Assembly: GCA_032622095.1 (NCBI GenBank) | Contig: CP136066.1 | Span: 170,448,664-170,512,663, forward strand | Direction of reading: 5' to 3' | DNA from: Siphonodentalium dalli | Taxonomy: Eukaryota; Mollusca; Scaphopoda; Gadilida; Siphonodentaliidae | Length of the DNA stretch: 64,000 bases | Shown: positions 1 to 64,000 of the stretch, piece after piece | Layout: each line of letters begins with the position of its first letter | Position numbering within the stretch: the stretch's first letter is position 1 | Notes under the pieces: generated by a model | Databases searched by the model: none | Told to the model about the DNA's origin: nothing | Seen by the model: the letters and a program-made list of their open reading frames with translations, nothing else | Made by a program: the position numbers and the translations under genes

Positions 1-681
1 AAACTGCTTGAGATATAATGTATTACCCATATATACCTGAAATACATGGATATATGTACAGGATGCGTGGCACTGGGGGTATGTCTGTGGTGGCAGGTGG
101 CAGCGAAAGAGTTAAACAGTGTGAATGGCAAACATCAGTTTAATACCTCACTATATTTAATATAATCATTCCATTTTCCGTCCTTTCATTTGCTTAGCTT
201 TAAGAGGAACAACCTCGATGTTATTTTAGAAGTAGGATACTTCAATGCATATATTTTATTTTATACACTTTCGCAGTTTTATTTCACTACTTGTCTGTTG
301 TTTTGTTTTCTTTATTGGTTCGCAGTTTCAATTATAATGATTCCACAATTAATTGAGCCTTCTAGTCTTGATTTCGGGGATCCCAGATGTATGTCTGAAC
401 TGGCCGCTGGAAATAAAAAATAAAAATAAAAACCGCCCTCCCTCATTCATTTGAAAAAAAAATTGCCTGAGAATCAATTCATTAATTTTGTTTGGCCTAA
501 TGGATTGATAAATGTGTCATCAAATAAATGAATGAAACACTGCGGAAATGACAATTTTCTTGAGCAAAGAACAAAGTGTTTATGTCCGCTTGTCCGACAG
601 ATGATCAAATTCATCTCATTGACATAAACAGCTTAAGCAAGGCACACATAACATATTCGATAGATATTATCGTATACATAC
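1..681. other. Intron of the TTC27-like gene, no further feature seen
   Basis: I see no exon, repeat family or RNA gene in this stretch. It should be intronic sequence between exon 10 and the next exon outside the window. Confidence 0.5.
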
Positions 682-748
682 AGTGAGATATGCCTCGACC
701 TCCTCTTCCAGTAATCTCTCTTGTGCTCTGTTTCTACGATGGTCCTCC
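682..748 (-). CDS. TTC27: TTC27-like exon 10 (last exon in window)
   Basis: Sixty-seven bases between TTTCGTAG and GTATGT join in phase to exon 9 and read LEDHRRNRAQERLLEEEVEA then YLT. No further exon is recognisable down to position 1, so the TPR-coding half lies outside the window. Confidence 0.8.
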
Positions 749-3700
749 CTACGAAAAATAAAAGACGACATTGTCAACATATTGAGGAATGGTGGTCTTC
801 TATGATGCAAATGTCAACTGGCTAAGAATTATTCAAACTATTCCTTTTTGAATCATCATATTGCATCGACGAGATGGAACCAGGAAGCAATATCCAATGG
901 TGAACTAAATTAACAGGGGAATCCATGGATTATGTTAATTTATCAGTGTATTACAGTAACGGCCTAAATAATCGACTCCTTAACTACAGCAGAATTATGG
1001 ATAATTTTTCAGGATTTAGTTGGAAATATGGCTTGTTGTCATTCATCAGAAAGTTCTCACTGAGAGCTTTACGATGAATGGCAACAAGCCATATTTCCGA
1101 CTAAATCCTGAAAAATTATCCATAATTCTGCTGTGGTTAAGGAGTCGATTATTTAGGGCATTACCAGGGGGGGACCGGAAAAAAACTGCGGGACACAACG
1201 TACCGGGGGGTGGGGGGGTACCTAGGCGTAAAAAATTTACACGTAAATTTTTTCCTTATTCATTTAGGGGGGGCGGTTGTCGGAAAAAATTTGCATGTAA
1301 TTTTTTTCCAAATATGTATTTTCAGACTCACAACTTCAATTTTCTCTCATTTTATAGAATATGGATTAACCTTAATATCCAAATCATATATACATGAGTA
1401 GTACAATCCACCTAAAATAATTTTGGATAACCACTGTCTTGGTTTACATGTGATATTGACCCCATTAACCCTCTAAATAATGCCGACTATGTCAGTGTCT
1501 ACCAGTCGAATGCAGAATTTTACCCTGCGATCGCTTATCTGGCAAATTTTTACTGCAGAACTATCCCATGTATTAAACAATTTCTCTTCCAATGTTATCA
1601 GAAAACAGTTATATGCTGGTATCTCACTCATCTCATTTGCATCTTTTTCAAAGTCGAGGTAATGACTAGTTGTCATTTTTTAAAGTGCATACAAAGCGTT
1701 GCGATCACCAATAGACAATGACCATTTTAGTCATAATAATCTAAACTAAGTTTTTCTGGGGGGGGGGGGGGGGGGCAAATGGTCAGTGGAAAGGAAAAAA
1801 ACTGCAGTTTTTGCTGTTTGGGGGGGGTACCCAAACCGAAGAAAACAGTTTTTTCCACCCTGCGTCTGCAGTTTTTTTCCGCCCCCCCCCCCCCCTGGCA
1901 TTACTGTAATATTCCACTATTTTATGGTAATATTTACGGTACCATCCAGCCTGATGGGAGTTCCAGGAGAATGATGTGATGAATTGGTAGAACCAAATGT
2001 GGATCATCTGTAGTCATTATATTTCTATGAATTATGTTAACTCAGGTGGAATGCATCTTAGTCAATTTAGGGCAATCATTAAGGACACCTACACCCTCGC
2101 TCATCACAAATGTATCACTTTCTTATGTAAATGATAATTTGTCTTATTATTTCAATTCAATAAATATCTGCTGGAATGGTCAATTCTTCATTATGTTGAT
2201 AAAATAAGGCAGATAGCAGACATAAATCACCATATGAATTGTCATTAATATGTAGAAATGTCCTATAAATAAATCAATGGGAACCAGACTACGGATCAGC
2301 AAACATCCAATTGTTAGATGGTTAAAATAACTCACAAAACACCCAAGAGTAGAACGAGTTCTTGTGGAGTGAGATTTGGCATGAACTTTTCATCAGCGTC
2401 GGTGAAGTTTATTTCATTCAGAACATCCTCATCCTCCAAACTGAGATTCTGTAAAAGTGAAAGCAAAGTGAATTGTTACTACAGAAACAAATAGTCAATG
2501 ATGTACATGTAGTTATAATTGTCATGACAGGAGCTGTGCTGGTTAAAGACCAAGTGGCATTGCATTCATTCTCTTATATATGCGAGTCGACCATAGGTCG
2601 CCTCGCATATGTAAGAGAATGCATTGACCTAACAATTTTTCTTACATTCTTTAACAATTTTTATGACTAAAGGCCTTCGATATTTCTGTATTGGTGAACT
2701 ATCAATGATGAATATAAGAACAAAGTTTATCTAATCCTCTATGTTCTTATTGTTGGTGATGTTTTTTTTAATAGACTTATATATTTTTTGTACATGTATC
2801 CACTGCGAGTGTCTTGCTTAATTGGGTCCCATTAATATTTTTCAACGTCAAAGTTTCCGCAGTTCAATCTTGTTCAATCAACAATTTCAGTCTATTTCTT
2901 ATTTTGCTTTGGACTTACCAATCTGATCATCCTTCATCATAGTAAATCATTTCTCATTCAAAATAATGTATGGAAATATTGCTGAAATGGACATCAATCA
3001 AAAACATTTTCTCTCAGGCATTACATTCACCAAGAGAGGGAAAAACTCACCTTAGGAACAGAAAACTTCTCGTTTTCCATCATCGTTTCTGTATTTTCCA
3101 ATCTTGAGACCTTAAGAACCAATTGAGCTTTATCTTCTTGTTGAAATTTTGTCCTTTTTCCCATAGCACCTGCAATATAATTTAATATAATTATTCAAAT
3201 CAAATTATCACACTATTAACAAGGAAATAATTTATGAAGTATTAAAAAGGTTGAAAAACTCATGTCAAAAACTGTGAGTGAACCAGATTGCGTGCAATTG
3301 TTAACAGTGTATGAAACCTCAGATACAAAAAATATTAAAATCCATTCATAAACATCTAAGATATAGAGGATATGGTCATCTAATCATCAATCATCCCTTG
3401 CCAGACAATAAGTTAAAGGTACTCAATCTGATTCGATGGTCACCATATCATCAGATTCCAACAACAACAACATTTTTTTAAACGCCGCTTCAGTTATCAG
3501 AATCGAGTAATTGCCCAAAGATAATGCTAACCAAAGTCATCTATAGTATAAAATTGTCAAAAAACCTGTTATTTATCAACATTTTGTTCAAAAAACTTTT
3601 GCCGGTTTGTCAAATATATGACACAAAAAAGCCACTTGATTTTAGAGTTATCCATCTTCATCCGCAATTTGGTCCGAGACCATGTTCTCGTCGACTGTTT

Positions 3701-6700
3701 ACTGGGCCACTTAAAAATTATCGGTGGTGAAATATAATAGATTTCAAACATCGATATCTGATCACTCTGAGCTTTGTTGGGTGGGTTCCTACCATCACCC
3801 TCAACCGGTAGATAATATAGAGCGTTCTCAATTATAAAATTTTGTCATCCTTATCAAATATTACTTATGAATGATTGTGCAGATTTTTGCGATGCCTCTG
3901 CCATACAAATGCTGTTGATTAGGAGTATTTTTCAATATTCTTTTGTATGGTAAGATGAAAATTGGTTAAGGAAATTTTGTCAAATTTGATGTCAAATTGG
4001 ACAGGGCTAGACGTGTCTCACCTGTTAGTTCTATCGACAGGCCAGATATTTTCTTGGCACTGGCAAAATGTTCCAAGGCTTTCTTGTACTCGAAGTATGT
4101 GTGGCACATATTACCAGCTTCTATATGGAACATCATCTCCAGGCTGCAATAACATTATTTTAAAATGACTTTGCTAAACTCACATGAATTTCTCGGATTT
4201 TGATTTGCTTAATACAGCTACTGTTATATATTTCAGGAACTGTCCTCGTGCACTATTACTAAGGAGAATTATATTACTGGGTATGTGATGTACCCAGTAT
4301 ATGTATAACCTCATACACACACATATAAAAACATAATTAACATGAGTAATGTTTAGAGGTGTCTTAGAGCAAGTAATCTGTTAAGCGCTATATAAAACCA
4401 TCAGTCATAAATAACCAATCATCCACAAAGAATGACTACAACTCAGCTGATGAGAGAACTTTGTCAGATCTTCAATATTAAAATTTTAAATGAAATGTCT
4501 GGCAAAATCCAGCTTGCTTATGACAGCCCTCGAAATTAGGAAATATATCCCATGGCAAATATAATGCTGTGGCGGGCTAGATTCCACATGTTGACACGGC
4601 ATTTCCCACAACATTGCTTAATGCTGAGGACTGCTTATGATATGAGAAGAAAGATACAAGTAATTCCAACCTTCTGTTGTCATTCATCAGTTCTTTGTTC
4701 TCGAGTACTGTAAATGCAAAAGGAAATTACTTTAATAAAAGTGACTCAGTTTTATCTTCAGGCTCAGCCTATAAACTACTGGACAGAGGTTCATCTCAAT
4801 GCTAAACTGTGACAATAAGTGATAGCATCGATAATGTCGGAAATCAAGACAATTAGTGGACGAACATCAGCACCACATGCACAGCTGTTTTGTTCAGTTC
4901 TCAAATAAACATGACTACAGTTAACTACTAGATTGTAAATTCTGGCAACAAAATGATTGACTGCAGTAAAGTCTGTATTCCGTAGTACATGTACAGTAAT
5001 ACTGATTCATCTTGAAGTTTAATTTGAGGGTAAGTTTCCTTATCAGCTAGCCCAGGTATGTATATGTATAACGTTTTTGAATGTATACATGTATAGTCAT
5101 TCTTTTAAAGAATTTATAGCGTTTGTACCTTCATTCATGAGTTCGATCGCGGCAGCCTTGAGTGTTGGTGATTTGTCTTCCAAAATCTGTTGATGGATCG
5201 CAATACATCTCAGCTGCCACAACTTACTCGTCTGCAATAAATTAGTAATATACTGGTATATCAATTAAATTGTGTATAATTAAGTTATCTAAATATATAC
5301 CGGTATATCAATTAAATTGTGTATAATTAAGGCAATGAGTAATATATAGAGAGCAATCAATTGGTTCCGAGAATTACGTTAAATAATTCACTAGAGGAAA
5401 GAGACGTCGGTAAGAAACGAGTGCGCACAAGTTTCTTACCTAAACATCTCTCGCCTCGAGTGAATTATTTAACGTAATTCTCGGAAACAATTGATTACTC
5501 TATTTATTACACTTCTGCATCAATTTGGTTCGCCAAATATGATTAAAACACCAAGAATTAATGCATGAAAGTCCTGATGTGGAGAAAGATAACCATAGAA
5601 AATTCAGTCTAGATCAGTAAGCGACGTAACGTCAATGACGTCACAAGAAATAACATAATTCACTAGTGACATTACCATTTATAATTAACGGCGTTTTCTA
5701 TGGAAATCGTGCACAGGAGTGTAACAAATAAATATAAAGCTATAACCTGCTTGGGTATCTGTACAAGAAATACAGACCAAGGTGCGTAGCGAATGATGGG
5801 TTGTTTAACTTTTGTTTTTTAACCCTTTACCCAACAAAACGGCCAAAAACGCCCAAATAAAGCTTCAACAGCCTAAAATATCTTTGGTCTGTCTCAATAA
5901 CACCATACAAATATATATATCATTGGAACCGGTTCATTGACCACATTGTGAGGGTTACAGTTATGCCCAATGCATTCTCTTATATATGCCCATAGGTCGC
6001 CTCGCATATATAAGAGAATGCATTGGCCTAAACAAATTCTTTTTTAACACTTTTTACCATTTTTTCTTACATTCTTTAACAATTTTATAATTTTTTCTTA
6101 CATTTTTTAACAATTTTTATAATATTTGTCTACATTCTTTGACAATTTTATCATTTTTAATATGTGTTAAGCCAATGCATTCTCTTATATATGCGAGGCT
6201 ACCTATGGTCGACTCGCATATATAAGAGAATGCATTGGCACAGGGCCGTTCTGTTGGGTAAAGGGTTAAGTAGAAAACATTGTTAGACTGGTCTCACTTC
6301 CAAGTACAGGTATGCTAATTTCATAAATATAATAATTATATTCAGTGACAGCAGTACATCAGTTTTTATGATATTTAGAGGAATACATGTAGCTTAAGTT
6401 TTTAATCTTAAATAACAGTTATTGATCGTATCCAGTGACATCTTGTACTAAGTATTTTTAACTTCTACCTTAAACAGTGCTATAACAAAAAACATTGAAC
6501 CACTATGGAATGGAATTTACATGTGTAGTTGGGATTTATCAATGGTTTAAAGTGCTGATACGACAGATACCCAGTTGTAAGAATCCTACTATATCCATTA
6601 ATATCAGACCACATGTACATAAGGCCATTAAAATAAAATAAATGTGTTCTCAAACAATTAGAGGTCTCAATAAATTTTGAGATGAGGGAGGGAGGCAATT

Positions 6701-9700
6701 TATTTGATTTTTTTCCACAAAATCTGGAAAACATACTCCAGAAAAAAAACCCAGAAAAACTAACAGAAAATATTGTTGGAACAGCTTTCTAAAAGAAAAT
6801 GTCAATGATGAGGAAGGTGCCTGAGAACACAGCATTTGGCCTAATTTACCTTTAAATCACCAAAGCAATTCCCACAGTCAAAGAGCAGAGTTCTGGCGAT
6901 GAGAAGATAGGCTGGGTGCTGAGATAAGTTGTAAACTGCTTCCCCATCGACACTGAGCATCTCCTGTACTGATTGGCTACTAATCTGCAAACAAAGATAC
7001 ATGTGATCACTGATTCATTCGTATCATATATGTACAAATGTCATCACCATCCAATTCTCTATTTCTTACAAAAAAATCCAATAAGTAACAAATGTGGTTC
7101 ATAAAAAACAATTCTAACAACAAACAGATTTTTAAGTAAAATAATTATCATTTGTATGAGTGTCCATGATAATATATGTGAGAAACATACAGTGCTATAC
7201 ATATACAATTAAACATTGATTAAAAAATGTGTTTTCCATCCAAAACTCCACACATGGTTTATTGTTAAAAGTGCAGAAGGAATCCCAATTATTGGGGGAA
7301 AATGTTCAGATAATAATATAATAAGCTCAACAAACTTTTGTTGAACTTATTATCTGAACATTTCCTAAGGATAACTAGCTGAAAAAGCATACAAAGTCTG
7401 TTAACCCTTTGAGTGCCAGGGGCCGATCTCATCGGCCCTAAACCTACAAAATAAGTCTGTTAGAGAATATAAGAATAAATTATTAAAATTGTAAAAAAAA
7501 AAAAAAAAAATTGTTAGGCCAATGCATTCTCTTATATATGCGAGGCGACCTATGGTCGACTCGCATATATAAGAGAATGCATTGGCACAGGGTATATGGG
7601 TTGATACAAAAATCGACCTGGCACTCAAAGGGTTAAACCATTATTACCAAGAAGAACATAAACGTAGAACAAACTTGTTCTTATTGTCAATATTAATAAT
7701 CCTCCAGAGACGAGATTCGGTTTGTTGAAACCAATGTTTGTATATACAGTAATGCTCTAAGTAATTGACTTCTTAACCACAGCAGAATTATGGGTAACTT
7801 TTCAGGTTTAGTCGGAAATATGGCTTGTTGCCATTCATCAGAAACCTCTCCCCGAGAGCTTTCCGATGAATGGCAACAAGCGATATTTCTGACTAAATCC
7901 TGAAAAGTTACCCATAATTCTGCTGTGGTTAAGAAGTCGATTACTTAGAGCATTACTGTAAGTTATTGTAACAGTAGCCAATGTTTACGTTTTCTGTAAT
8001 GAACAATAACTCTAAATACAGACAATGTTGATTACGGTTAGTTACGGGGCAGTGATGATGGTTTACTTTGACTAACGATTATTCGCTGACAGAATTCAAA
8101 TCCCAGATAGACTATCAACTGTACAGTCTGAAGTACATATATGATGACTGAGTTATTGTGACATAACCCTTTACCCAACAGAAAGGCCCTGTGCCAATGC
8201 ATTCTCTTATATATGCGAGTCGACCATAGGTCGCCTCGCATATATAAGAGAATGCATTGGCTTAACACATTTTTTTAGGCCAATGCATTCTCTTATATAT
8301 GCGAGGCGACCTATGGTCGACTCGCATATATAAGAGAATGCATTGGCACAGGGCATAACTGTAACTGTCACAATGTGGTCAAGGAGCCGGTTCCAATGAT
8401 ATCCATATTTGTATGGTTCTATTGAGACAGACCGAAGATATTTTAGGCTGTTGAAGCTTTATTTGGCCGGTTTGTTGGGTAAAGGGTTAAGTGTTTATAA
8501 CCAATTTGATTTGTATATGGGAACCAAAAGTCGAATTACATGTTCCGGAACATTTGATGATTATGATGAATAATGGACCAGCTTCTGTGCCACAGTATAC
8601 TAACTTAACAGCCATTGCAGCACTACACCTTGGAATGGTCTATTATTTATCTGGAGAGGTGTTCAGGAAAAATAAGCAGGTAACGACAGGTAACAAAAGT
8701 GCAGAAGGAATCCTAATTATTGGAGGAAAATGTTCAGATAATAAAATAATAAGTTCATCAATCTTGTCCTTATTGTAATGTCAATATTAATAATCTTCCA
8801 GTGACGAGATTCGGTTCATTGAAACCAATATTTGTAAACCAGTTATTGTAACAGCAGCCAATGCTTATGATTTCTGTAAGGAACAATAACTCTAAAATAC
8901 AGACGATGCTGATTATGATTAGTTACGGAGCACTGATGATGGTTTACTTACACTAACAATTTTGAGATAATGGACCAGCTTCTGTGCCACAGTATACTAA
9001 CTTCACTGCCATTGTTGCACATACGTATATAGATTTCCTTGTGTATATGTTCATGTCAACACTCTAATTTTGTACTTTGTTGTGCTATTGAGTTTTAATA
9101 TAAATCAATCAATCTATATATATAAAACCCGTCGTCTGTGTGTGTAAGGGTGTGTGTATCTGTGTATTTGTGTGTGTGTAACTCGGTCACGCTTTTGGCG
9201 CGTTTATAACTTTTCAACCATGTGTCCAATGTGGCCCAAATTTGTACCACGACATATAGTGTGCCATAAAAGGTGACTCACTAAATTTCACGTCGATTGG
9301 TCAAAGCAAACCTGAGATCTAACATGGTCCCCAAATGCAGCATTTGCACTCAAGTAGACACTATTTCTTATGACGTTTGTCGAAATGACGTCATTGACGT
9401 CAAACGCAAACCAACACTTGCTTTGCTATTGTAGGCGAAACTTCCATGCGCTCTACCAAAGCGTTGTTGGAAATAGGCGCTAAATTGATGTGTCAGTTCA
9501 GGTTCAGTGTGAATATAGGTAACGAATGTTGATTTTGTCGCGGAAGTTCATGTAGCGGGATGTAGAGTCAAGACTCGAACGTTCTATCATCGTTGGGAAT
9601 GGGTGGATGTAGTGGTGTGCAGAGTCAAGACTCAAACGTTCGTCGTTGGGAATTGGTGCTAATATGGTATTTTAATTTGCCAGTTGGGTTTGAACATAAG

Positions 9701-12700
9701 TAAAGAATGCTGTCTTTGATACGAAAGTTGTGCATTGAGAGTGGAATCGAAGGAGTACCGGTATACACGGAAGATGGCGAATGGAGACAGTCTGACCTCC
9801 CGCCAGTGGGTACCGTGAACTCAGTAAATTCGCCGGAACTCAGATGGAAAAAGCACATTCCCGGGACAGGCCTAATAATAGGGCATACAGTGTAAACAAT
9901 ACTGCCGACGCTAATTAATGCTCTTTTAATCTTTCGGTTGAGTGCAAATCTGATACAAGAATAAATGTTTAAAATATCACAATGCGCGAAGCGCACACAG
10001 TTTTAAATTCATATAATGAATTTAAACTCACAAAGGGGCTGCAGACCCCTCCCCCGCTAAATAAAGGTTCCGAATTGAGCCTGTTTCAGTTAGTATAGAT
10101 TAAGTAAAATATCTTGATTGTTGCGTTCCATATATGCGCATGCATATACGTGGGTTGGGAAGATGATGGTGGGGTCAAAAATACAGTTTTATTGAAATAA
10201 AGTGTTCATACAAATGGGCCACGCAGTGCAGGGCGTGTGATCAATAGGCTGCATGTTGAATACAGGGTCCGTTTAAAATGTGCTGCCAGCTCCCAATATG
10301 TGCACGTAGCTCACGCAGTTTAAGACCATATAATATGCGCGAAGTGCAGAAAGGGGCTGTAGGCCCCCCTCTAAATAAAGATTCCGAATTGAGCCTGTTT
10401 CAGTTAGCATAGATAAAGTAAAATGTTTTGATTGTTGCGTTCCATATGTGCATGCATATACATGGGTTGGGGAGATGGGGTGCTGGTAAAAATACAGTTT
10501 TATTGAAATAAAGTGTTCACACAAACGGGCCGCGCAGTGCAGGCGTGTGATCATTAGGCGGCATGCTGAATACAGGTTCCAAAGGGGGTCCGTTCAAAAT
10601 GTGCAGCAAGCTCCTGAATTGAGTATGTTTCAGTTGGTGCATAGTATTTAAATAATATACTGATTTTGTTTCGTTCAATATGTGCATGCGCATATGTGGA
10701 CTGGGTGTGTAGAAATACAGTTTAAGTGAAATAAAGTGTTCCAATGCGCATCCAGTAACAAAAAGAGAAGCATGACCATTCCATGTATCCATGAACGCGG
10801 ACACTAGAAAATAACAAAGAAAACTTACATACCCGTCATTTTGTGACGGGCAACCCCCTAGTCAATAATAGTACGCAAATATTATTTGTAGCAGCATGGG
10901 CAGCATGCAAGTCAAATTACATTATTTTTGCATCAATTTTATAGGAAATACCATGACGAGAATTTTTTTACATCTGATATGCAAATATGTTTTTAGTCAA
11001 TCTATATGCTCATCTTGTAGCACTCAGACATGTTAATATATTATGTGATCGACAGTATTCAATAAAATTACATTCACCTAGTGAGTGACTTCAGGGCCAT
11101 TCACGATCTTTTGACAGGTGTTGAATTTAATGTGTGTTATCATGGCAGAGCCAATGAAAAGATATTTCATTTTACTCAATACTCTTTAAATCAGTTTCCA
11201 GAACTATTTACAAAGTATACCCAGGAGTTCAAAGATTTTAAGCAGTCAAAAAAAAAAAATAATAAAATAAAGGAATAAAATGTGAAACACCATCCAATGA
11301 GATTGTTGACAAGCTACATGTAGGGGAAACATGCCTCAGGTAATGAAAACACATTTATGATATTTATTATGCTGAAAAGATGGCATACTTTACAGGTAAC
11401 AAAGCTAAGTGGATCTCTGTTTGTAGGCGGCCCATTCCAGTTATTCTGCACATACAAATACAAGCAGGCAATACCAACTAACAAAGTCTCAAGCTGCCTG
11501 GAAGAAAAATAAAAATACATAAAAATATGAGAAGGCAGATCATCAACTAACAAAATCTTGAGCTGCCTTGAAGAAAAAAAATACATGCAGATATGAGAAG
11601 GCAACATCAAGTAACAATACCTGGAGTTTCTGGTAGGCAAGCAGATATTATTATCAAACTTGTAGAAGGCTTATAATAAACATACAGAACTGGAATTTTG
11701 CTGCCCAAAAGTATTACATTTTGCTTCCAAAAGTGGTTAATGTAACAAATCCTCGATGGCCAAAAAATGTATGTGCACCCACCTCAGTATATACACGGGG
11801 CGTCATGTGCCCCGCGAGAATCGGTTCGAAATCTGCAGACGACCCAGCGCGAAATCGCACGTGTCTCGGCGCCCTTCCGGTCACAAATGTCAGGGTCGGC
11901 TCCAAACTTATATATAACACACAATGCATACTCCACAATGATTACTAGTATCGAATCAGTAGCTTTTATGGAGTATTATGCGATAAGATAGCATTTGGGT
12001 TCGCATCGGTTTGATCATGCCCCAGTTCCGAATCTGCACGTATTTAGTTTTCGCATTATTTGACCAGTATTTTCGTGCTCGTTGGAGACTTATCACACAT
12101 ATTTTATTTCCATATTTACTAGTAATGACTAGCACCACATATAACACAATTTATACGGCGATATCTTGTTAAATGCACCTTGCTAGGTGACTTCGAAGCA
12201 CAAACTATTATTTTATTTAAAAGGATGTCGTTTTTATGTGTAAACAATAAGTGGGAATACATATACACACCTGGCATTGATCCGATATGACTCGTGTTGC
12301 GCACACGTCGCTAAAATCATAATAGGCCTACTGTCTACATTATATAATGTATCGTCTCAAACTGACACAAGTTTGTTTCTGTTATCTGACCGAATAATGG
12401 TTGTTTATGCCTGTTTGGTGGCTTCGTATGCATGTCCAAGCATACACCATGCATATTGCATAGCAGGATTTAAATTCATTTAACTTGACAAATCTGACAC
12501 CCAAGTAGTGGTGGACTTTTAGAGTACAACGACGACTTCGAATGAGGGACTGGTTGCTTGCTGGTGTCAATTTATCGGATTTCCCCCCTCCTGGCGCACA
12601 CGTGGCAGGAGTCACGTCTACTCAGTTTGAAGGTTTAATGACCAATTTCGATCGTCGGTTGCAGTTATTCAACAATACAATCAATGGATCTTACAACGTG

Positions 12701-15700
12701 CGAGCTCCATCCACACTAGATTCGGAAAACTTCTTCTCGGAGTTTCAGGAGTTAGACCCGAAAGGCTCCGGAGTCCTGTTGCCTGATGACATACACAAAG
12801 CGCTGGGTGCTGCGAGTTACATATTGAGTGCCCGAGTAGATCCAGATAGGTGTGTATATTACTAATTATTACATGATTGCCCCTATATCAGTTCAATAAA
12901 CCCATTCTGTAAATGTTGGTACGCAACATGTTGCGTAACATGAAAAAGTGACCTATATGCATATTCATTCACACACGTTCATTTGTGATCGTAATAGTGT
13001 GAGGTAAGACGAAACATTAATTCCCATTGTAGCTCATTTGTGTACAAGAGTTAATTTAAATTTATCATGTTTAAGTTGATTAATTGCAACTATATTCCCT
13101 GACCAAATCACCCACCACTTCAATTCCTACAGAAGCCATTGTGTTCATGACTGCATTATGCACTGTTATCATCACTTTTTATGTAATTTAATGCAGTTTT
13201 CGATCATGTAATAAATAGAATATCCAACTCGTCCCCAGTTTATATACAAATTTACAAAACTCATCCAGCAAATTAGGTATGGACCTCGCCAAAAAGCTCG
13301 GTCCATACCTAATTTGCTGAACTCGTTTTGTAAATTAGTATATAACATGAGGACTTGTTGGAGATCCTCTATATAATAAATGCATATAGCATGATTTGGA
13401 TTTGACTACGCGAATGTAGTGTCCATAAACAACCATTATTCGGTCAGATAACAGAAACAAACTTGTGTAAGTTTGAGACTATACATTATATAATGTAGAC
13501 AGTAGGCCTATTATGATTTTAGCGACGTGTACGCAACACGAGTCATATCGGATCAATGTCAGGTGTGTATATGTATTCCCACTTATTGTTTACACATAAA
13601 AACAACATCCTTTTAAATAAAATAATAGTTCGTGCTTCGAAGTCGCCTAGCAAGGTGCATTTAACAAGATATCGCCGTATATATTGTGTTATATGTGGTG
13701 CTAGTCATTACTAGTAAATATGGAAATAAAATATGCGTGATAAGACTCCAGCGAGCACGAAAATACTGGTCAAATAATGCGAAAACTAAATACGTGCAGA
13801 TTCGGAACTGGGGCATGATCAAACCGATGCGAACCCAAATGCTAACAGTTGACCGGAAGGGAACCGTGACATTTTCAGGTCATTTTAAGATTCATTTTTT
13901 GTGGCATACAAGTATAATACTAAACTTACTTGTGGTTTGGGAGCTAGGAAATGTATGTATCTAACATTGAGCAACAGTATACTCAAGCGTAGCTTCCAGA
14001 ATTGCGGTTAATCACTCGTGGAAATTGGTGGAATATTCCATTGAAAATGCACTTGGAAATAATGACTTTTGTAAACATGTAAAATAAACAAATCTTATCG
14101 CATAATACTCCATAAATGCTACTGATTCGATACTAGTAATCATTGTGGAGTATGCATTGTGTGTTATATTCTGCATTAACTCACCTTTGTCGCTGTTTAA
14201 TTCAATTTTGGAGCCTACCCTGACATTTGTGACCGGAAGGATTTCAAACCGATTCTCGTGGGGCACATGACGCCCCGTGATATAGATATTTACTATGATA
14301 TAACAACAAAATATTTATGTTCTCATACAAATATTAATATAAAACATTTGACATCATAATTTAATAGATAAATAAATTTTCATTTTAAAGATGGATTATC
14401 TCTTTAAATAACAAATTTTAAATACATGTAGTTGCATGGGTATAAAATAATCAATATGAACTGAAGACCCCTGTCCGGAAAGGCTTCTATTAATTAATTT
14501 TGATTTTATTTCGAATATTTTATTGGGCCCGTTTATTTGTCTATTTTTAGAACAGACCATTCGGGTGATACCATATAGCGATAGAGAGCATTAGGCTGTT
14601 CCTATGGCTACGTACCGAGCGTCAAATGTCCCAGATTGATTGGTTGTATTGTTTTATTCCATGGTTATAAGCAATAATGAGTATAATTAACGTTTATTTG
14701 TGACAAAATTACACAATAAAATGTCTGGTCTCTGTTAGCAGTAACCACTATTGTTCGTTAGCTAAACAACCACACCTTTTTAGACCAGAAAATATTCGAA
14801 ATAAAATGAATATTAATCGATAGAAGCATTTCCGGACAGGGGTCTTCGGCTCAGATCTAATACATTTTATACCCTGGTAACTATATAATACATGTTTACA
14901 AAGAGATAATCCACCTTTAACATAAGAAATTATACTATAAATATGAAATGTTCAACATAGTAATTGAATTATATAAATAATTAAAATTTTAATATAAAAA
15001 ATTAATGGCAGAATCAATGTTATAATGAGCTTATAATTCATCGGAGTTTGTCGATTTTATCTTGCAATCATAATCGCATGACTAGATGAATACATTGTTC
15101 ATTTCTGAACTTATCATCATATACGCCTGGAAATAATGTACCTCAGATGAGAATTGGTTGGGTCACTCTCTATATAATTCTTGGCACTGCTTGCTATCTG
15201 CAGCCTGATATCATCATTTGATATTTCATTCAGGATTTTCTGACACTCTCTGGTTTCCAATAAATTTTGGAATGATCCTTCCGTGAAGATTTTAAGCAGC
15301 TGATTACCTGAAAAGATATTATATTAAAGAAAATAAAAACATTGTTAGTACGTTCTTTAATTTTGACAATCACATTTCGGAAGGCTTCATTTCAAGCTTT
15401 GAGTGACTGTGACATAATTTATATAATTATGCAATATATACACAATTGAAGAGAGAGATTATTGAAACATATAAAATACATTCTCAGCCCACTCTGTCAT
15501 TTTTTAACACAAAAAGCGGGCATTTCAATTTCCCAAATTATTTCAATGATTTGTTGAAATCTTCACGATTTTGAAATATTGGTGTTTAGGGAGAAAAAAA
15601 GTGGGTTCCATATTCTTATTGATATAATTGTGTTGTCTCATCTATATAGTTCATTATTAAATGCTGTAATATTCTTTTTGAAATGGTTATCGTGTTAGCG

Positions 15701-18700
15701 TATGTTAACAATACAATGAGGGCCCTTGATGGTGTTCACTTGATACATGTATTTCACACAGTCGCCTCCGAGTGAAGTTGTTTGCTTCATCCAATCAGGT
15801 AAGGCATATCGAGTGAATGTTCTCTACATTTAAACAGATATATAAGTGGAGAGAACATGGTACATGTACGTATTCTAACGAAATCGGATAAATTAAAAAA
15901 AATCCTACCAGATGTCAGTAAAGCCTTAATTAAGTCAACGTTCAGACGACCATGATGCAATCGTAAGTGGAGGAATCGGGCCCAACGAGATCGTGGATAG
16001 TTTGTTCACACGATGTCGTCTAGACCCCGAAGCCACGACAAATAGTTTTCATGGCTGGCTCAACCGATTTTCGTGGCTGGTTAGCTAGCTAAGCCGGCTC
16101 AGTCACGACGTTCGTGGCTGACGAAATATGGCGGCTCAGCCGGCTGAGATGTTATCATTCAGCGTATTTTCGTTTCCGAAATGTTCCTAATCCCCTGTTA
16201 CCGGTTATAGATGCCGTTTTTTTAGCGTTTGTGGTGAACCCGTAGAATTCCAGATCACACGTAATCTTTTGATGTTAGGCTTTTCCATTATGGCGAAAAT
16301 TTACGAAGGACTGGCATGGATATACTATACATGTATGTAGTTTCCCATCTAATCGGTATAAGTAGTTACATTGGGACTTCTGTCGACTTCAGACTGCTAT
16401 CATCACTGCCATCTTACGATATATGCATGCATCATTGAATGATGAACCCGATAGTAATGATATATAATATTTCCAAATGTTTTCTATTCTTATGTGTATA
16501 TATTGACAAATGCCAGTGATGTCTGAGACAAGGTGTTGTCGATATAAACCGAATTTATATTTTAACCCTTTCAATACCGAATGAATCAGTTATATGAAAG
16601 CATGCATTGGGATAGTCTATTCCACATTAAGGGGCCAGGTGTTCTGATAATATAACAACCATGCCGTGTCCATGCGAGTATGCCAATATTAGGCAATGCG
16701 GTTTAGTTCTTTGCGATTCACAGTACAGTTGTGCTTGATATAAGCCCATGCACACGGCTCAGCCATTTTACAATTCCGGCGGCGGAGATTTTTAAATGTG
16801 GCTGGCGTTAGAAATAATATGGCTGGCGGCGGCTTGTGGCCAATATGGCTGGCGGCGGCGGCGTACGATGGCGGCTTCGGGCTCTAATGTCGTCGTACAT
16901 GATGATATCGTACCGGTAGGTTGTTGGTAAAGCATGTGATTGACTACCCTGCGATCTTTCCACCCACGATTTTTACGTACACACGACTGAGATTACATCG
17001 CAAGTGGAGCAATCCAAGGATACACCCCGATTTTGAATCTAAAATCAAACAGTGCTTGATATTATTTTTTGACGTGAGCATGCACAGTCAAACTACCGGT
17101 TACTTCCTACAACGGAAATCCTTCCACTTACGATTGAATTGTGGTCGTCTGAATTTCATATAATGATTAAGATCGGTAAGGAACTGGAATAATGAAATGG
17201 GAATCTTCTACTGACATCTGGTAAGGATTGAGGAGCGGATGCTATGGAGCCTCCCAATATATTGTCTGCTCCATATCTCAATAGAATTTAACATCAACTG
17301 ATCCATGTGTAGGTCTATCATCTCCACTATTACTGACATTGAACAGTCCAATATAAGTTGAGTTAGTAGATTAGAATCTGCCAGTATGTTAGTAAGAGTA
17401 GAGTCAGGGAGAATAGATTGCAGTTTTCTGATTGCCTTCTCTCTTGCATCAATCATTCGTTCATGCCTGCAGGCTGTTAGAAAGTTCTCCCTTGTTTCTT
17501 CTCCATCTTTACAAAGTAGACACACCGAACTCTCCTTTTGCCGACTGTAAACAGATCTATTTCTCTGGAGTGTATAGGTACCAGTCAGGAGTCTTGCTTT
17601 TATTGCTGCCAAATTAACATCATGAACATTGGAGTGTAAACTGACCCATAAGTGATGAGGAGAACCAATCTGTACTGTATCTGGGTTCAAATACTTCAGT
17701 GAAGATTTCAACTTCAAATCCGCCCTGATCCTCCCTTCCCAAAGCTCATGCACCTTCTTTTCTACCAACTCCTTCCAGGACTTCTTATCAAGTGGGCTTT
17801 CCATTACTTCAAAAACTGATGGCAACTCGTACATCCACAAAACCTTTCTTACAGTCACAAACCAGCTAGTAGAGTCCAAATTCTTCATAGCAAGCTGTCT
17901 TTCGGCAATGGAGATTTCCACAGAACCCTTGTTATGGATAATACTAGAGAATAGGGACAACATCTTCTTGTGGATAACAGCCTCAATCGGTAAACAGCCA
18001 AGCAAAGCATAAACAGCAGCATTAGGAGTCCTGGGTGGTAAATACTGCAACTGTTTCAGCACCTTTCTCTGATAAATTTCTAGCAAATTCAAATCAGTCA
18101 TACTGTATGTGACACATTCGATCCCGTATAGCATTCTTGGAAGCACATAAACATTCCATAGTTAATTGATACATTTGGAGCCAGACCATTTCTTCCATGT
18201 AGACCGGCACCCATCAGCGCATAAACAGTTCTTCGTCCTCTCTGGATTCTCTCATCAACATTTAACTTTCCTCCAATATTTCTTTCAAGCCCAACATGTG
18301 TTAACTTATCTTCTGCAACAATCGGTTTTTCTTCAAACGTGAATGTCTCCAATGCAGGTATATCTTTTATGTTTAGTGATAAGGCAGCACTCTTCATCGG
18401 ATTTATCTTATATATATTTAAGCGTGAGAAATCTTCCACCTCCTTCAGCATTACATTCATTTCCGACCCATCATGAGACAAGAGTGCTACATCATCAGCA
18501 CATGTTGTATGTGGAATCTGAATATGTCCGATCCTCGCACCGTTGTAATGACGCTCAATATTAAGCAGCATTGGATTGTTGAACCTTTTGTAGTGTACAG
18601 CTGATAGGACTCCTCCTTGTCTCACTCCCTGTTGTATATCAAATTGATGAGACAGTTCATTCTCCCATTTTACTCTCGTCGCCATGTCCTTATAGATGTT

Positions 18701-21700
18701 GTTAATCAATAGCCACTCATCTCCCTGTACCTCATCCAGATGTGTATGTGGCACAACATCAAAAGCTTTCTGAGTATCAAGCGTGACAAGATGTAATGGT
18801 TTCTTTGATTCCTTTGCTTCATTCAGAACTTCTGTGATGATTACACCTGCATTAGTTGCAGACACCCCTTTGGTAAATCCTTTTTGAAGCTTGGATTGCG
18901 TCAGGTTTAATTTCTCTGATGATGTTTTGATCAGAATATTTTCAATCACTTTAAGGACAATAGGAGTGACTGTGATGCCTCTGTACTTAGTTGGTAGAAT
19001 CTTTTCATCTTTCTTATGTACCGGTGTAAGAACTCCAATCTTCAAAATATCTGGGACTTTCTTCTGTTCAAAACATTGATTGATGAAGTCAGTTAAAAAC
19101 TTGATGACCGGCAGCCCTCCCATTTTGATATGCTCTGCTTGAAGTCCTAGATGATCTTTTGATTTCCCATTCTTCAAACTGCTTATTATCTTTTCAACTT
19201 CAATTTCAGAGATTATCGGTAATGGCATATGTTGATCACTGCAGAGAGATTCAATCGCTAATATGTCCTTGTCAACTTCTTTATCATATGTATCATTGAA
19301 TAAAGGATCCTCCAATGGAGATGCCAAACCCGCAAAGTACTCTGCCCATCCCTCTCTGATATCTTCACTTGATGATAGCGTCCTTCCATTGACAAATAGT
19401 TCCTTAGTGACTGTTGATTTATTTTGTCGCTGTTTATTCACTAATTTGAAGAATAGTGACGAGTTTTCCCCCTTTGCCTGTATAATCTCTTCAATCATCA
19501 TCTTTCTATTGTTAACAGCCTCCAGTCTTTGAGCACTCCTCAGCAATCTCGAAGTCCTTTTCCTATTCATCAATAATCTATTTGTTGGAGATTTAGGTCG
19601 CCCCTGCGTCTTCCATTCCCAAAATGCTTTCTTAGACATCTTCACCGCTGCAATCTCTTCTGACCAAACCCGTTCCTTCTTCTTAACCTTGACCATCTCT
19701 TTAAACTTTGGAATACTCTTTTTTGCAGCTGTTTTGAGAACTTTTGAGAGATCTTCTATCATTAGACCCATATCAAACTGTGACTGTGATTTCCCACTTT
19801 TAAGATGACATCTTACATAGTCCTCATATAGCTGTTGGTTGCAATTCTCCCATTTTATACGGACTGGTACTTTATTGCATTCTTCTTTTCTCTCACCGGA
19901 CAAAATCAATTTAATCTTCCCTGTGACTGGAACATGATCAGATGTATTCAATTCACTTCTTTCAGCTATCGCAATATCTATTAGTAATTCCTGGTATTTC
20001 GTGTGGATAAAGATGTAGTCAATTTGAGACATGTCCCTCTCATTTGTGTGGTAAAATGTTGGCTGCATGCACACGATACTCTTCATTCCAATCTCATCTG
20101 CTGCACAATCAAGCTTGACATCTCTCCTGTTATTATCCCTCATCAAAAGAGAAGTGTTCCAATCCCCACAGTAAATTATTATATGGGTATCTCTATACTT
20201 CTTCGAAATTTCTGTGACCTCATCTAGATATGATCCAAATCTTTCTTCACTATCAGCATCTCCCCTTGAAGGCATATACACATTAATTAAACAGATCGGT
20301 GGTTCTACAGATATTTCCACTACTATAAGATTGGGGGATCCATCTGGCAACATTTTGGTGACAGGAAATTTCTCTCTTTTGAGTAACGTGGCAACACCTC
20401 CGTATCCTCTTGGCATCTCTTGCGGTGATATAATGTTATCTTCATCAACTGATTTGGAGTAAGTTGTATGAGAATCCTGAAATTCTTCCAGAAATCCTTG
20501 TTGGTATTTATATAGCCAATGTTCTTGAATACATAGGATGTCGCATTGATCTAGTAGTTGCTGTGTATATATCTGGTTACTCTTGATGTTTTTTACATTT
20601 ATTGTCATGATGGTAATTACATGCTCATTGCTGATTGAAGATGCCGCCATGTCACTTCCGAGGCTCGGCCCCCGCATAAAAAATGCTGTGAGTCTTGACT
20701 TCTATCCACTTCATCAACTGCATCTTCTGTTTCATTAATGTTATTTGATGTATTTCTGATACAAGTTTTCTCCATTATAACAGTCTTCAGAGGGTGCTGT
20801 GGGTTGTGACTTCTATTTGTTTCCACATCAGCAATAACTGAAGGTAGATGACTGATTTTATTTGTATCCACATTAGCAATGACTGATGACTGATGAATAG
20901 TTTTATTTGTATCCACATCAGCAATAACTGAAGACTGATGACTGGTTGACTGATTTGGTATTTCTTCTTGTGATCTGTAGATATCAGGTTGAGTTTCAGA
21001 ACTACCGGTACTTGTACCGGTATATGTTTGCTGTAATTTGGTGTCCATACCCCTTTGAGATATCTCTATCCCGTTATCTTCGAAGCATCGATCCCTTCTT
21101 CTTGTGCTGTCCGACTTATTTGTTTCATTATCAACATAATTATTCATGTAGTCATTTCGGGTATTTCGCCATGAATTTTGGACAAATCTCTTTCTCCGAT
21201 TCTGAATTTGTTCCCTTCCATTCAATACTGGGTGCAGTAGCATGTTTCTGTAAGGACCGTTGACAGCATTGTTGACATAATGTGGATTACATGTACTCAC
21301 ATTTGGATGATACAGATGTTGGCCTTCATAAGAACTTGGAGGTGGATTATTTATACCGGTATGTGTATGAAATAGTTGCTGGCTTTCAGATGAAATTGGT
21401 GGTGATACATGTTGGTTTGTTAATATGGAGTTTTTCATTGTCTGGATCTCCTGTTCTTGAATTTTAGATTGAATCTTCATTATGCTTACTTCCATCTCGA
21501 TGTTCTTCCTTTTCAGCATTTCAAATTCCAGATTACAAGGATGTTGAGACTCCCAGTTACATGTATTATACAAGTTTTGCTTGTTACCTGTATAACCTAG
21601 AGGTATAAATCCAGGTGGAGGTGTTACTGTGTTAAATGCAGGTCTGTCAATTCTTACTTGCTTTTCAGTGGTATCAGGAATTGCAGCCACCTTCATCCTC

Positions 21701-24700
21701 AATATTCGGTTGGAGTTGTTGAGTTCTTCAATTTTGTTCTCAAGTTTTGAAATTTCAGATCGAGCAAGGGTTAGTTGATGAGATTGTTCACAAAGTTCTT
21801 GTTCTCGTAACTGGATCTTCTTTTCTTTCAATGCCAATTTTCGTTCTCTCGATTTCAAATCCTTCAGAGCAACTGTACTAGTAACCTGATCCTGTTCTTT
21901 GCTACCGGAAGTTCTCTCCAGAGTATTACATCTATCTTCATCATCATGCTGACTGTCACAAACGTCTTTGATGTTTGTTTGCGATGATAGATTACATGTT
22001 GCTGAATCTGACACATGCTGTATGTCATAAACTCCATTTAGAGAAGTTACCATTGATGTTTGTGATGCATCTTCTAATGTTGAGATATTCATTATGACAT
22101 TTACATCAGGACCACTTCTTAGTTGTCTATCAATGCCTGTGACAGTTGGACCTGAAAATCTGGAAGAGGAACAAGATGGTGCAGCTGGTACTTTCATTTG
22201 ATCGTCTAAAGTGGAACACCCAGGACATACATAGTTATAGTCCGGAACAGATTCAATTTGTTCAATTGTTGCAACTGAGAGCTGCAGACATTGGTAATGC
22301 ATCCAATTTGAGCACTGTGGACACAATACAGCATCTTCTTCAGCCGGATTCAAGCACAAATCACAAACAACATCTATGACTTCTGATCCTGCAATAGACG
22401 CTAAGGTTTCACTTTCGACTGAGTATTGTTGACTGTCAGCAGTCTCTTCACTTTTACCAAACACACGCCTATCAATAAGATGCTTACTCCTTGAATCAGA
22501 TGTTATGTTATCTCGAAATTTCTTTTGTGAAGATTGAGACAGGATATCTTTAAACATGTCATCTATTTCTTCAATCTGGGTCAACTCGAACATACTGTAT
22601 TGTATCAGCGGCAAGTGCTCTTGGTAGAATAAAGAATGAGCCTGTACACCATTAACGAGCACTGAAGAATTTGTATCATAAATGTTCATGGTATATTTCA
22701 GTCTAGAGTTCTCTTCACCTTTTTTCGACTTATTATACACACGTAGCTGATGGTCAACTTTGATCCCCTGTTCATCCACTCCATGAGATGGTTTTACTTC
22801 GTATCTTTCAACTGAACTCAGCACCTCCTTTGAAGCATTCTTGAAAGCTTGCCATAAAGACGAGCTGAGTTGGAGATAATATTGCATACCTGGCTTGACT
22901 ATTGTCGGATGACGCAAGACAGGGCGACGATGTATTAGTATGTGTATCAAGCACATAATTAATATGTTTATAGTGCGGTGCCTTCTTTACTCTTATTTTG
23001 CACTCTTATATATTTATAGTGCTGTACCTTCTTGGCACTTATTTTGCACTGGTATATGTTTATAGTGCTGTGCCTTCTTGACACTTATTTTGCACTCGAG
23101 ATCAGTTTTCTCGGCGCATTTACCCACATATAAGTGGGAGTTATGCGACTTTGCAACTTGTTTATTATTGCCTTATATGGTAGAAATAAAGAGCGTTTCA
23201 TATTACCATTCAATTTTTTTATTTGCTTTGATTTGGAAAACTGATTAAATTTACAAAGAGCGTTTCTTATTTGATTTGAAAACAAATGTCTGATATGGTA
23301 GAATAAAGAGCGTTTTGTATCATCATTGAGTAAAATTGATTATTGTTACGTTGTTCATGCTTTCACCATTATTGTTCGTCCACAGGCGAGGAATAACAGA
23401 TTGGTAACTTAGTCTGGGAAGAAACACTTTTGCCTTCAATTTTGGAAATAGCGTCTTTGTCAAATATGTGCTAGTGCTGTAAAGATGTAGAAAATCAGTT
23501 TCTATTTCGTCATAAGTCTCTCTGTCATCTATCGTCATCAGTCCTTTGTGCCAAAAATTTTATTGGTAATTTTGTTAACTGTCTTGTCATTTTCTGTCTT
23601 TCCTAAATTATGTCTGGCATTTTTCATTAAATGCAAAGTGCACAACGTGTGTCCCGCTGTTGGGAAACATGCCTTCATCGCATTAACCAGATCGAACAGT
23701 CTCATCGTCCGTTCCAAATACAATTTTGTTCGTCGTTACGTCCGTCAGTTTGCTGTTAAGAAAAGATAAGAAACGATGGTATGTTTGTGTGGTGACATCC
23801 CAATGCATAAAAACAGGTCCTACTAAAATTGGAGGATTTTGAGTGCCATTTTTTCACCAAATTGGGATTTTTGAAACAAATTGTTAAGAAATTCCTCGGC
23901 ACAAATACCACATGGATATAGTATTGACGTTGAAGACATGTTGTAATTTACATCAGAATAGCAAAATAGAAAATATGAGATCTCTATATTATAGGCATGG
24001 ATATGACACCATCAACTCATTTAACCATCACTCATGTATTGTTTATTCAACCATTTTGGTTTCTATGAAATCTTTCTGCGAAACCTTGCTTGCATATCAC
24101 TGTCAAAACATCCCTGAAATCTTTTCGGTAAGCCAGAGTAATCTGCGATCGCACATCGGTAATTAATCAGCAACAAAGGCTTAATTAATTATCACCTATA
24201 GCTGATGAACCAAGCAATACATGTAAATGACGAAATTCCAAGCTGAAGACAGTGAAGTTCAGGTCGGGCACAGGTGCCAAATGAGCTAAATAGCTCATTT
24301 GAGCTCACATAGCTAAATCGAGCTAAATTTTTAATGTGATTTAAGTCCATTTCCTCAGTTCAACGCATGCATAAAATTATCGCATTGCGAATTTACATTC
24401 ATTAGTTAGACCCCATGTCAAACTTCACAGAACTCCTTCCGTACAAGTAATTAAAACAGCAGTGGCGTGATCAAAGGCAATTTGATTAACACTTTTAGGA
24501 GAATATTAAACTTCTTTTTGAACTTACGAATTGTGTTTATAAAACTGCCGCTTCTGCATATTAATTTACCTGGAAAATATTTCTGAAGGTTAAGGACACA
24601 AGGTTACAATGTCTTGTCCGACTGGATAAACCACGGGCATCGATTTACGATAAATCGTTTGCCGAACATACACTGATCTGCCATTAAGAGAAGAAAAAAT

Positions 24701-27004
24701 ACGGAAGCGCGAGTGGTCAGTACATTCATATTTTAATTTTACGCATCGTTTACTGTGTCTTCTATTGTGTCGATATGGTAAAAGCGCGTGGCATTCCATA
24801 TCTTCCAAGTTCCAACCAGTGAAATTCAATTAAAATCATGCTTATAAACACATAGACGGAGCCTGTTTTGAGCAGCCAATCAGAACATTTGTTTCATTTC
24901 ATATTAGGATAAGCTTAGACATAGCGGAGCGAATCTGACACAGCACGATTTGCCGACTGAAAAGTCAATTTAAAACTATTTTCTCTCATGAATTTTAATG
25001 AAAACATATGGATAAATTCTTAAGCAAATGTCACGTAAAAGATATCAAGACTGTTGTGAGTAGATGAGCGCACGATGTATTTGTGAAGCTCAATACTAGG
25101 TTGGTCCAGTAGGAATAAATTCGCAATGCGATAATTTGATGCACGCGTTGAACTGAGGAAATGGACTTAAATCACATTAAAAAATTAGCTCGATTTAGCT
25201 ATGTGAGCTCAAATGAGCTATTTAGCTCATTTGGCATCTGTGCCTGACCTGAAGTTTTCGCGATAGCCGCACTGTTTTCTAGTTTTACTCTAGTGATCCG
25301 AATAACCGTACCCGTACGATTGTTAATTTTGGAGAAAAAATCCACCCCCTACGATTCTTATTCAAGCCCCTACGATTATTTAATTTTGATCACCCATACT
25401 CCATGAATGATCGCATTATTCGTAGTTTTTAATCAAATGGCATGCATGAAACGGAATACGTTCAAAGAATTCGCGCAACCGTCTGGCATCGCAATATAAT
25501 CAATGATTTGATCCATGGGAAGTAACTCCATCCTCGCACGTGTCGCTATTTTGCAATTCGTGCGACCCTATTGCAATAGACAGACCCCCTCTGCGGGTAT
25601 TGTTTATCGATCAGTGAGGCGAACAAAGGTGACAACGCGTTATGTCTGTGTTTTTTTTTACAATTGACGCGTTATTAACTAAGAAGTTAATCAACGTCTG
25701 GGGCTCACGTTTGAAAGTTTCTTTAATTAGAACACAATTGAGTAGTTGGTGGACCGATTCCGACCAAAGAATTTTTTTTTCGTATAAAAGTGTTGACGCA
25801 GTGTTCTCCGTTCAAATCAATGACATTGAATAGGTTCTGCAAGAACCAGACGTTGTCCGTGCTGGGTCGATTAATCGTACCTAATAACTTCAGTGGAAGA
25901 TTTCCGTAATATGGCCTATTGGCTGGGGGCTGGTTAAATGCACTGTCGCTGATTGTGGCATCGGCTGATGTAATTTTTTACATTAATAAAGTGCATCATA
26001 AACCACTGTTAATGACCAATGAAGTTTATGAACACAATGTATTGAATACCACCACAGTTCTCGGCGATGTTATGATTATAATATTTGAACGAACGAACGT
26101 TGCGATTGATTTCAGTTATGAATAGCCAAACATACAAACAATATAAAAGTAGGAAAGTTAGAAACTATAAGTTTCACCAAACATCCAGTGCGTGGTTAAC
26201 AATCACAAACGTGTGCTCCCACCCGCAAATTACAGGACTTAGAACAAGTTAAGTATGATACACGATAACCTGTATTAGTAACATCTAAGGTGACAGTCGG
26301 CACATTTCAAAGCCATAGTGCCACCTGTCAAGTTTAAATTTATATACAACGACGTCGCCATAAGTTCAAAGCTGCAGTGCCACCGATTTGTAGAATATAC
26401 AATGGGCCGAAGAGTAACCATGTCGCATCATCAAATGAACTGCCGAGTGTTTGCAACATAAGTTAGTAGTACTCATGTTGTCGGAATCTCTTTGATTAAA
26501 TTGATGTTGTTAACCCTTCGGTTGTAGATTAAACTGTGTAAAAGAAACACCGTATTCAATAATACCCTGCATTTTCCGACGTCTGAAATAAATAACGCAG
26601 ATTAATCGACTATGGCAATGGTAATCGATTATCGGCTTTATCAACGGTTCATCGATTATACGATTAATCGTGGCACCCCTACTGTGTACCCTTCAGCACT
26701 TTTTTTGGTGAGAGTGACCCCTTCACTACAGCCTTGCTATGTCATCAAAACTCAAATAAAATCATGTCGTGTTGCATTATTATGGTTTATTTATTAATTA
26801 TACACTACACAACATGCTTTAAGTGTCATTTTCGCTTTAGTTTTTTTCAGCTTGGTTCTGCTTGGTATTTCGACGTTCCGACTTTTTGAGATTCGAACTT
26901 CGATCAAATATATATATCCCCCGTTATATACCTGTTTCAAAACATGTCGAGAATTTTCCAATAGCTATATCAACTTCCAGCTGTGGAAGGAAGTCGTGTG
27001 ACAT
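682..27004 (-). CDS. TTC27: TTC27-like tetratricopeptide repeat protein, N-terminal part (10 exons, 3' end outside window)
   Basis: Ten minus-strand exons (26932-27004, 15142-15307, 11389-11497, 6850-6984, 5129-5231, 4671-4707, 4022-4143, 3051-3169, 2336-2448, 682-748) have AG/GT borders and compatible phases. They join into about 348 codons starting MSHDFLPQLE. The order of blocks matches the TTC27 family as I know it: a WNGPP block, SVDGEAVY, LIARTLL, LWQLRCIAIHQ, then the signature TGAMGKRTKFQ and NLSLEDEDVLNEI. Family members are about 840 residues with the TPRs in the C-terminal half, so roughly 40% is here and the TPRs lie beyond position 1. TTC27 (yeast relative Emw1) is an essential, poorly characterised housekeeping protein. 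Introns range from about 0.3 kb to 11.6 kb and hold most of the mobile elements in the left half. The exon 3 donor is the weakest call; an extra small exon may be missing between exons 3 and 4. Confidence 0.88.
952..1908. mobile_element. Mariner-like palindromic MITE (family M2) split by a G-tract element
   Basis: Both ends show the M2 termini (TACAGTAA... and ...CATTACTGTA). The left arm and most of the right arm occupy 952-1165 as a near-perfect palindrome centred at about 1060. The last dozen bases of the right arm reappear at 1898-1908 after an inserted element. TA at both ends plus CAGT termini indicate a Tc1/mariner-type non-autonomous element. Confidence 0.8.
1166..1897. mobile_element. 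G-tract terminal-inverted-repeat element nested in the M2 copy
   Basis: The left end is CCAGGGGGGGACCGGAAAAA and the complement of the right end is a CCAG(G)n CGGAAAAAAACTGC sequence. These are inverted termini built of long G runs followed by CGGAAAAAAACTGC. GCATTAC is duplicated on both sides, as expected for a 7-8 bp target duplication. It contains a run of about 18 G near 1757-1775 and about 14 C near 1882-1895. It has no coding capacity. Confidence 0.65.
2336..2448 (-). CDS. TTC27: TTC27-like exon 9
   Basis: The exon begins NLSLEDEDVLNEINFTDADE and continues to LTPQELVLLLGV before a canonical GTGAGT donor. It corresponds to the NLELNDDTILNDI...EEIAIILG block of the family. Phase 0 in, phase 2 out. 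Confidence 0.9.
2561..2670. repeat. H hairpin plus AT-rich linker, isolated copy
   Basis: A palindrome with the core CTCTTATATATGCGAG and its complement is followed by the CTAACAATTTTTCTTACATT linker also found inside the M1 elements. The copy lacks the TTAA termini, so it is a fragment or a separately moved module. It lies in the TTC27-like intron between exons 8 and 9. Confidence 0.7.
3051..3169 (-). CDS. TTC27: TTC27-like exon 8 (signature GAMGKRTKFQ)
   Basis: Joined to exon 7 it reads LTGAMGKRTKFQQEDKAQLV, almost identical to the most conserved sequence of TTC27 proteins. It is flanked by TTGCAG and GTGAGT and exits in phase 0. Confidence 0.93.
3170..4021. other. Intron, no recognisable feature
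   Basis: AT-rich intron of the TTC27-like gene. I see no repeat family, open frame or RNA gene that I can support. Confidence 0.4.
4022..4143 (-). CDS. TTC27: TTC27-like exon 7
   Basis: The exon lies between ATTGCAG and GTGAGA and encodes 40 codons (LEMMFHIEAGNMCHTYFEYK...ISGLSIELT). It resembles the helical repeat just before the TGALGKRT signature of the family. Phase 2 in, phase 1 out. Confidence 0.88.
4671..4707 (-). CDS. TTC27: TTC27-like exon 6 (37-nt micro-exon)
   Basis: A short exon between TTTACAG and GTTGGA reads VLENKELMNDNRS after joining both neighbours. Its phases (1 in, 2 out) are exactly those needed to connect exons 5 and 7, which is the main support for so short an exon. 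Confidence 0.75.
5129..5231 (-). CDS. TTC27: TTC27-like exon 5
   Basis: The acceptor ATTGCAG leads into TSKLWQLRCIAIHQQILEDK...IELMNE and a GTACAA donor, phase 0 in and phase 1 out. LWQLRC.AIHQ.ILE.KS is the clearest family match in this part. Confidence 0.9.
5346..5513. repeat. Palindrome with ~65-bp arms
   Basis: The arms begin AATCAATTGGTTCCGAGAAT and end in the complement, ATTCTCGGAAACAATTGATT, with a short GC-rich centre around 5430. It is intronic in the TTC27-like gene and is probably a foldback MITE; no target duplication was established. Confidence 0.65.
5967..6026. repeat. H hairpin (shortened loop)
   Basis: The stem TTCTCTTATATATGC pairs with its complement, but the GAGTCGA part of the centre is missing on one side. 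It is inside M1 copy 5819-6269. Confidence 0.75.
6171..6239. repeat. H hairpin
   Basis: A near-perfect palindrome of about 68 bp (GCCAATGCATTCTCTTATAT and its complement) with centre CTATGGTCGA. It is in inverted relation to the preceding copy. Confidence 0.8.
6850..6984 (-). CDS. TTC27: TTC27-like exon 4
   Basis: This exon is exactly 45 codons in phase 0, flanked by TTTGCAG and GTAAAT. It reads ISSQSVQEMLSVDGEAVYNL...PAYLLIARTLL...FGDLK, matching the LDGESIY...LLARIIL stretch of the family. Confidence 0.85.
7401..7636. mobile_element. TTAA-flanked MITE with different termini carrying the same H hairpin
   Basis: Its termini are TTAACCCTTTGAGTGCCAGG and the exact complement, TTAA at both ends. 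Beyond TTAACCCTTT they differ from M1. The interior contains a poly-A tract and the H hairpin at 7518-7586. Confidence 0.75.
7518..7586. repeat. H hairpin
   Basis: Intact stem, CAATGCATTCTCTTATATAT and complement, around centre GCGACCTATGGTCGA. It is nested in the 7401-7636 MITE. Confidence 0.8.
7745..7960. mobile_element. Palindromic MITE M2 with TA target duplication
   Basis: A full-length M2 copy: TACAGTAATGCTCTAAG... folds back through GAGAGCTTTCCGATGAATGG to ...CATTACTGTA. It lies in a duplicated segment whose other copy (about 8800-8860) lacks it, so the insertion point is visible as an empty site. Confidence 0.88.
8193..8261. repeat. H hairpin
   Basis: Intact copy within the M1 element, centre GAGTCGACCATAGGTCGCC. 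Confidence 0.8.
8278..8346. repeat. H hairpin
   Basis: Second intact copy, 17 bp after the first and in opposite orientation, so the pair forms a higher-order inverted repeat. Confidence 0.8.
9113..10861 (+). mobile_element. Non-autonomous Helitron
   Basis: It starts TCTATATATATAAAACCCGT after an A (9112). It ends with a hairpin (CCCGTCA, TTTT, GTGACGGG near 10832-10850), a short spacer and CTAG, followed by T (10862). A 5' TC, a 3' hairpin with CTRR and insertion between A and T are the established Helitron criteria. It is 1749 bp with no Rep/helicase gene. A GT-rich stretch near 9137-9180 and about 2.5 long internal tandem units (10027-10800) fill it. It sits in the intron between TTC27-like exons 3 and 4. 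Confidence 0.82.
10027..10800 (+). repeat. Tandem ~240-320-bp units inside the Helitron
   Basis: Three degenerate copies start near 10027, 10345 and 10611 (markers GAATTGAGCCTGTTTCAGTT, GCGTTCCATAT, AATACAGTTTTATTGAAATA, CAGTGCAGGGCGTGTGATCA). Copy length shrinks from about 318 to about 190 bases. Confidence 0.75.
11389..11497 (-). CDS. TTC27: TTC27-like exon 3
   Basis: The acceptor TTTTTCTTCCAG is followed by RQLETLLVGIACLYLYVQ then NNWNGPP, the recognisable family block (FVQSNW.GPP in vertebrates). A GTATGC donor at 11388 keeps phase 0 with exon 4; an alternative GTAAAG donor five bases earlier would give phase 1. The family has about ten more residues here, so the 3' border is uncertain. 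Confidence 0.8.
12542..12849 (+). CDS. Orphan 5' exon with EF-hand-like loop, inside the palindrome
   Basis: The ATG opens 102 codons (MRDWLLAGVNLSDFPPPGAH...) up to a GTGTGT donor at 12850; the frame continues only five more codons. Codon choice and composition look coding. The stretch FQELDPKGSGVLLPDDIHKA resembles an EF-hand helix-loop-helix (D..GSG.L...D) but lacks a canonical acidic residue at loop position 3. I do not recognise the protein and see no partner exon on this strand nearby. It may be the first exon of a gene captured by the foldback element, or a nested gene. Confidence 0.45.
13225..13352. repeat. Small palindrome in the spacer of the giant foldback
   Basis: AATTAGGTATGGACC and its complement flank CTCGCCAAAAAGCTC, with outer arms TTTACAAAACTC and GTTTTGTAAATT. 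The overall span is about 128 bp. Confidence 0.7.
14387..14920. mobile_element. Terminal-inverted-repeat MITE, ~530 bp
   Basis: Ends AAAGATGGATTATCTCTTTA and TAATCCACCTTT are complementary. Further in, GAAGACCCCTGTCCGGAAA pairs with TTTCCGGACAGGGGTCTTC (about 14464 and 14829), giving about 85-bp diverged inverted repeats. There is no open frame. Confidence 0.7.
15142..15307 (-). CDS. TTC27: TTC27-like exon 2
   Basis: The exon runs from a TTTTCAG acceptor to a GTACAT donor. It reads NQLLKIFTEGSFQNLLETRE... to NYIESDPTNSHL with no stop, phase 1 in and phase 2 out. It aligns by position to the helical N terminus of the family. Confidence 0.85.
15902..15972 (+). repeat. Inverted copy of the retrotransposon ORF2 3' end
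   Basis: ATCCTACCAGATGTCAGTA followed by TTCAGACGACCA and CAATCGTAAGTGG matches, on the opposite strand, the end of ORF2 and its 3' flank (17120-17226) with a ~40-base deletion. It is probably a 5'-truncated relative in opposite orientation, or a shared terminal module. Confidence 0.5.
15973..17207. other. CpG-rich repetitive stretch between LINE 3' ends
   Basis: The stretch has repeated CGTGGCTGG and GGCTGGCGGCGG words, several copies of a CGTAAGTGGA/CGCAAGTGGA word in both orientations (15955, 16999, 17130) and CGACGACATTAGAGCCCGAA-type inverted matches. These look like subterminal repeats of a DNA transposon, but I cannot define its borders. No gene seen. Confidence 0.35.
17208..18146 (-). 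CDS. Retrotransposon ORF2, C-terminal part after frameshift
   Basis: 312 residues in the frame following the break. They begin in the RT thumb (LPRMLYGIECVTYSMTDLNL) and end with a Cys/His motif at about 209-228 (C-x2-C-x13-C-x-H), typical of LINE C-termini. Its apparent ATG is internal; it belongs to ORF2. A one-base loss in the AGTTAATTG tract (18160-18168) would account for the break; ORF2 would otherwise be about 1150 codons. Confidence 0.88.
   Translation of the reverse strand: MLPRMLYGIECVTYSMTDLNLLEIYQRKVLKQLQYLPPRTPNAAVYALLGCLPIEAVIHKKMLSLFSSIIHNKGSVEISIAERQLAMKNLDSTSWFVTVRKVLWMYELPSVFEVMESPLDKKSWKELVEKKVHELWEGRIRADLKLKSSLKYLNPDTVQIGSPHHLWVSLHSNVHDVNLAAIKARLLTGTYTLQRNRSVYSRQKESSVCLLCKDGEETRENFLTACRHERMIDAREKAIRKLQSILPDSTLTNILADSNLLTQLILDCSMSVIVEMIDLHMDQLMLNSIEIWSRQYIGRLHSIRSSILTRCQ
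18098..20677 (-). CDS. Retrotransposon ORF2: endonuclease and reverse transcriptase (5' part, frameshifted at 3' end)
   Basis: 859 residues. The endonuclease (about 20-260) retains the expected motifs: N27, E52 in QEHWL, Y134, GDWN at 171-174, D220 and SDH at 246-248. The reverse transcriptase (about 500-760) shows KYRGITV, LDTQKAFD (D634), VRQGGVLSA and CADD at 726-729, a variant of the usual F/YADD. The catalytic residues are thus all present. After 'APNVSIN' (near 18160) the frame leaves the protein and stops at 18098, while the continuation is in the next frame. A later ATG at codon 10 (MAASS) may be the true start. Confidence 0.9.
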   Translation of the reverse strand: MRGPSLGSDMAASSISNEHVITIMTINVKNIKSNQIYTQQLLDQCDILCIQEHWLYKYQQGFLEEFQDSHTTYSKSVDEDNIISPQEMPRGYGGVATLLKREKFPVTKMLPDGSPNLIVVEISVEPPICLINVYMPSRGDADSEERFGSYLDEVTEISKKYRDTHIIIYCGDWNTSLLMRDNNRRDVKLDCAADEIGMKSIVCMQPTFYHTNERDMSQIDYIFIHTKYQELLIDIAIAERSELNTSDHVPVTGKIKLILSGERKEECNKVPVRIKWENCNQQLYEDYVRCHLKSGKSQSQFDMGLMIEDLSKVLKTAAKKSIPKFKEMVKVKKKERVWSEEIAAVKMSKKAFWEWKTQGRPKSPTNRLLMNRKRTSRLLRSAQRLEAVNNRKMMIEEIIQAKGENSSLFFKLVNKQRQNKSTVTKELFVNGRTLSSSEDIREGWAEYFAGLASPLEDPLFNDTYDKEVDKDILAIESLCSDQHMPLPIISEIEVEKIISSLKNGKSKDHLGLQAEHIKMGGLPVIKFLTDFINQCFEQKKVPDILKIGVLTPVHKKDEKILPTKYRGITVTPIVLKVIENILIKTSSEKLNLTQSKLQKGFTKGVSATNAGVIITEVLNEAKESKKPLHLVTLDTQKAFDVVPHTHLDEVQGDEWLLINNIYKDMATRVKWENELSHQFDIQQGVRQGGVLSAVHYKRFNNPMLLNIERHYNGARIGHIQIPHTTCADDVALLSHDGSEMNVMLKEVEDFSRLNIYKINPMKSAALSLNIKDIPALETFTFEEKPIVAEDKLTHVGLERNIGGKLNVDERIQRGRRTVYALMGAGLHGRNGLAPNVSINYGMFMCFQECYTGSNVSHTV
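20617..22956 (-). CDS. Retrotransposon ORF1 protein with PHD finger and coiled coil
   Basis: 779 residues. A C4HC3 zinc finger lies at about 198-247 (C198, C201, C212, C215, H220, C223, C244, C247), matching PHD fingers. A heptad-rich charged coiled coil spans about 362-422 and probably drives multimerisation. The N terminus carries the block LKYTMNIYDTNSSVLVNG, which I associate with ORF1-like proteins of invertebrate elements. Near the C terminus are three ~17-residue repeats around SSVIADVDTNK. The role is RNA-binding chaperone/assembly protein of the element. The stop lies 60 bases inside the start of ORF2, so the ORFs overlap in different frames. Confidence 0.85.
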   Translation of the reverse strand: MCLIHILIHRRPVLRHPTIVKPGMQYYLQLSSSLWQAFKNASKEVLSSVERYEVKPSHGVDEQGIKVDHQLRVYNKSKKGEENSRLKYTMNIYDTNSSVLVNGVQAHSLFYQEHLPLIQYSMFELTQIEEIDDMFKDILSQSSQKKFRDNITSDSRSKHLIDRRVFGKSEETADSQQYSVESETLASIAGSEVIDVVCDLCLNPAEEDAVLCPQCSNWMHYQCLQLSVATIEQIESVPDYNYVCPGCSTLDDQMKVPAAPSCSSSRFSGPTVTGIDRQLRSGPDVNVIMNISTLEDASQTSMVTSLNGVYDIQHVSDSATCNLSSQTNIKDVCDSQHDDEDRCNTLERTSGSKEQDQVTSTVALKDLKSRERKLALKEKKIQLREQELCEQSHQLTLARSEISKLENKIEELNNSNRILRMKVAAIPDTTEKQVRIDRPAFNTVTPPPGFIPLGYTGNKQNLYNTCNWESQHPCNLEFEMLKRKNIEMEVSIMKIQSKIQEQEIQTMKNSILTNQHVSPPISSESQQLFHTHTGINNPPPSSYEGQHLYHPNVSTCNPHYVNNAVNGPYRNMLLHPVLNGREQIQNRRKRFVQNSWRNTRNDYMNNYVDNETNKSDSTRRRDRCFEDNGIEISQRGMDTKLQQTYTGTSTGSSETQPDIYRSQEEIPNQSTSHQSSVIADVDTNKTIHQSSVIANVDTNKISHLPSVIADVETNRSHNPQHPLKTVIMEKTCIRNTSNNINETEDAVDEVDRSQDSQHFLCGGRASEVTWRHLQSAMSM
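22966..23100 (-). repeat. 46-bp tandem monomers (about 3 copies) upstream of ORF1
   Basis: TTTATAGTGC starts at 22967, 23013 and 23059, giving an exact 46-bp period with the shared words CCTTCTTG and CACTTATTTTGCACT. Position upstream of ORF1 is that of promoter monomers in some LINEs. Confidence 0.8.
23171..23337. repeat. Degenerate direct repeats around AAAGAGCGTTT
   Basis: TATGGTAGAA(A)TAAAGAGCG occurs at about 23176 and 23293, with a further AAAGAGCGTTTC near 23257. They lie between the 46-bp monomers and the MULE relic and may belong to the 5'UTR of the retrotransposon or flank it. Confidence 0.5.
23323..23860 (-). pseudogene. MULE-like transposase relic
   Basis: Reading the minus strand across at least two frame breaks gives PILVGPVFMHWDVTTQTYHR, NKIVFGTDDE, MKACFPTAGHTLCTLHLMKN, NKIFGTK, MTIDDRETYDEI and RLWTNNNGESMNN in order. 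This resembles the catalytic region of MULE-type transposases (the D, C..H and WTNNN.ESMN blocks). Frameshifts near 23538 and 23700 and the missing ends show it is dead. Superfamily placement is from memory of the motif order. Confidence 0.5.
24255..25256. mobile_element. Foldback element with ~143-bp terminal inverted repeats
   Basis: The left arm (about 24255-24398) contains GGCACAGGTGCCAAATGAGC, repeated GAGCTAAAT words and AATTATCGCATTGCGAATTT. The right arm (about 25115-25256) is its complement at more than 90% by eye. The 720-bp core has a 79-codon open frame (24590-24829, minus) that I do not recognise and do not call. Confidence 0.75.
25866..26690. mobile_element. Truncated hAT-like element (family hAT-B)
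   Basis: Similar throughout to 41750-42960 (GTAATATGGCCTATTG, TAAAGTGCATCATAAACCAC, CGATTATACGATTAATCGTG). It ends with the GGCACCCCTA terminus, but the left terminus is missing, as the match starts at GATTAATCGTACCTAATAA. It lies just 5' of TTC27-like exon 1 on the gene's strand-wise downstream side, in intron 1. Confidence 0.75.
26932..27004 (-). CDS. TTC27: TTC27-like exon 1 (start codon)
   Basis: The ATG (complement of 27002-27004) opens 24 codons plus one base (MSHDFLPQLE...FET+G) and ends at a GTATAT donor. Phase 1 fits the phase of exon 2, whose first codon is completed as Gly. The matching phase and the small size of the missing N terminus support this as the first coding exon, although it sits 11.6 kb upstream of exon 2. 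A YY1-like GCCATTTT lies about 100 bp upstream. Confidence 0.75.
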
Positions 27005-27130
27005 TTTTAGGAAACAAATTTAGTAATAATACAGGCAGATATGGGTTATTGTTTCAACGATCATTCGCCGCAATTTTAGTCACGTCTTCTTATGGGCGCA
27101 GCCATTTTAATTACTTGAAAATTTTAAACC
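27005..27130 (-). promoter_or_regulatory. Probable TTC27-like promoter or 5'UTR with YY1-like site
   Basis: Immediately upstream of the exon 1 ATG. On the minus strand the sequence AAAATGGCTGCGCC (complement of about 27096-27109) is a good YY1-type element, often found near the start of housekeeping genes. No TATA box is evident. The assignment is by position and motif only. Confidence 0.35.
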
Positions 27131-27940
27131 GGATCCGGATTGTATGGTCTTATTTGAGGTAAACTATTTCCTAATAAACTGAGGGTGTCTATATGATGTG
27201 TCTAAATAAAGGTCAATATACCAATATGTTATCGATATATATCTCAGAAGATTCTCACAACCAAGTTTATTCTTCTCGAATAGTGCACTCGTCCACAATA
27301 ATCTAGGTCAAATTCCAGGTTTTTAGTTTACTGTGTTGGTGGTTTGGGCTGAACGGCGGAAATACCACCGTGAATTTCAAGTGGGTATTCTCAAATTATT
27401 ATTAGCTTTAAACTGAAAAATTATTTAAGTAGCATGTCAATAATTTCACGAGTGATATATTATTCATTTTAATATACCAGCAACATGGATTGTCGGTCGA
27501 TGTCTGAATTAAACCACGCACACGGTGCCACAGCCTTCCCTTTGTCTGCACAGTGGTATGGCCACCAGGCCACCGCCATTTTAGGCTGTTTTTCTAAATT
27601 AGGTCATGGCATTAATCGATTCTTTCCTGTAATTTCTTAGTTCTACTTAGATCTGTGGAATATTGTTCCATTAAAGAAATTAAATAGATTATTATATGGG
27701 ATCATCCTACATGTACCATAACAATGTAATCTGCCGGTACATCAACCCCAGGAATGTACCACTTCAAGTTCAGTGGTCATACAATATTAAAAGGGGTTCA
27801 TTATGGGGGGTGGGTGCATCTATCTGCATAATTTCTAATATAATCTTGCCACTACATCTGAAGGGTCCGATGTTGTACCACTACACACAAAATGACTCGT
27901 TTCTACATGTTTATTGTCATGTGACATGAAGTTGTTTTAT

Positions 27941-28356
27941 CAGGTCAGGGAGAACCCAAAGTCGATGTACTAAACCTTGATTTGTGTGAAAAAACCTCGA
28001 TTGAGGTTCTTCGAGACCATGTGACCACTGGTGATATAGTGTGGAGTATTTCATCTTACACCTATGGGAGGCCAAATTCACATTTAATAATTAATTGTGC
28101 TTGATTGCGCTTAAGCACAATTAATTATTAAATGTGAATTTGGCCTCCCATAGGTGTAAGATGAAATACTCCACACTATATCACTTACACTATATTACTT
28201 CTATTAGTATCATATTTGGTTTAGAGTGTTTCCCCTTACATGTATATCATGGGTGTATGTTTTTGACCAGTGATCACATGGTCTCGAAGAACCTCGATCA
28301 AGGTTTTTCACACAAATCAAGGTTTAGTACATCGATTTTGGGTTCTCCCTGACCTG
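27941..28356. repeat. Long palindrome A (~170-bp arms)
   Basis: CAGGTCAGGGAGAACCCAAA at the left is mirrored by TTTGGGTTCTCCCTGACCTG at the right. Arms continue to the centre near 28100 (GTGCTTGATTGCGCTTAAGCAC). The right arm has about 75 extra bases (28184-28262). Confidence 0.85.
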
Positions 28357-28362
28357 TTTATA

Positions 28363-28983
28363 CCGAAAAGAGATGTCACCACCACTACTTATTAATATAA
28401 TTGACAAGTAGGGAAAGCTACTGAGCCCACCCATGATGACCCACCTCCCATCAAACCATGTCACCGCTCGTTTCGTGTTCAATTGCATCAATAAAAACAT
28501 TAATTTCAGAAAAGTACCACATCCTAGTAATAAAACATATATTTCTTTTCATGTTTACCGTAAGTGCAGTAGAAAATTATCACTTTATAATTACTTTTAA
28601 CGTATACAACTTCCCAAACAACAGCGGCTCGCTGATTCCACGAGTCGCCATCCGAGAGTCAAGCATTTGAAATTATCTGCCCTTGACTCTCGGATGGCGA
28701 CTCGTGGAATCAGCAGCCCATAGTTGTTTTCGGATGTTGTATACAATAAAAGTAATTATAAAGTGATAATTTTCTACTGCACTTACGGTAAACATGAAAA
28801 GAAATATATGTTTTATTACTAGGATGTGGTACTTTTCTGAAATTAATGTTTTATTGATGCAATTGAAAACGAAACGAGCGGTGACATGGTGTGATGGAAG
28901 GTGGGTCATCATGGGTGGGCTCAGTAGCTTTCCCTACTTGTCAATTATATTAATAAGTAGTGGTGGTGACATCTCTTTTCGGG
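28363..28983. repeat. Long palindrome B (~300-bp arms)
   Basis: CCGAAAAGAGATGTCACCAC is mirrored by GGTGACATCTCTTTTCGG. The arms are nearly identical along about 300 bp to a centre near 28673 (CCATCCGAGAGTCAAG...CTTGACTCTCGGATGG). It starts six bases after palindrome A. Confidence 0.88.
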
Positions 28984-29438
28984 TTTTTTGACAAGTTTCC
29001 AACAACTGTGCTTCAATCTTTACCATTATGAAGGAGTTCAAACTTTTGATAGTCAGATTGGAATGACTCTAAAAATAAAATCAGGGAATCAATCAATCAA
29101 TTAAGATTTTTGGGTACTACATGTATTGTAGTATGATGTACATGGATCGCATTTTGTTTTCCATTGAACAAGGCAAAACAAAGTTTAAATATATATTTGC
29201 ACACTATAAAATGGTGATCTCGGATAATTATGTCGCCTAAATATATTCAGTAATATCACATCAGTGAATTAGAAGAAAGTATGTACTGATAGTATTTTAT
29301 AATATTTGAGGTCCACTCGATTCGCGTTCTGTTATTGCGTACCAGTATACAAAACATGGAATATCACCAACACGGAAACGGAATTTGGGTTTACGCAGCC
29401 ATAGTATGTGCTTGGTTAGTTTAGAGTTACATCCCATT

Positions 29439-29505
29439 GAGTGCCCGTTATTTAGTAAAGGTAATATCATAGATGAAGGTAATATTTTACTAAATAACGG
29501 GAATA
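29439..29505. repeat. Small palindrome
   Basis: CCCGTTATTTAGTAAAGGTA and TATTTTACTAAATAACGGG flank a short loop. It would form a ~22-bp stem. Confidence 0.7.
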
Positions 29506-31004
29506 TTAGAGTTATATTTCTTTGAAAAACTCAAAACATTGGGCGACGACGGGAAGTCGATTCGTCGAATGATATTGCACTTTGTACAATGCCATGGGCA
29601 TTGGTTGTCAACTACATGTACGAAAGTCAAACTACACGCGCGCCAGACAACACGCCTGTAATAAACTTTCACGCGCCAGGACAACAAATGCGCACACCAA
29701 TTGCGCGCTGGCAACTGGCTAGGTGACGTACAGTGTTAGTGTAGTTTCCAGTAATTATTTGGGGACACCTGTTTTATATGCCAAAGTCATATCCGAAGGC
29801 CGCAGCCCTAAGTTGGGGAGGGTATGGGAAGGGTGGCCTCCCCTGGAACTACATACTGCCATAAAATGACAATTTGTCGCTTTATTTTCTTATTTAGTGT
29901 TAGTTGTGTTTGTTTTCTAGTAGTATAAATGGTCAAAAACAAATTATCTGAGTATTGTTTTCTTCTTTCCAACTTTTTTTGGGCGCCTGGAGTTTGGGCG
30001 CCCATACCTGTTACAGGTACAAAAACTGGCCTGGAAACTACCCTGGTGACGTAGGTCGGTCCCTGAGTATACATGTAGTTGTGATATATACATGTATGTG
30101 TACCGTATACGGTACCTTGTACATGTACTTCAGAAGGGGTGGAACTGCATGGTTTTGCCTTGTTTATCCGTTGCCCTCAGATTATTTTCTTACTTTAACA
30201 TGTACCAGTAGAAGCCAGATATGGGACATGTATTCTCATTTTGTTATTCAATATGACTACATGTACATGTCTGGGACTCAGAAAATTTATCATTGGTGAC
30301 AATGAAGGTTTTTTTTCTGTGATAGAAGCATTAGAGTTCGTAATTTTTGTAAGGTTTTTTGAAAATTACCTACATGTACCGGTAGTTTTTCCCCCTCCAC
30401 CTCAACATATAATGGGCAGTTACTCTGATTTCATTGTTTGATATGACTAAGCAACTCAGAACAATCATTGGTGATAAGGAATCATGTATTTTCTGGGAAA
30501 TAGGCAATAACTTAAGTTCGGAGAATGCCCAGGGGGAAAGATAAACTGTTACAACGGTACTACTAGTATACATGTATACTTGTGCACGTGTACAAGTGTC
30601 TAATAAATATTATTCCATCTCAAAAAATTCAATTTCTTCATTTGGAAAACAGGTGTTTCCAAAAAATATTATACCCGGTATGGTACTCTCAATAGATTTG
30701 CAGGGCAGAATATAAGAACAGGGTGGAAATTAAAATTATTGTAATACATGTAATAGTGGAAGGCGGAATACTAGTAGAAGCACAGGGTTGAAGTTGGGTA
30801 TCAATTCTCACAGAAAAGGCAATAATTATTTAAATGTTCATGGTTTTGATACCTGGTAACTAAATCATGATGTTCAGACCACAGAAAATTAAATGTCTGG
30901 TTAGGGTTACAGGCCTACCCCACCAGAAGGCTTTGACTCAGAATTTGATAAATCAGCCAATTCTAAAACATTTGAAATTGTTTATTATTCATCGTATAAA
31001 TAAC

Positions 31005-31720
31005 TAGTGATGTTCCGATAATGAAAAAGCCCATCGGACCGATAAATGAAGGCACACTCGGCCAATTTTCGATTGCGATGTTTATATTATGTGTTTGTTC
31101 CCATAATGTCCTATATACATGTACCGGTACGCTCATTGCACTCAATATCCCGCTATAGTTTCAAAGATAAATACAATTTATAATACATCAAAGAAATATA
31201 TACCGGTACAAACTGTCGCTGAAATATTTCCGCCGACGTCAGTTGTGCACTGCCCTTGATGTATACCGGTGGTTGTTTTGACAAAGAAATCAAAGGTGCC
31301 AACTCAGAGTAATGTTATGACCGTGTGTGGGACACTTGCACGCAGTGTAAAAGTATTGATTGAATACTTGTAAGTTGAGACGATGTATGGAATGGCGATG
31401 ATTATCAACTAATTGATGGATAAGACATCTACCTGTAATTGCTGTCATATTTGTCTGAGATTTCCCAAATTCCCATTGGTCACACCTTTTGTACTGGGAA
31501 GCTTTTTTACGTGGAGCTAATCGTATTTCATTGCATGCGCTGTAACTTCTACATGTACTGAGAGCAACATCATAACAATGGCGACTCGCGGAGCAAACAA
31601 AAAACACGTGGGACTACTTCACCATATTGTCCCCTACAGACGAAAAGCTAATTATGCCCCTCCTCACAGTCGTTATTGAAGACAGTTCTTCTTGCTACTG
31701 TACTATTAATTGTATGTTTT
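31005..31720. mobile_element. Truncated hAT-like element (family hAT-A)
   Basis: It begins TAGTGATGTTCCGATAATG and follows the 40516 element closely (ACACTTGCA, GATTATCAACTAA, TTATTGAAGACAGTTCT), then breaks off near 31720 where another repeat begins. The right terminus is not seen. Confidence 0.7.
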
Positions 31721-31725
31721 TCCCC

Positions 31726-32745
31726 GAACAGTTAAGAGGGACATACTCTCTCCTGCCAAATAAACGTGACGTCACGTTTATTTATTTAAAGAAAAATACG
31801 ACAGCATCACGATTATTAGGCGCCATCACGATTATTTAAAGTTCTTGCAAAGTCGCGGAATTTTCAGTCAAAAAGTTAGAAAAAACGTGCAGCTCACTAA
31901 AAAAAATAGAAGTGCACTTGACAAGTTGACAGGAATGTGGGAGAATCTCATTCCTAACAGGATTTAGGCCTCTAGATCATGATGTCCGTGTATAAACAGA
32001 CGGATTATCGCAGTTAATTACAACTCATCAAAGCTTATAATCACACAGTGACAACTAATTATCGTTGGGACGGAACCGACTTCTACTATCAAAACGGGAC
32101 TTAATGCTAAAATCACATCACCAGGCTTATATTATAAAATAATCAGTGAAACTAATCTGAGTGACAACTGATGAACTAATTTAACTTGACGTGGCCGACT
32201 TCTCCAAACAATACTGTTATCGTGACCCAATTATGCGCTATCATGAAGACACAGAAGCTGTGAGTCGTGTGCACACATGCGTGACTGGTTTTGGCTATAA
32301 ATGGAAAGTTACGACACCGCAGTAGCTTCTGTGTGTACACAGGAACATGTATTTAAATCTATGCAATAAAGCAATACAATAACATGTCCGTGTATTCAAA
32401 GCACAGTTTAATTATGAATGCGATGACTTGGCAACAGTTCCACATTATTAACCACAACTTACGTTTTATGTCGGATTTAAGTTTTATGTCGGATTTTAAA
32501 TAGCCGATGTGCGACATAAGAAAGATAACTCTAATTTACATCTCGAGCGAAATATTGATGGATGATGCAACCGATATGCCAAATTAATTAAGGCCTACAT
32601 TCTGCTTCATTTATAGTAGAAATATGGTAAAATGCCATCACTATTATTTGGCACCATCACTATTATTAATAACACCCGAAAATGTGCACCATCACTATTA
32701 TTTGGCCATCACTATTATTAGGCAGGGGAGAGTAAATGCTTACTC
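31726..32745. mobile_element. Possible ~1-kb inverted-repeat element with CATCACTATTATT words
   Basis: The left end ACATACTCTCTCCTGCC and the complement of the right end TTACTCTCCCCTGCC are similar. Near the left, ATCACGATTATT appears twice; near the right, CATCACTATTATT appears four times (32636-32720), as subterminal repeats. Limits are approximate. Confidence 0.5.
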
Positions 32746-32915
32746 TTTACACTTGTTTGAAGGTTATCCATGTATACTGCAAGTAAACAGTTGATATACC
32801 ACAATAATATGTTAAGTATTGTCATTGTGGACAAGGAATTTCCTCCCAGGCACTCAGCTACATGTATATGCAGCTCTCTTACAATTATCCTCTCAGTTTA
32901 CATTGTGGTGGCACA

Positions 32916-33806
32916 CAGTGTTCGCACTGGACCGAAAAAAACTTTAGCCAAAAGTTTAGCCAAATGAAAATTTTATTAGCCAAATGAACAAAACTTTAGC
33001 CAAATGTTGTTTAGCCAAATTAAAAAAAAATATGGCCAAATTAAATCATCGTTTTCTGGTCGGTTCACAATTAATGACTAAAACGTAAAATCTAACAGGC
33101 ACAGGTAAAATACACAATAATTTAACTAATTTTGATGAACTAGAAATATTTGTAATTTGTTTATCTATCATTTATTAAAAATTTATCAATCTTTATGTGA
33201 AAGAGTGATTGGGGGGGGGGGGGGGGTGGGTAACCCGGGATTATCTGGAAACTAATAACTTAATATTGTTACGCCATTATCAAATTGCAATCTGTCATAA
33301 AAGCATGCATATTATTTTGAATGTATCGGTATTGACGACAAATAGCCACAAAATATCTGTCGTGATTCACATTTGGCTGATTAAGCTATTGTCTTACACT
33401 TGGTGCTCATAAACCTTGGCCGTCATAAATACAATGTCGTCATAAACATACATTGTGCAGGAGTCCCGTGAGTGACCAGACAGACAATGGGGGATTAGCG
33501 GATTAAATGTTAAATAATGATTTTTTGCTGTTTCGTGCAGAGTGACGGGTTTCCCTTTGTACTGTCCGCGATCGGGTTTCCCTTTGTACAGTCAGCGATA
33601 TATTCCCACTTACGATGTTTTCGGACTAGATCGTTCACATCACAAAATTCAAAATTGAAAACCCACTTGCCAAAAATTCATGCTTTCAGTCTCCATTTGG
33701 GGTCAAAAAAGGTTTAGCCAAAAGTTTAGCCAAATGAAATTTTTATTAGCCAAATTCAAAAAAGATTAGCCATTGGCTAATTTGGCTACCGACAGCGCGA
33801 ACACTG
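32916..33806. mobile_element. hAT-like MITE with CAGTGTTCGC termini and AGCCAAAT repeats
   Basis: Termini CAGTGTTCGCACTG and CAGCGCGAACACTG are inverted repeats. The flanks GTGGCACA and ATGGCACA form an 8-bp target duplication with one mismatch. Subterminal TTAGCCAAA words recur at both ends. A run of about 18 G lies at 33210-33227. Non-autonomous, 891 bp. Confidence 0.78.
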
Positions 33807-34109
33807 ATGGCACATCTTCCTCAGAGCTCAATATGGACATATCAGCAGGCCCAAGACGAACACCATAATACATGTAGAGCTTTTCTATGACCTTATAATA
33901 ACATAATTTGTAAGATATTAACCTAAACCTCACTTAAATATATATTTGGCCTCACACCTTGGGCACTCAAAATGGTACCACAGCCCCACACCTTGACTGA
34001 GGTAGCACACCTCAGCATTCAAATTGCCCCCAACTTTGAAGTACCTTATCCACATTGGCATATGCATGCTTGTAAGTTTTATACACCCGAACAAACCAGC
34101 AGATAATTT

Positions 34110-34260
34110 CTTGTGCTTTTTTAGCTCACCTGAGACGAAGTCTCCGGTGGAGCTATAGTCATCACTCCTTGTCCGTCCGTCAAGAATCATCTTCTCCAGT
34201 ACCCTAAGGCCAAATGGGTTCATATTTGGTGTGGATGTTCCCTGGTTGACTCAGACTCAG
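34110..34260 (-). repeat. Mollusc-type AGCTCACCTGAGACGAAG repeat, left part
   Basis: TTTTAGCTCACCTGAGACGA followed by TCCGTCCGTCAAGAATC is a repeat start that I recognise from molluscan genomes. The sequence continues at 35405 after an inserted element. Confidence 0.5.
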
Positions 34261-35404
34261 GGCTGGCGATCTAGAAAATCCAGGAGGGCTATTAATAGCC
34301 CTCCTAGATATGCCTAGGAGGGCTATAGCCCTCCTCAACTTTTAAAGTTATGATTTATTTTATCTGAGTTACTAATGCCGTTAGTTTGTCTATTTTTTAT
34401 GTTGTATAACTCCATCTAAATTAATTTTTTTTATGTGGAAACAAAGTGTCCACAGAGTTGTGAATGTCAAAATCCCCCACGGTAATTATGGTATGGTGAA
34501 TATTTAACTATGTTTTATATGTTATGATAATTTATATGAACAAGAAACAAAATGTAAGAGTGTTTGTACTCAACAATTTGTAAGTCGGTGTCCAACCCAT
34601 GCAACGGAATTGGGTGAGTTTGTCCACGTTAAAAGCATTCTCCATGAAAGTGTAATTTTACATAAAATACACAATCAAGAACAATATTAAATCCAGTATA
34701 TTTGCACTTGAATATTGACTGCTTTTTCTCTCAATGTAATCCATATTCCATTGCCGATCGCAGACTGCTGCTTGCAGCAGTCAAGTCGCTATCTATAGAT
34801 TTACTGGGTGTTTGCAATTGGGGACATAGAAAATAGTTTCTGAACTTTAATAATTGAATAACAGTGTAAACTAGAATACGTGGATATATTTAGCTAATTA
34901 TATTAAAATATTGTCAATCGAAGCGATAAAAGACGGCTGCAAGCTAAATACAATTTTCACTGATAGGAACCGGAAACGGAACGAAAGGTTGAACTTAATT
35001 GGGACAGTGACATTTGGTTCTCACTATCCACAAACATGTGTTCATTTTATCCAGTGAAATATATTGTAAGCTCAATCTTATGAAGAGAAATAATTTATTT
35101 TGGTCATAAAATGTGTGAGAATCGATCAAAAGATCAGATTTACGAAACAGTTCGTTCCGGAATTTACTGATTCCGCTATAATTCCCATTTGACATTACCG
35201 TCAGGTCACGCATGCACACAGTCCCCACACTGTACAATATAATTACGATTTCGATGCAGTATTTTACTCATTAAACACAATAAAATAACTAAATAATAAA
35301 TGTCCTATCGTAGACGAGGCGGGCTATAAAAAGCCCGCCTTGGAAAATTCTAGGCGGGCTGTAGGCGGGCAGCCCGCCAGCCCGCCTTGAGATTTCCAGG
35401 CCTG
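34261..35404. mobile_element. hAT-like element inserted in the mollusc-type repeat
   Basis: CAGACTCAG occurs immediately before (34252-34260) and after (35405-35413) the element. The ends are GGCTGGCGATCTAGAAAATC and the complement of GAGATTTCCAGGCCTGC. Subterminal hairpins of AGGAGGGCTAT/ATAGCCCTCCT and AGGCGGGCT/AGCCCGCC lie at the two ends. No transposase frame. Confidence 0.72.
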
Positions 35405-36830
35405 CAGACTCAGATTTGTTAAAATAAGGTCACTGAGTCAAATAGTTGCTAAGCTAGGGCCATACATTGTAACTCTTTCCCACCATAGTAATTCTTAAAA
35501 CAACTTCTTTTCAAGAACCATCAGGCCTATTTAGCTTATATTTGGTATGGAAGGTCCTTGGGTGACTGGGGGTCAGATTTGTTCAAATGGGGTCACTGGG
35601 TCAAATAGGGGCAGAATCAGGGACATAACTCTATTCTCCCTAGTAATTATTAGAACGACTTCTTCTCCAGAATCATTTGGTCGATTTAGCTAATATTTTG
35701 TATGGTGGGTCCTTGTGTGACTGGGGTTCAGATTTGTTCAAATGGGGTCAGTGTGTCAAATAGGGGCCGTGTCAGGAACATAACTTAAAAAAAAAAATTA
35801 AAAAAAATATTCCACCCCTTCCCCTCCTCACCCCTCCACACCCCTGTCCCCACTACCACCCCCCCCCCCCCCAATCTGTGCCGCCCCTGCACCCACTGCA
35901 GTCAAGAAAAAATTAATTAGAAAAACTTAGTACCATTGTAACATGGTATTAGCCCCAGACAGAAAGAGTTAATAACACAGTCATCAATTCAGATGTTATC
36001 TAGCTGGCTGACAGGTACTAGTAGGTGTAAACATTCATGCCCTGTGTGTATCAAAACAAAATGCTGTATGTCTGACATTTGCAGAATGAGGTCCCCAGAT
36101 GGTGAATATAGGTGATATAGGTGAGAATCCAGGGCCATAACTCTTTCCCTCCATAGTAATTCTTCAAAAACCATCAGGCCTATTTAGCTTTTGGTATTGA
36201 GGGTCCTTTGGTTAGTGGGGTTCAGATTTGTACACATGAGGTCATTTTTTAAAAACTTTTGAGGAAAATCAGTTTTCTTCAACTCTTAAAATCTACCGAA
36301 ATTTCTAGATGAATGGATCTCATAGATGGGGATTCACATTTGTTCAAATAGGGGCAGAGATAAGAGATTTAACTCTCAACCACCCACTCTACCTGTATGT
36401 ATGCTGTTTGATACTGGTATAATAATATATAGATTCCTATTGATTTCTAAGCTGCCTGGGTGGGGGCAATGAGGCCGTAGATTTGATTTTTCAACCAGTA
36501 ACAGTCCATATTTTCCTACTTCGGGTTAAACTGTTCGACCGAAATAGCCACAAATTTTAGCATGCTTCCACCACAAGGACCATCAGGTCTATTTTACTGA
36601 TATTTAGTTTGAAGGGTTCTTTGGTGTCTGGTATTCAAATTTATTCAGATGTGGTCACCAGGTTAAATAGGGTGGGACCAGGGACATAACAGTACATGTA
36701 TGTCTCTATAGTCATTCTTAAATTGTCTTCTCAAGAGAGGTTGGACTATTTAGCTTACATATAGTATGGAGGATCCTTTAGTGACTGATATTCAGGTCAA
36801 CCTGTTAAGAAATGACGGGGCTATGGGGAG
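35405..36830. repeat. Degenerate tandem ~180-bp units of the mollusc-type repeat
   Basis: The phrases CATAACTCT, CATCAGGCCTATTTAGC, TTCAGATTTGTTCAAATGGG and GTCACTGGGTCAAATAGGGG recur at about 35455, 35560, 35690, 36170 and 36600 with decay. A C run lies near 35861-35874. An M3 half-copy is inserted near 36060. Confidence 0.55.
36050..36115. repeat. Fragment of MITE M3
   Basis: GTCTGACATTTGCAGAATGA then GGTCCCCAGATGGTGAATA matches the left end of M3. It is the leftmost M3 copy in the window. Confidence 0.6.
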
Positions 36831-37117
36831 TTAACACTTTTGTGTTTAAAAAATCATTGAAATACCAAATTCATTAAAACATCTACCTTGGAACTACATG
36901 TACCTAACTGATTAATCTGACATACATGTATGGTGTTTTGGGTCCATGGATAAATGGGCTTCAAACATGTCTAAATGGTTTTATAAAAAGGTGCTTGTGA
37001 GATTGGAAATTTCCAAAAATTGAGAAAGTTTTAGATGTCGGTTGTGAAATTCCAACCCAAGACTTGGTAGTCTGGAGCCCGGTCGGGAGGGGACTTGTTG
37101 AGCTGGAGTAGGGGGGT

Positions 37118-37185
37118 GATCAGTAGTGTACCGTGGGTAATTTCAAGGTGGATATTCACCTTGAAATCACCCACTGTACACTACT
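37118..37185. repeat. Perfect-looking hairpin, ~31-bp arms
   Basis: CAGTAGTGTACCGTGGGTAA is mirrored by TCACCCACTGTACACTACTG, with inner stem TTTCAAGGTG/CACCTTGAAA. One mismatch is visible. Confidence 0.75.
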
Positions 37186-37189
37186 GAAG

Positions 37190-38110
37190 CCTCTCTAGCC
37201 ACATATCGTGTTTAGATCTACTTCTTTTAAAGTGATTATGAAAAGTTCTGACTATTGTGGTCTCCTGAGTCCCAGTCTCATCAGTCTTTGCAGTCTGGTG
37301 AGCGACCCCACAGTCTTTGACTGTCTTGTTAGTCCCCAACCCAGAAGGGTGTTTGATATTGACTATAGTAGACATGCAGTCATCTTAATACTGTGTACAT
37401 ATACCGGTACATACTACATGTACATGTAGTTCATTGACACTATGCATGAACACTATGAATTCTTGATTGACTGGGGAGAGAAACTTTAAATTCTGAAATA
37501 GAAAGTCTTCTGCATGTATATTGCTCTCTAACAGATGAGGCTTCTTCCTACAAGGCATGGGATTTGAACAAACAAGATTACCAACCGCAGGTTTTGAAGA
37601 CTGCAGATTAATTGCTGAGATTGGGATTCATCTGCAACCACAAATGGACATGTATTTTAATAGAAGTAAATTGTTTTATGAAAATTCCATCTAAAATTAT
37701 GGTTGCTTAATAGTACATAGTATATATTTAGTGATATAGACGTGTTTGAATGCCAATTACATGCATTAACAAAAAAGTTTTTTTTTGGGGTTGAAAATTT
37801 GAAGAAAAAAATCAATTCAAGATCGGCCCAATTTCGGCAGGTTTTTCCCATAACTGGAAACACAGATTTTTTTAGCGTAAGTGATTATCTTGTCTGGATG
37901 GAAAATTATGGATATTAAATCACATGAAAGTTTGAATTTTGGTCTTGTTTGATCATTTATGATACTAGAGTAATTTCCTACATGTATTTCTGACTATGCA
38001 TACAGTTTGAGTTGGAATCAGCGTGGTCCAATGATTTTTTCTGGAATTAATGTTCTTGTTTCTAAAAAGCCACCTACATGTACATGTACAGTACCCTGTA
38101 TTCATGGGAC
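37190..38110. other. No recognisable feature
   Basis: Upstream region of the BTB gene with several TACATGTA words. I see no exon or element that I can delimit. Confidence 0.4.
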
Positions 38111-38112
38111 TT

Positions 38113-38925
38113 GAAGCCAAACCAAGCCAGCAAATAGTGTGTCTGTTATTTGCAGAATGATGTTCCCAGAAGGTGAATTTAGTGACGCTATACAGTCTAT
38201 ACTGCACAGTGGGCTAGCATCACTAGCTTTTTACCCTCTGGGAACCTCATTCTGCTTTGGCCTCAAATACTATGGGAGACCTAGGATCAGATTGTGAAGT
38301 TTCCCAGTTGAACTTGAAGTTGTGATGTTCACCCATTAGTCACCTCAATTTTAAAATACATTTTATCTTCTGCAAATTAAGGAAAAAATTAACAAAAAGC
38401 ATAGTTCAAGTCTGCTCGCACGAAAACCAGATACCGGTACATGTACGGTACATGTAAGTAAGATATTTGGATAGCTATCCAAATATCTTAGCTGGTTTTG
38501 GTATGAGCAGACTTTGACTACTAAAATCAATGTTAATTTGAGACTATCAATACTTCCCATAAAATGAGGTCTAAGCAGAATGAGGTCCCCAGAGGGTGAA
38601 TTGGGTGATGCTAGCCCACTGCGGGATAGCATCACTACATTGTAAATTCACCCTCTGGCAGCCCTCGTAATTGGCTATGGCAATCAGCAATGTCAAAGCC
38701 ATTTGCTGAAGCAAACTGGGTCAAGACAAAGGGTTGCCCTAGCACATTGCAGTCGACGTAAACATCTCCGTAATAATTATAATATTAATTTATATGATAT
38801 ACTGAGTCGAAATTTATGTCGACTGAACACATTGGTGAAGCCAAACAATGTGAATTAAGAGGACTGCTCTGGGGACCTGGTTCTGCAAATGACTGACACA
38901 CTATTTCAAGTCTTGAATGTTTATT
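38113..38925. mobile_element. MITE M3, large copy with internal insertion, directly upstream of BTB exon 1
   Basis: It contains M3 palindromes at about 38149-38260 and 38575-38655, the ~300-bp M3 spacer (GGGAGACCTAGGATCAGATT), and a terminal part (GGGGACCTGGTTCTGCAAAT) at about 38873. About 200 foreign bases (38660-38860) separate the last two. Its right end lies 16 bp before the acceptor of the first coding exon of the BTB gene. Confidence 0.75.
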
Positions 38926-38941
38926 TCCTTTGATATTTCAG

Positions 38942-39083
38942 AATGAGGATGCCACCACGACAGAAGGTTTATATGGATTACATTCACTCCAGTTCATTAC
39001 TACGGCAACTGTCTGATTTGTGGAGGAGTGAAAATAATTTGTGCGATGCTGTAGTCACGGTTGATAAAGTGATCGTCGCCAAG
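38942..39083 (+). CDS. BTB gene exon with start codon
   Basis: The acceptor TTGATATTTCAG is followed directly by A and ATG (38943): 47 codons, MRMPPRQKVY... to VDKVIVAK, and a GTACTG donor in phase 0. The acceptor implies at least one 5'UTR exon upstream. The second in-frame ATG is codon 3. Confidence 0.82.
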
Positions 39084-42000
39084 GTACTGTACCTGAAACC
39101 TGTCTTTTGATTTAGAAAACTTGTAGACACGATCTACATGTACATGTACATTTGAATGGTCCTAGTGGTACCTATTTGGTCGAGTTGTTTAAAGACATAT
39201 TAAATTATCACTGAGAGCTTTCCGATGAATGGCAACAAGCCATATTTCCTACCAAATCCTGAAAAATTACCCATAATTCTGCTGTGGTTAAGGAGTTGAT
39301 TATTTAGGGCAGTACTGTATATGGTAGGAACAAGCATTAAAATTATGAAAATCAGTGTATATTAAATCACTAAATATAGATTGTATATTCCTATTTCAAA
39401 CAAATAGAGCAAAACTACTTTGAACAACATCGTTATAACATCAAGGGGCAAGCCTACTTGTGTATATTTTGTTCACAAACCAAGCGAGATTTGTTGAATT
39501 GGGAATTTTGGGGTAAGAAATTTGGAAAAACCTAACTACATTGTATATCCCATTGCTCAAAAAAATCCCTGTCTGCAGACTGCAATTGAATTGATTTAGA
39601 TTGACTTCGAGATCGGCTGCAGCTTCGGTCACAGCCGATATCGGAAATAATTCTGCGCATGTCCATATTTGATGAATCTCGAACGACTATGACTGCGGCT
39701 GCAACCGCAACAAATGTCACTTTCGGTATCCAATACAAACAACATGAATACCCTGTAATTTAATCATCGAATTTGAGGGTTCTGGTATCATAAACTATAT
39801 AGGGATATCTGTTGATCAGACCCAATGCTGTATAATTTATACTTTAAGAGCATTAATTATATCTAAATAAACATTATTAGTTTATATAGGCCTAGGCGTG
39901 TCGTTTATATGGCCTACGCATATATAAAATAAATATTGACATTTGGAATTAACTATAAACTCCAACTTTCCAAAAATAGTTTCATAAAATTAGATATATA
40001 TATATAAAGTGTTTTCCTAAAACAACCATCGAACCCAAAGATAAAAATCTACACGTATCAACAACAGATTAAGTTTTTCATTCATTCAATCATTGTCCGC
40101 CTTTTTTATTTATTCAGTGGCCGCCATTTTGGATTTTATCGCTAGTACAGGAACTCGCAACCAGGATTTGGTGGAAACGTGACGTCACATATCCTGGTCA
40201 TGGTAACTTCGAGGTCCCAAATCCGGCTGTGACTAGCTGCGACCGATCTCGAAGTCACTCTTAACCTTTTACAGAGATACATGTAATTGAACTGCCGTAA
40301 CATATACCAATTATCCACCAGTCTACTCCCTGGTTTCTGATGTTGTACCAAATTTATAATAATACAGTAATGCTCTAAATAATTGACTCCTTAACCAGAG
40401 CAGAATTATGGGTAATTCTGCCATGGTTAAGGAGTCGATTATTTAGGGCATTACTGTGGACCAACAACTGACAGTATCCTATCCAGTCATTCTTCAACTA
40501 ATGCTGTCCTACTGGTAGTGATGTTCCGATAATGAAAAAGCTTATCGGACCGATTTCCGATAACTGGAGGCACAATCGGCCGATTTCCGATTCCGATTCC
40601 GATGTTTATATATATTGTGCGTTTGTTCCTATAATGGACTTGTATACACCCAATGCACTCCATATCCCGCATAGTTTCAAAGCCAAATACATCAAAGAAA
40701 TATATACACACTGTCGTGACAGTATTTCTGCCGACGTTGGTTGTGTGCTTCCTTTGATGTATACCGGTAGTTGTTTTGACAAAGAGATCAAAGGTGCCGA
40801 CTCAGAGTAACGTTATGACCATGTGTGGAACACTTGCATGCGGAGTAAAAGTCTTGATTGAATACTTGTAAGTTGCAACAATGCATGGAATGGCGATGAT
40901 TATTAACTAAATTTTGATTGATGGATAATAATTGCTGTCATATTTGTCTGAGATTTCCCAAGTTTCCATTGGTCACACCTTTTATCTTTTAACAACTCGG
41001 AAGCTTTTATAGTTCCGCCTGCTCAATTTTTTTTTTGCAAGTTCAACGTGGAGCTAAGCGTATTTCATAGCATACGTTGTACAGACGAAAAAGCTAATTA
41101 TGCCCATACTAACGTTGATCGTTATTGAAGACAGTTCTGATAACAACTGTATTAATTCATTCATTGTGTGCTTCAAGTTATTTACATAGCATGTGACGTC
41201 ACATGACACGTGCTCTAGAGGAAGCCTCACTGTAATCAGGTCAGCTTTTTAATTAAAGCTTTCTTTGAATCTATTTCGTGTCAACGCGATTGAACCAATA
41301 ACTTCATCATACACGGGATGTCGGGCATGTGTATTGCCATTCTTATAATATATCATCATATCAGACTGCTTTGATGATGCCAATGGCTTCTTTTTAGGCT
41401 GTTACAACTGCGTTTTTACATTCAATACTACAGTTGTATTGCGTATGTTTATTAAAGCGTGCACATTGCGCTTAGATACTAGAACGTTTTTATTTATTTT
41501 GACAATCGGTAAAAGCCGATGTTCAACTGCGAGGTACGATTAATTTCCGATGGGCTATTATCGGCCGATTGGCCGATTCCGATTCCGATTATCGGAACAT
41601 CACTACCTACTGGTACACTACTAGCAGATGTTTTCTGAACTACTGTCTACAGGTACATGTTAGAGGTGCCACGATTATTGATTTTGATAATCGATAATCA
41701 GTCACTGAATCGGTCAATAATAATCGACTATAATCGATTAATCGTACCTAATATTAATAACATCAGTGGAAGTATACCGTAATATGGCCTATTGCCTGGA
41801 TGCTTGTTAACTCAATAACTGCAATGTCGCTGGTCGTTTGAGACATTGGCTGATGTAATTTTTACGTTAATAAAGTGCATCATAAACCACTGTTAATAAC
41901 TAATGAGCACAATGTATTGAATACCAGCACAGTTCTCGGCGATGTTATGGTTATAATATTTTTGAGTTCATTAGAACGAACGTAGCGATTAATTTCAGTT

Positions 42001-45000
42001 TTAGGAATTGCCACATATACAAACAATACAAAAGTAGGAATGAACGATGGACCACCGGTGGTTCCTAAAGAAAGGAATAAAATGTTATGGAAACTATAAG
42101 TTTCATCAAACTTCCAGAGCGTGGTTAACAATCACAAAAGTGTGCCCCCACCTGCAAATTGCACGACTCAGAACAAGCTAAGTATTTGATAACAGTCTGT
42201 TTCATTCAGCATTCACCACACGAGATGCGATAGCCTTTACTAGTAACTTCTAAGTATACATTTGTACTTATACAAACAAAGTACACTCGCAATGCAATTG
42301 CGGAGAACATCACTGATTAAAAGCCATATATATATTGTTCCCTGGTTTTAGAGAGAATGTCAATCAACTTCCCATTGGTCCAACCAGATCCAAGGGCGAG
42401 TTCATTCAGTTCATTGAACACGGTGACAGTCGGCACATTTCAAAGACATATTGCCACCTTTCAAGTATATTAAAATATACAACGATGTCGCAATGTGTTC
42501 AAATCTGCAGTGCCGCCAATTTGTAGAATATACAACGATCCGACGAGAAACCATGTCGCATCATCAAATGAATTGCCGACTGTTTGCAACATATATCAGA
42601 AGTACTCAGGGGTGATAGGAAGACAGTCAGCCATGACTATATCACCCCTAGCAATATACATGTATAGTCTATTAATATTATATTTATTTGTAATTGTACT
42701 TTCCATGTATGTGTATTGTAAATAAAATTATCCTATCCTATCCTATCCTCATGTTATTGGAAAATCTTTGGTACGCGATCAAAGGACGTTAACACCTCGT
42801 ATGTAGATTGAACTGTGTAAAATAAACACGGTATTCAATAATACATGGCATCTTCTGACGTCCGATATAAACAATGCAGATTAATCGACGATGGAAATGG
42901 TAATCGATTATCGGCTTTATCAACGGTTCATCGATTATACGATTAATCGTGGCACCCCTAGTACATGTATCAGCTAAAAATATTGCAATGATCGATCATT
43001 ATGCCTATCAAACTAAATGTGCCCATAAAGTAGTCCCATCAAGGTTTTTCTTTAGGCAAAAGAAAAAATAAATGTGTGGTTTGGGTTTCCCTACCGACCC
43101 TATTTTAAACACCCTACATGTACTCTAAAGTTTTTTTCATGGTGTTCAAGAAAATCTATTGAATTTTTCTCAAAAAATTTCATTAAAAAAAACAACACAT
43201 TTCAGCATCTCAGAATAGGTTGATTTCTTAATAAAAGTAGTTTTATGATAATCTTGCTGAGTAAAATATGCATATGAAAAGTAATAAGATCATGTCAAAA
43301 TAAAAAAAATAATTAAATAAAATAAAATTTCAAGCCTACATGTACCTACCTACCGGTATACCCATTAAATGGTATTTACTGTATCTTTCCAGGCACACAA
43401 GTTACTGCTATATGCTATAAGTCCAAAGCTGAAGTCGGATTCTCAAACGGAACAACAGGCACCAATTCTCGACGTTTGCTTGCCTAGTGGAATAAATCAT
43501 TCAGCCGTCCACTCATTTTTATCATACGTATACGACGGATATCTCATTCTCGTGGAGAACCAACTACCAGATCTCATAAAAATAGCAAAGCAGCTCAAAC
43601 TCCGATGCCTCTACAAATGTTGTCAGGACTTCATGAAGACATTCAATGTGAACATTTCCAATGAGGTTGATGTGTTCCAACAACAGGATGAATTCGATCA
43701 TGTGAGGAACTCAAACATTAATGTCGAGGTTCCACCATGTGATCATGAAGACGAACTTCATTTTCGGAAAAAGAAACCAAAACTAGTCAGTGCTAGTCAA
43801 TCGTCTCCTATTGTGGTTGACAGTGATGTTTACGAATCGCCAACTCCGACAAGTAGATTCACACCAAGAGTTTCTAGTGCGTCTAAATCAGAACATTCTC
43901 AACAACACAACTCTCGCATTCCTCATCATGACAACTCTCGTGTTCCTCATCAAGCATCTGGAGATGGACAAATTATCGTACAGAATAACCTCAGTAATGA
44001 GAGAATCGTGCTTTCCAGTAATAACTATCAAAGTCCAACTGTTGACAGTCAGAGTAACACGTTGGTATCCAGACAGAGGAATGATCACGATCGAATGGAT
44101 ACAAGTGATCGTGCACGAGATCGAATGGAAACCAGTGATCGCGCACAAGAGTCAACGCAGTAAGTATGGTAGAAATTTGTGTCCGGATAATAGCACATAC
44201 GGGCTAGCATCACCAAATTCACCCTCTGGGAACCTCATTCTGCTTAGGCCTCAATTGCTTGGGGATCAGATTCACAAATATTGTGATATTTTGTATGTTG
44301 TTTAAATCCTTTTCAGTTTCAATTTAGTGGCATGTTCAAATGTTCAAGTGTAATTGGGGTGCTTTGGCTATTCCATAATGATACTTCGTGTGAGAAAAGC
44401 CAATAAGGTAACTACTAGTAATAATATATAGGGGAGCAAGTATTCTGAAATGTGGGAGCAAATAATTGCCCTTGCTGTGAGAAAATATTTGAGTTCTCGC
44501 ACCATGCGTAAAGTGTCGATGGACAGACAGACGGACGAATGACAAGTGGTCAATCCAGACATCGACACTATGTTTACCATATTATGGTATGGGTAAACAT
44601 AAAAAAAGTTTACTTGTGCACCAAATGATCACTACTCAACAAGATTTTAAGGGAATAGTTGAAATAATCGGTAATACGGTATACTGCAATGTGATTTTAG
44701 GATTACCGCTGTATTTTTATGCTTAAATACCACCCAGCACTAAATGGAATGGACTACTTATTTTGTATCATTACCTTGTTAATTCATATCTTAGTTGTTG
44801 ATTGATAATAATTGCTATTTTATTCTCCAGACCTGAAAGTAGCCAGCAAATATCAAATACTGTGATTCCCGATATCCAGAATATTAAACAGGAGGTCGAC
44901 GAATCAGTTCAAGCATTTCAATTCTCTACATTAAAAACGGACCCTGACGCAGACCAGTCATATCAAGGAGATGAGAATTTTCCCTCTATGTGGTTCCCGT

Positions 45001-45131
45001 CTGCCTCTGCTAGTAACACAGGAGAGGACGGTGGAGGGATTTCATCACTTGACAATAGCAATGTTTCCATGTATACTGACAACCAAGGTGCGAGCTTCAC
45101 AGGTGAACAGCCAAGAGCAGGCCAATCAGAG
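38942..45131 (+). CDS. BTB-domain protein, common N-terminal part (three exons)
   Basis: Exons 38942-39083, 43393-44159 and 44831-45131 join in phase into 403 codons. A BTB/POZ domain starts near residue 14 and ends near 145 (LLRQLSDLWRSENNLCDAVV, VDKVIVAKAHKLLLYAISPK, FLSYVYDGYL, LKLRCLYKCC). It is followed by a low-complexity linker with a repeated DRM(D/E)TSDRA motif and an acidic stretch with sumoylation-like IKQE and LKTD sites. BTB domains dimerise and recruit cofactors; chromatin or transcription regulators of the BTB-Zn or BTB-psq type have this head. The region ends in phase 0 at a GTGAGT donor, after which three different phase-0 exons are available. Confidence 0.85.
39207..39318. 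repeat. Half M2 MITE, starting at palindrome centre
   Basis: ATCACTGAGAGCTTTCCGAT to GGGCAGTACTGTA. It lies in the BTB intron 1. Confidence 0.78.
40363..40458. mobile_element. Deleted M2 MITE, both ends only
   Basis: TACAGTAATGCTCTAAATAA and TTTAGGGCATTACTG retain about 45 bp of each terminus; the centre of the palindrome is lost. Confidence 0.75.
40516..41605. mobile_element. hAT-like non-autonomous element A, 1090 bp
   Basis: Termini TAGTGATGTTCCGATAATG and ATTATCGGAACATCACTA are inverted repeats with further subterminal CCGATTCCGATT repeats. A perfect 8-bp target duplication CCTACTGG lies at 40508-40515 and 41606-41613. No transposase frame. It sits in the BTB intron between exons 1 and 2. 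Confidence 0.9.
41661..42960. mobile_element. hAT-like non-autonomous element B, 1300 bp
   Basis: Termini TAGAGGTGCCACGATTATTG and ACGATTAATCGTGGCACCCC(TA) pair, with many TAATCGATTA words near both ends. A perfect 8-bp target duplication GTACATGT lies at 41653-41660 and 42961-42968. It starts 47 bp after the duplication of element A. Confidence 0.9.
42608..42749 (+). mobile_element. Short retroposon with (TATCC)n tail inside hAT-B
   Basis: GGGGTGATAGGAAGACAGTC through AATAAAATTATCCTATCC interrupts hAT-B. The related copy at 26470 reads straight through (AGTACTCATGTTG), showing the empty site, with CTCA duplicated. A pentanucleotide tail after AATAAA fits the 3' end of a truncated non-LTR element or SINE. 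Confidence 0.75.
43393..44159 (+). CDS. BTB gene exon 2 (rest of BTB, linker)
   Basis: The acceptor TATCTTTCCAG is followed by AHKLLLYAIS, the conserved AHK...L core of BTB domains. The exon then leaves the domain (LPDLIKIAKQLKLRCLYKCC) and enters a Ser/Asn/His-rich linker. The donor GTAAGT at 44160 gives phase 2. Confidence 0.88.
44203..44262. repeat. Half copy of MITE M3
   Basis: GGGCTAGCATCACCAAATTC through ACCTCATTCTGCTTAGGCCT: one arm of the M3 palindrome starting at its centre. It lies 45 bp after the donor of BTB exon 2. Confidence 0.75.
44831..45131 (+). CDS. BTB gene exon 3 (acidic linker, splice hub)
   Basis: The acceptor ATTCTCCAG at 44830 and phase 2 give PESSQQISNTVIPDIQNIKQ... 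to GQSE at a GTGAGT donor. The phase-0 exit is the hub from which each alternative last exon can be read. Confidence 0.82.
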
Positions 45132-45307
45132 GTGAGTTTGAATCTTTGTTTTCTTGAGAAAGGTCACTGTTCATCAAACATGTTTAGCATCACTTCGGCT
45201 GAAGAAGGTATAACTCTTTAACATAGAATCGCGAGTGGATTCTTGGCCTTTATATTCCCCTGAATTCAAGTCGGTAAAGGATGCCCTCAAAATACAGAAA
45301 TCAGTCT

Positions 45308-45935
45308 TGTTAAAACTAGACCATGTTTCATTTCAATCAACTTACGGTCTAGGGGCTCTCATGAAATAAATTGTTTCAAACTGGAGGAATCGCGCCAACG
45401 AAATCACTTGCACATCGAAGATTTCATGCGTTGCTTGACCAATCAATAGCTTCCTGCAAAACCAATAATTATTCACACTTTGTCACGTATTTAACAAATC
45501 CCGCCCAATGTTGCTAAAAGTAAGTATTACAAAAAGCAGAAGTGATGGAGAAGCGATGTTGTACGAAAACAACATGGCTGATTTTTCCGAAATCTAAATT
45601 CTCGACGTTGCAATTAAGAATGTATTGCATAAAATAGGCATGGATTCACTGAAGAAACCAAAATAAGAGAATATTCTACGAAGCTTATTTACCTACAGAA
45701 AAGACATTTGAGCTATTCTGTCTATTTGTTACGGCCATTGTTATTAACATATGGGCATTGAAATTGTCACACGTCGATCAAAAAACAATAAAGAGTGCCT
45801 TATTTCAAAATATGAATATTAATGAGCTGTCGCTGGGGATTCCCCGTTCATCTCTGAAATCAATTTAAGTACCAGAGTCTCTAGGCTGAGTGTTTACTGT
45901 AACAAATCCTCGGTCTAGTTTTAATGAGACTGTAT
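45308..45935. mobile_element. Possible short-TIR element
   Basis: CAGTCTTGTTAAAACTAGACC near 45310 is the inverted match of GGTCTAGTTTTAATGAGACTG near 45912. Terminal CAGT and ACTG suggest a mariner-like MITE, but the TA duplication is not clear. It lies just after the hub donor. Confidence 0.5.
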
Positions 45936-45947
45936 GGAAATGTACCA

Positions 45948-46085
45948 AAAATAAATATGAGAATACAATTTTTGTCATTACATAGCCATCAGACCTTCAG
46001 ATTATTAATCAGTATTCAGTACCATAATTTAATTTATAAACGTGAATATGCAATGACAAATATTGTATTCTCATGTTTATTGTGG
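45948..46085. repeat. Imperfect palindrome
   Basis: AATATGAGAATACAATTTTT is mirrored by AATATTGTATTCTCATGTTT, with inner GTCATTACAT/TGCAATGAC. Confidence 0.6.
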
Positions 46086-46714
46086 GCCATTTGTGGCACA
46101 TTTCTAAATTTTTTGGACACATCATATTCCGTTTAGGGGATGTAAAGGCCTGATAGCCATGTTTATTTATTAATGAAAAACATTGAAATAATACCACATT
46201 TGAATCAAAGAACTAAATTCTCGGAACCGATCATGCTAGGAAATAGAATGCAATGATTTCATGTTTTTGGTCAAATCTCAAAATTTCCTCTCCTACCTGC
46301 TCCTACCAAGCCAAACCATGGTTCATCCCGATGTGCCAAATTTAGGTTGATATACATGATACCAAAATGTGTGTGAGGATACACAGCTTTCAATTAAAAC
46401 TGGGTACATGACTCTAAAAGTGTCTAATGTTGCATTCCCTAATTTACCATAATTTAAATAACTAGATTGTATAACCTAGTATAACATATACAGTATAACC
46501 TGTCTTGAGAGACCACCGTCAACAGCGACCACTTGCAATTTACGACTCAATTTCCTGTTCACCGACTGGTTTATTCTATATACATGTATTACCTTCATTG
46601 GGGAAACCACTTGTCAAACGCGACACCTAATTTTCGGTTCAAAACACAAATTCCACAGGTCTGTGCTGAGAGACCACCACCATTTATTAAAGAAGAAAGA
46701 AGCAGAAACTTTTG

Positions 46715-47098
46715 TTAAAGGCACGGATCGCCTTTGCGGTGGGTATTGCTGTTAAAATTGTCACATCCGTTTAAACTGCCATAAACAGAAAGAATATTAA
46801 AATATGGACAGAGTTTGTTCTTATTCCAATCATAAATAGTGCGTAAATAGTATGTTATTGTCAAGTTCGTACCCTTTGTAAACAAAAGCCAAAAACGTTC
46901 CGGAACCCGGCTTTTGTTTTCATATTATAACACAGCATATGAACTTGACAATAACATACTATTTATGCGATATTTATGATTGGTGTAAGAACAAAAAATG
47001 TCTATATTTTAATTTAATATTCTTTCTGTTTATGACAGTTTTAATGGGTGTGACTATTTTAACAGCATACGCACCATGATGGCTATCCGTGCCTTTAA
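46715..47098. mobile_element. TTAA-flanked palindromic MITE, 384 bp
   Basis: It begins TTAAAGGCACGGATCG and ends TCCGTGCCTTTAA with TTAA at both ends. The arms match over most of their length, e.g. CAAGTTC/GAACTTG with AATAACATACTATTTATG, around a centre near 46905. It lies 0.6 kb before the HTH exon. Confidence 0.82.
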
Positions 47099-47711
47099 TC
47101 AAAGTAAAAATGCACCATAATTTCACCGGATATGTGCGAAAAACCGAAATTAAAATATCGGAATAAACTACAAAATGGACTCATCTTACAGTGTAAGCCC
47201 TAAAAGAAATGGAGACATTAAACCATTTATTAAAAATTTATGAAGCAGAAACTTTGGTTAAACTAAGTCAAAATGCCCCAGAATTATAATGGATACAACT
47301 GGATATGCACGAAACCAAAAGTACGAAAAGGGCTCGTCTTACGATTTTACGCGCCAAAGAAATGGACACATTGCATTCGCATGCACAGTAATTTGTGTTT
47401 TGAGACTTATTGTTATTTAACAGCTGTGTGATTATATTTTAATTCGCATCAGTCTGGAGGCCATTAACAATGGAAATAAAGTAAACTTGATTGCATATTT
47501 GTTTTGACAAACTACATGTTTCTCAGAACAATTAATTAATATATCGAGAGATGCTCAAACTGTGAAAAAGGGTTTAGTGGAAGCGGGTACTCAATTTATC
47601 TGTTGACATGGGTGGCCCAACTAATTAGCCATGTTGTCTTATAAATGCATTTGAAAGTTTTTTGGCTAGCAGTTTTTAAGTTCTTAAATCATGGATCGTT
47701 TTTCTTTATAG

Positions 47712-47900
47712 GCAGCACCACAGAAAAAACGTAAAATTCTCACTCTTCGGGAAAGAATCTCGGTGATTGATATGTCTGAGAAAGGTTTAAGTTCCAGAAA
47801 AATATCATGTGAACTTTCTGCTGGAAAAACGCAAATTCAGAATATAATTAAAAACAAAGATTCCATCCGAAAAGAATGGGAGATTGAACACAATTCGTGA
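47712..47900 (+). CDS. Alternative last exon A of the BTB gene: CENP-B/pipsqueak-type HTH
   Basis: The acceptor TTTCTTTATAG opens 62 codons in phase 0 and a TGA (47898-47900). AAPQKKRKILTLRERISVID through GLSSRKISCELSAGKTQIQN fits the N-terminal helix-turn-helix of CENP-B and pogo/Tigger transposases (three helices, K.LTL.ERI...KG.S.R.I...GK.QI..I). Joined to the head this makes a BTB-psq-like regulator of about 465 residues. AATAAA at 48061 may be its poly(A) signal. It could in principle be a separate relic, but the phase and acceptor match the hub. Confidence 0.75.
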   Translation, partial: AAPQKKRKILTLRERISVIDMSEKGLSSRKISCELSAGKTQIQNIIKNKDSIRKEWEIEHNS

Positions 47901-48154
47901 CAATTGTATATTTGTGCTTTTTGAATACTGATCCATGTTCCCATCAACCATCTTAAAAGACAGAATTTGACCTTTTTGAGTATGAGTGTTCATTGCTTCA
48001 AATGTGCTTGCTTCAGTGATCGTGAACAAATTCTCATTTCTTATCGGAATGGCAGTATACAAAATAAATATCTATTTTGTACATTATTCCATCACGTTTA
48101 CCATCTTGTCTATTTGAATTCATTCAAGAGCAGATATCATCATGCCTTGAAATA

Positions 48155-48615
48155 ATGTGTCTGACATTTGCAGAATGAGGTCCCCAGAAGGTGAGTTTAG
48201 TGATGTTATACTGCACGGTGTGCTAGCATCACCAAATTTACCCTCTGGGAACCTCATTCTGCTTTAATAGGCCTCAATTGCTATGGGAGACCTAGGATCC
48301 GATTGAAGTTCCCCAGTTGAAGTTGGTGATGTTCACCCATTAATAGCCTCGATTATGCATTTTATCTTCTGAAAAATAAGGGATATCTAGAAACTGAAGG
48401 AGAAGGGAAAAAGGAACCAACGACATTTGAGACTATAGATACTTCCCAGAAGATAAGGCCTAAGAGGAATGAGGTCTCCAGAAGGTGAATTTGGTGATGC
48501 TAGCCCACTGTACGGGGGTAGCATCACTGATTTCACCCTCTGGGGACCTCATTCTGCAAATATCATTCATACACGTACTAATTCAAGGCTTGGTCATCAG
48601 TCCTGCATATCCTTT
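48155..48615. mobile_element. MITE M3, full copy with spacer
   Basis: Left palindrome 48168-48265, ~200-bp spacer (GGGAGACCTAGGATCCGATT), right palindrome 48465-48557, then AATTCAAGGCTTG. It lies about 270 bp downstream of exon A. Confidence 0.8.
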
Positions 48616-48873
48616 CCCACTTTTGCTAAATATTATGGTCAGATTGACTTCTTTGGCATCACAAATGCTTATCACTATATCTGTAATTTGTACACTTAAC
48701 ATTGAGATAATTCCAGGTGTATGCAACGGTAACGACCTTTTATTATACCAGCCCTGTTATTTTGCGTCGGCTATCGGCTGAGCCGTGGCAAGAAAATTTT
48801 GTCGGCTAAAAAATAATTTCAAAACTTGCCAATGTTTTGTGCAAAATTGAAACAAATTGCTGCAGGAATTGTC

Positions 48874-49085
48874 TTACAGTAATGCCCAAAGTAATTGACC
48901 ACTTAACCACAGCAGAATTATGGGTAATTTTTCAGGATTTAGTCGGGGGGGAAATATGGCTTGTTGCCATTCATCGCCAAGAGCTTTCCGATGAATGGCA
49001 ACAAGCCATATTTCCGACTAAATCCTGAAAAATTACCCATAATTCGGCTGTGGTTAAGTGGTCAATTACTTTGGGCATTACTGTA
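48874..49085. mobile_element. Palindromic MITE M2, full length
   Basis: TACAGTAATGCCCAAAGTAA to TTGGGCATTACTGTA, folding at GCCAAGAGCTTTCCGATG. The left arm has a small GGGGG insertion. Confidence 0.85.
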
Positions 49086-49294
49086 TGAGTTGTACTGTGA
49101 ATGTATGCAGACAGCAACAATTCATTGTTGAATGCACATGAGCTTGGAACTTCAATGGAGACCCCCTCCCCCTCAAATTAATTTCTACTGAAACCTGTGG
49201 TATACCCTCTAGGGGTGAAGAGGGTATATCACAGGGGGTGGGCAGAAACCAAGGTCTTCCATGATAATGGACCATGATCCATTTGTAGACTGAA

Positions 49295-49372
49295 GTTAAC
49301 CCTTCCATGACTGGATTTTCCTGATATTTTGCGAAAACCCTGTGCCAATGCATTCTCTTATATATGCGAGTC
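49295..49372. repeat. Half H hairpin in a TTAACCCTT context
   Basis: TTAACCCTTCCATGACTGG is followed by CCCTGTGCCAATGCATTC and one arm of the H stem, ending at GCGAGTCTCCCATA. This is a third type of TTAACCCTT terminus next to the same H sequence. Confidence 0.6.
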
Positions 49373-49671
49373 TCCCATAAGGAGTCGAGTCAAAGTTCTG
49401 CTAATTAACAGTGCTATTATTCTGTTGATATTGCTCTCATAAAAAAATAATATTTGTTGCCTTTGTGATGCTAAGTAATTGTTTGAAAATAAATCCAGTG
49501 ATCACATTGCATGCTAATGTTGTATTCCTACATGTTCATATTCTGTGTCTCAGCCCATCTATTGGAAAAAGACCGTCTGGTATATGAAACGTTATTCCTT
49601 TGTTCGTAATAATTTTATCATGATTTCAAAGGTGACATGCAAAGACATTCACAAATTTTCTATATCCTGAG

Positions 49672-49925
49672 CAAGCCTTGAAATAGGGTGTCTGTCATTT
49701 GCAGAATGAGGTCCCCAGAGGGTGAATTTAGTGATGCTACCCTGCATAGCGGGCTAGCATCACCAAATTCACCCTCTGAGAACCTCATTCTGCTGAGGTG
49801 TAAGCAGAATGAGGTCCCCAGAGGGTGAATTTGGTGATGCTAGCCTGCTTTGCGGGGTAATATCACTAAATTCACCCTCTGGGGACCTCATTCTGCAAAT
49901 GACAGACACCCTATTTCAAGGCTTG
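49672..49925. mobile_element. MITE M3, spacerless double palindrome
   Basis: CAAGCCTTGAAATAGGGTGT to its complement; two ~105-bp palindromes stand back to back. The flanks ATCCTGAG and ACCCTGAG form an 8-bp target duplication with one mismatch. Confidence 0.88.
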
Positions 49926-50253
49926 ACCCTGAGGCTGTAAATAGTGAGATTGAACCTTTTAACCTATTCATGGGGGATTTTGACGGTCAGATTTTTACTA
50001 CCAACATAGTCAGTTTTATTGGGCATTGTGTTTTGGTCGAACATAAAAAAAAAAAAAAAGAAGATATTTAAAAGAGTACAGGTATCTTTATTTTTGTTTT
50101 GCCCATTTAATAACAGCATACCGGTATATTGAAGAACATTCATAAAATGTTCTTCTAAGCTTATTGGGGTATCAATCAGCGCACATGTTTCAATTTATGT
50201 TAACTGCGATTACATTTTTATTCACCTGGTACATGTAAGTGTAAAACCATCCG

Positions 50254-50999
50254 GGTTCACGTTGGCCCCGAAATTTTTTTTCGCCAATTTTTTGGCCATT
50301 TCAGAATTAGTTTTTGCCATTTTTCGGAAACTTGGGCCAAAATTAAAACTCAAAATATGGCACCATCGAGAAAATCAAAACTAAAACAAAAATATTAAGA
50401 AACATTCACAACAATAACTGATACATTTTGTGTTGGACAAAAGTGACAATGGAAATGTGCACAAATTGGATCCGCGAAAAATGAAATACATGTAGGTCCA
50501 GCCGGCAACGTATATCAACATAAAGGAGCACTGATTCATCTAGATTGTCATATTTTGAAACCATAGAGTAATCAAGTATTGTCACTTGATTAACAAGCCT
50601 TGAAATAGTGTGTCTGTCATTTGCAGAATGAGGTTCTCAGAGGGTGAATTTGGTGATGCTAGCCCGCTATGCGGGGTAGCATCACTAAATTCACCCTCTG
50701 GGGACCTCATTCTGCAAATGACAGACACACTATTTCAAGGCTTGTTGATTAAGAAAGTACACCATTCTTGCAGCTGATCAACATCATATTTTGATAACTA
50801 AGCATGTGTGACATTTGATCAATTATTATGCATACACAGCCAAGTAACTGCCGATCACATGCTAACGAATTAAGGGTTTCATGGAGATCTGATGATTATT
50901 TCAGATCGCTGACTATAGCCTTGAAACTTTTTGGCCAAATTTAATTTTCTTTGGCAAATTACCTCTAATTGGCCAATTTGGCCACCGACAACGTGAACA
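50254..50999. mobile_element. GTTCACGTTG-ended element with TTGGCCA words; carries an M3 copy
   Basis: Left GGTTCACGTTGGCCCCGAAA and right GGCCACCGACAACGTGAAC are inverted. TTGGCCAAA/TTTTGGCC words at both ends recall the 32916-33806 family. The M3 copy at 50594-50744 is nested inside. The target duplication is not clear. Confidence 0.55.
50594..50744. mobile_element. MITE M3, minimal 151-bp copy with perfect 8-bp duplication
   Basis: CAAGCCTTGAAATAGTGTGT and its complement bound a single palindrome. TTGATTAA lies immediately on both sides (50586-50593 and 50745-50752). An 8-bp duplication places M3 with hAT-type elements. Confidence 0.92.
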
Positions 51000-51479
51000 A
51001 TTCAGGTTTGGAAATAATTTGGTGTCAAAGCATGGTGTCAAAGAATATTTAATTATGGCAATAGATTTGCTGAATGAAAGTACATATGATCATATACATG
51101 TATAGTGTATATATATTATAGTTGGTATACAAGTACAGGTACTCAAAATTGTACTGGAATAAGCTTTTTGTTGCGTTCAATGAATTGTATTGGGTTTGGT
51201 ATCTCATTACAAGCATTGTATTTGCACTGTGGATTACTGTTTCTGTACAATTGTCTACCGTTTTGAACTGACTTGGCAACACTGGCCTAGTCAATTGTCT
51301 TTTGTTCAGATAAAACAACATTGACATTGGGTTGTTAAAACTTTCATACATACTAGTACATGTACAGGTGTGTATCCATAGGCCTTAGAAAACACAAATT
51401 CTTTGCATGCCACTTTTGAAGGTGCTGTATATGTTGTGGGTAGTCACGATTCACACATACATCTTTAGGCTTGTTCACA

Positions 51480-51935
51480 GTATCAAGTCTGCAAATAGCG
51501 TGTCTGTAATTTGCAGAATGAGGTCCCCTGAGGGTGAATTTAGTGATGCTATCCCACATGGCGGGCTAGCATCACCAAATTCAACCTCTGGGAACCTCAT
51601 TATGGTTAGGTCTCAAATGCTATGGGAGACCTAGGATCAGATTGAATTTCCCCAGTTGAAGTTGGTGATGTTCACGTATTAGTCACCTTGATTTTGCATT
51701 TTATATTGTGAAATTAGGGGATCTAGAAACTTCCCAGAAGGGAAAAAGTAACTAAAAACAATCTTAATTTAAGACTAAATACTTCCCAAAGATGTCAGAG
51801 GACTAAGCGGAATGAGGTCCCCAGAGGGTGAATTTGGTAATGCTAGCCCGCTGTGCGGGATACCATCACTAAATTCACCCTCTGAGTACCTCATTCTGTA
51901 AATGACAGACACGCTACGGTATTTGCAGGCTTGAG
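51480..51935. mobile_element. MITE M3, full copy with spacer
   Basis: Left palindrome about 51512-51605, spacer with GGGAGACCTAGGATCAGATT, right palindrome about 51808-51900, and the terminal GACAGACACGCTA. It lies about 0.8 kb before exon B. Confidence 0.8.
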
Positions 51936-52752
51936 TAGTATTAGTAACTATTACTGAATTGGTCAAGTTTTCGTGGTACCAATGATCAAGGTACCCAGAA
52001 TCTGTTAAATATTGATTAGTTCCTGATATTCTTGGTACCCAAATTACCGTATTTGAATCCAATGTACCATACCATTTTCAACAGGACCATTCAAATTTGC
52101 CCCATGTTGGTGCCACCTAACAGTCTGGGTTGTTCGTCAGAGTTCAGTGTATTAAATTGCCACAACTGCAGCATACCGGTAACCCTAAGTGCTCTCTATA
52201 AATTGTACATGTAGCAGTTCTCGGCTTAGAAATCTTAATTTTATGTCGTCCTCGTCATGAGATGTGAGGCAATGCTATAACTATTTCTCTACACTGTACA
52301 TGAGGCAAAATTAAAAAAAAATTGTGGTTCCCGTTTCTATACCTGCCCTTTTTGATACACCCTACCCTACAGTTTATTTTAATGGTTTTCCAGGGTTCTT
52401 TAAGAAATTTTTCTGAATTGTTTTATTTTAAAAAAACAAAAATGAATTTTCAATGGCTCAGAATGGGTTATTTGTCAAAGAAATTTATTTATTAGTTTTT
52501 CAACCCAAAATATTGTTAACAAAATCTTGCAGAAGAAATTAAAAAACAGTTTAATATACTCTATACACCTACATGTACATGTAGTAGGTATAAAAAAAAA
52601 CCAATTCTATATCCCCTCTAAATCAGCTGAAATTGTGTCCGTTTAAGTTGGTCGGGTCCGCTTAACCAAGTTATTAAAAAAGGCCTTACTGTAACATTGT
52701 GATAACGTCAGTTAATAGAGAGCACTTATTTAGGGTTATGCTGTATTTTCAG

Positions 52753-53541
52753 TCGAAAGTCTACACGCCTCTAGCCAAGATGAGGTCCGAACCTGCGGTT
52801 AGAAGTTTGCCATCAGAGCAGCCACACGGTCCACACGATAGAAGCGGCATGTGTAGAAATAATGTTCGGAATCTATTGCATCATGGGAACCAAGGGAACA
52901 ATTATCAAATCTACCCTCTGGATTCATCATATGCACCATCCAATGCTAATACGTTGCATCTACAGCACTCTGGTGACAATACACACAAACGTTTTCACAG
53001 AGATAATAGGTCTCATAGAGAGCGTTTCAGTGGCGATGATACACATGAACAATTTTACCAAGATAATTGTGACATACCTAATAGGGAGCGCTTGAGTGGT
53101 GATGATTCACATCATCAAGGTGATATACCTAATAGAGAGCGTTTCCATGGTGATGATACACATCTTGAGATTTACATAGATGAAGTGGCCCATGACGATG
53201 AATATTTTGGTGATAATTCCTCAAGCAGTATCATGTGTAGCGGTGTTTGTAAATTCAGTTCCGATCAGATGCTCGAACAGAAACCGCTGAGGGGAAAACC
53301 CTCCCCGGCTCAAAAATTCTTCCACACTCTGATTAGGGATGCAGCTAGGCAGACAAACATCTGGAAAAATGCTCCAATTCTCTCAGAAATATCGGATAAT
53401 GGGAGAGAAAACTTTTTGGAGATTGTGTTTCAGCGTGCACCTCAACTTGAACCTGAGAGATATCGGGTTTGGCAACGATTTGGTCACCAGTTAGCTAACA
53501 GACGCAAATATTTAAGGGACAAAACTTCTGGGAAAAGATGA
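52753..53541 (+). CDS. Alternative last exon B of the BTB gene: repeat-rich, unknown C-terminal domain
   Basis: The acceptor CTGTATTTTCAG opens 262 codons in phase 0 to a TGA. The middle has four degenerate copies of an RERFSGDDTH motif. The last ~85 residues (SPAQKFFHTLIRDAARQTNI... EPERYRVWQRFGHQLANRRK then YLRDK) are basic, probably helical, and conserved-looking. By analogy with the other two exons this would be the DNA-binding part, but I do not recognise the family. The composite protein would be about 665 residues. Confidence 0.68.
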   Translation, partial: SKVYTPLAKMRSEPAVRSLPSEQPHGPHDRSGMCRNNVRNLLHHGNQGNNYQIYPLDSSYAPSNANTLHLQHSGDNTHKRFHRDNRSHRERFSGDDTHEQFYQDNCDIPNRERLSGDDSHHQGDIPNRERFHGDDTHLEIYIDEVAHDDEYFGDNSSSSIMCSGVCKFSSDQMLEQKPLRGKPSPAQKFFHTLIRDAARQTNIWKNAPILSEISDNGRENFLEIVFQRAPQLEPERYRVWQRFGHQLANRRKYLRDKTSGKR

Positions 53542-54257
53542 AATGAGTCTGGATGACTTTTAAACAGACACAATGTACTGGTAGGCACATTTTGAATGTC
53601 TGAAACTAGTTAAAATTAGCATTGTACATTTACATCATCAGCGAAACCATATTTGAAATTATTTAACATCATATAATATTATAGTGTCTTTCTCCAGCCC
53701 TTAAAATTAGCTGTGGCAAAAGGCGATGTCAAAAAAGCCATAGATGCCACTATAGAATTTCATGCATATCAAAAGCAATGCCATAGAAGAAAAATTTCGA
53801 CACAAACTCTACCAACTTTATGATATTGAAAAAAGATTTATAGCAACTAAAACTTCCAGCAGTTCTTCAGTGGGTATTATACATTGTAACACGTTCCATC
53901 CCCCCTTTAATGCCATTTGTACACAAAATTGCATACCCCATCTACATGTACATGTACATTACCAGGAGTAAAGCTGCTGTTCATGGATGGTTTTGGCCAC
54001 TAAATGTATTTTGTTACTCAGGTTCGCTGAAGCTGGTATTCTTATACCCAGGTTGGTTTCATTTCACCCCGATTCAATTCGGCTGTCAACCCCACTCGCA
54101 GGGCCCTAATTCAAGCAGTGTCCATTATACTGTATGTTGCTTGGCATCTTCTATATGCCCAGAGATGCATGGAAAACATTGTTTTTGTTTTCTTTATGTA
54201 ATCCATTTCCTACCAATCAAGAGACTTGGTCTTCATGACCGAACAATCATACATGTA

Positions 54258-54692
54258 CCCCGCTGGACAAAACAAGTGTCCATTGGCACCGCGGTGTACT
54301 TGCCATTCGGCCGCGGTGTCAGAGTTTGTAACTACAGTTGAGCACAGTCTGGAGTAAACTACATACCCACATATATCAGTATCATTATGAATCTGAGTGT
54401 ATGTTTACATAGACTGAGTTGAGCACTGCAGCCAAAAGACAAGTACCCTGCGGCCGAACGGCAAGTACACTTCGGCCGAACGGCAAGTACACCGCGGCCG
54501 AACGGCATGTACACTGTGGTTAGATTTCTGGTTTGTATCGTCTTTTTTCGGCAACTACACCATGGCCGAACGGCAAGTACACCGCAGCCCAACTGTAGTT
54601 AGCCGGTGGAGCCACGATGTAGTTGCATTTCGGCCACTGTGGCATCGCTAACCACATTGCGGTTAAGTGGACACTTGTTTTGTCCAGCAGGG
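54258..54692. mobile_element. TA-flanked element with GGCCGAACGGCAAGTACAC units
   Basis: Left CCCCGCTGGACAAAACAAGT and the complement of the right CTTGTTTTGTCCAGCAGGG form ~25-bp inverted termini flanked by TA. Inside are about five units of CGGCCGAACGGCAAGTACAC (54450-54590) and an inverted one at 54285-54315. No coding capacity. Confidence 0.75.
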
Positions 54693-54699
54693 TACCTTG

Positions 54700-55630
54700 T
54701 ATGTGTTTTGAGAACAGGATTGCAATGTACACTACATATAGCTACCGGTAATTACCTTTATACATGTATGGATAGGATTCTTGGGTCTGGCTTCATGTCT
54801 CATAATTTCTCCTCTGAACTCGAAACTGGGAGGCGATTCTGTGTCATTATTAATGTTTCTGTGATCTGTACATGACATTATTCCCCCGCCCTGGATATGA
54901 TAACCGGATCACTAGTGAGGTACCCAAGTTATGATTTAGATGTTCAGTAAATGGTTAAAGACTCATGTTTTAAGTGCTATATAAAACTATCCATTATTAT
55001 GATAACTAGTAACCAATATTGTGCACCAAATATTTGTGTCTTAACATCGTTACTGTAATATACAGCCCTAAAAATTAGGAAAAATGTCCCACTGCAAATT
55101 TAATGCTGTGGCATGTTCGATTCCAAATGTTTCCATGGCATTGCTTATTGCCGTGTCCAATTTTGAGGACTACGTATATGCCTGTATATGCCAGTGTATC
55201 TTCCCTGGGTACATGTACATGTACCAGTATCTTCCATGGTTTCTACATGTTCATCTATATTAATCAAAACATAAGATATATTATCAAAATTATCTTTATC
55301 AGATACAACCAATCGACTACCAACCCAATTATTTTATTCATAAGCTTTCCAAAGTACATTCTTGTTGCAAGCAGTTGAAACCAGAGTTTTATTCATGAAA
55401 TTTCATCTAGTTTAATCTTAAATGACCGCTCTCTTGTGAGAAGTCAATGAATTATCTTCTCACGATGTGATAAAATCAGATACATGTACAGTGGGTACTC
55501 AAATTTCTGCTGTCCATAACATTTCGATGCATACTCTTTTGAACAGTTACATGTAGCTTTCCAAAAGTACCGATGTGACAAACAGTATGACTGAGTTACT
55601 CTGTTGAGGCTTTTATTCACCATAAAGCAT
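54700..55630. other. Intron/intergenic stretch, no defined feature
   Basis: It contains CAGCCCTAAAAATTAGGAAA near 55063, similar to 4527 and 53693, so a short interspersed repeat end is present. Otherwise nothing that I can support. Confidence 0.4.
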
Positions 55631-55634
55631 GTAC

Positions 55635-55722
55635 ATTAATGCTCGAAGTAATCAACTAAATTCTGAAAAGTTACCCATAATTCTGCTGTGGTTAAGAAGT
55701 CGATTACTTAGAAAATTACTGT
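55635..55722. repeat. Deleted M2 MITE
   Basis: About 20 bp of the left end (ATTAATGCTCGAAGTAATCA) is fused to the right arm from AAATTCTGAAAAGTTACCCA to AATTACTGTA. Confidence 0.7.
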
Positions 55723-56751
55723 ACCGGTACATTTATTGCACTCCTACATGTATTGCTGTCTTTCGGTTGATAACATTGCAAAAACCATGCAAAACAAATA
55801 CATGTATTTGATAGTGAAGATTACTGATTGCTGGTGTATAATAAACACAGAACCACACAGACTTGTGAAGGAGGTGAACTTTATCACACTCATTTGTTAT
55901 GCAGATGGCTCTCGTTTTAATTCCCACTTTCACATGCTTGTCAGGTTCTGTCTATTGATCACATGTGTTACAAAAATTGTCAGCAATATTTGTGCCTTAT
56001 AATAAATAAAAAACACTGTTTTATTCACAATTAATGATAATGACACTTTACAATGTGTCTTTGGAAACCCCATACTGGTGCAAGCATACTGCATTTATAT
56101 TATCGTATACATGTACCCATACCTGTACAGCAAAAGTTGTTTCTTCCAGGAATAATACAGATCTTGGCTGATATCAGGCATTTGTTTTTTGTTTGTACAT
56201 CTGCAAATACTTAGTACTAGAACATGTATGCTGGTTTATGCCGAAGATCTGTTCCATTTTTCTCCGACGGCAGAGTTTACACTCAGACTCTTTGGCCAAT
56301 TTTTTTTTCGATAGTTGTAATTGACATACATGTATAATCCTACATATCAACACAGTAGCTACAGTACATGTATATCAAAAGTGTGATATCTTATGGTCAC
56401 AATGATCTAGTTTTGATGTTAAAATACATGTATGTATAGATTAATTATGATGTGTAACTTTTGTGCAAGACTGGATATAGTGTTTCTGACATTTGCAGAA
56501 TGATTTCCCAGAGGGTGAGTTTAGTGACGCTATCCCGCACATCGGGCTGGCATCAGTTCACCAAATTAACTCTCTGGGAACTTCATTCTGCTGATGGCTT
56601 AACCCTTTACCCAACAAACCGGCCAAAACCGGCCAAAGAAAGCTTCAACAGCCTAAAATATCTTCGGTCTGTCTCAACAGAACCATACAAATATGGATAT
56701 CATTGGAACCGGCTCATTGACCACATTGTGATGGTTATAGTTATGCCCTGT

Positions 56752-56820
56752 GCCAATGCATTCTCTTATATATGCGAGTCGACCATAGGTCGCCTCGCAT
56801 ATATAAGAGAATGCATTGGC
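56752..56820. repeat. H hairpin
   Basis: Intact stem and centre, GAGTCGACCATAGGTCGCC. Confidence 0.8.
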
Positions 56821-56898
56821 CTAAAAAAATCTTTTTTTGACACTTTTTACCATTTTTTCTTACATTCTTTAACAATTTTATAATTTTTAATGTGTTAA

Positions 56899-56967
56899 GC
56901 CAATGCATTCTCTTATATATGCGAGGCGACCTATGGTCGACTCGCATATATAAGAGAACGCATTGGC
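56899..56967. repeat. H hairpin
   Basis: Intact, inverse orientation to the previous copy; one stem change (GAGAACGC). Confidence 0.8.
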
Positions 56968-57359
56968 ACAGGGCCCTTCTGTTGGGTAAAGGGTTAACTG
57001 CTATCCATGGAGACCTAGGATCAGATTGAAGTTCCCCAGTTAAAAGTTGGTGATATTCACCCATTAGTCACTTCTATTTATATTCTGCAAATCAGGGGAT
57101 ACAGAAACTGAACAGAAAGGGAAAAGTAACTAAAAACAATGTTAATTTGAGACTATAGACACTTCCCATAAGATGAGGTCTAAGCAGAATGAGGTCCCCA
57201 GAAGATGAATTTAGTGTGTTAGCCCGCTATGACTAACTAACTAGCATAACTAAATTCACCCTCTGGGAACCTCATTATGCAAATGACAGACACTTTAACT
57301 CAGGCCTACATGTCTGTTTAAACTCGGCTGTAAGAGAGTAATGGATCAGATCTCCAATG

Positions 57360-57576
57360 TGCAGTAATGCCCTAAATAATCGACTCCTTAACCACAGCAG
57401 AATTATGGGTAACTTTTCAGGATTTAGTTGGTAATATGGATTGTTGCCTTTCATCGGAAAGCTCTCACTGAGAGCTTTCCCATGAATGGCAACAAGCTAT
57501 ATTTCCGACTAAATCCTGAAAAGTTACCCATAATTCTGCTGTGGTCAAGGAGTTGATTATTTAGGGCATTACTGTA
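57360..57576. mobile_element. Palindromic MITE M2, full length
   Basis: CAGTAATGCCCTAAATAATC to GATTATTTAGGGCATTACTG, centre GAAAGCTCTCACTGAGAGC. Confidence 0.87.
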
Positions 57577-57612
57577 AACCAACATCCAGAACAACTAATA
57601 ACACAAGCTGGT

Positions 57613-57910
57613 TTAACCCTTTATATACTAAATGGATTCTCCCTGTCAGTTAATAAGTGTATACATCAGGAATGGTCTATTAATGATTTACAGGGATGTA
57701 CACAGGTAATATAAAGCAGGTACTATGAGCAGATCACAGATAAATGAAAGTGCAGAAGCAGTCCTACTTGTATTTATTGAGGAAAATGTTGAGATAACAA
57801 GTATAACAAATGGTTAGACAAAACAACCTGCTGGTCATTTGTTGAACTTATCTGAACAATTCATATGGGATAACTAATCATCAATGATGCTTTAGTATAG
57901 AGAGGGTTAA
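57613..57910. mobile_element. TTAA-flanked MITE with TTAACCCTTTATATACTAAA termini
   Basis: The right end TTTAGTATAGAGAGGGTTAA is the complement. The interior (GTGCAGAAG, GAGGAAAATGTTGAGATAA) resembles the repeat near 7257 and 8697. TTAACCCTTT is shared with M1 and the 7401 element. Confidence 0.7.
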
Positions 57911-58694
57911 GTCCAGGGAAACTCAGATTAGTGTTATGTGCTGTTTTTCAACATATTATAATCAGCTACATGTACTAGTATACCGGTACATGTATGGGTA
58001 ACTCACAAGGAATGTTATATTATCTTGATGCCTGATGTGCCAAGTTTGACATTCATCAATCCTGACATTAATCAATATATCAATCTTATTTGTCACTACG
58101 GGACTTAAAGCTGAAACACCACCAGGCCAAAAAATTAGTGAAAAATAAAGAATGACTATAAAAGTGGTAGGACTGCAATGATTCATTGTGAATTCAATGC
58201 ATTCTGTTTGACTTCCACCTTAAAAATCCTACACCATTAGTTTCGTTACTGTATCGTGATACTCATGTGTACATGTATGTAATTTGTATTTTAACAAGAA
58301 CTGACCTGTTGCTGAAATATGCATTGTTATTCAAGCTCATGTACATACATGTAGGTTATTATAATTCAGGGCATTTATTGGGTGATTTCAATATTAATGC
58401 AGCTGTGGGCATATAATTTAAGGGATACATTTAAATTTCTGTAATATCAGTATAATATAATACTGCAGAGACCACACAAACAATTTATTTATTGAATCTT
58501 CCACTCAGTCCTTAATACATTTATATGTTGCCATTTGTTTCTTGCCTTTCTGTGGTGGAACATATCGAGATACGTATTGTATCATCAGAATTGTATCATG
58601 ATACATGTACATATCATATCATGGAAAATCATATCGTTTCAGCCCTAGTAAGTGGATAGTTTGTTATCATGTCACAAACATTTTCGGTATACAA

Positions 58695-58798
58695 AGCTTT
58701 CCGATGAATGGCAACAAGCCATATTTCCGACTAAATCCTGAAACGTTACCCATAATTTTGCTGTGGTTATGGAGTCGATTAATTAGAGCATTAATGTA
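58695..58798. repeat. Half M2 MITE, starting at palindrome centre
   Basis: AAAGCTTTCCGATGAATGGC to GAGCATTAATGTA: only one arm. Confidence 0.75.
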
Positions 58799-58898
58799 CA
58801 TCATATTTTGTCATCTTGATCCAAATTGACTTGGTCTATTTTTGTGATACTTGGTCAAAATTAAAATTGGGTCCGGTCTGAATATTTATTACATTGTT

Positions 58899-58964
58899 AT
58901 GGACTTTTTACGTCATGGAAGAATAACTTTTTCGCAGATTAGAAAACTGGATAACAATGACGAG
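58899..58964 (+). CDS. Candidate short exon feeding the zinc-finger exon
   Basis: An ATG at 58899 opens 22 codons (MDFLRHGRITF...LDNNDE) ending exactly at a GTGAGT donor in phase 0. Within it, TTTTTCGCAG at 58937 could be an acceptor giving a 27-nt phase-0 cassette. Either an alternative first exon (own promoter for the zinc-finger part) or a small cassette of the BTB transcript would join exon C in frame. Short, so weak. Confidence 0.3.
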
Positions 58965-59215
58965 GTGAGTAATTATTGTGTTTATTAATATGTGTACATG
59001 TAAATAAATGAAAATAAAAAGCTGCAAGATGTGGCATGTTTTTTAAGTAGACATAATTTGGAGGTTCAAATAGCCATGTCCATTTACATATAATTCAAGT
59101 TTATTCTTTATGGCCACAGCTGTGTTGGTAAGAGATTGGTTGCATAAAGAAATAGCTATCTTAAAGATACACATATATATATTATATATATGTACATGTA
59201 TATACACATGTACAG

Positions 59216-59326
59216 TACTGAGAGCTTTCCGATGAATGGCAACAAGCCATATTTCCGACTAAATCCTGAAAATTACCCATATTTCTGCTGTGGTTAAGAA
59301 GTCGATTACTTAGAGCATTACTGTAT
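59216..59326. repeat. Half M2 MITE, starting at palindrome centre
   Basis: ACTGAGAGCTTTCCGATGAA to GAGCATTACTGTA: only the right arm. Confidence 0.78.
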
Positions 59327-59574
59327 ATAATCAGCCTTGAGAATTTATAAGAGAAAAATGCCAAGTTACCACATGTATTTAAGCCTAGGGGGCAACTTTA
59401 TAAAAGAAAATGCAATTTATAATCAATAAGCAATAATAAGCTTACTGGCCATGGCTTACAACTCAGAAATGCTATTTCATGGCAGACAACATGCATTAAA
59501 GTATAATATATTCATATTACTGTCATCTTAGTGTCTTGGGGTGGGAAACAGCATTGTTTCCAGACCACCATCCC

Positions 59575-59705
59575 ATAGGGAGCCTCGCATATATAAGAGA
59601 ATGCATTGGCCTAACAATATTTACCTTGACCTTGTAAGCCAGTGCTTTCTCTTGCGATGCTCCCTATGGGAGCCTCGGATATATAAGAAAATGCCCTTGC
59701 ACAGG
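59575..59705. repeat. Two degenerate H arms
   Basis: GCCTCGCATATATAAGAGAA at 59582 is one arm. A mutated full copy follows at 59636-59702 (CTCCCTATGGGAGCC centre). The CCTAACAATATT linker between them matches the M1 interior, so this is an eroded M1. Confidence 0.6.
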
Positions 59706-59873
59706 GTCTTTAATGTTGCACCACAAAGCTACCATCATGAAAGGAATATATACATGTACGGTATGTATATAATCAGTGTTAGCGAAATCTGTATTTTTTA
59801 CAGCCTGAGTGAACAAAGACTATTGAACTGCTACACACTCAACGTTATGAAACCTTCCGATATCCTTCACATT

Positions 59874-60118
59874 CAAGCCTTGAAATAGGGTGTCTGTCAT
59901 TTGCAGAATGAGGTCCCCAGAGGGTGAATTTAGTGATGCTACCACGCATAGCGGGCTAGCATCACCAAATTCACCCTCTGGGAACCTCATTCTGCTAAGG
60001 TGTAAGCAGAATGAGGTCCCCAGAGGGTGATGCTAGCCCACTATGCGGGGTAGCATCACTAAATTCACCCTCTGGGGACCTCATTCTGCAAATGACAGAC
60101 ACCCTATTTCAAGGCTTG
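59874..60118. mobile_element. MITE M3, spacerless double palindrome with perfect 8-bp duplication
   Basis: CAAGCCTTGAAATAGGGTGT to CCCTATTTCAAGGCTTG, flanked by TTCACATT on both sides (59866-59873, 60119-60126). Confidence 0.92.
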
Positions 60119-60324
60119 TTCACATTACCAATTGATGGGACAAATCACTGTCACAGTTTTCTTTTTTTTTGCATAACAAGGTATTCCAGCAGGCAAAATT
60201 ACTCCCTGTTCTTAGTTATAATGTTTGTATAAACTTTTATATTTTTGCACATTTACCCACTGTGATTGCCTTGTGTCCCTTTAATAGTAAGCTCCCATTA
60301 GTATATCACATCATCTTGCCAAGC

Positions 60325-60700
60325 CTGGAAAAAGTGTGTCTGACATTTGCAGAATGAGGTTTAAATTTAATTTACCCTTGGGGACCCCATTCTTCTCGGG
60401 CCTCAACTTCTTGGATGTATCGATCTTTCATCTCAAATTAACATTGTTTTTAGTTACTTTTTCCCCTTCTGTTCAGTTTCTATATCACCTAATTTGTAGA
60501 AGATAAAATGCATAATAAAGTTGACTACATGTAATTCCTGGAACTTCAATCTGATCACAAGTATCCCATAGCAGTTGAGGCATAAGCAGAATGAGGTTCC
60601 CAGAGGGTGAGTTTGGTGATGATAGCCCACCATGTAAGATATGGTTACTAAACTCACCCTCTCAGGACCTCATTCTGCAACGTCAGATGCACTATATTCT
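60325..60700. mobile_element. MITE M3, diverged copy just before exon C
   Basis: The left palindrome is collapsed (60340-60400). The spacer is inverted relative to other copies (CCCCTTCTGTTCAGTTTCTA), and the right palindrome is 60588-60680. It ends about 70 bp before the zinc-finger exon acceptor. Confidence 0.72.
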
Positions 60701-60766
60701 GGCTTGTATCAGGCCTGGTTTATTCCATGTTTATGTCTTTTTTTTATCATACTTTTCATTTTACAG

Positions 60767-61495
60767 AGAGTGTCCAAGACGCCTGCAATCGATTCTACGT
60801 CTGTGGTAAACAAAGATGTAGAACAATTGGAGCAGAGCGTCGTTCACAAGTCAGTGCCGGATACGTCTGCAGTGGCTTTAAAAGAAAACTCAAAGAAAAC
60901 CTGGCTTTGTTCATTGTGTGCCACAACTTTTTCATCAAAATTCAACATGAATCGACACGAAAAAGAGAGGCACAACCTTAACCCGGCCAAGTACAAGTGT
61001 TCTGATTGCCACATCGAATGCACCGACTTAGCTGCGTTAAATTCTCATAAGAAAAAACATAACGAAAAGAACCTGTGTCCATCGTGTGGTAAATGCTTTA
61101 AGAGAAGGAGTGAATTAACACGGCATTTAAAACAGCATGACCCTAGTTCTTTGATTACATGTCCATATGAGGGTTGCGGTAAAACTTTCCATGTTAAAGA
61201 AAGCTATGATGATCACCTCAATACCCACACCAAGATGAAACCATTCTCATGTTCTAATTGTGGCAAATGCTATGGTTCGCGTAGAGTTCTGCATAACCAC
61301 GAACATATCTGTAATGGAGAACATGGAGGCAAGATTCTTTGTGTGTTATGTGGTAAAGGCTTCGCCAATTCATCTGGAGTTTATCACCATAAGGTAGCTG
61401 TGCATGATGGGAAACTCTACAAGTGCGGCTGTAGAATGACTTTTAGATATCCGTCGTCACTTATTAAGCACAAGAAACTCAAGGGTCATAAATGA
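60767..61495 (+). CDS. Alternative last exon C of the BTB gene: seven zinc fingers
   Basis: The acceptor TTCATTTTACAG opens 242 codons in phase 0 (RVSKTPAIDSTSVVNKDVEQ...) to a TGA. Fingers start at WLCSLC, YKCSDC, NLCPSC, ITCPYEGC, FSCSNC, ILCVLC and YKCGC. The first four and the sixth are regular C2H2; the fifth ends H-x3-C and the last is short (C-x-C). Together with the BTB head this would be a classical BTB-ZF transcription factor of about 645 residues. If transcribed separately it would be a stand-alone zinc-finger protein; the 58899 exon keeps that option open. Confidence 0.82.
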   Translation, partial: RVSKTPAIDSTSVVNKDVEQLEQSVVHKSVPDTSAVALKENSKKTWLCSLCATTFSSKFNMNRHEKERHNLNPAKYKCSDCHIECTDLAALNSHKKKHNEKNLCPSCGKCFKRRSELTRHLKQHDPSSLITCPYEGCGKTFHVKESYDDHLNTHTKMKPFSCSNCGKCYGSRRVLHNHEHICNGEHGGKILCVLCGKGFANSSGVYHHKVAVHDGKLYKCGCRMTFRYPSSLIKHKKLKGHK

Positions 61496-61654
61496 AAACT
61501 CTCCAGATAGGCAGATACATAATTGACATTTTTGTGAAATCTGAATTTTGTTTTACATGAATGTTCTCAAAGGATGTTTTTTTGAATTTGCGACAACAGA
61601 TGAATATGGCATTCTGTATATATGTTACATTCTTCATACATGTATATGTATGTT

Positions 61655-61905
61655 AGCAAGCCTTGAAATACATGTAGGGTGTCTGTCATTTGCAGAATGA
61701 GGTCCCCAGAGGGTGAATTTAGTGATGCTACTCCGCATAGCGGGCTAGAATCACCAAATTCAGCCTCTGGAAACCTCATTCTGCTGAGGTGTAAGCAGAA
61801 TGAGGTACCCAGAGGGTGAATTTGGTGATGCTATGCGGGGTAGCATCACTAAATTCACCCTCTGGGGACCTCATTCTGCAAATGACAGACACACTATTTT
61901 AGGGC
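61655..61905. mobile_element. MITE M3, spacerless double palindrome, right end truncated
   Basis: CAAGCCTTGAAATACATGTA through two palindromes to GACAGACACACTATTTTAG; the terminal CAAGGCTTG is missing. It lies 160 bp after exon C. Confidence 0.8.
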
Positions 61906-62027
61906 CCTGCAATCATGGGTTTTCATTAGAATCAAATCCCGAATTGAAATGTTCTGAATCGCATCAAATCTCAATTAAATTTGAATTGTATTGAATCGAA
62001 TCAATTCATAGAGCCCTAATATATACT

Positions 62028-62375
62028 ACAGGGACCAGCTTAAAAGTTTCAAATAGGGAGAAGCTACTTCTCCCTATTTGATTATTAGGGAGTATCAGGG
62101 AGAAGTCATACCAGTAATGTCTGAAGTTCAATTTTCACCCCAACATCACCTTTTATAATCCAATAAGTATTATGGTATACAAGATTTATAAAACCTTTAT
62201 ACAGAGTAAGAACACCATTATAATCAGTATTTATACTTTAGATATGCTGTTGGGACATGCATGTACATGTATGCATATGAGTGAGAAGTCACTTGTCCCC
62301 GGGACAAAAATATGGATAAGTGGCACACTTCAGAGAGAAGTTAACTTCAAAATCGCCCTCTAGGCTGGTTCCTGA
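62028..62375. mobile_element. Possible CAGGGACCAGC-ended element
   Basis: CAGGGACCAGCTTAAAAG and CTAGGCTGGTTCCTG are short inverted termini. A small hairpin GGGAGAAG/CTTCTCCC lies inside. The target duplication is not clear. Confidence 0.4.
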
Positions 62376-62435
62376 TTTAATATATATGAATAAATGCATA
62401 ATATAAGCCTTTACGTGCACAAATTTACACTTTAG

Positions 62436-62687
62436 TTAACCCTTTACCCAACAGAAAGGCCCTGTGCCAATGCATTCTCTTATATATGCGAGTCGACCAT
62501 AGGTCGCCTCGCATATATAAGAGAATGCATTGGCACAGGGCATAACTGTAACCATCACAATGTGTTCAATGAACCGGTTCCAATGATATCCATATTTGTA
62601 TGGTGTTATTGAGACAGACAGAAGATATTTTAGGCTGTTGAAGCTTTATTTGGGCGTTTTTGGCCGTTTCGTTGGGTAAAGGGTTAA
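62436..62687. mobile_element. M1 MITE with a single H hairpin
   Basis: TTAACCCTTTACCCAACAG to GTTGGGTAAAGGGTTAA, TTAA on both sides. H hairpin at 62466-62533. It is oriented opposite to the 5819 copy. Confidence 0.87.
62466..62533. repeat. H hairpin
   Basis: Intact copy; here only one H is present, with GGCACAGGGCATAACTGTAA directly after it. Confidence 0.8.
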
Positions 62688-63492
62688 TTCATATGAATGA
62701 AACAACCTGTGTTTTGATTCACTTTTCTTAGTAAGCAGACTTGTGTCTTCATCCCTGTGAACCTTGGCATCAGTCTTTGCTGCTTGTTTGTTTTGTCATG
62801 TAATGCTTCACTCAATAGTATACCTTAATTGTTAATTTTGTATATTTGTAAAGACAGAATTTACTTGTTCTTTTTGTAAGCCAGTTTTTTTTTTTAAATG
62901 GACGTTTTATGTTATTGGTCCATCCATCCGTCCGTCCGTCTTTCCATCTGTCTGCCCATTCGCTTTTGGTTTCCTGATGATAATCTAAATAGTTGCAACT
63001 GAATGGAATAAAATTTTATATGTGGGTTAACTAGAACAAAATACAGGTCAAGTTCAAATTTGTGTTCTGCCCTTCAATATTCATCAGAATGATATGGCCT
63101 AAACCTACATGTACATGTATATAAGCCCAGACACAAGAACAAAAAAGGAACAAGCATATAACTTTGAAGACTGTATTATCGTGGTTACAGGTCATTCCGG
63201 CCCGTTACTGGGTACATTGTACATCACTAGTTTTTTTTTTTTACACCTTAGTTATCTTTCAGTTGAAAGAAACTGTTCATTCTTCACTTGTGTCACTTCT
63301 TTCCTGATGACATTTGCCAAAAAATTGCATTCATTTGCTTCCGGGGACAAAATCCAGCCCAATATTATATTGCATCATTCTGTGCTATTTTTAAACCACT
63401 GAATGCGTGGGACAGCTCATTATTTCCCAGGGTGTTATCGAGTGGGAGTGATTGATCACCTTCATAAACATGGATTTATATAAGTATTAACT

Positions 63493-63640
63493 GTCATGTG
63501 GACTGTTTTATGGAGATGTAACCGTGAGGTAAGTGGTCATAACTTGTGTAAAACCAGAAGTGTTTTACATACAAGTTATGACCACTTACATGTACCTCAC
63601 GGTTACATCTCCATAAAAACAGTCCGCATGACAGTTAATC
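63493..63640. repeat. Palindrome with ~65-bp arms
   Basis: TGTCATGTGGACTGTTTTAT is mirrored by ATAAAAACAGTCCGCATGAC. The inner stem is GTGGTCATAACTTGT/ACAAGTTATGACCAC. The right arm has a six-base ACATGT insertion. Confidence 0.85.
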
Positions 63641-64000
63641 CTTATATTTGTATACATTTAGCGAAAAAGCCACTTTTGTTAATGTATTTAAATCGAAAAG
63701 AGTATCGTGACAAAACCAGCCCAAAATATCCCATAGCACCCTTGGCAAAAGTTAACAGGAACAATTGAAACCTGATGATTTATTAAGTCAATCCTGCGTG
63801 AATCCAAATGCGCCCAAAACATTACGCGTTCGTCTTTCCAAACCCAAATGACGTATCGATGTTGTTATGAGCTTGCAGTTATAAGCCGTTGCGCATTCAC
63901 CGAGAAATAATTGCAACTAGCCACGTGGGCGCCGACCAATCAGAATGCTGGATTTAGTGATGACAACACTTAGTATGTAAATATATGTATATGATTAATA

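Follow-up and report, generated by a model that had tools for sequence, protein, structure and literature searches.

A BTB locus in Siphonodentalium dalli with at least eleven predicted alternative zinc-finger terminal exons, and its paralogues

Results

The common BTB head

The window analysed here is a stretch of 64,000 nucleotides (C6:170448664-170512663), and positions beyond its right end are given in extended coordinates that continue its numbering (extended coordinate + 170448663 = C6 position). Its + strand carries a BTB head of three exons: exon 1 (38943..39083) holds the start codon and the first part of the BTB domain, exon 2 (43393..44159) the remaining BTB and a linker and ends in phase 2, and exon 3 (44831..45131) is linker with a phase-0 end at GAG|GTGAGT. 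The original prediction of a BTB head ending in phase 0 at 45131 was borne out by GT-AG boundaries at all introns, a total of 403 codons over the three exons and a Pfam BTB match (E 4.8e-11). The exon 3 donor matches 8 of 9 positions of the donor consensus; two of the three head donors match only 6 of 9. An acceptor precedes exon 1, so a 5'UTR exon probably lies further upstream.

Comparison of the head with proteins of solved structure (phmmer against the PDB) placed ZBTB17/BCL6, ZBTB9, gigaxonin and BACH1 on top, and none of the 50 matches listed named a TTK-group protein. By this indirect test, which compares PDB matches and not a TTK profile itself, the head appears to resemble ordinary ZBTB/BACH/KLHL-type domains and not the TTK type known from arthropod genes such as lola and mod(mdg4).

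An array of zinc-finger tails

Downstream of the head, the original prediction listed three tails opening behind acceptors at 47711, 52752 and 60766. Phase-0 frames do open at these places, but the coordinates are those of the last G of each AG, and the exons begin one base later. The list itself was far too short, as there are at least eleven finger tails, and one of the three tails named is debris (see below). The multi-finger tail (60767..61495, + strand) is a good finger tail, although only six of the seven zinc fingers ascribed to it were recovered as Pfam zf-C2H2 stretches, and the putative seventh, seen by eye, is atypical with C-x-C spacing. A search of the genome with its DNA returned itself as the sole match. 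BTB and zf-C2H2 domains stand in one predicted protein in the manner of ZBTB proteins, joined by prediction only.

A suggested search for more alternative exons to the right of 64000 was productive, yielding ten short + strand exons less than 50 kb right of the window (extended coordinates 66435-109669), each with a C2H2 finger pair. These finger-pair tails, named Z1 to Z10, begin at 66435, 74594, 79385, 87610 and 88669 (Z1-Z5) and at 93882, 95639, 96212, 103505 and 109160 (Z6-Z10), and the last stop of the array is at 109669. They encode only 54-169 amino acids; Z2 is the exception in having three fingers. All ten pairs are C2H2-C2H2 and align with 12 invariant columns, the zinc ligands being invariant, and F-Y-R-x-D is present in the second finger of most of them. 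The flank at 114-144 kb held no finger pair, only one single-finger-like pattern match that was taken as chance, and 109669 is therefore the apparent end of the array; frames of at least 150 amino acids in this flank are all on the - strand and are F-box/leucine-rich and receptor-like by eye. Several of the acceptor tracts 20-25 bases before the finger tails (66400-109160) are alike, for example CACTGTTT...TTTCAG or TTGCAG, which could reflect either shared descent or a common regulatory tract.

The strand of the array was evaluated with a finger-pair pattern in a region that holds all eleven finger tails, the multi-finger stretch included; the pattern gave 11 matches on the + strand, none on the - strand and none in 60 dinucleotide shuffles. 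The splice phase was evaluated with an acceptor matrix built from 14 tails of other loci, taking the best AG at most 250 bases before the first cysteine. The best acceptor was in phase 0 in 10 of the 11 finger tails, the exception being Z3, and for the six-finger tail the best-scoring site was a different phase-0 AG that places the exon start at 60713. In the reverse test, a matrix trained on this locus gave phase 0 in 12 of 14 paralogue tails, the two misses being a tail at C4:170.6 Mb and another at C4:170.5 Mb. Taken together, 22 of 25 tails were in phase 0 where one-third would be expected by chance (binomial P = 2e-8), in a phase test that is not fully blind because the training sites were hand-picked in phase 0.

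These results bear on whether the finger pairs could be separate small genes, with their own promoters and unseen 5' exons, standing in tandem behind an ordinary BTB gene. In-frame ATG codons occur upstream of the acceptor in several finger frames, and Z5 has one between its assigned acceptor and first finger, as would suit such genes; no such ATG occurs in the other 10 of the 11 tails here, and an ATG precedes the first finger in 5 of the 14 paralogue tails. Yet the phase that fits best in 22 of the 25 tails is that of the head's last exon, five other BTB heads are likewise followed by finger pairs on their own strand, and the finger-pair tails are very short, leaving separate genes an improbable reading.

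Another arrangement would have the finger exons spliced in series as cassettes into one poly-finger BTB protein, in keeping with the many fingers often present in C2H2 proteins. The stop, however, follows the last finger by 0-93 residues in each tail frame, and donor-like sites matching at least 7 of 9 positions are absent between the last finger and the stop in 11 of 11 tails. The finger tails thus look terminal and a serial protein very improbable, although a weak donor inside a tail would escape this test, given the low scores of two head donors. Poly(A) signals after the tail stops were no closer than those after random positions (median 478 versus 495).

Selection was measured on the neighbouring tails Z4 and Z5, whose DNA likeness spans 222 bases, starting some 60 bases ahead of the acceptor and continuing into the exon. 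Over 57 codons Ka was 0.151 and Ks 0.668 (Fisher P = 2e-4), demonstrating purifying selection on this pair of tails. The array may still be partly dead, with few tails in use and the others decaying duplicates, a reading that overlaps with alternative terminal exons and was judged apart from it. The divergence of the tails and their unequal acceptor scores (3.6 for Z10 and 17.1 for Z6, with another AG as the best site of Z3) would fit decay, but all eleven have an open frame and an assigned phase-0 acceptor, no zinc ligand varies across the ten aligned pairs and Ka lies below Ks for Z4/Z5, so that we consider a partly dead array unlikely.

A tail with a basic domain

The second of the tails predicted originally (52753..53541, + strand) is probably an alternative terminal exon, with a conserved basic C-terminal domain that is probably helical. 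Its frame is open in phase 0, and Pfam found nothing in it. What makes the tail plausible is the recurrence of its domain near other BTB heads; its acceptor, on the other hand, is weaker than had been stated, being pyrimidine-poor and not among the sites that pass a cut of 13 pyrimidines in 20. An in-frame ATG lies 27 bases into the exon, so the basic tail could have its own start. No + strand frame within 69 kb to the right of the head exceeds its 287 amino acids (stop to stop), and the longest frame in 60 dinucleotide shuffles of those 69 kb reached at most 183 amino acids.

The last 104 residues of the basic tail match further places in the genome. Four of the matches, at three loci, are found near BTB head matches on C7, and at C7:118.35 Mb the basic-domain frame follows a BTB exon by less than 2 kb. 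At C7:60300774-60360810 a BTB head is followed by two basic-domain frames, and the acceptor candidates near the frame starts share one phase, which is not phase 0; the locus may be a small multi-tail array built on another module.

Searches with the domain, represented by eight members, against Pfam up to E 10 gave a best E of 0.027, for one member only and judged below the cut-off of the family matched. Against the PDB, the best match of a single sequence (E 3e-4) covered 31 residues of an engineered helical-repeat protein and was read as composition, and the best match by profile had an E of only 2.6. A divergent BEN domain was considered as its identity and was unsupported in the profile PDB and Pfam searches. 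A single-sequence AlphaFold model was helical but poor (mean pLDDT 61).

The same basic domain is contained in a frame of 553-561 amino acids within a multi-copy element of more than 3.3 kb. Three copies read (C3:271423908, C1:6356208 and C6:1800104) are 98.5-99.8% identical over 3.3 kb, seven further matches to the basic domain have equal score, and the frame of the element had no Pfam match above cut-off.

Transposon debris within an intron

The remaining tail of the original prediction, a CENP-B/psq HTH exon (47712-47900) behind 47711, has an open phase-0 frame and a Pfam CENP-B_N match (E 3.2e-9), but it sits in a dispersed transposase repeat of about 550 bp (47434..47983, + strand) and was rejected as an exon. 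The 62-residue CENP-B frame gave 66 matches in the genome including its own, many with stops, and the DNA of 47434-47983 gave 51 matches at E <=0.001, the window's own included; these come from the 40 candidates that were scored among 223, some copies contributing two matches each. The copies are mostly 72-84% alike in DNA, and several cover nearly all 550 bases. The repeat DNA reaches 278 bases upstream of the supposed exon start and 83 bases downstream of the stop of the frame. In a sister copy on C1 the CENP-B-like frame is open from its ATG, with ordinary codons at the site of the supposed acceptor; in the window copy the AG of this acceptor belongs to a stop codon, which interrupts the fossil transposase after six codons.

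With a CENP-B N-terminal HTH and many dispersed copies, 47434-47983 has the features of a pogo/Tigger-like element, and by its sequence we regard it as a broken transposon copy within an intron, outside the gene structure. In the window copy, the rest of the transposase frame is absent and no end-to-end inverted repeat was found. That the fragment was exonised and is a genuine recent alternative exon would find some encouragement in its phase-0 frame, open after an AG, and in a 2023 survey that reports BTB combined with CENP-B in most CENPB factors of Octopus (PMC10027918). The extension of the repeat past both ends of the exon and the origin of its AG in the stop codon of a dead pogo-like transposase make this highly doubtful.

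Other repeats were seen by eye in the window. Overlapping frames of 867 and 789 amino acids together with a 317-amino-acid frame (17208-22986, - strand) resemble a LINE-type retrotransposon that encodes an endonuclease and a reverse transcriptase, and a short palindromic, MITE-like repeat (GAATGAGGTCCCCAGAGGGTGAATT... and its complement) occurs in several introns (38580-38650, 48457-48550, 60594-60675, 61696-61880 and elsewhere).

Recurrence at paralogous loci

To place the locus in the genome, its head and finger pairs were searched against the 2.23-Gb assembly of nine long contigs. The head query gave 56 matches, which by eye fell into 31 exon-2-type matches, 24 exon-1-type matches (each figure counting the window's own copy) and the window's exon 3; the 23 other exon-1-type matches end at residues 48-65. 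The finger-pair query gave 149 matches, 31 of them with an open frame of less than 200 amino acids. Proximity was then counted between these 31 short-frame matches and the 31 exon-2-type heads (the window's own included), both sets selected by eye and the remaining head and finger matches having been dropped beforehand. For 26 of the 31 short-frame matches the nearest head is on the same strand, no more than 250 kb upstream; five have no head within 250 kb, and in none of the 31 was the nearest head within this distance downstream or on the opposite strand. The fraction of the genome that lies as near to a head is at most 0.7%. One of the 26 (C4:170,835,735) stands 237 kb from its head. Five BTB heads besides that of the window precede finger-pair matches, and since the search scored 150 of 16755 finger candidates, the number of arrays is a lower bound.

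Three of these loci were read in part, with C6:209.0, C4:236 and C4:170.84 Mb left outside the reading. At C4:170.6 Mb (4.2 kb of head and 20 kb of array read) ten finger tails, read in phase 0, stand within 20 kb; C6:78.8 Mb (exons 1 and 2 and 12 kb of array read) has three finger tails, and C4:170.5 Mb, on the - strand (10 kb read), has one, likewise read in phase 0. A candidate phase-2 donor of exon 2 is present at all three loci; it is the single best donor only at C6:78.8 Mb, as a phase-0 donor ties with it at C4:170.6 Mb and a phase-1 donor outscores it at C4:170.5 Mb. Exon 3 of the latter locus, assigned by eye, can end in phase 0 with a donor matching 6 of 9 positions.

In a tree of 24 tails, the tails clustered by locus (4 label changes against a shuffled mean of 9.9, with none of 200 shuffles as low), which suggests, in a weak tree with 1 of 21 inner branches well supported, that the arrays grow locally.

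Among the other head copies, one at C4:236451650-236452126 has exons 1 and 2 contiguous without an intron (51% identity over residues 6-164) and is perhaps a retrocopy or has lost its intron; 163 kb downstream of it there is a finger pair. Elsewhere on the same contig, at 274.2-275.5 Mb, matches to the myosin head, counted by eye, indicate about eleven copies of a muscle-type myosin heavy chain in tandem. Compared with solved structures, three muscle-myosin exons had eight scallop or squid sequences as their first matches (2ec6, 3i5f, 1dfk and others), before human, water bug, tarantula and fly ones, among the best 60 of 97 matches; this order suits a mollusc, in a set where annelids and brachiopods are not known to be represented. 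A genome search for the molluscan haemocyanin domain PF14830 gave no match, and neither did its control, so that it carries no weight against a molluscan origin, which is likely.

Discussion

We conclude with good confidence that the locus is one gene of about 71 kb (C6:170,487,606 to 170,558,332) with a three-exon BTB head and a choice of at least eleven, and probably twelve, last exons. The original prediction of a head with interchangeable 3' exons of one phase, in the style of lola, is strongly supported by the ten further tails and the paralogous loci. The phase-0 end of the head would be joined to one of these last exons, each with its own stop: ten with finger pairs (one of them with three fingers), a single tail with six or seven, and probably also a basic, helical tail. 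The primary transcript presumably runs from the head through the array, and splicing would connect the donor at 45131 to a single acceptor; the message would then terminate with the stop of the chosen tail and a poly(A) site behind it. Trans-splicing between separate pre-mRNAs, by analogy with lola, is a possible alternative to splicing in cis. The choice of last exon would keep the BTB dimerisation part and swap the DNA-binding part, so that the products may pair through BTB while each tail may direct them to a different DNA target; should products of different loci also pair, the combinations would multiply.

Several known systems share parts of this layout. The mod(mdg4) gene likewise combines one BTB head with a large set of variable C-terminal exons, but its tails carry mostly FLYWCH fingers and its BTB is of TTK type, whereas C2H2 pairs are found here. 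Broad-Complex, fruitless and tramtrack join a BTB head to alternative C2H2 finger pairs, differing in their few tails and arthropod TTK-type heads. Vertebrate ZBTB genes (ZBTB17, BCL6 and BACH1) provide the nearest BTB domains of solved structure, and to our knowledge have no arrays of alternative finger exons.

The layout is that of lola, in which any one of at least 20 C-terminal exons, most of them encoding zinc fingers, is attached to a shared N-terminal BTB region (PMC1947980). Here, too, many terminal exons of a single phase lie downstream of a BTB head and on its strand, 11-12 tails that are mostly finger pairs. By contrast, the lola BTB is listed as TTK-type (PMC11426971) and the head here is closest to ordinary ZBTB domains, and the description of lola includes some C2HC fingers (PMC1947980), unlike the ten C2H2-C2H2 pairs of this array. 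Given the shared layout and a head that appears not to be of TTK type, the locus may work like lola, and we claim no identity with it. Lineage-expanded molluscan BTB genes are known from Crassostrea oysters, where they are clustered and two clusters are expressed in the male gonad (PMC12111275); what that report describes for them is gene duplication, not arrays of alternative tails. According to a 2024 survey, the TTK type is absent outside arthropods except for a few plant sequences, each non-TTK BTB-C2H2 protein of Drosophila has a single isoform and many TTK-type proteins of Drosophila vary their DNA-binding part (PMC11426971).

Among the papers listed by full-text word searches of the open-access literature, with subscription papers mostly outside their scope, no earlier description of such an array outside arthropods was seen. 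A deep conserved design, which had been raised as one origin of the arrangement, is unsupported for the head, whose nearest solved structures are of the ordinary kind described above, with none of the TTK group among those listed. The clustering of tails by locus favours independent assembly, to the extent that the weak tree allows. The design of lola with a different head, probably in another phylum and in a family of loci (three with several tails, each partly read, and a fourth suggested by search matches), is probably a variant of a known plan. We lean towards the view that exon swapping of the lola type evolved separately outside arthropods, starting from an ordinary dimerising BTB domain, and was then multiplied into a family of loci, giving some two dozen or more BTB-finger factors. 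As the basic tail domain is common to a multi-copy element that spread recently, mobile DNA may exchange tails with BTB genes.

If ordinary BTB heads carry multi-tail loci in a mollusc, the design would not be tied to the TTK hexamer, and exon swapping of this kind would have arisen more than once or be older than thought. Such genomes would then contain more transcription factors than their gene counts suggest, and these loci would provide a second system for asking how a cell selects one last exon among a dozen.
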